From the IMG/VR virus record IMGVR_UViG_3300049911_000029, positions 1-30,995 of that record: a stretch of DNA of 30,995 bases; one strand, written 5' to 3'. Positions 1-30,995 of this stretch are shown here, one piece after another. Origin of the DNA: a virus. Made by a program: the position numbers and the translations under genes. The notes under the pieces were generated by a model that was not told where the DNA came from, ran no database searches, and saw only the letters and a list, made by a program, of their open reading frames with translations. How positions within the stretch are numbered: the stretch's first letter is position 1; every line of letters begins with the position of its first letter.

Positions 1-180
1 CGCACGGCTGGCCAGGTCTATCGGGGGCTGGGATTGGTTTTACATCGGCGGAACGACGGATACAAGGTGGCCTGGTCGGAGGGGCAATTGGCAATCCTGG
101 TGAAACTCTTTGGGCTCGTGGTTTCAGATTTAAGCATAGCACGCAAAGGCGATTCTGTCAGAACTTTTCGAGGTGAAAGC
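1..180. other. Left edge, no gene assigned
   Basis: The first 100 bases are open in all three forward frames. Frame 1 stays open into the small membrane peptide at 181, frame 2 stops at 103, and frame 3 stops near 170. A gene tail entering from outside the window is possible, but no frame has a recognisable domain, so I assign none. The last bases before 181 hold the ribosome binding site (AGGTGAAAG) of the next gene. Confidence 0.4.
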
Positions 181-267
181 ATGAAAAAATATCTCATTCT
201 CCTGGCCTTCTGTGTTTTGGCCCTATTGGGATTGCTGATATGGTCACTCTTTCTACGTTGTTCTTAG
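181..267 (+). CDS. Small membrane peptide (28 aa)
   Basis: A 28-residue peptide starts MKKYLILLAFCVLALLGLL, two lysines followed by one hydrophobic helix and a short tail ending LFLRCS. The start is preceded by AGGTGAAAG at suitable spacing. The frame is also open upstream to base 1, so the ATG could be internal to a longer gene, but the signal-anchor-like N-terminus and the binding site favour this start. It overlaps the next gene by 28 bases. No family is recognised. It is one of four tiny membrane proteins ahead of the integrase; such genes in phages are often superinfection-exclusion or inhibitor peptides, which is inference only. Confidence 0.45.
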   Translation: MKKYLILLAFCVLALLGLLIWSLFLRCS

Positions 268-524
268 TCATCGGCATCCTCCTGGCCATGTTGGCCGGGT
301 TTGCCATCGCCAAGTTGCATTCCTGGCTGATGCGCATCCAGGCGCGGTTGAACGAGCTCGAAAAAGCCCAGTCCAGGCGGCTGCCCTATAAGAGCGCGGA
401 CGCCATCGAGGACGCGACCGCGTCGTTGATGTACTTGGAACAGCAGAAAGAGATCTTCGATCTATGGCTGGCCAAGGCGCACGAATACCTGAAGAAGGCC
501 AGAAACCCGGATGGAATCAAATGA
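240..524 (+). CDS. Membrane-anchored coiled-coil protein
   Basis: A 94-aa protein with one N-terminal transmembrane helix (about residues 3-25, TLSTLFLVIGILLAMLAGF) and then a charged helical stretch (LMRIQARLNELEKAQ) likely to form a coiled coil; the rest is hydrophilic. It overlaps the preceding gene and has no clear ribosome binding site of its own, so translation coupling is likely; ATG at 288 is a possible alternative start. The stop overlaps the start of the next gene (ATGA at 521-524). The layout resembles small phage inner-membrane proteins, but no function can be assigned. Confidence 0.5.
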   Translation: MVTLSTLFLVIGILLAMLAGFAIAKLHSWLMRIQARLNELEKAQSRRLPYKSADAIEDATASLMYLEQQKEIFDLWLAKAHEYLKKARNPDGIK

Positions 525-724
525 CTATAAAACGGTTTCAAGCACATATCGAAGATGAGGAATTGCAAATACAGGCAGGTGATCATCTCGCCTGGGAATT
601 TGTAGGAGACAGCCAATATAAATTGTATCGGGTAGGCGCATTGGGAGATCTGCTGTGTGTATGGGCGATCTGCCTACGACGGATACTGGAAAGATTATTG
701 GGAAAGAATGTTTCGGAGGAATGA
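521..724 (+). CDS. Hypothetical protein (67 aa)
   Basis: A 67-aa protein starting MTIKRFQAHIEDEELQIQ. Its ATG overlaps the upstream stop as ATGA, the usual sign of coupling in this window, and I prefer it to an upstream in-frame ATG at 464 that would run deep into the neighbouring gene. The N-terminal half is acidic and polar; residues about 40-55 (GALGDLLCVWAICL) are hydrophobic and may touch membrane. No domain is recognised. It is the last gene before a 205-bp non-coding gap. Confidence 0.45.
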   Translation: MTIKRFQAHIEDEELQIQAGDHLAWEFVGDSQYKLYRVGALGDLLCVWAICLRRILERLLGKNVSEE

Positions 725-735
725 TGATGTATTAG

Positions 736-790
736 AGCTGTCGCAATTACGTCATGCCCCGACCCAGGCTAAAACGTCATTGCGATAGCT
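736..790. repeat. Imperfect 17-bp inverted repeat
   Basis: Bases 736-752 (AGCTGTCGCAATTACGT) pair with 774-790 (ACGTCATTGCGATAGCT) with 15 of 17 positions complementary and a 21-base loop. It lies in the non-coding gap 725-929, between the first small-gene cluster and a second one. No T-run follows, so it is not an intrinsic terminator. It could be an operator or an RNA hairpin. The rest of the gap shows no convincing gene. Confidence 0.5.
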
Positions 791-929
791 GTAATATCTC
801 ATCACATAAACTCTCTCTCGTCACGCAGCCAGTACCGCCAGGCCGCATGCATGCAGCGAAGGCCAGCAGGCTCAAAGTGCTGGAGATAGCAGGTAAGAGT
901 CCCGCCGGGAGAGAATTTTGGAGGCAAAT

Positions 930-1295
930 ATGGAACGAACATTGGTCAACATGAAAGTTCTATTGTTTCTCTGCCTGTTGGGAATCATTGTTTGGGTGAT
1001 TCTTGCCGCCGCCCCAAGCATCGACGTGCTGGATCCGGCCCTGGTCCACGCCCTGGATCGCCATGATCAGCAAGCCGTGAATGCGGTCAATTGTTTCAAC
1101 GGCGGCGGGACGATCTCTCCGACGATGATGCGAAATCTCGACAATGGGCGTTCGGCCTGGATGTGTCAGATGGGGGGCGACATGTTCATCTGGATTACCG
1201 AAAAGACAGGCGACACCGTGACGATGTTCAAAAACAGAGCCGAAACTTTCGAGCAGGCAATCAAGTACTTGCTCAATCGTGGTTATATGCCTTAG
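930..1295 (+). CDS. Single-TM or exported hypothetical protein
   Basis: A 121-aa protein with a short N-terminus (MERTLVNMK) and a hydrophobic segment (residues about 10-27, LLFLCLLGIIVWVILAA), followed by a soluble domain with two cysteines (VNCFNGGG and WMCQMGG) that could form a disulfide outside the cytoplasm. The ATG at 930 follows GGAGG at 920-924 with five bases between; an upstream TTG at 918 has no such site. No family is recognised. It opens a second cluster of small genes leading to the integrase. Confidence 0.55.
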   Translation: MERTLVNMKVLLFLCLLGIIVWVILAAAPSIDVLDPALVHALDRHDQQAVNAVNCFNGGGTISPTMMRNLDNGRSAWMCQMGGDMFIWITEKTGDTVTMFKNRAETFEQAIKYLLNRGYMP

Positions 1296-1306
1296 GAGAA
1301 AAAGAC

Positions 1307-1537
1307 ATGATCGAGATGAGAATGTTATCCAACGATGTAATAGAAGCGGCTTACCTGTCATTGCCGGAGCCAGAGCGGTTGATCCTAGATGCGATGGCGG
1401 AGAAGCTGGAAACCAAGATCAAGATATTGCGGGGCGCGCATAAGGCAGGGTTTGGGCGGACGATGGCCTTGGAGGTTTTGGCGAAAGTTGGTATTTGGCT
1501 GAACCAAAATAAGCCCATTCAAAAGAGCGCCATTTGA
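1307..1537 (+). CDS. Hypothetical protein (76 aa)
   Basis: A 76-aa, mostly helical soluble protein starting MIEMRMLSNDVIEAAYLSLP. The ATG follows AGGAG at 1294-1298 with eight bases between; longer in-frame starts from 1091 would lie inside the upstream gene. The core 'LPEPERLILDAMAEKLETKIKI' has the amphipathic pattern of a small regulatory or structural protein, but there is no clear helix-turn-helix. It is 11 bases downstream of the previous stop and belongs to the same transcription unit. Confidence 0.5.
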   Translation: MIEMRMLSNDVIEAAYLSLPEPERLILDAMAEKLETKIKILRGAHKAGFGRTMALEVLAKVGIWLNQNKPIQKSAI

Positions 1538-1553
1538 AATCAATGGAGGCAGC

Positions 1554-1640
1554 ATGTTAAAAAAGTTGAATTCCCTGGATGTCTTTTCGATTGCCGCTTT
1601 CCTTTTAATCCTGATCCTGATCAAGGCGCTGGGACTATAG
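1554..1640 (+). CDS. Small membrane peptide (28 aa)
   Basis: A 28-residue peptide, MLKKLNSLDVF followed by one hydrophobic helix (SIAAFLLILILIKALGL). GGAGG lies just upstream of the ATG at standard spacing. The stop TAG is followed directly by the GGAGG of the next gene, so the two are translated in series. It matches the peptide at 181-267 in size and layout (a lysine pair, then a single helix). Function unknown. Confidence 0.5.
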   Translation: MLKKLNSLDVFSIAAFLLILILIKALGL

Positions 1641-1649
1641 GAGGCAAAA

Positions 1650-1820
1650 ATGAAGAAGATCAAGAACATCATTACTTTTGGATTGTTGGGCGTGGCCATG
1701 GGCTATTGGTATTTTTTACTGGTCATTGGTTTGATAGTTTTGATGCCGTTCGTCATTTTGGGACTTCTGGTTGACCGGCAATTACCAATCCACTTGCATC
1801 TGCTCGGATTAGAACAATAA
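1650..1820 (+). CDS. Small membrane protein (56 aa)
   Basis: A 56-aa protein starting MKKIKNIITFGLLGVAMGYW. Two hydrophobic stretches cover most of residues 7-41, consistent with two short helices or one long one, followed by a polar tail (VDRQLPIHLHLLGLEQ). The ATG follows AGGAGG with five bases between. It is the last of the tiny membrane genes before the integrase. An 85-bp gap follows that holds only the integrase binding site and a short GC stem near 1837-1850. Confidence 0.5.
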   Translation: MKKIKNIITFGLLGVAMGYWYFLLVIGLIVLMPFVILGLLVDRQLPIHLHLLGLEQ

Positions 1821-1905
1821 CATTTTTCACTTCTCCCGGTGGGGCGACCGAGGATAGCAGCCGTCCCACTCGCAATTATTCATTCATCTTTTGGTGGAGG
1901 TTGGC

Positions 1906-2778
1906 ATGGAATCAATGGAACCCGGGTTCGAGCACTGGTTGCGGGATACGAACCGCAGCGAGAAAACCATCCAGGCTTATAGGCTGGATGTCGGCGGTTT
2001 CATCAAATGGTTCGAGCAGGAGAACGGTGAGACTTTTTCGTCCGGTCTCTTGAATGGGCCGGACTTGCGCGCCTTTGCCCGCATGTCGAAAGGCTCGATG
2101 CGCGCCGCTTCCTGGAACCGGAAGCGCTCGGCGCTGCGCGTGTTCTGCACTTGGGCGCTGGAAGCGGGATACGTGACCTATGACCCGTTCGCGGATATCC
2201 CATCGGCCGAGCCGGATGAACTGCCCACACGCTGGCTGACTGCGCAGGAGTTCAACCGTCTGCGGCGTGAAATGGAGATCATGGTGAACCAGCCTGCTGC
2301 TGCGGTTAAACGAGCGGATGCGGTGCGCAACCGGGCCATGCTGGCGCTGGGGCTGTATGCGGGCCTGCGTGAGGCTGAGATCGTGGCGCTGCGCCTGGAC
2401 GAGATCATTTTGGGAGATCGCTCCGGGCGGATCATCGTCCGCAATGGGAAGGGCGGCAAACATCGGGAGCCTTCGGCGGGTAAGGAACTGCGCCTGGCGC
2501 TGCGCTTGTGGCTGGATGTGCGCGGCGAGGAGCCTGGCCGGTTATTCAATCTCAGCACCCGCCAGGTGCAGCGCATCGTGGCCGAGGTCGGACATCAGGC
2601 GAAGATCGAGGATCTGACGCCGCATGCTCTGCGCCACACATTTGCGAAGATGCTGATCCGCAACGGGAAAGACTTGGCGATAGTGTCGGCGCTGCTGGGT
2701 CATTCCCGGATCGAGACGACGAAACGCTATGTCCAGCCTGGGCGGGAAGATTTCGACGAGGCGGTAGAGGAGCTGTGA
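1906..2778 (+). CDS. Tyrosine recombinase (integrase)
   Basis: A 290-aa site-specific recombinase of the phage integrase/XerD family, a size typical of Xer-like enzymes without an arm-binding domain. An N-terminal SAM-like core-binding domain (residues about 5-95) precedes the catalytic domain. Catalytic residues visible: Arg155 in 'YAGLREAE', lysine in 'NGKGGKHRE' (Lys182 or 185), His240 and Arg243 in 'HALRH', His266 in 'LLGHSRIETT', and the nucleophile Tyr275 in 'KRYVQ'. The set is complete, so an active enzyme is expected. ATG 1906 follows GGAGG; the upstream TTG at 1891 is less likely. It supports integration of a temperate phage. No excisionase or att core could be recognised nearby. Confidence 0.93.
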   Translation: MESMEPGFEHWLRDTNRSEKTIQAYRLDVGGFIKWFEQENGETFSSGLLNGPDLRAFARMSKGSMRAASWNRKRSALRVFCTWALEAGYVTYDPFADIPSAEPDELPTRWLTAQEFNRLRREMEIMVNQPAAAVKRADAVRNRAMLALGLYAGLREAEIVALRLDEIILGDRSGRIIVRNGKGGKHREPSAGKELRLALRLWLDVRGEEPGRLFNLSTRQVQRIVAEVGHQAKIEDLTPHALRHTFAKMLIRNGKDLAIVSALLGHSRIETTKRYVQPGREDFDEAVEEL

Positions 2779-2780
2779 AA

Positions 2781-3515
2781 ATGAGTGCATCAAGTCATTT
2801 CAAATTATTTATAGCTCTTACGATCACAGCGATCTTGTTGATGTTTTCTACCTCAAATGCTTCAGGCTCACAACCCGAATCATATTCTATATATTTACCA
2901 ATCATATATAGTTCCTCCCCTGCCATGCCCACGATAATTTATTATGGCGATTCGATGACTTATGGGACGGGCGGAAATTATCCCTACTCACACTGGATAG
3001 CAGCCAAAACTTATGGTGGAGTAGCGATTACACAAACCACAATCGGACTTGGCGGAAATACCCTTACCGATTTATACAATGCAGCTGACGCATACATCAA
3101 CCCGATTTTTGCTCCTCGATCAGGGATGAACATTATAGTTTTGTGGGGAGGCATCAATGATATTTTTGCAGACCAGGGAGCTAATATTCAAGGCGTACTG
3201 TCTAACTTGCAAGCTTTGGCGAGTAGGGCGAGAGAGATCGGGTTCAAGGTTATCGTATGCACATTACCGGCAAACGGCGGGGGAATTTCTTATGCAACCT
3301 ACTCTGACATGGTTAGAGCTTCTTGGCCGAACTTCGCAGACGGAGTGGCCGACCTTGCCGCTAACCCAATGATAGGACTCTATAATTCCTATGAGGTTTA
3401 TCCAGACCTTTGGGCTGATGACCACATTCACATGACCGACTTGGGTTATCAGGTTGCGGCAGGGATCATCGAGGTTCAGATCGATAAAATCTTGAATTCA
3501 GAACCAAAGAGATGA
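2781..3515 (+). CDS. Secreted SGNH/GDSL hydrolase
   Basis: A 244-aa protein with an N-terminal signal peptide (hydrophobic core FIALTITAILLMF, then SNASGS) and an SGNH-hydrolase domain from about residue 50. Blocks visible: I 'YYGDSMTYG' with nucleophile Ser58, II 'GLGGNTL', III 'WGGINDI', and V 'DDHIHMT' with Asp214 and His217. The family removes acyl or acetyl groups from glycans, lipids or esters; the substrate cannot be read here. After the signal peptide, 'YSIYLPIIYSS' resembles a short motif of exported Chloroflexota proteins. The gene starts two bases after the integrase stop but is clearly richer in A+T than its neighbours, suggesting a separately acquired cargo gene that may alter the host surface during lysogeny. 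Confidence 0.85.
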   Translation: MSASSHFKLFIALTITAILLMFSTSNASGSQPESYSIYLPIIYSSSPAMPTIIYYGDSMTYGTGGNYPYSHWIAAKTYGGVAITQTTIGLGGNTLTDLYNAADAYINPIFAPRSGMNIIVLWGGINDIFADQGANIQGVLSNLQALASRAREIGFKVIVCTLPANGGGISYATYSDMVRASWPNFADGVADLAANPMIGLYNSYEVYPDLWADDHIHMTDLGYQVAAGIIEVQIDKILNSEPKR

Positions 3516-3525
3516 GGAAAAGAGC

Positions 3526-4335
3526 ATGATAACCCGTCCAGTGCTGCGATATCCCGGTGGGAAATACAAGATGGCGAAATGGATTATTTCTCATTTCCCG
3601 CAGCATGGACTATATTGTGAGCCTTATGGGGGCGCCGGAAGTGTCCTCATGCGAAAAACCCGCTCTAAGAGTGAGATCTACAACGATTTGGATGGTGATG
3701 TGGTGAATGTTTTCCATGTCCTGAGGGATCCGTCCCAAGCGAAAGAACTTGAAAGGCTACTTCGGTTGACTCCATATTCTTATGAAGAATACAAAAGAGC
3801 CTATGATGAAAGTGATGATCCCATTGAATGTGCACGCCGAATGATTTTCAGATCCTTCGTAGGTATTGGCTCGGATAGTGTTCAAAGGCGAAATGCTGGT
3901 TTTCGAGGATTGAAAAATCATCAGGACTCTGTCACTGGAGCTCAGGAATGGTCACGATATCCGGACATGATTCAAGAGTTCACCTCCCGCCTTCAAAATG
4001 TCGTGATCGAGCATCGTCCAGCACTTCAAGTTTTGAAGATTTATGATCGAATAGATACCTTGTTCTATCTGGACCCGCCATATTTGATGAGCACTCGTAT
4101 CAAGAATGGCAGTGTTAGATATGTCCATGAGATGAGCGAACAGGACCATGTTGAATTGGCTGAAACACTGCATCAGTTGAGCGGGACAATTATTTTGAGT
4201 GGTTATTCATCAAGCCTTTATGATGAGTTTTATTCAGATTGGATAAAGATTTGCAAATCGAGCACGGCTCAGAATGGCAGGCGCCGAGTGGAATGTCTCT
4301 GGCTTTCGCCCAATATCAAGACGACATTATTTTAG
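3526..4335 (+). CDS. DNA adenine methyltransferase, D12 (Dam) class
   Basis: A 269-aa N6-adenine DNA methyltransferase. Residues 7-18 (LRYPGGKYKMAK) and 31-40 (CEPYGGAGSV) form the S-adenosylmethionine pocket, and 'LDPPYL' at 183-186 is the catalytic DPPY motif. Length fits the Dam/MT-alpha family. It starts ten bases after the hydrolase stop with GAGGAAAAGAGC ahead of the ATG. It shares the A+T-richer composition of the hydrolase, so the pair may have arrived together. No restriction endonuclease is adjacent, so it is an orphan enzyme, plausibly for protecting phage DNA or regulating genes. The recognition sequence cannot be predicted from the sequence alone. Confidence 0.92.
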   Translation: MITRPVLRYPGGKYKMAKWIISHFPQHGLYCEPYGGAGSVLMRKTRSKSEIYNDLDGDVVNVFHVLRDPSQAKELERLLRLTPYSYEEYKRAYDESDDPIECARRMIFRSFVGIGSDSVQRRNAGFRGLKNHQDSVTGAQEWSRYPDMIQEFTSRLQNVVIEHRPALQVLKIYDRIDTLFYLDPPYLMSTRIKNGSVRYVHEMSEQDHVELAETLHQLSGTIILSGYSSSLYDEFYSDWIKICKSSTAQNGRRRVECLWLSPNIKTTLF

Positions 4336-4342
4336 AGAGCAA

Positions 4343-4660
4343 ATGGATATCATATTTCGAACAGCCTACATCGAAATGCCATCCATGCACCGATCTGTCT
4401 GGCGGGCAGGCCTTGGCCTGGTCACCGAGTTGATGGTACGAGGCGACGTCTGCAATGGTCAGAGTGTTGGAGTTTGCAGTCAGGAATTGTCAGTAGTAGA
4501 GATAAACCCAAACTTCACTCTTTTACCGGCGCAGGCGGGCATGGGCATGGCCCTACCAGAAAACGTTTCGGGGATGTCGCAGAACACACATTATGCGACA
4601 TTAGTAGTCTGCCAGGAGCCAGATCAGGCGGTTGGCAGGCAGGTTATCGCACCAGATTGA
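4343..4660 (+). CDS. Hypothetical protein (105 aa)
   Basis: An open frame of 105 codons starts MDIIFRTAYIEMPSMHRS, seven bases after the methyltransferase stop. Only a weak purine tract (AGAGAGC) precedes the ATG, and the same frame is open upstream inside the methyltransferase gene. No domain or membrane segment stands out. It is the only candidate in the 450-bp stretch 4336-4787. It may be a decayed gene tail or non-coding sequence. Confidence 0.35.
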   Translation: MDIIFRTAYIEMPSMHRSVWRAGLGLVTELMVRGDVCNGQSVGVCSQELSVVEINPNFTLLPAQAGMGMALPENVSGMSQNTHYATLVVCQEPDQAVGRQVIAPD

Positions 4661-4684
4661 TGTCGCATAAGACGCGAGATGCAT

Positions 4685-4731
4685 CCCCCCCCGGCAAGGT
4701 TGGCGAGAGTCAACGATGTAGCAAGGGGGGG
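4685..4731. repeat. C-run/G-run palindrome
   Basis: Eight C's (4685-4692) pair with seven G's (4725-4731) around a 32-base middle with little further pairing. It lies upstream of the primase gene, and its flank (GCATCC...) resembles the double-hairpin elements found elsewhere in the window. It may be a degenerate member of that family. Between here and 4787 the sequence is A+T-rich without a clear promoter. Confidence 0.35.
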
Positions 4732-4787
4732 AGGGCTTCACGGCTCAAATAGCATAAAAATTACTAGAAAATTTTGGAGAAACCGGT

Positions 4788-6266
4788 ATGAGCATGGATG
4801 ATCAGCAATTCAGGAAATTCGTGGATGAGTTGAAGGACAAAGCCGACCTGGTGGAGGTGATCCAGATGGTGACGCCAGAATACCGGTTCACGAAGCGAGG
4901 GAAGTGGTGGACTTGCCATAAACCCGACAGCTTACAGGTGGATGCGAACTGGCAGCAATATACCTGGTTTGCAAAGCCGGGCACAGGCGGGCATCAGTTC
5001 GAGACGGGGGATGTGTTCGACTGGCTGACGAGGTACGGGGGGATGGCGGACTTCTGGGCGGCATGCCAGTGGCTGGCGGACCGGCTGGGGGTGCAAATGC
5101 CCCGGAACCTGGGCGAGAAAAGCGAAGAACAGATCCGGGCGGACAAGAGGCGGCATGAGGTCTACAGCGTGGCGCACGCCTGGTTCATGGAAAGGCTGCG
5201 GGGAACTGCTGCTGCCCTGGATTACTGCCGGCGGGCTGCCGAGGGGCGGGCGTTCGACGACGAGACGATCTGTTCCCAGGCGACGGCGGCGCAGGTGCTG
5301 GACCCGGCGACCACGTGGACGTGGCGGGAGGAGACACTTGAAAAGGCCCGGAGCATTCCGGAGGGTGAGCGTGAGCGGTCGATTGTCATCCGGGGGGCGG
5401 GGCTGGGATTCAGCGGAGGGACGCCGGAGGCGGCGGAAGATCTCCGGAAAACATTCGGGATGTACGACATAGACCCGGAGGCCCCGGAAGCGGTGGCGCT
5501 GTGCGGACTGCGGAAAGGGGCGAAGGCCTGGTGCCAGAAACACCAGGTGGAGGCGCAGGAAAATTGGTTGGAGCGGGGGCGGATCTGGGGGATGGTGGAC
5601 TTCCCGCGGCTGGTGTATGCGCACATAACTCAAGGCAAAGTGCGGTACTTCACGGGACGAGGGCTGGCCTGGGAAAAGAAACGATTGATCGGAGATCCGG
5701 ATAAGGCGCACAAATCCTGGAACCCACCCATGGTGCTGAGCGGTGAGCGACAACGTTATTTCAACTGGCTATTCAACCGGCGGGCCGAGAGCGTGGTGAT
5801 CGTGGAGGGACAGGCGGATGCCATCGCCTTGGGCGAACTGGGCTTTGCGGCCCTGGCATTATGCGGCCTGGCAGCCGACCAGGGCCTGGCCGAGGTATTG
5901 AAAGAGGTTAAGCACAAATACATTGCTCTGGATGCGGACCAATACGGGAGGGCGGCCAGGGTGAGTGTGGGTCAGATCTTTGGGCCGATGGCGCGGTTGG
6001 TACGTTGGGAGGAAGATGAGGCCGAAGTCCTGGAAGGACAGGCCGAAGTGCGGGGCGAGCTTTTTGAAGAATCTCAGGAAAAAGACCCGGTAGAGGGAGA
6101 TCAGGTCAGCCGGTCGAGCATCAGCACGTCGGATGGGGAAACCAGAAGACTGCTAAAAATGACGGATGAGGATTTGCTCAATCTGTCGATAAAGGAAGAG
6201 ATCGGGGAAAAGATCGCGGATGTGGAAATTAAAGAAGGAAATATGGAGGCTGCGGCGGATGTCTAA
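4788..6266 (+). CDS. Toprim-domain DNA primase
   Basis: A 492-aa DnaG-like primase. Residues about 15-100 have the layout of a CHC2 zinc-binding domain ('LVEVIQMVTPEYRF', 'CHKPDSLQV', 'GDVFDWLTRYGG'), but the usual four zinc ligands are not present. The Toprim domain has 'VIVEGQADAIALGELGF' with Glu340 and Asp344, and 'ALDADQYG' with Asp382 and Asp384, the metal-binding acidic residues. The C-terminal 90 residues are acidic and low in complexity and contain 'LLKMTDEDLLNLS', a motif repeated in the small terminase. GGAG precedes the ATG. It would make RNA primers together with the ATPase encoded next, whose start overlaps its stop. Confidence 0.85.
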   Translation: MSMDDQQFRKFVDELKDKADLVEVIQMVTPEYRFTKRGKWWTCHKPDSLQVDANWQQYTWFAKPGTGGHQFETGDVFDWLTRYGGMADFWAACQWLADRLGVQMPRNLGEKSEEQIRADKRRHEVYSVAHAWFMERLRGTAAALDYCRRAAEGRAFDDETICSQATAAQVLDPATTWTWREETLEKARSIPEGERERSIVIRGAGLGFSGGTPEAAEDLRKTFGMYDIDPEAPEAVALCGLRKGAKAWCQKHQVEAQENWLERGRIWGMVDFPRLVYAHITQGKVRYFTGRGLAWEKKRLIGDPDKAHKSWNPPMVLSGERQRYFNWLFNRRAESVVIVEGQADAIALGELGFAALALCGLAADQGLAEVLKEVKHKYIALDADQYGRAARVSVGQIFGPMARLVRWEEDEAEVLEGQAEVRGELFEESQEKDPVEGDQVSRSSISTSDGETRRLLKMTDEDLLNLSIKEEIGEKIADVEIKEGNMEAAADV

Positions 6267-8097
6267 AGACGCGAACGCATTGTTGCAATCCATGAAGGCG
6301 TCGAACGTGGGGAGGGAATCCCAAGCCGAACAGGTGCGGGCGCGGCTGGCGTTGGCGCAACCCTTGATCCTGACGCTGGCCAGGGAGGCGGCGGGCTTGC
6401 AAGGAGTGGATCAGGATGAGGCGATGAAAGGGGTGCTGAGCCTGGCCAGGACGATGAGCGAGGCGGATTACGGTTATTACGAGAAACGGTTGTCCAAGGC
6501 GCTGGGGATGGGAATCACCAGCATGCGAGGCATGGCGCGGCCAAAAAGCAAGAAAAAGACAGAGCGGGGCGATGGTGAACCACAACGGGTGGCCGGGGGT
6601 TGGATCGGCGGAACCCTGCTCGAGCTGGTGTTCGACCCGGTGAAGATACAGACCTGGTTTGCCGTGCGCTACCCGGATGGGAGAGTGGAGCCATACGTCG
6701 AGAGGGTCGAGATCAACGGGACGGTCTACATGCCGACGTGGCCGAACTCGATCATGACCAAGCACGGGGTGCGATTCCCGAGCCAGATCTATGACCGGCC
6801 GCTGCCTGAAAAGGAACTCCTGGCCATCACGCGGGCGCACGTGATGAAATTTTTCGACTTCGGGAGCGACGATTTTTTCAAGGAACTGGCGCCGCATTTC
6901 GTTCCTTACACTTATTTTGCGGATGCATTCATGGAGGCGAGTTACCTGCGGGCGTTGGGGGATTACGGGACGGGCAAGACGCGCTTCCTGAAAGCGATCG
7001 GGCTGCTTTGCTACCGGCCGGTATATGTGACCGGCGGATCGAGCGCGGCTTCGATCTATCATTACCTGGATGTATATCGGGGGACGCTGATCCTAAACGA
7101 GGCCGACTTCGGGGAGTCGGACGAGGCAAGCATCATATCCAAGATCCTGAACGGGGGAACCGAACGGGATGAAGGGATCTCGAAAATGAGGAAGGATCCG
7201 AATGGCAATATGGAAATCGAGATGTATAACGTGTTCGGGCCGAAGGTGATCGCCACCCGGAAGGCTTTCGATGACCGAGCAATCGAGAGCCGCTGCATGA
7301 CGATGGAGATGGTGCCGATTGCGGTGGACCCGCGCATCCCACGCCATCTGCCGACGAATTACGAGGTGACTACACGCGAGATCCGCAACCTATGGACCAC
7401 CTACCGGCTCTATCACGCCCAGGAACTGATCGCCATTGATGAAAAACAGACGGATTACAGCCTGGAGCCGAGACTGAGCCAGGTGACGGGGCCGTTGATG
7501 GGCATCATCACGGACGAACAGGTACGGGAGGAGATCAAGGCGTTCATGCGGGAATATAACGAGCGTACGAAGTCGGAACGCTACCAGACCCAGACGGCCA
7601 GGGTATTGGAGGGGATCATGCGGGCATGGGCCTGGGGGGCAGCCAGCTCGCATCCGGGAGATGAGAGTCGGATCTACCTGAAGGACGTGGCGGCGGCCAC
7701 GAATGCGATCACGGACGAAATGAACCTGAAGATGGGGGATACGAGCGAGGAGGAAGGCGGCGAGGAGGGCGCCAGTGAGGGGAAATGGCGCAGGAAGAAA
7801 TCGGGCGGGAAGATGACGAGCCGGGGCATCTCCAAGACGATGACGAAGTACTTGCAACTGCGCACCTGGCGGGCGACCAGTGGCGTGCCGGACTATAAAG
7901 GGACGATGTATATCGATATGGAGCGGGACCAGGGGCGGATCGAGGCATTATGCAAGCGGTGGGGGGTGGAATGGCTGGAATACGGCTGCCAGGCCGCCAA
8001 ACGCCCGAATGCGGGGCTGCCGATGGGTGATCCATATAAAAAAGATCGGGAAGAATGGCATCAAACCGGTATAGAAGGCGAAAAAGGAGAGGCATGA
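6259..8097 (+). CDS. P-loop replication ATPase / helicase-like protein
   Basis: A 612-aa protein. A P-loop 'GDYGTGKTRFLKA' (Lys240, Thr241) is followed by 'GTLILNEADF' as Walker B (Glu281, Asp283) and a candidate arginine finger in 'AIESRC'. This suits a AAA+ or superfamily-3-like helicase acting with the primase. Residues about 490-525 form an acidic then basic low-complexity linker (EEEGGEEG...). The C-terminus (about 525-612) may be a winged-helix DNA-binding region. I choose ATG 6259, which overlaps the primase stop and follows GGAGG, over ATG 6220 inside the primase gene. Initiator, helicase or primase-coupled ATPase are all possible. An iteron-like region follows directly. Confidence 0.75.
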   Translation: MSKDANALLQSMKASNVGRESQAEQVRARLALAQPLILTLAREAAGLQGVDQDEAMKGVLSLARTMSEADYGYYEKRLSKALGMGITSMRGMARPKSKKKTERGDGEPQRVAGGWIGGTLLELVFDPVKIQTWFAVRYPDGRVEPYVERVEINGTVYMPTWPNSIMTKHGVRFPSQIYDRPLPEKELLAITRAHVMKFFDFGSDDFFKELAPHFVPYTYFADAFMEASYLRALGDYGTGKTRFLKAIGLLCYRPVYVTGGSSAASIYHYLDVYRGTLILNEADFGESDEASIISKILNGGTERDEGISKMRKDPNGNMEIEMYNVFGPKVIATRKAFDDRAIESRCMTMEMVPIAVDPRIPRHLPTNYEVTTREIRNLWTTYRLYHAQELIAIDEKQTDYSLEPRLSQVTGPLMGIITDEQVREEIKAFMREYNERTKSERYQTQTARVLEGIMRAWAWGAASSHPGDESRIYLKDVAAATNAITDEMNLKMGDTSEEEGGEEGASEGKWRRKKSGGKMTSRGISKTMTKYLQLRTWRATSGVPDYKGTMYIDMERDQGRIEALCKRWGVEWLEYGCQAAKRPNAGLPMGDPYKKDREEWHQTGIEGEKGEA

Positions 8098-8369
8098 ACC
8101 CTAATGGTGAAGGAGTGAGGATAAAAGCCCTCCAAACTACTGAAAAAAATTATTTTTTTCCCCCCGTAGGGGGTGATTTATCTTCACTCCCTCACTCGGA
8201 CAAGGATTGTCCGATTTATCGGGTTCAAAAAATGGCATTTTCGAGCTCTTTTTGGCTCAAAAAAGGGCAAAAAAGGCTCCAAAACAGGAAAAGTGAAGAT
8301 AGTGAATGTACCTATCCTGTAAATATGTTGTTGTTAGCAAAAATTATTTCAACTATGCGAAGAAAGTGA
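8094..8369 (+). CDS. Doubtful small ORF across the iteron region
   Basis: A 91-codon frame begins with an ATGA overlap of the ATPase stop and has AGGAG eight bases upstream, which favours translation. The protein is basic and low in complexity (for example 'WLKKGQKRLQNRKSED'), and the DNA is dominated by palindromes and TTCACT repeats, which argues that sequence is selected for DNA structure rather than protein. It could be a short coupled peptide that simply runs through the origin. Confidence 0.3.
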   Translation: MNPNGEGVRIKALQTTEKNYFFPPVGGDLSSLPHSDKDCPIYRVQKMAFSSSFWLKKGQKRLQNRKSEDSECTYPVNMLLLAKIISTMRRK

Positions 8370-8415
8370 ACGTTGCGCTGGTGTCAATCTTCACTCATCT
8401 TCACCAACGTTCACT
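8142..8415. other. Candidate replication origin (iterons and palindromes)
   Basis: Directly after the primase and ATPase genes there are three short perfect palindromes in a row: GAAAAAAA/TTTTTTTC (8142-8160), CCCCC/GGGGG (8161-8173) and TCGGACAA/TTGTCCGA with a 3-base loop (8196-8214). Six exact copies of TTCACT or its complement AGTGAA follow at 8183, 8292, 8301, 8365, 8390 and 8410, and a near copy (TTCACC) at 8400. The last copies sit in an 11-bp perfect inverted repeat, AGTGAACGTTG (8365-8375) and CAACGTTCACT (8405-8415). The segment is much richer in A+T than its neighbours. Iterons plus an A+T-rich block beside replication genes suggest an origin; an operator cluster is the alternative. 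Confidence 0.5.
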
Positions 8416-8562
8416 AGACAAATAATATCCGAATTAGAGAGAATGAAGGCAGAAATGAATATGGGAACAACTACTCCTACTAATGTACTTAATTTTTGGA
8501 GTCGGAACAACCCCAATCATGCCAATGTCACGGGATTGTGACGGGCCTAGGAGCTTCGCAAA

Positions 8563-8961
8563 GTGCAAACTCGACCTACACGTCGTCTGGCTCGAAAACT
8601 TGCCCCGGTGGCTCGCAGGACGTCTTTTCGCATGGCAGCCCGCGAGTTCAAGATTTTCACTCCCAGTGGGAAGCTGGCTGGCAACTTGGTCAAAGCGATC
8701 ATTGACGGATATGAGCCGAAACGGCATCAGACTCGCCTGCGCTGCGGTCTGCCCGAAGAATTGCCTTATTGTCCAACCTGCCGCAGGCGGGTGGTCCACA
8801 AGCATGATCACCCGGCCGACGAGATCCCGGACGAGCCTATCCGGCGTGTGCTCACCGGCGCCTGGCGCACCCCAGATGGACGATGGGTATCCCCCGAAGA
8901 AAAATTTGGCCAACACCGGCTCCAGGCGACAAGGACCAGAGTTGGAAAAACTAGAAGATAA
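8563..8961 (+). CDS. Small zinc-motif protein of unknown function
   Basis: A 132-aa basic protein. Residues 28-50 (EFKIFTPSGKLAGNLVKAIIDGY) look like a compact folded domain, followed by 'YCPTC' (Cys70, Cys73) and a possible third ligand at Cys61 or a His in 'HKHDH', so a small zinc site is likely. The C-terminus is basic. I chose GTG 8563 because TAGGAG lies nine bases upstream; ATG 8634 has no binding site and would remove the very basic leader. Overlapping frames at 8483 and 8496 look like shadows. It opens a cluster of accessory genes; the 193-bp gap before it holds no firm gene. Confidence 0.6.
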   Translation: MQTRPTRRLARKLAPVARRTSFRMAAREFKIFTPSGKLAGNLVKAIIDGYEPKRHQTRLRCGLPEELPYCPTCRRRVVHKHDHPADEIPDEPIRRVLTGAWRTPDGRWVSPEEKFGQHRLQATRTRVGKTRR

Positions 8962-9035
8962 TCCTAAAAACTCCGGCCCTTGCGCCTGATCCAAACCGTT
9001 CGGCGGCTACCTTACTACCGAGAAAGAAGGAAAAA

Positions 9036-9323
9036 ATGTCTGATGCTCTAGAAATGGCTCATTGTGTTGAAATCAATCTAGAAAACATGGTCACTATTAT
9101 GCCTACTCTCAAAATTCATCCATTGCTTCCAATAGTGAAGTTGCAAATCAGAGAGTGCATCGAAGCCCTAGAAGCCGCCGAACTCCCGCTGCAGCCGACC
9201 GAAGCGGGCGGGTACGCTTCCAATTTGCGTTGCAGAAATGATATCTTGTGCCCCTTTCATAATCGGTGGCATCCACCATCCCCCCGCCATGGAACGCCAG
9301 AGTCTGATGATGATTGGGATTGA
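9036..9323 (+). CDS. Hypothetical protein (95 aa)
   Basis: A 95-aa protein starting MSDALEMAHCVEINLENM, with AAGGA at good spacing before the ATG. The middle (LPIVKLQIRECIEALEAAELPL) is helical, and the C-terminal third contains 'LRCRNDILCPFHNRW', a Cys/Cys/His group that could bind a metal, ending in an acidic tail (ESDDDWD). No family is recognised. It stands 25 bases before the Gp37/Gp68-type gene and shares its direction. Confidence 0.55.
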   Translation: MSDALEMAHCVEINLENMVTIMPTLKIHPLLPIVKLQIRECIEALEAAELPLQPTEAGGYASNLRCRNDILCPFHNRWHPPSPRHGTPESDDDWD

Positions 9324-9348
9324 TCATGGAGATGAGATGGAGGTATGA

Positions 9349-10197
9349 ATGAGCAACGGTAATTGGTGGAATTATTCGTGGAATGTAGTGCCAGGGTGCA
9401 CCAAGGTGAGGCCAGAATGTATCAACTGTTGGGCGCTGGCGATGGCGAGGCGGCTGCAAGGGATGGGGAAAAGGGGTTATGAGGGATTGGTGGATGAACA
9501 AGGGAGATGGATGGGACAGGTGAATTTGCTGGAATGGCGGATGGAAGATCCGCTGCACTTGAAGCAATCACGCAGGATTGCGGTCAATTTGATGGGAGAT
9601 TTGTTCCACCCGGAGGTGCCGACTTGGTTTATCCAGAAGACCTTCAATATGATGGTTGAGGCGAATTGGCATACGTTCTTTGTTTTGACGAAACGTCCGG
9701 AGAGGATGTTGGAAATTCTTCCCGGCGTAAGCAGTCTTGTACCCCCATGGAATGTATGGTTGGGGACGACGGCCGGGACGCAGCAAAGTGCCAATGATCG
9801 CCGGATCTCGATGATGCAGATCCATTTGTTGGGATGGAAGACCTGGGTGAGCTGCGAGCCACAATTGGAAATGATTGACTGGCATGGATGGTCGTTCTTG
9901 AAGTGGATGGTGGTGGGTGGAGAAAGCGGCCCGAGGGCGCGGCCCATGTCCCCGGCATGGGCGCGGGCGGACCGGGATTGGTGCCAGGATCAAGGGGTGA
10001 AGTTCTGGTTCAAGCAATGGGGAGAGTGGGGCCCGGCCCCCCTGTCGCCTTCGGCGATATCCCCCCATCTGCAAAGTGCGCAGATAGGGGGATTGGAAAA
10101 TTATTCGATGACGATGGTTGGTGAGGAGATGATGTTCCGGTTTGGGAGGAAGCAGACTGGTCGGCTGCTGGATGACCAGGAATGGAGCGAAGAATGA
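9349..10197 (+). CDS. Phage Gp37/Gp68 family protein (DUF5131)
   Basis: A 282-aa protein with the family's N-terminal three-cysteine pattern 'GCTKVRPECINCWA' (Cys17, Cys24, Cys27). Other family blocks are 'FFVLTKRPERM', 'WLGTTAGTQ', 'SCEPQLEMIDW', 'VVGGESGPRARPM' and 'FWFKQWGEWGP'. The family is common in phages; its cysteines suggest a metal or iron-sulfur centre, but its reaction is not established to my knowledge. GGAGG precedes the start. Near the C-terminus (residues 230-248) a palindromic element is inserted in frame and encodes 'APLSPSAISPHLQSAQIGG', just after the conserved block; the normal ending 'GRLLDDQEWSE' follows. The stop overlaps the next start. Confidence 0.88.
   Translation: MSNGNWWNYSWNVVPGCTKVRPECINCWALAMARRLQGMGKRGYEGLVDEQGRWMGQVNLLEWRMEDPLHLKQSRRIAVNLMGDLFHPEVPTWFIQKTFNMMVEANWHTFFVLTKRPERMLEILPGVSSLVPPWNVWLGTTAGTQQSANDRRISMMQIHLLGWKTWVSCEPQLEMIDWHGWSFLKWMVVGGESGPRARPMSPAWARADRDWCQDQGVKFWFKQWGEWGPAPLSPSAISPHLQSAQIGGLENYSMTMVGEEMMFRFGRKQTGRLLDDQEWSEE
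10037..10092 (+). repeat. Double-hairpin palindromic element, copy A1 (in frame)
   Basis: CCCCCC run, hairpin TCGCC-ttc-GGCGA, then CCCCCCATCTGC paired with GCAGATAGGGGG. It lies inside the Gp37/Gp68-type gene with codon phase CC|CCC|CTG, the same as copies A2-A5. It encodes PLSPSAISP...QIGG. Confidence 0.9.
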
Positions 10198-10646
10198 ATG
10201 ATGATGAGATCGTCTTACGCAGCAGCATCAGCATGAGCGGGATGCGGAATCTGCACATCGTGAGGGTGGGGGCGGAGGTGGACCAGGGCTATTGGCTGGA
10301 GCAGGTCCCGGGCCAATGCAGGGGATTGGAGCAGAAATTTTCCTGGCGCGAGGGCGAGATAACGGTGCGGCATCATCTGATGATTTGGTGGCCCTGCCGA
10401 TATGAACTGGTCAAGGGGGCGGAACGAGGCGTGATGGTGGTCACGCGACTGATCAATGGGGATCGGGTGGGGGAGGTGGTGATCAATGCGGCCATGACGT
10501 TATGGGCGGGCGTGGACCGTTGGCCTGCCCAGGCGGTGATGCGGGAGTGGCCGGCAAATATGCCGGAAAGCCTGGAATTGGGTGGAAGCGAGATCCGATT
10601 GGTGGCGGCGGGTTGGGCATTGAATCGGTGTGTGATTGTCCTATGA
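10194..10646 (+). CDS. Hypothetical protein (150 aa)
   Basis: A 150-aa protein starting MNDDEIVLRSSISMSGMRN, with alternating hydrophobic positions that suggest a beta-rich fold. The ATG overlaps the stop of the Gp37/Gp68 gene, and GGAG lies seven bases ahead, so the two are coupled. Tryptophans are frequent (for example 'LMIWWPCRYE'). No family is recognised. Codon use matches its neighbours. Being coupled to the DUF5131 gene, it may be a partner of that protein. Confidence 0.6.
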   Translation: MNDDEIVLRSSISMSGMRNLHIVRVGAEVDQGYWLEQVPGQCRGLEQKFSWREGEITVRHHLMIWWPCRYELVKGAERGVMVVTRLINGDRVGEVVINAAMTLWAGVDRWPAQAVMREWPANMPESLELGGSEIRLVAAGWALNRCVIVL

Positions 10647-10659
10647 AAAGGAGTTCGAT

Positions 10660-10956
10660 ATGACACAAACGACGAGTTGGAGTTGTCCGGGATGCGGATG
10701 GGCCATCGGGCAGGTGAGGGATGGGGATTTGCACCTTTATAGCCAGGCAGTAGCCGGAAGCGGACAAGGCGAAACGCCGCTGGTGCTGGCGGTAATGCGA
10801 ATGATCCACCGCACGCCGGTGCGATGTACGCACTGTGGGCATGTGGAGGTATGGGATGCAAACCTACGAGTGCTGGTGGGAGTGCTGGAACGGAGCCTGG
10901 GCAGGCCATTGAGCGATGACGAACGTCGGCGGCTGGCAGGAGAGATCATGGATTGA
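10660..10956 (+). CDS. Zinc-ribbon protein, possible late regulator
   Basis: A 98-aa protein with two CxxC pairs, 'SCPGCGW' (Cys9, Cys12) and 'RCTHCGH' (Cys56, Cys59), the layout of a zinc ribbon, and a helical C-terminus (LVGVLERSLGRPLSDDERRRL). AAGGAG lies six bases before ATG 10660; an in-frame TTG at 10636 is less likely. It is the last gene before a strong promoter and terminator. In lambdoid phages the antiterminator gene sits at the corresponding place and some of those proteins bind zinc, so a role in late control is possible. That is only positional inference. Confidence 0.65.
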   Translation: MTQTTSWSCPGCGWAIGQVRDGDLHLYSQAVAGSGQGETPLVLAVMRMIHRTPVRCTHCGHVEVWDANLRVLVGVLERSLGRPLSDDERRRLAGEIMD

Positions 10957-10981
10957 GATGATGAGGTAAGCAATTATTCGT

Positions 10982-11010
10982 TTGACAATAAGAGATAATT
11001 GGTGTAATAT
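10982..11010 (+). promoter_or_regulatory. Sigma-70-type promoter
   Basis: TTGACA (10982-10987) and TAATAT (11005-11010) are separated by exactly 17 bases in an A+T-rich stretch. This is the best promoter-like match I found in the window. It stands at the start of a 309-bp gap ahead of the lysis, packaging and structural genes, so it probably drives the late operon or a short leader RNA starting near 11017. Confidence 0.75.
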
Positions 11011-11016
11011 ATGTAT

Positions 11017-11174
11017 GCATCATCCGTCGTGATGATGCCCCAACCCCCCGTCTTGGGCCTGGTCTTACCGGGCCGGGCCCTATGGGGAGGGACAATCTGG
11101 GCCTTGAAGTGAGGGCCAAACATGACGAAGCTGACACGCCCGTCACCCTATGGTGACGGGCGTTTTTGTTTTTT
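11017..11174 (+). ncRNA. Candidate structured leader or small RNA
   Basis: Between the promoter and the intrinsic terminator lie about 155 bases with several stems: GCATCATC/GATGATGC around a 6-base loop (11017-11038), GGCCTGG/CCGGGCC around TCTTA with one G-U pair (about 11057-11075), and the terminator stem itself. No start codon with a binding site gives a protein. It could be a small RNA or the leader of an antiterminated late operon, as in lambda. The 5' end is estimated from the -10 box. Confidence 0.5.
11137..11174 (+). terminator. Intrinsic terminator
   Basis: A perfect 11-bp stem, CGCCCGTCACC (11137-11147) and GGTGACGGGCG (11152-11162), has a 4-base loop CTAT and is followed by TTTTTGTTTTTT. 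It is a textbook Rho-independent terminator on the + strand, placed only about 130 bases after the promoter. Confidence 0.93.
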
Positions 11175-11176
11175 AG

Positions 11177-11241
11177 CCCCCCTGGGCCCCCTTGCCGCTG
11201 AAGCGGCATCCCCCCAAATCGAAATGCACGATTTAGGGGGA
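11177..11241 (+). repeat. Double-hairpin palindromic element, copy A6 (intergenic)
   Basis: CCCCCC run, hairpin GCCGC-tgaa-GCGGC, then CCCCCCAAATCG paired with CGATTTAGGGGG around a loop ending GCA. It begins two bases after the terminator's T-run. Its purine-rich right flank leads into the AAAGGAG binding site of the holin-like gene. It is the only clear non-coding copy of this family. Confidence 0.85.
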
Positions 11242-11265
11242 GAAAAACGAAAAGGAGAAAATATC

Positions 11266-11556
11266 ATGAACGGAATTACGACAAGCGAATTATTTGCATG
11301 GCTGATCGGATCAGGAGGCCTCATCCTGGTGATGTCCTGGCTGGTCGAACACTGGGCCTGGTATCAGGCGCAATCTTCCACCTGGAAGAAAATGCTGTTC
11401 ATTGCCGGTGTGGTCATCCTGGGATCGGCGGTTCATGCCTTGCAACTCTACGTTCCGGCGACCGCGTGGGCAGCGATCGATCCATGGTTCATCTATGTCT
11501 CTGGACTGGTCGTGCTGGGCGCCGGGGCGATGGGCTTGCACGCAATGACGAAATAA
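11266..11556 (+). CDS. Holin-like membrane protein
   Basis: A 96-aa protein with three likely transmembrane helices: about residues 9-27 (LFAWLIGSGGLILVMSWLV), 42-62 (MLFIAGVVILGSAVHALQL) and 73-92 (WFIYVSGLVVLGAGAMGLHA). Size and layout fit a class I holin, which forms lesions in the inner membrane to release the endolysin. ATG 11266 follows AAAGGAG; the frame is open upstream through the terminator and repeat, but that is unlikely to be translated. It is the first gene after the promoter-terminator block, with the endolysin three genes downstream. Confidence 0.65.
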   Translation: MNGITTSELFAWLIGSGGLILVMSWLVEHWAWYQAQSSTWKKMLFIAGVVILGSAVHALQLYVPATAWAAIDPWFIYVSGLVVLGAGAMGLHAMTK

Positions 11557-11571
11557 TAAACGAGACGAACT

Positions 11572-11814
11572 ATGCCAGGAGTTAGTAATATCCAAGTGCT
11601 GAAAGAGGTCCAGGCATTGCGCCAGGACGTCGTGGCACTATCGAAAATATTAATTGGAAGTGCAGATAAGCCAGATGAACCTGGAATGGTTGAACGTATA
11701 AGATTATTGGAAATGAACCAGCGGCTGGTCAAATGGGTTATGGGGATTGTTGTCGTGGTTGTGATCGGCGACGTAGTGACACGAGCGATTAATCTATATA
11801 AGGGCATGCCATGA
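11572..11814 (+). CDS. Coiled-coil plus C-terminal TM protein (XhlA-like)
   Basis: An 80-aa protein: residues 6-53 are helical and heptad-like (VLKEVQALRQDVVALSKILI, then RIRLLEMNQRLVKWV), followed by one transmembrane helix (about 56-70, VMGIVVVVVIGDVV). This is the layout of XhlA-type lysis proteins or holin partners. The binding site is weak. The stop overlaps the next ATG (ATGA at 11811-11814). Its place between the holin-like gene and the endolysin supports a lysis role; sequence identity to a named family is not established. Confidence 0.55.
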   Translation: MPGVSNIQVLKEVQALRQDVVALSKILIGSADKPDEPGMVERIRLLEMNQRLVKWVMGIVVVVVIGDVVTRAINLYKGMP

Positions 11815-12128
11815 AAACAATCTTCCTTGATGAAGACGTTGATGAAGAGCGACCTTGTAAAGGATGCGGAGGTCTTTTACCGATCAGCGAACCCGGAGGA
11901 AAACGTGAATTATGTGATGAATGTCGAAAGGAAAATCGGAGGAATAATGTCAGAGAATGTGAAAAACGACGGAGACGACGGAAACAATTCTCTAAAAATC
12001 ATCCCCCTAAAAATCTTTTGCTCCATCTCGGAATGGATTACGTGACGATGAAGTTGGCCGGGCAGATTTACATCCCTCATAGAGGAAAGCAGATCCGAAT
12101 TGAAAAGGGACACTATGATCAACGGTAA
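11811..12128 (+). CDS. Zinc-finger protein of unknown function
   Basis: A 105-aa protein with two CxxC pairs, 'CKGC' (16, 19) and 'CDEC' (35, 38), forming a small treble-clef or ribbon-like site, then a very basic stretch (ECEKRRRRRKQFSKNH). The 5' part is A+T-richer than its neighbours. Similar short 'CxGC...LCxxC' modules occur in HNH endonucleases and in DNA- or RNA-binding proteins, but no HNH catalytic motif is present. It overlaps both the preceding and following genes, so it is co-translated within the lysis cluster. Confidence 0.6.
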   Translation: MKTIFLDEDVDEERPCKGCGGLLPISEPGGKRELCDECRKENRRNNVRECEKRRRRRKQFSKNHPPKNLLLHLGMDYVTMKLAGQIYIPHRGKQIRIEKGHYDQR

Positions 12129-13194
12129 GGGCATCTATATCTGGCGCGGCGGATTTTGCGGGCCACTGGCGGGCGGGAAGAACCCGCCGCAAACGGCGGC
12201 GGACGCCTGCGCATTGATGGGATTGACCTGGGTCATGTTGAAGATCGGGGATGCAACCGGCGAACATAGCCGGTCCTATCCGGATATGCAGGCGGCGGTA
12301 GGGGCGTTCCGGTCGGTGGGGATCTCGGTGTGGGCCTGGCACTATATCTACGGCGGGGTGCAGATAGACAAGGCGGGCAATGTTCTGCGCAATGGCGCGA
12401 CCCCGGAAGCGGAGGCGGAGTTTGCCAAACGGCAAGTGCAGACACAGGGAATGGATGGATACGTGATCGACGCCGAGCGGGAATACCAAGTCGCTGATCA
12501 GCACAAGCGGGCGAAGCGATTCATGGGAGCGCTTGAAGGGATCGGGGCGCCGGTGGGGCTGGCGGGATGGCGGTTCCCGAAGCTGCACCCGGAGTATCCA
12601 TGGGCAGAGTTCCTGGCCGGGACGGAACTCCACATGCCACAGGTTTATTGGAATCCACCGTCATTCTGGCGGCCGTCCTACGGCCCAGAGGCGGAAACAC
12701 GGACGAGTGTGCGGGACCTGCTGGCGTTGAAGCAAATCCCGATCCTTCCGACCGGACGGGCCTATATCGGGGATGGATATGCCAATCCGAAACCGGAAGA
12801 GGAGACTACGTTCCTGCGGGTGGCGAAGGAGCTTGGATGCCCAGGGGTGAGTTTCTGGGCGCTGGATTTTCTATATTTACATCCGGGCGGGAAGGAGCGA
12901 ATGGCGGCGATCAGCGATTATGTATGGGGAACCCCCCTATCGCCTGGCGGCGACAGCCCCCCATCTACTCCGCAGATAGGGGGAAATGTGCAATACCGGG
13001 TGACTGCGTTCAACTTGCGGGTGCGGAGCGCGCCGGGAATGGATGCACGCACGATCCGCTGGCTATGGAGTGGCAATAAGGTGACAACGCTACAGGTCTG
13101 GGATTTGGGAGCGATGGGCGTATGGGCGGAGGTGGCAGTTAACGAATGGGCGGCGATCTCCTGGAAGAATAGAACATACATGGTAATAGTGTGA
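12115..13194 (+). CDS. Endolysin: glycosyl-hydrolase domain plus SH3 domain
   Basis: A 359-aa protein. Residues about 1-268 read as a GH25-like TIM barrel: 'GIYIWRGG', 'WVMLKIGDATG', 'VWAWHYIYGG', 'GYVIDAEREYQ' with Asp119 and Glu121 as candidate catalytic acids, and 'GVSFWALDFLY'. Residues about 292-359 are a bacterial SH3-type domain ('NLRVRSAPGMDARTIRWLW'), probably binding cell wall. Between them (residues 273-290) lies palindromic element A2, read in frame as 'TPLSPGGDSPPSTPQIGG', which lengthens the linker. ATG 12115 follows AAGGGA; an upstream in-frame TTG is less likely. There is no signal peptide, so release depends on the holin. Its stop overlaps the terminase GTG. Confidence 0.75.
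   Translation: MINGKGIYIWRGGFCGPLAGGKNPPQTAADACALMGLTWVMLKIGDATGEHSRSYPDMQAAVGAFRSVGISVWAWHYIYGGVQIDKAGNVLRNGATPEAEAEFAKRQVQTQGMDGYVIDAEREYQVADQHKRAKRFMGALEGIGAPVGLAGWRFPKLHPEYPWAEFLAGTELHMPQVYWNPPSFWRPSYGPEAETRTSVRDLLALKQIPILPTGRAYIGDGYANPKPEEETTFLRVAKELGCPGVSFWALDFLYLHPGGKERMAAISDYVWGTPLSPGGDSPPSTPQIGGNVQYRVTAFNLRVRSAPGMDARTIRWLWSGNKVTTLQVWDLGAMGVWAEVAVNEWAAISWKNRTYMVIV
12932..12984 (+). repeat. Double-hairpin palindromic element, copy A2 (in frame)
   Basis: CCCCCC run, hairpin TCGCC-tggc-GGCGA, then CCCCCCATCT paired with AGATAGGGGG. It forms the linker between the catalytic and SH3 domains of the endolysin, in the same codon phase as the other coding copies. Confidence 0.9.
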
Positions 13195-13910
13195 GCAGAC
13201 TTCGGAAAGTAACGCAATTAGAACTGGAGCAATTCGCGGAGCAGATCCAGGAACGTGAGGAACTGAGCGGCGGGAAAGCCTTATCTGCTCAGGAGGTGCG
13301 GGAGCGGAGCATGGCGGCGCGGATGGCGCTGGAGGCGAAGGCCTCCCTGTCCCCTACGGGGACATCCCCCCAAACCGAAGAACACGGTTTAGGGGGAAAA
13401 GATGGGGTGCCGACATGGGCGGATTGTTATCATCGTCTTATCAATGCAGGTTTCCCATGGCGGATGGCGGCATTCGTCGCCTGGGCATCCATGCCGAAGT
13501 CACTGCGTTGGCCGGATACACAGGAAAAGCTGGCGACGGAGGTGTTGGGGCTAACGAGCGACCGCCAAATTGCCACCTGGCGAAAAAAGAACCCGGCCAT
13601 TGATCAGATGATCGCCGACTTACAAGCGGATGAGCTATTGGAGGCGCGGGCGGATGTGTTCGCCGCAGTGAAGGACGTAGCCAGCAGGCATGATTATAAG
13701 AGCGGACCTTATGCGCGGATGTATCTGGAGATGACAAACGACTTGCCCAGCCGCCTGAGTGTGACCATGCAGGATTCGGCAGCACACAGCCTTTTGAAGA
13801 TGACGGATGCGGACCTGCTCAATCTTTCGGGCGAGAAGGCGAAGGAAATGCTGGCACGCTTGCGAGCCGAGCAGGAGGAGGCAGCGGATGAGCCCGTCGA
13901 GGACGAGTAA
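13191..13910 (+). CDS. Terminase small subunit
   Basis: A 239-aa protein just ahead of the large terminase gene. The N-terminus (1-48) is helical and charged. Element A3 (residues 51-69) is inserted in frame, and residues about 75-150 hold a helix-turn-helix-like DNA-binding region ('AFVAWASMPKSLRWPDT', 'LTSDRQIATWRKKNP'). A helical oligomerisation region and the acidic tail follow. The tail contains 'LLKMTDADLLNLS', nearly identical to a motif at the primase C-terminus. It would recognise the packaging site and stimulate the large subunit. The start is GTG, overlapping the endolysin stop as GTGA. The assignment rests on position and the HTH. Confidence 0.75.
   Translation: MSRLRKVTQLELEQFAEQIQEREELSGGKALSAQEVRERSMAARMALEAKASLSPTGTSPQTEEHGLGGKDGVPTWADCYHRLINAGFPWRMAAFVAWASMPKSLRWPDTQEKLATEVLGLTSDRQIATWRKKNPAIDQMIADLQADELLEARADVFAAVKDVASRHDYKSGPYARMYLEMTNDLPSRLSVTMQDSAAHSLLKMTDADLLNLSGEKAKEMLARLRAEQEEAADEPVEDE
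13342..13397 (+). repeat. Double-hairpin palindromic element, copy A3 (in frame)
   Basis: The left C-run is degenerate (CCTCCC). Hairpin TCCCC-tac-GGGGA, then CCCCCCAAACCG paired with CGGTTTAGGGGG around loop AAGAACA. In the small terminase it encodes SLSPTGTSP...LGG. Confidence 0.9.
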
Positions 13911-15516
13911 TCCCCTGGATGCGCTGGATGAACTGGTGCGGCGCCAAACGGCGCGGCAGGATTTCATCGCGTATTCCCAATATGTGGCGCCCTGGTACAA
14001 ACCCGGCAAGCACCACCGGTTGGTGGGGGAAAAGCTGATGCTGGTGCTGCGCTATATCGAGACCGGGGGCCAAGAGGGAATCGGACGATTGATCATCTCG
14101 GAACCGTTCAGACATGGGAAATCCGAGCAGGTCAGCCGCCTGTTCCCGTCGTATTTGCTGGGGAAGAGGCCGGAAAGTCGGGTGATTCTGACCAGTTATG
14201 GAGCAGATCTGGCGGAAGACGACAGCCGGAAGGTGCGAAATTATGTGGAGAGCGATGAGTTTGCGGCCTTGTTTGGTCAGGGGAATAACCTGGCGACGAT
14301 AGACGATGAAGAAGGTGGATCCACGGCGGGGCCCAGCCCGGTACAGGTCAATGCAGACAGCCGAAAGCGAGCGAACTGGAGCGTTGCAGAGCCGCACCGG
14401 GGAGGAGTGGCGGCGGCCGGGATCGGGGGTGGAATCGTCGGAAAGGGCGCAAATTTGCTGGTCATAGACGACCCCTATAAAAAGCGGGATGAGGCGGACA
14501 GTGAGACCTACCGGCGGAGTGTGAGCCGCTGGTACAAAGGCTCGGCCTATACCCGGCTGGAACCGGGCGGTGCAATCGTAGTGATCCATAACCGTTGGAA
14601 CCCGGAAGACCTGGCGGGCGAACTGTTGCAAGAGATGGTGAACGGGGAAGGCGACCAGTGGGAAATGCTTTTCCTACCGGCGCTGGCGTTGGAGGCAGAG
14701 GATTACCCGAAGACGCAAGAGGAGTTCCGGAACAACCTGCTGCACGGGATCTACATCCCATTCGAAGATCCGCTGGGGAGGAAGCCCGGCGAGGCGCTAT
14801 GGCCGGAACGGTTCAGCCGGGCGGCGATGCTGAATATCAAAACGAACATCGGCGAGGAAGAATTTGTCAGCCAGGGGCAGCAATTACCGATGCCGCCGAG
14901 GGGCGAACTGTTCAGCCAGGATGACATCCAGATCGCCGAGCGAGCGCCGGAGGGCTTGCAGTGGTATTGCTACGTGGACCTGGCGCTGGGGAAGACGAAA
15001 CTGAGCAACTTCAACGCAGCCTGCCGGGTGGCGATAGACGATAAGGGAAACCTATATGGACGGGACATGCTGCGGGTGCGCAAGTTGGGCGACTTCCTGG
15101 ACTTGCTGGTTCAGGCAATGCTGAGCGACATGGAGCGAGGCACGATCTGGGGAATCGAGGATGTGGCGTTCCAGAATGTGGTGATTACGAATCTGATGCG
15201 GGATAAACGCCTGGCACGGGTGGCGATCGGGGCGATCAAACCGAACGGGGACAAGGTCTACCGGGCGCGGGCGGTTCAACTGCGAGCGACGCAAGGATTA
15301 TTCTGGCTGGTGCGAGGGAACTGGAACAAGGCTTGCATCCAGGAGATGATGGTCTTCCCGCATGCGAAGGACGCCGACCAGGTGGACACGATCAGCGGGG
15401 GGGTTGAGATGATCGCCAACGGGGCCGGGAGCGGGAAGACGGAAACAAGCGAGGCGGTAGTGATCGAGGCGAGCATGTTTAGCATGCAGAATGCAGAAAT
15501 TGGAATAATGAGTTGA
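13888..15516 (+). CDS. Terminase large subunit
   Basis: A 542-aa packaging motor. The ATPase has a Walker A 'EPFRHGKSEQ' (Lys78, Ser79), an adenine/motif region 'RVILTSYGADLAEDDSRKV', and Walker B 'LLVIDDPYKK' (Asp194, Asp195). The C-terminal RNase H-like nuclease starts at 'YCYVDLALGKTKLSNF' (Asp364) and contains 'GIEDVAFQNV'. Length and layout fit the family. It powers DNA entry into the prohead and cuts the genome. ATG 13888 lies within the end of the small-terminase gene after GGAGGAGG; the frame is open further upstream but only as a shadow. The capsid polyprotein gene follows 15 bases later, with no portal gene between, which is unusual. Confidence 0.93.
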   Translation: MSPSRTSNPLDALDELVRRQTARQDFIAYSQYVAPWYKPGKHHRLVGEKLMLVLRYIETGGQEGIGRLIISEPFRHGKSEQVSRLFPSYLLGKRPESRVILTSYGADLAEDDSRKVRNYVESDEFAALFGQGNNLATIDDEEGGSTAGPSPVQVNADSRKRANWSVAEPHRGGVAAAGIGGGIVGKGANLLVIDDPYKKRDEADSETYRRSVSRWYKGSAYTRLEPGGAIVVIHNRWNPEDLAGELLQEMVNGEGDQWEMLFLPALALEAEDYPKTQEEFRNNLLHGIYIPFEDPLGRKPGEALWPERFSRAAMLNIKTNIGEEEFVSQGQQLPMPPRGELFSQDDIQIAERAPEGLQWYCYVDLALGKTKLSNFNAACRVAIDDKGNLYGRDMLRVRKLGDFLDLLVQAMLSDMERGTIWGIEDVAFQNVVITNLMRDKRLARVAIGAIKPNGDKVYRARAVQLRATQGLFWLVRGNWNKACIQEMMVFPHAKDADQVDTISGGVEMIANGAGSGKTETSEAVVIEASMFSMQNAEIGIMS

Positions 15517-15531
15517 AAAAGAAGGTGAGTC

Positions 15532-18243
15532 ATGCCTTATTCAAATGAACATTCAGCAAGGATCAAAGAGCCGGGAGATTTCGAGAGCGACAGTTTCCGG
15601 CGGGTGAATGATAAATTCGGGGCAGGGATCGATGCGATCTTCGGTCGGTTGAAGGGCGAGACGACCTTGACGGTGCAAGCAATCCGCTTCGATGCCAAGA
15701 AGTTCACGGCAGCCGAGGCGAGAAAGTGGTTGAAGGACCATGATTATAAGGCGCTGGAATTCGAGCCAGCCAAGAAGGAGGAAGCCATGACGAAGAAAAT
15801 CCAGCGCGGGAAACCGCTCGAGGAATTGGTGAAGGGAAGTGAGGTGGTGGAATTGGTAGACCAGCCGCAGAGCCCGGCCCCCCTGTCCCCTGCGGGTACA
15901 TCCCCCCAATTGGAGAGCACAATTAGGGGGAGAGAGAAGCGGAAGGGGAAGCGATTGGAGGAGAGGAATGAAGGGGTGAAGATCATATTGGAGGAGACGG
16001 CAGAGGGCGGGAAGAAACATATCAAAGCGAATGACGTCATCGTGGCCGGGATGGTAAACGGCAACGGTAGACGATATCCGGTCCCGGTGGTGCGGGCAGC
16101 GGTCGAGGAAGCGCGCGGCCATCTACATGAATCGCTGGGACAGGGGCGAGCCATCCTGCTGGGCGAGGCGGAACATCCGTCCGACAAAGCAGCGCGGCGT
16201 CCGAATTTGCTGGAGACAGTCGTGGCATGGGATGAGATCTCATTCGACGGCCGATCCGTGGGCCTGGGCGGAAATATCCTGGGCACCAGCAGAGGTAAGG
16301 ACATCCAGGCGCTGATGGAGGGCGGCGTGATGCCAGGCGTGAGCCTGCGCGGGTATGGCGAGACCAAATCCATCAAAGAGGACGAGCAACGCATTGAAGA
16401 AGTGACGGAATGCCACATTACCGGGTTCGACCTGGTGCTGGAGCCTTCCTTCGAGCAAGCGCAGGCAGTTCTCGAATCTATTCAAAAACAATCGGAGGAA
16501 GAAATGGACCTTGACGAGCTGTTGAAACTCCTGAAAGAACATCCCGAAGCATTTGCCGGGATTACCGAGGCCCAGGTGAAAACCATGGGCGAGACCCAGT
16601 TAAAGAAACTGGAAGAGACCCTGCGCGGGAAGCTGGGCCTGGATGCCAACGCGGATATCGGCAAGGCGTTGGAAGAGGCCATGTCGGCCAAGAATGAGTT
16701 GACTGAGCAGAAGCGCAAAACGGCGGTCGAGAAATTGATCACCGAGGCGACCAAGGACTTGCCGTATGGCAAATTCAATGCGAACTTCATCGAATCGGTC
16801 AAGGCGGCCAATCCGCAGGATGAGGCGGCGGTGAAGAGCCTGGTGGAAGCCAAGCGCAAGGAATACGATGTCCTATTCAGCGCGGATGCCCTGAAGAAGA
16901 TGGGCTTCACCGGGAAGATCCAGGGCATCCAGTCGGTGCTGGAGAATGAGACCGGGACGCCGGAATACGCCCGCGGCGCTTTCGAACTGACTGAGAGCAT
17001 CCGCAAGGTGGAGATGCACCCGCGGCGCAACCTGAAGGAAGCCAAGACCCGGGCAGAGCTGTTCACGCAGCAACTGCTGGAACGCTTCGACGCGCTGCAT
17101 AAGCCCAAGTTGATGGCTGAAAGCCGGATGCTGGAGGAAGCGGAGCAGGTGAGTGACCTGAGCCTGCCCTATTCGGTGAGCCGGGCAATCATCGAGGAGG
17201 CCTTCCCGAACCTGGTGGCGGCCAATATCTTCGACGTGGGTGTGATGACCAACTCGCCGGAACGTCTCTATTACGAGACCTTCAGCGGCGAGACGGGCTA
17301 TACGGTTGCAGCCGCGGCTGAAGCGGTGGTGGCGCTCCTGGATACCTGGGTGGACCTGGATTACAAGCGCATCACCCCCGGCACGCTGGTGGCCAAGAAC
17401 CATGCCCAGACCGTAACCTACACCGAGGGCACGGATTACGTGATCGATCATGCTAACGGCAAGTTCATGGCGCTGACAGGCGGCTCGATCAGTGGCAGCC
17501 AGGACATCCATATCACTGCCTATACCTACACGGCGGTGCGCAAGGGCGAAATGGTAGCCATCGAGCGCGGCAAACTGACCCTAGCCTACAAGACGATCGA
17601 GGCGGCTGCCGATCGATTGGCCGACCAGATCAGCCGCGAGGCGGTGGTCTTCAGCCGGGCTCAACTCGGTTACGATGCCACGGCGCGCACGCTGGCCAAC
17701 CTGGCCAAGCAATTGAATCGCAAGATCGACCAGGGGATGCTTTATGCGAGCATCAGCGCGGTGCTCTCGGTGGCCAATAACAGCGCCGGAACCTGGACGG
17801 AAGGCACCACCGACGATGACTACGACGAACTGGTGCGCCTGATCGGCCTGGCAAAGGTCAAGGTGGGCAATCGTTATTACGCCCCGACCGGGATCGTGTG
17901 CAGCATGACCAACGCCGAACGATTGGGCCATTGGAAGGGCTTCACGCGGGCGGGCCAGCGCCCTGGTGTTGATGAATTGATGGGCAATGGGTTCATCGGC
18001 TCGGTGAACGGGTTGCCGGTTTTCTGGAGCACGGAGTTCCCGGATACCTTCATCGAAGTGGTCAACCAACAACTGGTGATGCACCGGGTCTTCCAGCCGA
18101 TGCAGTTCAATGGACCTTACCCGACCTATGATGAGGACGGTAAGCTAATCGCAGCCGATCAGTACTATGCCGAGGCATTCAACGCGACGGAAGCGCCAGT
18201 CCCGGAAAAGGGATCCTACGTGGTCATCGCGGAGGGATCGTAA
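15532..18243 (+). CDS. Prohead protease-scaffold-major capsid fusion
   Basis: One 903-codon frame with four parts. (1) Residues 1-85: a small module ('RIKEPGDFESDSFRRV', 'AAEARKWLKDHDY'). (2) About 149-315: a T4 gp21-like prohead protease, with 'GNGRRYP', 'LLGEAEHPSD' (His215) and 'PGVSLRGYGE' (Ser271). (3) About 325-470: a helical, charged scaffold region. (4) About 470-903: an HK97-fold major capsid protein. Palindrome A4 sits between parts 1 and 2. Two in-frame ATGs have excellent binding sites: 15787 (Met86, after AAGGAGG) and 16504 (Met325, after GGAGG). Nested products are therefore likely, with the 579-aa scaffold-capsid form made in excess. AAGGTGAG precedes the first ATG. Confidence 0.85.
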   Translation: MPYSNEHSARIKEPGDFESDSFRRVNDKFGAGIDAIFGRLKGETTLTVQAIRFDAKKFTAAEARKWLKDHDYKALEFEPAKKEEAMTKKIQRGKPLEELVKGSEVVELVDQPQSPAPLSPAGTSPQLESTIRGREKRKGKRLEERNEGVKIILEETAEGGKKHIKANDVIVAGMVNGNGRRYPVPVVRAAVEEARGHLHESLGQGRAILLGEAEHPSDKAARRPNLLETVVAWDEISFDGRSVGLGGNILGTSRGKDIQALMEGGVMPGVSLRGYGETKSIKEDEQRIEEVTECHITGFDLVLEPSFEQAQAVLESIQKQSEEEMDLDELLKLLKEHPEAFAGITEAQVKTMGETQLKKLEETLRGKLGLDANADIGKALEEAMSAKNELTEQKRKTAVEKLITEATKDLPYGKFNANFIESVKAANPQDEAAVKSLVEAKRKEYDVLFSADALKKMGFTGKIQGIQSVLENETGTPEYARGAFELTESIRKVEMHPRRNLKEAKTRAELFTQQLLERFDALHKPKLMAESRMLEEAEQVSDLSLPYSVSRAIIEEAFPNLVAANIFDVGVMTNSPERLYYETFSGETGYTVAAAAEAVVALLDTWVDLDYKRITPGTLVAKNHAQTVTYTEGTDYVIDHANGKFMALTGGSISGSQDIHITAYTYTAVRKGEMVAIERGKLTLAYKTIEAAADRLADQISREAVVFSRAQLGYDATARTLANLAKQLNRKIDQGMLYASISAVLSVANNSAGTWTEGTTDDDYDELVRLIGLAKVKVGNRYYAPTGIVCSMTNAERLGHWKGFTRAGQRPGVDELMGNGFIGSVNGLPVFWSTEFPDTFIEVVNQQLVMHRVFQPMQFNGPYPTYDEDGKLIAADQYYAEAFNATEAPVPEKGSYVVIAEGS
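15775..15789 (+). promoter_or_regulatory. Internal ribosome binding site and start (Met86)
   Basis: AAGGAGG (15775-15781, first base degenerate) is followed by five bases and an ATG at 15787 in the same frame as the surrounding gene. It would yield an 818-aa product without the N-terminal module, starting MTKKIQRGKPLEEL. Confidence 0.5.
15878..15931 (+). repeat. Double-hairpin palindromic element, copy A4 (in frame)
   Basis: CCCCCC run, hairpin TCCCC-tgc-GGG(t)A, then CCCCCCAATT paired with AATTAGGGGG around loop GGAGAGCAC. In the capsid polyprotein it encodes PLSPAGTSP...IRG, between the N-terminal module and the protease. Confidence 0.9.
16494..16506 (+). promoter_or_regulatory. Internal ribosome binding site and start (Met325)
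   Basis: GGAGG (16494-16498), five bases, then in-frame ATG at 16504 at the boundary between protease and scaffold. It would start a 579-aa scaffold-capsid protein (MDLDELLKLLKEHPEAF). It recalls the nested protease/scaffold starts of lambda C/Nu3. Confidence 0.65.
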
Positions 18244-18250
18244 AGTAAAG

Positions 18251-18322
18251 TAATCGGCCCGCGGCGGGCCGGTTATACAGCCGGGGCGGGTGGCAATCCT
18301 GGACCCATTGGCCCCGCCCCGG
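18251..18322 (+). promoter_or_regulatory. Two GC-rich hairpins after the capsid gene
   Basis: In the 132-bp gap after the capsid gene, TAATCGGCCC (18251-18260) pairs with GGGCCGGTTA (18266-18275), ten pairs with one G-U and a 5-base loop. CCGGGGCGGG (18281-18290) pairs perfectly with CCCGCCCCGG (18313-18322). Neither is followed by a T-run. They may stabilise the capsid mRNA or reduce read-through. The rest of the gap shows only the weak binding site of the next gene. Confidence 0.6.
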
Positions 18323-18375
18323 TAAGGATGGCCTAAGGATACAACTGATCGCCATCACCACCACGGTGAATTAAT

Positions 18376-19608
18376 ATGAATTACACCAAATCTCACAATA
18401 CATATTTCGCTACCCCAAAGGATGATCCACACAACCGGATAGAGTTAGAGGTAGGCGATAGTAAACAACCAGACTTCTTCCCACAAATCAAAATAATGCG
18501 ATGGGATAATGAGGTCAATTTTAGCATTCGCCTTGTTCACGAGGAGATTGTTCCTAAAGTCTCGAAAGTGGGGGACAAAATTCATTGGCAAGGCAAGACG
18601 ATTGAGGCGTGTCTTTATGACTTTGCCGAGGGCGAGGGTAGCTATGAGTTTGAAATAATTCTCAAAGAAAAACCAGTAAACAATAAGATTGAATTTACTT
18701 TGAATACAAAAGGATTGGATTTCTTTTATCAACCTCCACTTACAGAAGAAGTTAAAGTAGGGGATTGGGACGGCAGAATTGTCTCTGTTACAGAAATGGA
18801 TGCTTTCGATATAGATGGAAATTCATTAAATCATAGACCCGAAAATGTGTGTGGGGCCTATGCTGTTTATGCTTCTGAAAACAAAATAAACTATGTTGGG
18901 GGCAAAGAATATAAATGCGGCCAAGTTGGAATGATTTATCGGCCAAAAATAATTGATTTGACAGGGACAGGAATCTGGGGCATATTGAATATAGACAAAA
19001 ATGCGGGAATTTTAAATATTGAAATATCACAAGATTTTTTAGATAGGGCAATTTATCCAATAACGATTGACCCGACAATTGGATACACAAGCGCTGGTGA
19101 TTCGGTTGCAGCTTGGAATGGTTATTTTATGGCTGCTGCGAAAAGCACCACAGACGCATCTGGGGGAGTGGTATCTAAAATTCAATGTGCTGCTTTTGAT
19201 GTGATGGGTAATAGTTATGTAAAAATGGCTATTTATGATGCTACCCCCACAAATTTAATAGCCAATTCTTACCCTGGAGCAATACTGGTTACCCGAACAT
19301 CAACCTCAAAACCGACGCAAGATTCGGAGTGGACTTCCTCTACCAATGTTAGTGCAACATTAGCGGCCTTAACTGCTTATTGGTTAGCATTTGCCACTCA
19401 AGACAGTACCGTCTATATTTTTTACAATTCTGCTCCTAATGGAAGTTGTAAGTATGCGTCAATAGATTATACACTTTTCCCTCCAAACACAGCTCCTTCA
19501 TCAACAAACTATACCGCAATTTTGTCCGTCTACGCCACCTATACGCCAGCGGCGGGAGGTCTATCTATCCCGGTTGTGATGAATCAGTACAGGCAGAGGG
19601 TAACATGA
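18376..19608 (+). CDS. Virion-associated protein, A+T-rich
   Basis: A 410-aa protein. Residues about 1-240 look like a beta-rich domain with no name I can give ('VNFSIRLVHEEIVPKV', 'AIYPITIDPTIGYTSAG'). Residues about 245-395 look like a jelly-roll-type domain ('VKMAIYDATPTNLIA', 'YWLAFATQDSTVYIFY'). It ends 'GLSIPVVMNQYRQRVT', a short tail I associate with phage structural proteins. Its DNA is much richer in A+T than both neighbours, which suggests separate acquisition. It overlaps the fibre gene by four bases. A decoration, neck or receptor-binding role is plausible by position only. Confidence 0.55.
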   Translation: MNYTKSHNTYFATPKDDPHNRIELEVGDSKQPDFFPQIKIMRWDNEVNFSIRLVHEEIVPKVSKVGDKIHWQGKTIEACLYDFAEGEGSYEFEIILKEKPVNNKIEFTLNTKGLDFFYQPPLTEEVKVGDWDGRIVSVTEMDAFDIDGNSLNHRPENVCGAYAVYASENKINYVGGKEYKCGQVGMIYRPKIIDLTGTGIWGILNIDKNAGILNIEISQDFLDRAIYPITIDPTIGYTSAGDSVAAWNGYFMAAAKSTTDASGGVVSKIQCAAFDVMGNSYVKMAIYDATPTNLIANSYPGAILVTRTSTSKPTQDSEWTSSTNVSATLAALTAYWLAFATQDSTVYIFYNSAPNGSCKYASIDYTLFPPNTAPSSTNYTAILSVYATYTPAAGGLSIPVVMNQYRQRVT

Positions 19609-21515
19609 GATATTTGCGAACCAACACAGCGACCCGAATCACGGTGGGCCCATTTCTCGACAAAACTGATGGAATCACCCCGGAGGTTGCTCTTACTGTC
19701 ACCAGTGAAAAACTGACTTTTATGGTGGACACGGCGGGAGTCCCGACACTTATTCTGGACACTGCTCCCACCACATCGGGCGGCGCCAACGACATGGTGC
19801 ATGTCACCAACGATGATGCGGGCTTTTATGATCTGGAACTTGCCGCCGCAGACGTGAACTACCTGGGGCGGGCGATGCTATCCCTGAACGACGTTGCTAC
19901 ACATTGCCCCGTGTTCCATGAATTTATGATTTTACCAGCAATTATTTTTGATGCCATGATTTTAGGAACAGATTTAGTCGATGTCAATACAGCCAAGGTG
20001 AACGAAACATCCCAAACGGCTGGCGACCTGGCCGCGCTGGTGACCACGGTGGATGGAGTGGTGGATGCGATCAAGGCGAAGACCGACAACCTGCCTGCGG
20101 CTCCGGCGGATGATACGAGCATTGACACTCAGTTGGGCACCATTGCAGGTTACCTGGACACGGAGGTAGCGGCTATTCTGGCCGCGGTAGACACCGAAGT
20201 TGCGGCGATCAAAGTGAAGACTGACAATCTGCCAAGCGACCCGGCGGATGAGAGTCTGATAGAAGCGGCCATCACGGCGGCGACATCGCCCCTGGCCACC
20301 GCTACGGATCTGGCCACGGTTGACGGCATCCTGGACGATATCCACGGTACCGATCTCCCGGCCGTAAAGACCGATACGGCGGCGATCAAGGCCAAGACCG
20401 ATAATCTGCCCGCGGCTCCGGCGGACGACACGAGCATCGATACTCAGTTAGGCACCATTGCGGGTTACCTGGACACGGAGGTAGCGGCTATCCTGGCCGC
20501 GGTAGATACCGAAATTGCGGCGATCAAGGCCAAGACTGACCAGTTAATATTTACAATCGCCAATCAGGTGGATGCTAATGCACTTTCGGGAGGCGGGAGT
20601 GGGCTGGATGCGGCAGGAGTTCGTGCGGCGGTTGGTTTGGCAAGCGCGAACCTGGACACGCAATTGACTGCGATAGATGATTACCTGGACACAGAAATAG
20701 CAGCCATCAAGGCCAAGACGGATAATCTCCCGAGCGATCCAGCGGACGAGAGTTTGCTGGAGGCGGCGATTGCAACCAGGCTGGCCTCGGCTGATTACAC
20801 GGCTCCAGCCAATGCCAACATCACGGCGATCAAAGCCAAGACCGACAACCTGCCTGCGGCTCCGGCGGACGACACGAGCATTGACACTCAGTTAGGCACC
20901 ATTGCGGGTTACCTGGACACAGAAATCGCAGCCATCAAAGCCAAGACCGACAACCTGCCTGCGGCTCCGGCGGATGATACGAGCATCGATACTCAGTTGG
21001 GCACCATTGCTGGTTACCTGGATACGGAGATAGCAGCGATCAAGGCCAAGACGGATAAAATTCCTGCTTCGCCCGCCGCGGTTGGATCGCCCATGATCTT
21101 GACCAGCATTTATGATGCAGCCAAGACCGCAGCGCAATCCGGCGCCGATGGAGACACACTCAAGACGATCAGTGATCAGATAGATGGCATTTCTGCCGGT
21201 GATGCTCCTACGGTCGAGGAGATCGATGACCAGCTTTCGGGATCGCATGGATCCGGGGTATGGAGTTCAGGTGGAGATGGCGGATCAGCAGCCATTACCG
21301 ATTATCCCGTAACTGATGTTACTTCCAGCTTACCTGTTCTAGGTGCAATCTGCGAATTATATCCAACCGATGCATACACCGGAATTATGGACAGCCAGAT
21401 CACGGACGCATCCGGATTCGTCACGTTCAATAATCTGGTTCTCGCCAGACGATATTACATCAAAGTGATCCGGGCAGGCTATGAAACCTTCTATGATTCG
21501 GAGGTGGCGGCATGA
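19605..21515 (+). CDS. Repeat-rich fibre-like virion protein
   Basis: A 636-aa protein. Residues 1-110 form a conserved-looking domain ('TRITVGPFLDKTDGITPEV', 'GANDMVHVTNDDAGFYDLEL'). Residues 155-490 hold eight copies of 'AAIKAKTDNLPxxPADD'-type repeats, some extended by 'SIDTQLGTIAGYLDTE', a helical, probably trimeric shaft. The C-terminus (about 560-636) is a beta-sandwich-like domain ('ICELYPTDAYTGIMDSQ', 'VTFNNLVLARRYYIKVIRAG') of the type that can bind ligands. It lies between the capsid and connector genes, so it may be a head fibre or appendage rather than a tail fibre. Start and stop both overlap the neighbours by four bases. Confidence 0.65.
   Translation: MRYLRTNTATRITVGPFLDKTDGITPEVALTVTSEKLTFMVDTAGVPTLILDTAPTTSGGANDMVHVTNDDAGFYDLELAAADVNYLGRAMLSLNDVATHCPVFHEFMILPAIIFDAMILGTDLVDVNTAKVNETSQTAGDLAALVTTVDGVVDAIKAKTDNLPAAPADDTSIDTQLGTIAGYLDTEVAAILAAVDTEVAAIKVKTDNLPSDPADESLIEAAITAATSPLATATDLATVDGILDDIHGTDLPAVKTDTAAIKAKTDNLPAAPADDTSIDTQLGTIAGYLDTEVAAILAAVDTEIAAIKAKTDQLIFTIANQVDANALSGGGSGLDAAGVRAAVGLASANLDTQLTAIDDYLDTEIAAIKAKTDNLPSDPADESLLEAAIATRLASADYTAPANANITAIKAKTDNLPAAPADDTSIDTQLGTIAGYLDTEIAAIKAKTDNLPAAPADDTSIDTQLGTIAGYLDTEIAAIKAKTDKIPASPAAVGSPMILTSIYDAAKTAAQSGADGDTLKTISDQIDGISAGDAPTVEEIDDQLSGSHGSGVWSSGGDGGSAAITDYPVTDVTSSLPVLGAICELYPTDAYTGIMDSQITDASGFVTFNNLVLARRYYIKVIRAGYETFYDSEVAA
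20067..21055 (+). repeat. Tandem coding repeats in fibre gene
   Basis: Eight units begin with codons for AIKAKTD, near 20067, 20202, 20382, 20517, 20700, 20826, 20931 and 21030. Units 6 and 7 are nearly identical at DNA level, and units 1 and 3 share a longer block (LGTIAGYLDTEVAAILAAVD). Copy number may vary by recombination. Confidence 0.85.
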
Positions 21516-22234
21516 CAAATCCATTTGGCGCTGCGATCACTCCCATCATTCCCATCACCCCAACTCCAACGCCGGTGGGAGGAATTGCGCTGGCTGATTT
21601 GATGCAGCAGTTGGAAGAAGACGTACCGGCGCGAAATAATGCGCCGACGGCTTCACAATACGAGCGCTGCGTCCTGGATGCGTCGCGGGACTTTAGCAAC
21701 CGGTGTGGACGGGTGAAGATTTCCACGCTGGAGGTCCTGGCCGGGACGGGCAATTATGATCTTCCAATGGATTTCTTGAGGATGATCAAGCTGGACAGGT
21801 TGAATAGTTCGAATGGAATCATCAATACGGCACAGGGTTTGATCCCGGCGCCGACGAATTGGAGCGAGAAATATATCATTGCGGGCAGAAAGATCACATT
21901 CGATCCCACGCCGACCTATACTTTGACAAGGTCTATCGAGTACAAAGCGGGTTGGGCGCTGACAGAGGATGAAGGAGATTATACAGAGAGCACTTACGCG
22001 GATATGACCGAAGATGAGAGCCGGATCGTGCTATTGAAGGCGGCGGCGCTGGCGCTGAAGATGCAGGCGAACGCGGTGGCGCTGGATGGATGGCGATATT
22101 CAATCGGGGCCGAGTCGGTGGACAAAACGGGCCAGACGGCAGCCATCGAGGCGCGCCTGTCCGCCGTGGAAAAAGAATATCTTGCGGCGGTGGATGCCTA
22201 TAATGGAAGCGCCATAGGACAAAGCGATGGCTGA
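21512..22234 (+). CDS. Head-tail connector (adaptor-like) protein
   Basis: A 240-aa protein with a proline-rich start (TPIIPITPTPTPVGG) and then 'ALADLMQQLEEDVPARNN' and 'YERCVLDASRDFSNRCGR', the helical layout of head-tail adaptor proteins that dock under the portal (lambda gpW/HK97 gp6 class). The middle ('LAGTGNYDLPMDFLRMIKL') and the helical C-terminus (ALALKMQANAVALDG, then AIEARLSAVEKEYLAA) fit phage adaptor proteins carrying an inserted beta domain. Overlaps with both neighbours suggest coupling. The family is assigned on pattern and position; an exact match cannot be checked here. Confidence 0.6.
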   Translation: MTNPFGAAITPIIPITPTPTPVGGIALADLMQQLEEDVPARNNAPTASQYERCVLDASRDFSNRCGRVKISTLEVLAGTGNYDLPMDFLRMIKLDRLNSSNGIINTAQGLIPAPTNWSEKYIIAGRKITFDPTPTYTLTRSIEYKAGWALTEDEGDYTESTYADMTEDESRIVLLKAAALALKMQANAVALDGWRYSIGAESVDKTGQTAAIEARLSAVEKEYLAAVDAYNGSAIGQSDG

Positions 22235-23321
22235 GCGGCATGCAGTTCCAGCGGATTTCTTCGCACGGCGGACGCATTTTGTGGATCACCTGGCGCCGGT
22301 CTGGAAGGTGATGGATTGGCGGGGGAAATTCTATGTGCCAGATTGTCTTTATGAGTATGCCTTGAGCCAGGATATTCAAGACGTCATGGCGCTCAAGCCA
22401 GTCGAAAGCGACCCGTTGGCGGTGGCGCCGCCGGGAGGATCGCCGCTAGTGACCTGCGCCTATCATGACATGATGCTGGCACAGAAGGCGCGACCACAGC
22501 GGCGACTGATCCTGATGGAGCATGGCGTTGGTTTGGTATTCGGTATCAACCATTCGGGATATGCGGGGGGCTTGGGATTGCGACGGCGGGTGAAATTATT
22601 CCTATCTCCCAATGAATATATCCGGGCGAAGACGGCGAAGAGCCTGCCGCATGCGGCGCAAGTGGTTGTGGGATGTCCGAAGCTGGATGAGTGGGGCCTC
22701 ACCCCCAACCCCTCCCCATTTGCATCCCCAAAATACGGGGACAGGCAAACAGCAAATGGAGAGGGGAGAAAGAAAAGGGGAAAGCCGGTGGTATGTATTT
22801 CATTCCATTGGAATGGGGCGCATATCGAGCCGGAGGCGGGGAGTGCATTCGAGCATTACCGGAAAGTTCTGCCAGAGTTGGCCAGGCAAGCGGATTTCAA
22901 ATTGATCGGGCATGGCCACCCAAAGATCATCGATCTGCTGGCGAATGAATATGAAGAAAATGGTATTGAAGTGGTCAGGGATTTTCGGGAAGTGATGCGG
23001 CGGGCAGATATCTATGTCAATGATTGCAGCTCGACGATGTATGAGTTTCTAACGACCGGTAAGCCGGTAGTCATTATGAATGCGCCGCAGTTCCGCAAAA
23101 ATAAGAACTTTGGCATCCGGTTCTGGCTCTACGTGGACATTGGGTCGCAGGTGGAGGGGCCGGAGGAATTGATCGGAGCCATCGAGGCGACCCTCCAGGA
23201 CCCGATGAAATATCAGGAGGCACGCGAGAAGGCGGTAAAAGATTTATTTCCTTATTTGGGCTGCTCGGCGACGCGGGCGGCGGCAGCCATCCAGGGTTAT
23301 TGCGGGTCTATCTATGGCTAA
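22227..23321 (+). CDS. CDP-glycerol glycerophosphotransferase-like GT-B enzyme
   Basis: A 364-aa protein with a GT-B-like two-domain layout. N-terminal half: 'LILMEHGVGLVFG' and 'KLFLSPNEYIRAKT', then 'VVVGCPKLDEWG'. C-terminal half: 'KPVVCISFHWNG', 'FKLIGHGHP', 'ADIYVNDCSSTMYEFLTTGKPVV'. These resemble the TagF/CDP-glycerol transferase family that transfers glycerol-phosphate or sugars. A 30-residue insertion at 158-186 is encoded by a palindromic element (type B1) exactly between the domains. Finding such a gene within the head operon is unusual; it could modify the virion or host glycans. It overlaps both neighbouring genes, so it is expressed with the structural proteins. Confidence 0.72.
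   Translation: MAERHAVPADFFARRTHFVDHLAPVWKVMDWRGKFYVPDCLYEYALSQDIQDVMALKPVESDPLAVAPPGGSPLVTCAYHDMMLAQKARPQRRLILMEHGVGLVFGINHSGYAGGLGLRRRVKLFLSPNEYIRAKTAKSLPHAAQVVVGCPKLDEWGLTPNPSPFASPKYGDRQTANGEGRKKRGKPVVCISFHWNGAHIEPEAGSAFEHYRKVLPELARQADFKLIGHGHPKIIDLLANEYEENGIEVVRDFREVMRRADIYVNDCSSTMYEFLTTGKPVVIMNAPQFRKNKNFGIRFWLYVDIGSQVEGPEELIGAIEATLQDPMKYQEAREKAVKDLFPYLGCSATRAAAAIQGYCGSIYG
22698..22785 (+). repeat. Palindromic element type B1 (in frame)
   Basis: It begins CCTCACCCCCAACCCC (from 22697). CCCCTCCCCATTTGC (22709-22723) pairs with GCAAATGGAGAGGGG (22752-22766), 14 of 15 positions, with an inner CCCC/GGGG stem. It is read through in frame in the glycosyltransferase as LTPNPSPFASP and a basic tail. 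The left end resembles dispersed repeats I associate with Chloroflexota and some cyanobacterial genomes. Confidence 0.8.
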
Positions 23322-24240
23322 GAAATATTTCGCCTATCGAAACAAGGATAACTTTGCGAGATACGAGCAAGCTCTCCAGGCAGCCGGATTCGAGCCGGTA
23401 GAGGAGCTGGAGCAAGCCGATTGCCTATTCTATGACTACGAGCGCAGAGTTGAAAGAGAAAGAATCGCCCAGTTTTTGCGCTCCAGACCGGGTTTTATCT
23501 ATCCACATACACCCTATTCCTATTGGATTTGGGATGGTATCCGTAAAGCCTTGCCGGTCCAGTGCAATTTCGTGGTATCCGAGGGCGCAAAAATGGGCAT
23601 GCTGGCTTATGGATATCCCTATCGGGTTGAAATTTGCGGATTCCCGCTATGTGAAGTGAGATCTTTCCAACCGGCGGCCGGAAAACGATTGCTTTTCGGA
23701 CCGGCGCATGCCCTGATGAGCACGAAGAAATTATCAATGCCGGAAGATCATGAAATCATGCGAAGAGCGGAAAACTGGATCGTGGAAAACCAGGATCACT
23801 TTGATTCGATTGTCTTCCGATGCATGGGAGGCCCGGAATTATATGGATTGGAGAGGCGGAAAGGGACGCGCATCCATTATGACGATATTTCAAATCACGA
23901 GTTGAATACTGCTTCAGCGCTCGAAGCAATCGGGAATGCCGATATCCTCATCGCGATCAATACACTGGCCTACCTGGGTTTGGCGGCAGGCAAGGCGATC
24001 ATCATGTACGGGTGTGAGGGAGTTCCCCATAATTCCAGGAATTATGTTCGAAATTATCAACTCTACCGGAAGCATTATACCTATCCATTGGATTTGTTCC
24101 GGATGAATGTGGATGAGGTGATCGAGGCTGGCAGGAGCGAAAGGGCGGATGTGGCGGAATGGAAACGATTGAACATCGGCAAATCTTTCAACCCTGATAA
24201 ATTCATCTCGGTGGTAAGGGAGTGTCTGAGCAAATGTTAA
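23314..24240 (+). CDS. Glycosyltransferase-like protein
   Basis: A 308-aa protein with a GT-B flavour but no exact family. N-terminus: 'ALQAAGFEPVEELEQADCLF'; middle: 'RLLFGPAHALMS' and 'FDSIVFRCMGGPELYGL'; C-terminal half: 'IGNADILIAINTLAYLGLAA' then 'GKAIIMYGCEGVPHNS', which looks like the donor-binding part of a nucleotide-sugar transferase. It overlaps the preceding transferase gene by eight bases, so the two are coupled and probably act in one pathway. Substrate unknown. It has no palindromic insertion. An alternative is a non-catalytic partner of the first enzyme. Confidence 0.5.
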   Translation: MAKKYFAYRNKDNFARYEQALQAAGFEPVEELEQADCLFYDYERRVERERIAQFLRSRPGFIYPHTPYSYWIWDGIRKALPVQCNFVVSEGAKMGMLAYGYPYRVEICGFPLCEVRSFQPAAGKRLLFGPAHALMSTKKLSMPEDHEIMRRAENWIVENQDHFDSIVFRCMGGPELYGLERRKGTRIHYDDISNHELNTASALEAIGNADILIAINTLAYLGLAAGKAIIMYGCEGVPHNSRNYVRNYQLYRKHYTYPLDLFRMNVDEVIEAGRSERADVAEWKRLNIGKSFNPDKFISVVRECLSKC

Positions 24241-24554
24241 ACGATGGCGACCGGGCGCAGATGCAGAAAGATTTTCAGTCCATTCTCGAGGACCGGGAGG
24301 CAAGTATTGTGATCCACCGCGGCGAGACGACGCTGGCGGCGCAATCTGTGCGGATTGCCGGGCTTTCGAGCCATAGCATGGCACGCGGGGAAGCCAGCCG
24401 GGAGATGCGGGCGGGGATCATCGTGTGCGGAGCGCCGGATCTGGATATTGCGGTGGATGATCGTTTCAATATCGCTGGCAACGTATACCGGGTGCGATTC
24501 ATCCGCCCCAACCGGGATGCCGGGACACAGGCAGAAGTGGAAGTGATCGAATGA
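24234..24554 (+). CDS. Head closure (stopper) protein
   Basis: A 106-aa protein with the short beta-barrel pattern of head-closure proteins: 'ASIVIHRGETTLAAQSVRI', 'RAGIIVCGAPDLDIAVDDRF' and 'IAGNVYRVRFIRPNR' followed by 'EVEVIE'. Such proteins seal the portal below the adaptor after packaging. I prefer ATG 24234, inside the end of the upstream gene; GTG 24222 is an alternative, but AAGGGAG is too close to it. Its stop overlaps the next ATG. Confidence 0.65.
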   Translation: MLNDGDRAQMQKDFQSILEDREASIVIHRGETTLAAQSVRIAGLSSHSMARGEASREMRAGIIVCGAPDLDIAVDDRFNIAGNVYRVRFIRPNRDAGTQAEVEVIE

Positions 24555-24985
24555 AAACGGGATTTGAATGGGTCGTGCCGCCGGAGAAACTGGCAGAGGC
24601 AATCGGGGCTTATGAATTGCGCTGCCGGGTGGCGCTGTATGCGGCGGCCAACGCCTGGGGACAGAAGAACCAGGATGACGCCAGATTAAGCGCCGGCTGG
24701 GAGGATCGGACGGGGGCGGCCAGGTCTGGATTGTTCTTTGCGGTGGATGGGTTCGGGATGGGGATGGTGCAGGGCGAGGTGGAGGGGGACGCAAAGGCAT
24801 TGATGAGCGATACGGCGGTGGTACAGGGCGATGAGAATACCTTGATCATTACGCTGGCACACACCGTTTTTTACGGCAAGTATTTGGAGTTATCCAACGG
24901 CGGACGATATGCCATCATCCTATCCACGCTCGAGCGCAACCTGCCCGAACTGGAGAAATTGATACAGCAATCCTATGGACATTAG
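24551..24985 (+). CDS. Neck / tail-completion protein (HK97 gp10-like)
   Basis: A 144-aa protein with the family layout: an N-terminal helix ('LAEAIGAYELRCRVALYAAAN'), 'SAGWEDRTGAARSGLF', a beta region, then 'ITLAHTVFYGKYLELSNGG' and a terminal helix ('ILSTLERNLPELEKLIQQ'). Proteins of this class join head and tail. It overlaps its neighbours on both sides, four bases upstream and eleven downstream, consistent with a tightly coupled neck-portal block. Confidence 0.72.
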   Translation: MKTGFEWVVPPEKLAEAIGAYELRCRVALYAAANAWGQKNQDDARLSAGWEDRTGAARSGLFFAVDGFGMGMVQGEVEGDAKALMSDTAVVQGDENTLIITLAHTVFYGKYLELSNGGRYAIILSTLERNLPELEKLIQQSYGH

Positions 24986-26273
24986 AGCGACCATCCGAAC
25001 ATTATTCAAGCGGAGCCAGGCGGCTGAGGGGCAGGTGAGCAGCAATCTGGCCATTGCCCCGGCCGACATGACCAGCCTGGCGGCGCGCTTCAAGGCCGAA
25101 ACCGAACGCAGGCGGATCGTGGAGACCTGCCGGCGCATGTACCGGACGGACCCACGGGTGAAGAAGACCCACCGGGCCATGGCCAGGGATATCGTGCGGG
25201 GCGGGTTCGTACTCCGTACGGAAAACGAGGAAGCCTTGCGGATTGCCATGGATCTCGAAATGCGGCTGGCGCTGGACGGCCGCCTGGATGATTACGTGCG
25301 CCTGGCGGCGCGAGATGGCGACCTGTTCTTGCAAGTGGTGATCAACGAAACCCTGGAGATCATGGATATCAGCCGAAAACCGACGCTGCATACCCACCGG
25401 GCCAGCAATCAGGCGGACGAGTTCGATAACCCGGAGAAGGCTTACTGGATGGGGGAGAGCATCTATTCGCAGGAAGCCCCCGCCGGGGCGACCTGGTTTG
25501 CCGATTGGGAGATCATCCATGCCCGCTGGGAGCACGATGAGGGCGAACGGTACGGCTCGCCGATGTTCGCGGCGGCGACGGCGGCTTTCAAACGGGTGGA
25601 GGAAGGCGAACTGGACATTGCCGTGCGGCGCAAGGTGGGCGCCGGGCGGATCGTGGCGCACGTGGTGGAAGGGGCGGGCGAGGGCGACCTGAAGGCTTAC
25701 AAGGCCGAGAATAAACCGGCGCTGGATAATCCCTTTGCGGCGGTCAGCCATTATTTTTTCAATAAGAAAGGCACCCTCGAGGTGCACGAAGGGGACGCCA
25801 CCCTACCGTTGATCGGCGACGTGGAGCACCACATTGCGACGATGTTTACGGCCGGTGAGACGCCGATGGAATTGATCGCCTATGGCCAGGGCCTGAACCG
25901 GGACGTACTGGGTGAGAAAAAGGAAGAATACGACGAGACGCTGGACGAGCTGCGCAAATGGGTGAACGAGGAGATCCTGCGCCCGCTGCTGGAACGTCAA
26001 TGGCTGCTGAAGGGGATTCTCCCCGCTTCGGTGAAATATACGCTAGAATGGCGCTCGAAGCAACTGGCCAAGGCGATGGACATCCGGGACATTGCGGATG
26101 CGGCCATGCGGCTGCGCATCCTGAACGTGCCGGAGCCGGTGGTGAAGGGCATCCTGGCGAAGTTCCTACCGGGGGTGGACCTGGCGGACCTGGCCGGGGA
26201 CGAAACCGGTACAGGCAATGATGCCGAGCAGATGGCGGCGATCATGCAGCAGATGCGGGGAGGGTTGGCATGA
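24975..26273 (+). CDS. Portal protein
   Basis: A 432-aa protein with portal features: N-terminal 'RRIVETCRRMYRTDPRVKK', wing region 'RLAARDGDLFLQVVIN', 'WEIIHARWEHDEGERYGSP', stem-like 'VRRKVGAGRIVAHVVEG', and C-terminal helical 'WVNEEILRPLLERQWLLKG'. It would form the dodecameric ring through which DNA enters. The usual place is right after the large terminase; here it follows the capsid, fibre, connector, glycosyltransferase and neck genes. The C-terminus (GDETGTGNDAEQMAAIMQQM) is typical of the family. It overlaps the neck gene by 11 bases. A degenerate GTGAATG repeat follows the stop (about 26275-26303). Confidence 0.85.
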   Translation: MDIRATIRTLFKRSQAAEGQVSSNLAIAPADMTSLAARFKAETERRRIVETCRRMYRTDPRVKKTHRAMARDIVRGGFVLRTENEEALRIAMDLEMRLALDGRLDDYVRLAARDGDLFLQVVINETLEIMDISRKPTLHTHRASNQADEFDNPEKAYWMGESIYSQEAPAGATWFADWEIIHARWEHDEGERYGSPMFAAATAAFKRVEEGELDIAVRRKVGAGRIVAHVVEGAGEGDLKAYKAENKPALDNPFAAVSHYFFNKKGTLEVHEGDATLPLIGDVEHHIATMFTAGETPMELIAYGQGLNRDVLGEKKEEYDETLDELRKWVNEEILRPLLERQWLLKGILPASVKYTLEWRSKQLAKAMDIRDIADAAMRLRILNVPEPVVKGILAKFLPGVDLADLAGDETGTGNDAEQMAAIMQQMRGGLA

Positions 26274-26316
26274 AAGTGAATGGTGAATGGGAAATGGTGA
26301 ATAGGAGACGTGAAGC

Positions 26317-27477
26317 ATGGATGTGATGAAATTGCGGCTGGACCAGCTCTATAAGGCACAGCAGGCGGCGCTGATGCGGATGCAACTCTGGTTCACGGGC
26401 GAGACGCACCGGCGGATGCTGGAATTTACGCGGCAGTCGCGAGCAATGATCCTGGAGGCGGGCGGGGCGGAGGGGAAATTCGATGGGACGAAGGCGTTCC
26501 TGGCGCAGTCAGACTTGATGCTGGCCTGGAGCGATACGTTTGCCGGATGGATGCGGTTGATGGAGAAGACACGCCAGGAGGCGGCCAGTCTGCCGTTTGG
26601 GGTGCTGGCGGTGTATCACGAGAAGTTGGTGAGGCCGGTGGCGGAGAAAGCCCCCCTGCGCCCTGGCGGGCGCGTCCCCCCATCTGCTACGCAGATAGGG
26701 GGACAGTTAAGGGAGGCGGTGAAGGATTCAGTATATAAGCCGCAGTTGCGGGCGATCTTACAGGCGGCGGACGACTGGAGGGTCGAGGGATTGGGTCTCT
26801 CGGCGCGCATCTGGAAACTGGACCGGGAGACGCGGGACGGGATCAACCGGGTGATCATGCAGGGATTGACGGAACAGCAGAGCGCCTGGGATGTTGCGAA
26901 GAACCTGGAGCAGTATTTGGGGGCAGACGCCGACCTGCCGAGATGGACCAAGACCAGGATATATGGCCTGACCAAGGCGGATATCGCCAGCGGGGCGCGG
27001 ACCGGACTGGTCCAGGATGCGGCCGGGCGCAGCCAGGACGTATCCTACAATGCGCTGCGGCTGGCGCGTACGGAAATCCAGCGAGTGCATCACCTGGCGA
27101 ACGACCAACAGATGGCCCAGATGCCCTGGATCGAGCAAGAGAAGATCAATCTATCGCCAAGCCATCCGGGATCGGATGAATGCGATGATGCGGCAGATGG
27201 CGGCGAGAATGGAGATGGAGTCTATCCGAAAGGCGATATCGAGTTGCCCTTGCATCCAAACTGTCTATGCTTCAAGACGGCGGTACAAGACTTAGCGGCT
27301 TTTGGCGACAACCTGAGCCAATGGGTGCGGACGGGGCAGGGATTCCCGGCCATGGACCAATATGCGAGCGATTTGGGCGTGGATCTGGACAGCAGCCTAA
27401 TGGAGAGACCAACGGCTCAGGCATTGGCAGCCTGGATCGATGGCAGCCAGGAAGAGATCGATGCGAGGATGAAATGA
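26317..27477 (+). CDS. MuF-like minor head protein
   Basis: A 386-aa protein. The C-terminal half has the phage Mu F / SPP1 gp7 signature: 'ALRLARTEIQRVHH' (from residue 246), 'SHPGSDECDDAADGG' and 'GDIELPLHPNCLCF' (His313, Cys316), probably a metal or disulfide-supported fold. The N-terminal part is helical. It is a minor head protein often made next to the portal, as here, and may enter with the DNA. Element A5 (residues 112-129, 'APLRPGGRVPPSATQIGG') is inserted between the two parts. AGGAG lies about ten bases before the ATG. No toxin domain is fused at its end. Its stop overlaps the next ATG. Confidence 0.85.
   Translation: MDVMKLRLDQLYKAQQAALMRMQLWFTGETHRRMLEFTRQSRAMILEAGGAEGKFDGTKAFLAQSDLMLAWSDTFAGWMRLMEKTRQEAASLPFGVLAVYHEKLVRPVAEKAPLRPGGRVPPSATQIGGQLREAVKDSVYKPQLRAILQAADDWRVEGLGLSARIWKLDRETRDGINRVIMQGLTEQQSAWDVAKNLEQYLGADADLPRWTKTRIYGLTKADIASGARTGLVQDAAGRSQDVSYNALRLARTEIQRVHHLANDQQMAQMPWIEQEKINLSPSHPGSDECDDAADGGENGDGVYPKGDIELPLHPNCLCFKTAVQDLAAFGDNLSQWVRTGQGFPAMDQYASDLGVDLDSSLMERPTAQALAAWIDGSQEEIDARMK
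26651..26703 (+). repeat. Double-hairpin palindromic element, copy A5 (in frame)
   Basis: CCCCCC run, hairpin GCGCCC-tggc-GGGCGC, then CCCCCCATCTGC paired with GCAGATAGGGGG around loop TAC. Inside the MuF-like gene it encodes PLRPGGRVP...QIGG in the same phase as the other copies. Confidence 0.9.
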
Positions 27478-27911
27478 GTTTGCAGGACGATATACGCGCG
27501 GCGATGGAGATAGATGAGACACTGGCGGAACTGCTGACCGGCGGGATCCATACCGGCGTGGAGATCACCCGGCAGGAGATGCCGGGGGCCTTCGATGAGG
27601 TGAGCGAGATCCTGCCATGCGCATTGGTCAAGGCGCCGACGACGGTGCCGACCGGGCCCTACATCGACTCGGCTCGGACGACGATCCAAATCTATTTCTA
27701 CCAGCGGGCCGGGACGGAAGTCATCGGATCGGCGATGAGGCGGACGGTGGCGTTGCTGAACGGATCGAAGCCGAGGAGAGGAATGTGGCAGATGAATTTT
27801 GCCGACCAGGTGGAGGATGCGCGTGATGACGGCCTGGAATGCAGCCTGGGCGTGGCACGCTTCTGGGCGGTACGGAAAATGATGGAGGAGGCAGAGGATG
27901 AAGGAAGTTAG
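27474..27911 (+). CDS. Tail terminator / tail-completion protein
   Basis: A 145-aa protein starting MSLQDDIRAAMEIDETLAEL, with 'LPCALVKAPTTVPTGPYI' and 'TTIQIYFYQRAGTEVIGSA', the pattern of DUF3168/gpU-like tail terminators. ATG 27474 overlaps the MuF stop (ATGA); the longer frame from 27267 lies inside the MuF gene. These proteins cap the tail tube and let it join the head. Position between the head and tail genes fits. An acidic tail ends MMEEAEDEGS. Confidence 0.65.
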   Translation: MSLQDDIRAAMEIDETLAELLTGGIHTGVEITRQEMPGAFDEVSEILPCALVKAPTTVPTGPYIDSARTTIQIYFYQRAGTEVIGSAMRRTVALLNGSKPRRGMWQMNFADQVEDARDDGLECSLGVARFWAVRKMMEEAEDEGS

Positions 27912-27916
27912 GCTGC

Positions 27917-27963
27917 CCATCCCCAACCCTTCCCCCATTTCAAAAACGGAAATAGGGGAAGGG
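27917..27963 (+). repeat. Palindromic element type B2 (intergenic)
   Basis: CCCTTCCCCCATTTC (27927-27941) pairs with GAAATAGGGGAAGGG (27949-27963) with one mismatch and a 7-base loop. It fills the 69-bp gap before the next gene, and its purine-rich right end runs into AAGGAG, the binding site at 27969-27974. Confidence 0.75.
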
Positions 27964-27980
27964 AGAAAAAGGAGATTGAT

Positions 27981-28313
27981 ATGAAATTGAAATTCAACGG
28001 ACCGAGAGTAGTGATCAGGCAAATGGGCGAGGTGGTATGGGGCCCGGAAAACCATTATATCGCCGAGACGCCGGTGGCCATGGCGGCCGATTTGCTGACC
28101 AGCCCCGGAGACGAATTCACGATCGTCGAGGCGGATCGGTCGGAGCTTGCGGAATTGGGGCGGCTGCTGGGCGTCCCGTTGGCGAAAATCATGCAACGAT
28201 TCGGCGGACAATTGCCGAAACAACCCGCAGTTGATGCGGTCCTTCTCTCTCCAGCGCCCATAAAACAGCGCAGGAGAGGCAAACAAAATCTTTCGGAGGT
28301 GAAAGATGACTAA
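27981..28313 (+). CDS. Hypothetical tail-region protein (110 aa)
   Basis: A 110-aa protein starting MKLKFNGPRVVIRQMGEVVW, then 'HYIAETPVAMAADLLTSPGD' and a helical segment 'LAELGRLLGVPLAKIMQR', ending in a basic and acidic tail. AAGGAG lies six bases before the ATG. It sits between tail terminator and tail tube and overlaps the latter by eight bases. No family is recognised; a minor tail protein is the most natural guess from position. Confidence 0.55.
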   Translation: MKLKFNGPRVVIRQMGEVVWGPENHYIAETPVAMAADLLTSPGDEFTIVEADRSELAELGRLLGVPLAKIMQRFGGQLPKQPAVDAVLLSPAPIKQRRRGKQNLSEVKDD

Positions 28314-28848
28314 CTTTGGCGATAAGCCCTTTAGCTTGAATGAAGTGAAATTGACCAACCTGGCCAATACGGTGCAGGTGGACCTGCCAACTCCGCAGGT
28401 ATTGTCATTCTCGGAGCGGGTGATCTCCGAGGAATTGGCGGGCGGTGGCAAGATCGCGGCCGTGGCGACGCAAAGCATCGGAGTGGATTGGAGCCTGGGA
28501 GGGGGCGGGATCAGCCTGGAGGCTTATGCCCTGCTGACCGGCCGGACGGTTTCGAGTGTGGGCTCCACACCCAACCAGACCAAGACGTTGACCGGCGATA
28601 ACCCGAAGTCCTTCCCCTATATCCGCATCTACGGAAAGAGCCTGGGCGAGGGTGACGACGATGTCCATTGCAAGATCTACAAGGCCAAGTTGACGAAGGC
28701 CATGGAGGGCCGGTTCGAATATGGCAAATTCTTCATCACGAGTTGCAACGGGATCGGCGTGGCAGACAGTTCCGGGAAGGCCTACGAGTTCGTGCAGAAC
28801 GAGACGGCCGCCGACCTGCCGGATGCCGAGGGAGGCTCGGGATCATAA
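28306..28848 (+). CDS. Major tail tube protein
   Basis: A 180-aa protein rich in beta-strand pattern and glycine: 'DKPFSLNEVKLTNLANTVQV', 'GVDWSLGGGGISLEAYALL', 'FPYIRIYGKSLGEGDDDVHC' and 'KIYKAKLTKAMEGRFEYGKF'. Length, Ig- or gpV-like pattern and position before the tail chaperones and tape measure fit a siphovirus tail tube. It starts eight bases inside the previous gene. No sheath gene is seen in the window, which supports a non-contractile tail. A palindromic repeat follows it. Confidence 0.75.
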   Translation: MTNFGDKPFSLNEVKLTNLANTVQVDLPTPQVLSFSERVISEELAGGGKIAAVATQSIGVDWSLGGGGISLEAYALLTGRTVSSVGSTPNQTKTLTGDNPKSFPYIRIYGKSLGEGDDDVHCKIYKAKLTKAMEGRFEYGKFFITSCNGIGVADSSGKAYEFVQNETAADLPDAEGGSGS

Positions 28849-28873
28849 GCCCATTATCGGCGGAGTCGATATA

Positions 28874-28981
28874 CCCCCATTTGGGTTTCGATGGTCTCGA
28901 TACGGCGGGGTCTCGATATGACGGAAGAACATCGTCTACTCGACCACCGAATGCCTACTCGACCACCGTACCCAATGGGGG
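28874..28981. repeat. REP-like palindromic element (type C)
   Basis: Outer arms CCCCCATTTGGGT (28874-28886) and ACCCAATGGGGG (28970-28981) pair with one bulge. Inside, GGTCTCGATA occurs twice (28893, 28909) and CTACTCGACCACCG twice (28936, 28955), the two halves of a commonly seen REP hairpin. It fills most of the 161-bp gap between the tail tube and chaperone genes. No reading frame of note crosses it. Confidence 0.75.
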
Positions 28982-29009
28982 GATGGGAAGTGTTGAAGGA
29001 GAGTGAAAT

Positions 29010-29474
29010 ATGAAACTGGATGAATGGAGAAAGAGCCGGATCGAGCAGATTACGTTGCCGAGCGGACTCGAGGTGAAGGTGCGCAAGGTCAACATGCTGG
29101 ATGCGGCCATGAATGGCGAACTACCCAACCCGCTCCTGGAGATCGCCATGCAGGCGCAGGCGGGCGCGGAGCTCACCATGACGCAAATCTTCACCCAATT
29201 TGGGCCGCTGATCAATCACTTGACGGCGTTGTGTCTGGTGGAACCGGCCGTGGCAGCCAAGGCGGACGCTCAACATATCGCCGTGACCGAACTCAGTAAC
29301 CTGGACCGCTTGGAGATTTTCAACCGGATGAACGCGGAGGTTCTCCGGTTGGTCCCCTTTCTGCCGAAGGGAAACAAGCCTGGTACACCTATATCTGATG
29401 GCCGACGCCTACGGGACAAGGCCAAGCCACCTGCTGGAGATAAAAAGCCGGTTGGCGGCCTGGATGCTGGATGA
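29010..29474 (+). CDS. Tail assembly chaperone (G-like)
   Basis: A 154-aa frame starting MKLDEWRKSRIEQITLPSGL, with 'VKVRKVNMLDAAMNGELPNP' and a helical middle 'VTELSNLDRLEIFNRMNAEV'. Position between the tail tube and tape measure, and the pattern, fit the upstream member of the G/GT chaperone pair. A perfect -1 slippery heptamer GGGAAAC is in the correct phase at 29369-29375. After it the zero frame reads a basic, low-complexity tail (GRRLRDKAKPPAGDKK) that may not be functional. AAGGAG precedes the start. Confidence 0.7.
   Translation: MKLDEWRKSRIEQITLPSGLEVKVRKVNMLDAAMNGELPNPLLEIAMQAQAGAELTMTQIFTQFGPLINHLTALCLVEPAVAAKADAQHIAVTELSNLDRLEIFNRMNAEVLRLVPFLPKGNKPGTPISDGRRLRDKAKPPAGDKKPVGGLDAG
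29369..29375 (+). promoter_or_regulatory. Candidate -1 frameshift site GGGAAAC
   Basis: The heptamer is in phase G_GGA_AAC with the chaperone frame, a canonical X_XXY_YYZ slippery sequence. A -1 shift reads QAWYTYI and then TGA at 29396-29398, which overlaps the ATG of the next frame (TGATG). I could not confirm a downstream pseudoknot. Confidence 0.55.
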
Positions 29475-29607
29475 GGCGGCGTTGATCTTTGGCAGGCGTT
29501 GGATTGCAGACCATAAAGGAACTGCGGGCCCGCATGGGGCAGGCTATCGCCACCCGAGCGGAATCCCGACCCGCACGATCAAGATCCCAAGCAGTGGAGT
29601 CTGGTAG
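29398..29607 (+). CDS. Second tail chaperone segment (T-like)
   Basis: A 69-codon frame starting MADAYGTRPSHLLEIKSRLA, then 'AAWMLDEAALIFGRRWIADH', a pattern I recognise as the short downstream tail-chaperone piece of siphoviruses. It is in the +1 frame relative to the G-like gene and has no binding site of its own; its ATG overlaps a TGA in the -1 frame. It may be reached by frameshift plus re-initiation. Alternatively, one extra base near 29391 may have split a continuous 'AWYTYLMADAYG' fusion. The tape measure gene follows six bases later. Confidence 0.6.
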   Translation: MADAYGTRPSHLLEIKSRLAAWMLDEAALIFGRRWIADHKGTAGPHGAGYRHPSGIPTRTIKIPSSGVW

Positions 29608-29613
29608 GTAAAT

Positions 29614-30995
29614 ATGGCTATCGAATTAGGCAGCGCATACGGAAAAGTAATCATTGATGCCAGTGGGGCCCAGCAGGGTTCCAAGCAAGCGCAGCAGGCC
29701 CTGACTGGTCTCGGCGCAGTTACCCAGACATCCAAAATGGCCTGGACAGAGCTCAATTCGGCCATGGGGGTTTATAAGCAGGTGGCAGCCGAGGCGGCCA
29801 AGGTAATCAATGAGACTGTCGGCGTCTATGTGCAGAGGGCAGATGCCGCGCATGAATTAGCGCGTCTGACCGGGGACGATATCGAGACTACCAGCCGGTT
29901 GATCGAGGCCAGCGATGATCTGTTCGTCTCGCAGCAGACGCTAACGAACGGAATGGAATTTGCCATCCGCCAGGGCTACCAACCGAGCGTGGAATGGCTC
30001 AAGCAGATGGCCGATCAGATCATGGCCATCCCGGACCCGGCCAACCGGGCCAAGAAATCCATCGATGTTTTCGGACGCTCGGCCGGGCCGGAGATGCTGA
30101 GATTATTGGAGCAAGGCAGCAGTGGGATCGATCAATACATGGCAGCCATCGAGGATGGCATGGTGGTCACCGAAGAGGCATATCAAAAGGCGCAAAAATA
30201 TAAAGTGGCCATGGATCAATGGAAGGATACCTTCACAACATTCAAGATGGCGATAGCGGATGGCGTGATTGAGCCATTGACGACGCTCATCCGGATTGGA
30301 GCTCTCTGGAGGGAATCGGATAATGAAGACAAACAACATTGGCAAATGTATATCCCGCTTTATGGCCAAGTCCGGGAAGCCATCCGGGGGATCAGTGCGG
30401 TGATGAAAGGTTTGAAGCAGGATAAATTAGATGCAAACGCCATTCCCGATCCGACCGTTCCCGACCCGGCCGATATCGAGAAGGCGGCAGATGCGGTGAA
30501 GAAATTATCGGATCAATATGCCAGCCTGCTGGGGCTGACCATGGACCTGACCGATGAAAACCGGGATTTCCAGTCCACCATGCAGGACCTACAAGGACAG
30601 GCGGCGGATTTGCGCGGCGAGATCTCCGTACTGGAAGGCAAACAATACCTGACGGATGCCCAAAAAACCGAACTGGAAGGCCTGAAAACTGATCTGGATG
30701 AGATAACCGGGAAGATCGAGGATGTGGCGAAGGCCCATGAGGATGCCAGCAAGCGGATCGTGTTCAGTTTGCTGCAAGCAAAATTGAGCGCGGACGGGTT
30801 GACGACGGCCGAATTCGACATGCTGATCAAGACGGGCGAGGCGATGGGAATCATTGACAGCCAATCGGCGGATACGGCGGTGGCGATCAATAATCTGACG
30901 GATCAATTCATCGCAGGACAAGGCTCGGTGGATGATTATTACAACCGAGTGAAGGCTATCCTTGATCTGCCCAGCGAGAAGACGTTCACTTATAC
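29614..30995 (+). CDS. Tail tape measure protein (partial)
   Basis: An open frame of 460 codons runs off the window's right end. It starts MAIELGSAYGKVIIDASGAQ and is almost entirely helical: 'QALTGLGAVTQTSKMAWTEL', then 'AAHELARLTGDDIETTSRLI' and 'SAGPEMLRLLEQGSSGID', a tape-measure N-terminal pattern, followed by a long coiled-coil segment (about 310-370, LQGQAADLRGEISVLEGKQY). Proteins of this class set tail length and often enter with the DNA. AGGTAAAT lies before the ATG. The missing C-terminus probably holds membrane helices or a hydrolase. Confidence 0.85.
   Translation, partial: MAIELGSAYGKVIIDASGAQQGSKQAQQALTGLGAVTQTSKMAWTELNSAMGVYKQVAAEAAKVINETVGVYVQRADAAHELARLTGDDIETTSRLIEASDDLFVSQQTLTNGMEFAIRQGYQPSVEWLKQMADQIMAIPDPANRAKKSIDVFGRSAGPEMLRLLEQGSSGIDQYMAAIEDGMVVTEEAYQKAQKYKVAMDQWKDTFTTFKMAIADGVIEPLTTLIRIGALWRESDNEDKQHWQMYIPLYGQVREAIRGISAVMKGLKQDKLDANAIPDPTVPDPADIEKAADAVKKLSDQYASLLGLTMDLTDENRDFQSTMQDLQGQAADLRGEISVLEGKQYLTDAQKTELEGLKTDLDEITGKIEDVAKAHEDASKRIVFSLLQAKLSADGLTTAEFDMLIKTGEAMGIIDSQSADTAVAINNLTDQFIAGQGSVDDYYNRVKAILDLPSEKTFTY

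Follow-up and report, generated by a model that had tools for sequence, protein, structure and literature searches.

A short palindromic element, probably mobile, in genes and gene junctions of tailed phages

Why should one viral genome carry the same kind of double-hairpin palindrome in several genes of unrelated function, each time in frame? We analysed IMG/VR record IMGVR_UViG_3300049911_000029 over its whole stretch of 30,995 nucleotides (the window), together with related viral loci and bacterial genomes. We conclude that the palindromes are probably copies of a short, non-autonomous REP/RPE-like mobile element residing in a group of tailed phages.

Copies in the window

A preliminary description of this DNA had placed six copies on the + strand, five of them inside open reading frames and all five in one codon phase (xCC, CCC, CT-). 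Both the positions and the shared phase were confirmed, and a seventh, degraded copy that it had missed was added:

10037–10092, + strand: copy 1, in frame near the 3′ end of the DUF5131 gene (9349–10197); peptide APLSPSAISPHLQSAQIGG; E 2.5e-13
11177–11241, + strand: copy 2, intergenic, core 11187–11241; E 2.3e-16; ATG follows at 11266
11177–11186, + strand: extra partial tail of copy 2, CCCCCCTGGG
12932–12984, + strand: copy 3, in frame within a linker of a putative endolysin (12121–13194); E 2.8e-9
13342–13397, + strand: copy 4, in frame in a putative small terminase (13191–13910); E 4.1e-16
13342–13347, + strand: 5′ tail of copy 4, CCTCCC, mirror image of the hairpin 2 base
13348–13364, + strand: hairpin 1 of copy 4, TGTCCCC/GGGGACA, as an example of hairpin 1
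13365–13397, + strand: hairpin 2 of copy 4, TCCCCC + C.A mismatch + AAACCG / CGGTTT + A + GGGGGA, as an example of hairpin 2
15878–15931, + strand: copy 5, in frame in the linker preceding the prohead-protease domain of a protease-capsid fusion (15532–18243); E 4.2e-14
26651–26703, + strand: copy 6, in frame in the head-morphogenesis protein, alias MuF (26317–27477); E 5e-10
27921–27962, + strand: degraded copy 7, at the junction between a stop at 27911 and an ATG at 27981, of the class without hairpin 1 (CCCATCCCC-AACC-CTTCCCCCA...TAGGGGAAGGG); E 4.6e-4

The tail reads CCCCCC in copies 1, 2, 3, 5 and 6, and all six copies share a C.A mismatch in hairpin 2. A pattern scan for at least five C followed, 6–30 nt on, by at least five G finds these six places and no others in the window. 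The covariance model R2, built from 24 copies that all lie outside the window, recovers the six, whose scores run from 67.9 down to 41.1 bits (E-values 2.3e-16 to 2.8e-9), and picks up the degraded seventh as well. The further copies that the preliminary description expected are plentiful in related viral records. None of the 4227 Rfam families scanned matched the window above its gathering score. Folding z-scores on the + strand range from -5.2 to -1.3 across the six copies; for copy 3 the double hairpin is the best fold of the - strand and not of the + strand.

Some earlier statements needed adjustment. The stems do mostly stay paired, with one mismatch in hairpin 2 of copy 3 and one in hairpin 1 of copy 5, and copy 2 as first delimited comprises the core plus the extra partial tail. 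The names ‘endolysin’ and ‘small terminase’ were without Pfam or PHROG support in the window, the latter deriving from a position before TerL and from homologues in the same position, and the protein first labelled MuF receives the PHROG call head morphogenesis.

Hairpins, tail and mirror symmetry

Elements are about 40–85 nt long and share one layout: a pyrimidine tail (mostly C6T), in most cases a first hairpin whose sequence varies, and then a second hairpin with a base that is mostly TCCCCC/GGGGGA. The stems of both hairpins covary. With T or A allowed opposite the A-T pair, the tail mirrors the hairpin 2 base at 121 of 133 sites (permutation mean 68.4, maximum 78). For any palindrome detected on both strands, this count uses whichever orientation gave the better mirror tail, and it leaves out 10 of 143 hairpin 2 sites in which no box of six or more pyrimidines including T was present. 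Perfect mirrors number 102, against 6 perfect direct repeats. Because the C6T loci had been fetched with patterns that include the last letters of the tail, the fair test of the mirror lies outside that class; outside the TCCCCC class, 61 of 71 sites are mirrored (permutation mean 20.8, maximum 31), with failures in two small classes, CTTTCCC (0/2) and TCTTCCC (0/1). The deduplicated MCP-anchored loci hold 22 sites on the + strand and 1 on the - strand. The lone - strand site is a tail-less palindrome in L084 that can be read either way.

This mirroring of 5′ tail and hairpin 2 base across box types suggests an intramolecular triplex, in which the tail would pack on the hairpin 2 base as a third strand; the purine motif would be on the template strand, as the first T of the tail may be replaced by A. 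A G-quadruplex was rejected as the common fold because it cannot cover all classes, four minus-strand G tracts being limited to the CCTCCCC class in sequences read by eye. We put forward, tentatively, the more specific possibility that the family is adapted to viruses and folds as this triplex, and that the fold may both provide the handle for single-strand mobility and explain why survival in phage operons is restricted to sense copies. If the triplex reading is true, the element would belong to a REP-like class defined by mirror plus inverted symmetry; neither such a class nor the element itself was found described in the literature searched (PMC open-licence texts only).

Position and orientation in viral genomes

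The non-redundant viral collection holds 114 copies, after hits below 28 bits and identical duplicates had been excluded and L028/L029 taken off the viral list. These lie between genes (46), at read-through gene ends (33) or internally in frame (19), with 16 unclassed. The in-frame inserts emphasized at first are a minority, a gene spanning the element in 19 of 114 cases. At junctions, 14 of 46 copies directly abut the stop codon, and the downstream start lies 8–20 nt beyond the element in 50 of the 67 cases where a start was found. A junction signature accompanies 57 of 114 copies read in sense and 5 of 114 in antisense, compared with 283 of 3390 random sense positions. When the element is subtracted, the stop-to-start gap has a median of 18 nt (n = 38 junctions), so that these look like ordinary junctions plus an added cassette. 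The element was also considered as a ribosome-binding site, which is ruled against by an SD core kept outside it at 25 of the 38 junctions.

Orientation in the phages is sense. Judged by codon usage, the local coding strand carries the copy in 114 of 114 viral cases, a check that does not split gene direction from replication direction because the contigs run almost wholly one way. An earlier tally of 12 copies antisense to the longest-ORF gene in the first gene calls was dropped after codon usage had shown the + strand of L008 to be coding and had given the result above for all 114 copies. Such sense-locking is not seen in related bacterial chromosomes, where codirectional junctions hold 5 sense and 15 antisense copies. 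Coding does not force the sense orientation either, since one typical element that was read through leaves two of its three frames free of stops whichever way it faces. The remaining frame, with TAG, contains a stop, which fits the rarity of phase 0 among spanning copies (0/19) and gene ends (2/33).

These positions raise the question of whether the element is a functional RNA module that punctuates the polycistronic phage mRNA through insulation, translation coupling or processing marks, with in-gene copies as tolerated by-products. The exclusive sense orientation in viruses against mixed chromosomal orientation, the copies flush with stops, the closely following starts and the maintained pairing all argue for punctuation. 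Against it stand the separate SD core of most junctions, the in-frame insertion into five separate genes of a single phage, which it hardly explains, and the patchy presence between relatives described below, including orthologous junctions that lack the element. On this evidence we consider punctuation rather unlikely.

Gain, loss and mobility

Had the peptides been ancestral, homologues should all carry them, as the preliminary description had noted, and homologues without the insert exist. None of the 9 aligned TerS rows has the insert (two of them, L004 and L012, being near-duplicates), and it is also absent from 4 of 4 DUF5131 rows spanning the site, from 19 of 23 capsid-fusion rows having the YQPQ motif, and from 1 of 4 MuF rows, that of L015. 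The copy 5 site is also occupied in L014/L086, L088/L062, L009/L074 and L018/L024/L081 and empty in L130, L069, L078, L100 and others; the copy 6 site is also occupied in L001/L007 and L023. That some linker sites are common to several lineages could point to ancestral C- or G-rich protein-coding linkers with no inserted element. We regard this as highly improbable: the peptide is missing in homologues, the stems covary, one site is used in two codon phases (the endolysin linker of L004/L012 carries an element in another phase than copy 3), and the same structure at gene junctions refutes it.

A search with capsid alignment A3 gave 46 loci, and one for close relatives with TerL alone gave none. 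On the capsid tree, which left out 1 of 49 loci without a capsid match above 350 aa, element presence requires 10 changes, at least 8 of them forced by well-supported branches; L092, scored ‘none’ in this count, has one copy elsewhere on its contig (L068). L088, with 10 copies, is placed among relatives that have none at their loci. These patterns support the view that the element has been gained and lost among relatives, with copies persisting between a stop and the next ribosome-binding site, as read-through gene ends, or in frame in protein linkers. The mobile reading also draws support from the covarying stems, the cassette-like junctions and their signature, the dispersal of almost identical copies over Anaerolineae genomes, and the use of these phage sites by other repeats in relatives. 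Some observations count against mobility. Diverged phages share certain sites, which could reflect an old insertion kept for function; pairing is retained at an apparently orthologous site of L010 and L026 with flanks 83% identical, as in functional RNA; and sense-locking is not what simple random insertion would lead one to expect.

Copies also exist in bacteria. At a threshold of 1e-6, one Anaerolineae family has them in 12 of 41 genomes, among them G026. Anaerolineae genomes hold near-identical copies at dispersed places, an Abditibacteriota MAG has chromosomal copies, and 32 of 45 chromosomal copies lie outside called ORFs. Given the Anaerolineae copies, a Chloroflexota host is plausible. 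A term search of PMC5099504 gives no mention of Rctr41k. A host-derived REP-like repeat might be picked up passively, by recombination or slippage, with no element-specific mobility in phages and with orientation set by the strand exposed in unidirectional replication. The chromosomal copies agree with passive pick-up, as do the other repeats, several in number, that occupy the same phage sites in relatives and the inseparability of gene and replication direction in one-direction phages. However, a scan of 84,980 bacterial genomes gave 3 stretches with the strict pattern (one on a viral-looking contig) against 27 in viral contigs of unstated total length, G026 alone among 120 genomes of the class matched at 1e-8 under strict filters, and the viral loci often show box classes such as CTTCCCC (19 of 133 sites). 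Passive pick-up therefore seems to us quite improbable.

For the mobile element that we favour, single-stranded DNA would form the hairpins, a host nuclease or transposase acting in trans would recognize the fold, and the element would then be copied or moved, with selection removing insertions elsewhere. Sense-locking may arise from strand-specific insertion or from removal of antisense copies through an effect on mRNA. A search for mobilizing enzymes, confined to Y1_Tnp, identified none: 9 such genes occur in two Anaerolineae genomes (G026/G027) and none in 12 viral records, window included, and model R1, run on 6 of the 9 loci (1.8–3.4 kb each), finds no element in any of the six. A site at the Y1 locus L034, from a looser hairpin scan, was not this element. 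Target-site duplications at k = 4 numbered 2 versus 3.5 expected by permutation (n = 112 for edge and duplication tests, 2 of 114 copies being without enough flank).

MITEs are palindromic, short and non-autonomous, and the element resembles them in all three respects; it differs in being without target-site duplication and, as far as Y1_Tnp was sought, without an autonomous partner. CCCCCCT/AGGGGGA could count as MITE-like ends. The likeness to Rickettsia and Wolbachia palindromic elements proposed earlier is supported by short palindromic inserts that keep the reading frame of functionally unrelated genes and are absent from homologues, whereas the present copies are sense-locked, belong to phages and mostly sit at gene ends or junctions. 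RPE-4 and RPE-6 are described as CGTC repeats (PMC3733652), and the CGTC tag is at 0 of 112 copies at either edge. REP/BIME with RAYT (TnpAREP) are described as many-copy small hairpins, mainly extragenic and some genic, whose movement is thought to use single-stranded DNA (PMC3733652, PMC6006769). Our element is likewise dispersed, multicopy and mostly extragenic (46/114 junctions, 33/114 gene ends), but has a mirror tail and sense-locking in phages, and it lacks both the GTAG tag (left edge 5/112, right edge 1/112; GTGG 0/112 at either edge) and, at the 6 of 9 Y1 loci searched, repeat copies flanking the transposase gene. For cluster K mycobacteriophages, PMC3203893 describes SAS, a conserved 13-bp GGGATAGGAGCCC adjoining start codons, and ESAS, which contain inverted repeats and are reported to be well conserved by gene family, as repeated sites just 5′ of gene starts, nearly always in one orientation. 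Our sites differ in being patchy and sometimes intragenic, with variable stems and mirror tails, and the A4 consensus is a sequence other than the SAS motif.

The mirror rule makes the triplex directly testable with short oligonucleotides. If our reading is true, phage genomes carry their own population of tiny structured elements, five genes being hit in one window, under rules that we have not found described for REP or RPE: sense-locking, a joint change of box and tail, and docking sites that other repeats use too. As places where the capsid fusion, terminase, head and putative lysis proteins accept foreign peptides, these sites would also mark evolvable linkers.

The element in the window and its relatives

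The window record, a virus of 30,995 bases, opens on the left with early genes, among them an integrase and then a Toprim-domain protein. To their right come a DUF5131 gene and a putative lysis gene, followed by a virion part comprising a putative small terminase (TerS), large terminase (TerL), protease-capsid fusion, portal-like head protein and head-morphogenesis protein. The capsid half of the fusion takes its name from the annotation of Virus Rctr41k. The six palindromic copies reported in the preliminary description are each found on the + strand, and a covariance model built from 24 copies of other viral contigs recovered all six (E 2.3e-16 to 2.8e-9), together with a seventh, degraded copy (E 4.6e-4).

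Features of the window
10037-10092, +: copy 1, in frame inside a gene
11135-11175: likely intrinsic terminator (identified by eye only) immediately 5' of copy 2, CGCCCGTCACC...GGTGACGGGCG then a T-run
11177-11241, +: copy 2
12932-12984, +: copy 3, in frame inside a gene
13342-13397, +: copy 4, in frame inside a gene
15532-18243: single 903-aa ORF, Peptidase_S77 prohead protease plus capsid protein; Rctr41k is annotated with the same fusion
15878-15931, +: copy 5, in frame inside a gene
20046-21089: internal repeats with units of 41 to 159 nt, within gene 19605-21515
26651-26703, +: copy 6, in frame inside a gene
27921-27962: seventh, degraded copy

On the + strand, the element consists of CCCCCCTG, a hairpin 1 that varies in sequence (many copies close it with TGTC/GACA) and AT, followed by CCCCCC, a stem often reading AAAT.../...ATTT, a loop and TAGGGGGA. 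Across the 24 copies from outside the window, pairing holds in 98.4% of pair cells, double-sided changes number 43 against 11.0 in shuffles (61 against 14.6 with the window copies included), and sliding the partners steeply lowers the pairing signal. As the fetching pattern fixed TGTC, ATCCCCCC and TAGGGGGA, this covariation signal comes from free pairs only. All six window copies carry a C.A mismatch at the boundary of base and inner stem, which is a T.G wobble on the minus strand, and in all six the fold energy of the minus strand is lower than that of the + strand. One contig (L025) holds four minus-strand copies (393-453, 2944-3007, 4529-4592 and 7263-7326) that have hairpin 2 in common (identical in three of the four), whereas the differences in hairpin 1 are for the most part compensated, suggestive of module exchange at the C runs or of correction by templated mutation.

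The strict pattern returned 27 stretches in viral contigs and three among 84,980 bacterial genomes, one of these three on a viral-looking contig; further patterns and a capsid alignment (A3) added extra viral loci. Many carriers have counterparts of the virion genes TerS, TerL, capsid fusion, portal and MuF of the window, at ~34-58% protein identity, and the putative endolysin is 57-67% identical between window and carriers. The nearest named relative, Rctr41k, comes from a methane-oxidising enrichment and shares the capsid (57.7% identity, full query covered) and portal-like protein (48.2% identity, 94% coverage). Its hairpins, of the CCTCCCC class, lie at gene junctions (3778, 16090 and 27106) and within annotated genes (3443, 4150 and 24196), and a search model of the element (R1) scores them weakly, at 21-23 bits for the two listed. 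A blastn search of one typical element against 50,697 phage records gave no match. Two loci of an Abditibacteriota rumen MAG (L053 and L055), a bacterium of another phylum, carry copies near the phage consensus.

Gain and loss in phages

The element is a real family, gained and lost in phages. The TerS insert is absent from all nine homologue rows, and DUF5131 homologues at four loci (L005, L021, L026 and L009) are without theirs; the DUF5131 sequence of L008 ends before the insert site. L001/L007 and L023 have the MuF insert at the same site, and L015 lacks it. In the capsid linker that follows YQPQ(T/S), the element is present in 4 of 23 motif-bearing rows (the window, L074, L086 and L088, those of L086 and L088 being nearly identical), and L024/L081 carry it at this linker too, though without the motif. 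Other inserts occupy the site in L077 (LTPSPSPVGEG), L092 and L109, which makes it a docking site for unrelated repeats. In the putative endolysin linker, the codon phase of the element differs between the window and L004/L012, which speaks for separate insertions. A tree of 48 capsid rows, of which 20 have the element and 28 do not, requires 10 changes in its presence, at least eight of them forced by well-supported branches, although some absences are false owing to the strict detector and fragmentary contigs, as for L092, whose contig holds a copy in L068. No target-site duplication was found flanking copies.

A palindromic insert of another family, CCTCACCCCCAACCCCTCCCC...GGAGAGGGG, lies in frame at 22696-22776 in a glycerophosphotransferase-like gene (22227-23321), encoding LTPNPSP...NGEG. 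The same part of homologues holds a TT-class element (L007/L018), a C6 element (L057) or another sequence (L023).

Orientation and position relative to genes

By codon usage, trained on supported window genes and capsid matches, all 114 non-redundant viral copies scoring at least 28 bits lie on the local coding strand. At 49 capsid-anchored loci, which include overlapping and near-identical contigs, all 54 copies found by the strict detector are on the capsid-sense strand; a looser, tail-free detector with duplicates removed gave 22 against 1, the exception being a tail-less palindrome. In contrast, 45 bacterial copies were of mixed orientation, with longest-ORF calls placing 5 sense and 15 antisense in codirectional-gene gaps, 5 sense and 8 antisense inside ORFs, 8 in divergent and 4 in convergent positions. 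Sense-locking is therefore a phage property, for which gene direction and replication direction are inseparable as the reference.

Among the 114 copies, 46 occupy the interval from a stop codon to the gene that follows (14 with zero bases separating stop and tail), 33 are entered by an upstream gene that ends inside the element or at most 120 nt past it, 19 are well within a gene and 16 are unclassed. Codon phases of spanning copies number 12, 7 and 0. Where a start was found for junction and gene-end copies, it lay 8-20 nt downstream in 50 of 67. The junction signature accompanies 57 of 114 copies in sense and 5 in antisense, against 283 and 133 of 3390 random positions. Once the element is subtracted, the median stop-to-start gap is 18 nt (n=38), and 25 of these 38 junctions retain an SD core outside the element.

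Mirror tails and known systems

Two tail-independent searches revealed further types of box, the pyrimidine base of hairpin 2, with matching tails. A structure-only detector yielded 143 hairpin-2 sites, of which the 133 whose box has six or more pyrimidines were tested for a perfect mirror of the box in the upstream 62 nt, accepting A for the first T. The mirror was present in 121 (permuted upstreams: mean 68.4, maximum 78), and in 61 of 71 outside the main TCCCCC class (20.8 permuted, maximum 31); perfect direct repeats of the box numbered six.

Mirror tails by box class (with mirror/sites)
TCCCCC: 58/60
TTCCCC: 11/12
CTTCCCC: 16/19
CCTCCCC: 14/16
TCTCCCC: 15/15
TTTCCCC: 3/3
CTTTCCC: 0/2
TCTTCCC: 0/1

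We estimate that independent box-type switches are few despite the many copies, at about five. In longer-box classes, hairpin 1 tends to be replaced by a linker a few nucleotides long.

Judged from sequence, the mirror symmetry around a central loop matches the arrangement expected for an intramolecular triplex. Purine-motif triads are G.G-C, A.A-T and T.A-T, and the A-for-T tail variants would be consistent with this motif on the minus strand. Some chromosomal relatives (L131, L133, L134, L137, L141, L142 and others) carry an extra GGGGGG a few bases 3' of the element, which could form a three-way junction by ordinary pairing with the tail, and this counts against a triplex; the extra run is missing from the inspected phage copies.

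According to two sources (PMC3733652, PMC6006769), REP/RPE systems are marked by a GTAG or CGTC tag and by copies beside a transposase gene. The element lacks this tag and, unlike REP/RPE copies as those sources describe them, did not adjoin the gene at the six of nine Y1 transposase loci of two Anaerolineae genomes checked with R1, and this check linked the element to no transposase. As these two hallmarks are missing, we regard the element as working like REP/RPE and claim no identity with them. Phage start-associated sequences share its place and single orientation but are reported to be conserved by gene family, unlike the element (PMC3203893). Sense-locking and mirror tails, two unexplained rules, set the element beyond another REP family.

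Follow-up and report, generated by a model that had tools for sequence, protein, structure and literature searches.

In phage T4, the prohead protease, the scaffold and the major capsid protein are encoded by the separate genes 21, 22 and 23. The protease, gp21, cleaves after Glu in L/I-x-E motifs and trims its own C-terminus, and a second start codon (Met45) within the protease gives rise to a shorter form that is essential (PMC9026906). Each T4 head has about 55 copies of gp21 to 580 of gp22 (PMC9958956). In lambda, where Nu3 is nested in the protease gene C, translation of the scaffold begins at an in-frame codon inside C (Shaw and Murialdo 1980, as recounted in PMC8508860); the protease is ClpP-like and the capsid protein is encoded by a separate gene. 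In HK97, the delta scaffold is fused to the N-terminus of the capsid protein gp5 and removed by a protease, which is encoded by a separate gene and belongs to another family.

Single genes combining protease, scaffold and capsid functions are already known (PMC8508860, PMC5513430, NCBIfam NF045540/NF045541). This arrangement was proposed in 2021 for gp5 of MD8-like Pseudomonas phages (PMC8508860), and the three functions have been proposed or annotated in one gene in RcKemmy-type Rhodobacter phages. Protease-capsid fusions occur in Arthrobacter phage clusters AM, AU and AN (PMC5513430) and in the Microbacterium EE cluster (PMC11749239). The MD8-like, NF045540/NF045541, Arthrobacter and RcKemmy-type fusions carry ClpP-like or S78/U35 proteases and capsid proteins of families other than that described here. 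For phages with a fused protease and capsid protein, we found no published answer to how a 1:1 ratio of protease to shell protein is avoided. The MD8 paper (PMC8508860) does not mention an internal start, and no publication describing one in any fused gene was found in the open-licence literature, where absence is weak evidence.

Here we describe a gene, shared by many uncultured bacterial viruses, that adds a T4-type lineage to these fusions and carries a conserved internal start codon; the T4-type fusion family and this start are new. The start offers a concrete and easily tested answer to the problem of the protease-to-shell ratio, and annotations that assign one protein to such genes miss the product that is probably most abundant. 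The nearest named relative, Rctr41k_30 (KX853513; PMC5099504; 57.6% identity over residues 150-903), is annotated as 'putative phage capsid protein and protease', and the description of Rctr41k by Gambelli (2016) mentions a 'prohead protease' only and no internal start (PMC5099504).

Domain architecture of the fused gene

The window is the whole stretch of viral DNA that was analysed, 30,995 nucleotides of IMG/VR record IMGVR_UViG_3300049911_000029. ORF and translation checks showed that frame 15532-18243 is uninterrupted (903 codons, 903 amino acids). It encodes, in order, an N-terminal module of ~84 amino acids, a gp21-type protease, a helical scaffold and an HK97-fold capsid protein. The preliminary description of this DNA had read the frame as a protease, scaffold-like helices and an HK97-fold capsid protein, and had proposed structure prediction of each module; profile searches for the protease and an AlphaFold model of the 903-residue protein (68 sequences in the input; mean pLDDT 75.9) agreed with that reading, and the model showed the protease domain, the helices and the capsid fold. 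The features are as follows.

13807-15516, plus strand: terminase large subunit (context; profile searches)
15519-15525, plus strand: Shine-Dalgarno (SD)-like AAGGTGA of the ORF start at 15532, moderate (dG -6.0)
15532-18243, plus strand: protease-scaffold-major capsid fusion gene, 903 codons; same fusion in Rctr41k and ~110 loci
15532-15786, plus strand: N-terminal module A, small alpha/beta domain, residues 1-85 (model pLDDT 85.4)
15775-15781, plus strand: SD AAGGAGG of the internal start at 15787 (dG -11.7)
15787-15789, plus strand: in-frame ATG whose homologue opens the gene in about 35 relatives (peptide MxKKIxRGKPLEELVKGS)
15940-16446, plus strand: T4 gp21-type (S77) prohead protease domain, residues 137-305, with His215 and Ser271 (profiles and fold)
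16468-16479, plus strand: V-L-E315↓S316 at the protease end, a candidate for gp21-type cleavage (conservation; aligns with gp21 ITE↓S)
16493-16498, plus strand: SD CGGAGG of the internal start at 16504 (dG -9.5), conserved at the boundary in the relatives checked
16504-16506, plus strand: internal start codon ATG (Met325), predicted from conservation to open a 579-residue scaffold-capsid product
16504-17139, plus strand: helical scaffold/delta-like region, residues 325-536 (helices 327-536 in the AlphaFold model)
17131-17142, plus strand: L-E-E536↓A537 ahead of the capsid fold, a candidate maturation site (conservation)
17143-18240, plus strand: HK97-fold major capsid protein, T4 gp23/gp24-like (fold match), containing a beta insertion
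24975-26273, plus strand: portal-like protein (context; profile searches)
26317-27477, plus strand: head morphogenesis protein (context; profile search)

The protease was identified by both profile and predicted fold. Pfam Peptidase_S77 (T4 prohead core protease) matched residues 171-311 (E 1.2e-12; 48.2 bits, above the curated cut-off of 27), and phrog_207, 'head maturation protease', matched residues 149-390 (E 1.8e-24). Residues 137-305 of the model superposed on T4 gp21 (5jbl) with Z 18.2 and rmsd 2.6 over 151 residues, and the family protease profile A5 retrieved the same structure at E 1.5e-11. His215 and Ser271, the catalytic pair named from the sequence at the outset, align with the gp21 active-site positions and are invariant in 80/80 relatives. 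The crystallised gp21 chain (5jbl) has Ala at both positions, presumably as an inactivated construct. The gp21 of Rhodothermus phage RM378 is a stand-alone gene and not a fusion.

In the model, the capsid fold extends from about residue 546 to about 900-903. Its best structural matches were T4 gp23 and gp24 (Z 19.2, 18.9 and 18.1; 19.2 for gp23 and 18.1 for gp24), followed by HK97 proheads (Z 16.6). The capsid profile A3 found no gp23 chain among PDB sequences at E <= 1, so the closeness to gp23 is one of fold. Sequence libraries gave no capsid match for the C-terminal half, the one exception being the inserted beta domain. This insertion, at about residues 590-690 (about 17300-17600), matches a tail-tube protein domain (NF052337, phrog_807), which suggests a domain shared between shell and tail.

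Because its parts are T4-type in profile or fold, we regard the gene as T4-type, with its functions ordered as in genes 21, 22 and 23; it resembles that cassette in its protease and capsid folds, its order of functions and the proposed Glu-specific cleavage, and differs in being one gene. The window protein did not match the prohead protease/capsid fusion models NF045540 and NF045541 at E <= 1. The preliminary comparison with lambda C/Nu3 nesting and the HK97 delta domain therefore holds as a pair of functional analogies only; the protease resembles gp21 in sequence and fold, and the capsid part is closest to gp23 in fold.

The gene order around the fusion is unusual: the portal-like and head morphogenesis genes (24975-27477) lie far 3' of the capsid gene, as they do in Rctr41k. 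A CDP-glycerol glycerophosphotransferase-like gene (22227-23321, E 4.8e-8) also sits amid the head genes, flanked by the SU10-type adaptor gene on one side and by the gene for the portal-like protein on the other.

The fusion in related phages

A search for the same fusion elsewhere, also proposed in the preliminary description, found it in about 110 related loci from IMG/VR and metagenome-assembled genomes (MAGs). An alignment search based on two sequences recovered another 80 loci from IMG/VR, and in almost every one of them a single frame contained the full fusion. To avoid selection bias, a second search was made with the scaffold-capsid part alone; among the loci thus selected that had a testable protease region, 71/71 were fused in frame and 0 were split, so the fusion is fixed in this lineage. 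A sequencing error concealing a stop or frameshift between modules, which had been named as grounds for discarding the reading, is ruled out by the continuity of the frame in about 110 independent loci. Frame breaks were seen in L067 and L087 only and are probably assembly errors.

Rctr41k_30 likewise carries protease, scaffold and capsid in one frame, with the same boundary ATG and SD and the same terminase neighbour. It differs at the N-terminus: its first codon is the homologue of the 15787 ATG, module A is absent, and another N-terminal domain is present.

The fusion was present in 6/298 genomes from the class of an Anaerolineae MAG, and these binned contigs suggest that the hosts are Chloroflexota. 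One member, L169 (JAJVIM010000011.1), lies inside a 306-kb Anaerolineae MAG contig and is probably a prophage, providing a host lead. A plasmid search gave no relative.

A conserved start codon between protease and scaffold

The free energy of SD:anti-SD pairing (dG, kcal/mol) was used as a rough predictor of initiation. A start codon with an SD was present at the protease/scaffold boundary in 80/80 members (72 ATG, 8 GTG), with dG <= -6.5 in 79/80. The scan also gave a boundary site in all 31 further members from the capsid-only search; in two of them (L119, L121) it chose an adjacent GTG, and the translations show the boundary ATG in its usual context. Both elements were likewise found in a 922-residue relative from a genome of the Anaerolineae MAG's class. 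L066, L070, L073-L076, L081, L083 and L086 at first looked like a subgroup lacking the start; this was rejected, as they have it a few residues away.

These counts are not independent, because the members share ancestry. Among non-redundant genes (<90% identical), 58/60 reached dG <= -7 at the boundary. In 50 synonymous shuffles that kept the proteins unchanged, on average 22 and at most 30 of the 60 did so, and elsewhere in these genes the threshold was reached in 4.9% of 1298 windows. The boundary site thus greatly exceeds chance expectation. The shuffle background is high (37%) because the acidic linkers often encode GGAG.

The family alignment shows that the linker around 16504 varies in both residues and length. 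The SD core at the boundary is found in each of the three codon phases and is translated as 12 different dipeptides (ME, QE, GE, SE, RR and others), and in the members checked the boundary ATG is swapped for GTG only. Phase shifts together with this restricted exchange would be hard to explain other than by selection for initiation at the boundary. The internal SD was stronger than the gene-start SD in 28/36 comparisons (medians -9.3 vs -8.5), and in the window the SD of 16504 (-9.5) exceeds that of 15532 (-6.0). Comparative sequence evidence thus strongly supports use of the 16504 start. A conserved in-frame start with an SD at the protease/scaffold junction, by which nesting of the lambda C/Nu3 kind would be recognised, is present in this family.

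A third in-frame ATG, at 16330, was absent from the preliminary description although its SD reaches -9.8. It was rejected as a start, being a by-product of the protein motif EGGVMPG that is common to only 6/60 non-redundant relatives. Since this SD is strong yet unconserved, a strong SD alone is no proof of initiation; conservation, rather than SD strength, tells 16504 from 16330.

Outside the family, MD8 and mEp460 have a weaker SD and ATG near the protease/scaffold boundary (-6.9 and -6.0), and RcKemmy, Shewanella 1/44 and S-CBS3 have none there at dG <= -6.

Proposed nested products and alternative readings

We consider it likely, with good confidence, that a T4-type cassette of protease (21), scaffold (22) and capsid (23) has been fused and is read as nested products. 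Initiation at 15532, very probably supplemented by initiation at 15787, would give a minor full-length protease-scaffold-capsid protein, and initiation at 16504 an abundant 579-residue scaffold-capsid protein. Judging from conservation, the gene can very probably make little protease and much shell protein. The low share of gp21 relative to gp22 in T4 leads us to expect a low protease share, which a minor full-length product would fit. Full-length fusions would join the shell through their identical scaffold-capsid parts, fixing a small share of protease per prohead. After assembly, the protease would cut at E315↓S to free itself, and a cut at E536↓A would release the mature capsid protein from its scaffold, in the manner of the HK97 delta domain.

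The two putative sites were examined by conservation. Glu315 is present in 107/110 members within an otherwise poorly conserved linker, with Ser next to it in 90/108. Glu536 is present in 105/106, in a hydrophobic-x-Glu motif in 103 and with Ala at P1' in 100/104; at P3 of this site, Phe is commoner than Leu, unlike the L/I of T4. Both fit the L/I-x-E rule of gp21 and its C-terminal self-processing, and we treat them as candidates; elsewhere in the protein, numerous hydrophobic-x-Glu motifs are likewise conserved, for other reasons.

These sites, placed on both sides of the scaffold, could also serve a simple polyprotein, in which one full-length product cuts itself at E315 and E536 and the internal SD arises by chance from the codons of a Glu/Asp/Gly-rich linker. 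The 37% of shuffles in which acidic linkers yield SD-like codons speak for this. However, an accident of coding would not be expected to leave an SD with ATG or GTG nearly universal while linker residues, lengths and codon phase vary, and a 1:1 ratio of protease to capsid protein would load every prohead with hundreds of protease copies, compared with the roughly 55 gp21 of T4 (PMC9958956). We therefore regard a polyprotein without internal initiation as improbable. Cleavage and internal initiation would in any case yield nearly the same shell subunit, as the chain left by self-cutting at E315 is only nine residues longer than that begun at Met325.

The position of the SD at a domain boundary would also suit a programmed pause that slows ribosomes to aid folding, with no start involved; a pause requires no start codon 6-9 bases 3' of the SD, yet ATG or GTG is always present, which makes this very improbable. 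A promoter within the protease region, giving a shorter transcript from which the scaffold-capsid protein is read, would require the same SD and start codon but deserves equally little credence, as a scan limited to sigma-70-like promoters found 0 in 15300-18450.

Nested reading through 16504 remains our preferred interpretation. The preliminary description had proposed that a few fusions and many scaffold-capsid subunits arise from two internal starts with strong SDs at module boundaries. Both SDs are indeed strong, and comparative genomics supports the part assigned to 16504, which lies between protease and scaffold, unlike the second start of T4 gp21. The site at 15787 is of another kind: it precedes the protease and corresponds to the normal gene start of relatives, and its product would keep the whole protease, lacking only the N-terminal module.

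The N-terminal module and the start at 15787

No SD in the gene is stronger than that of 15787 (-11.7 kcal/mol). The peptide begun there, MTKKIQRGKPLEELVKGS, corresponds to the annotated start in Rctr41k, where a stop codon lies 5' of it. About 35 relatives begin the gene at the homologous codon (median SD -8.5), whereas the window has 85 additional residues ahead of it. Most of the domain found after the 15787-type start in Rctr41k is missing from the window. The 15787 start is probably a survivor from before the addition of the extra N-terminal module; in the simplest history, module A was fused in frame 5' of an older ribosome site that would still work.

No locus besides the window has module A in a protease-scaffold-capsid gene of the T4-type family. 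The module also occurs at the N-terminal end of prohead proteases unrelated to this one, S78-type protease-capsid fusions among them. It had no Pfam or PHROG match, a PHROG search with the family's N-terminal modules gave none either, and the best match in a fold search with module A (Z 5.0) was not convincing. In other phages, a strong SD for an internal start following module A was found in L007 only, so such a start is not general.

Across this gene family the N-terminal end is a site of swapping, with at least four unrelated modules, single or in tandem, or none. These modules comprise module A in the window, a KGSxxYT...VELTYQPQ domain, AWGDVDKSALG...ALAGAR and LTEQQ...FGLTE. One could imagine three nested products (module-protease-scaffold-capsid, protease-scaffold-capsid and scaffold-capsid), with the swappable modules acting as cargo or targeting elements on the few protease-bearing chains and perhaps being ejected into the host; we offer this tentatively and consider it rather unlikely.

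A separate protease-capsid fusion with module A first was observed in L002 (3127-5349). It matches NF045541 at 4.2e-93, yet under the model's cut-off, and has a modest SD and ATG at its own protease/scaffold boundary.
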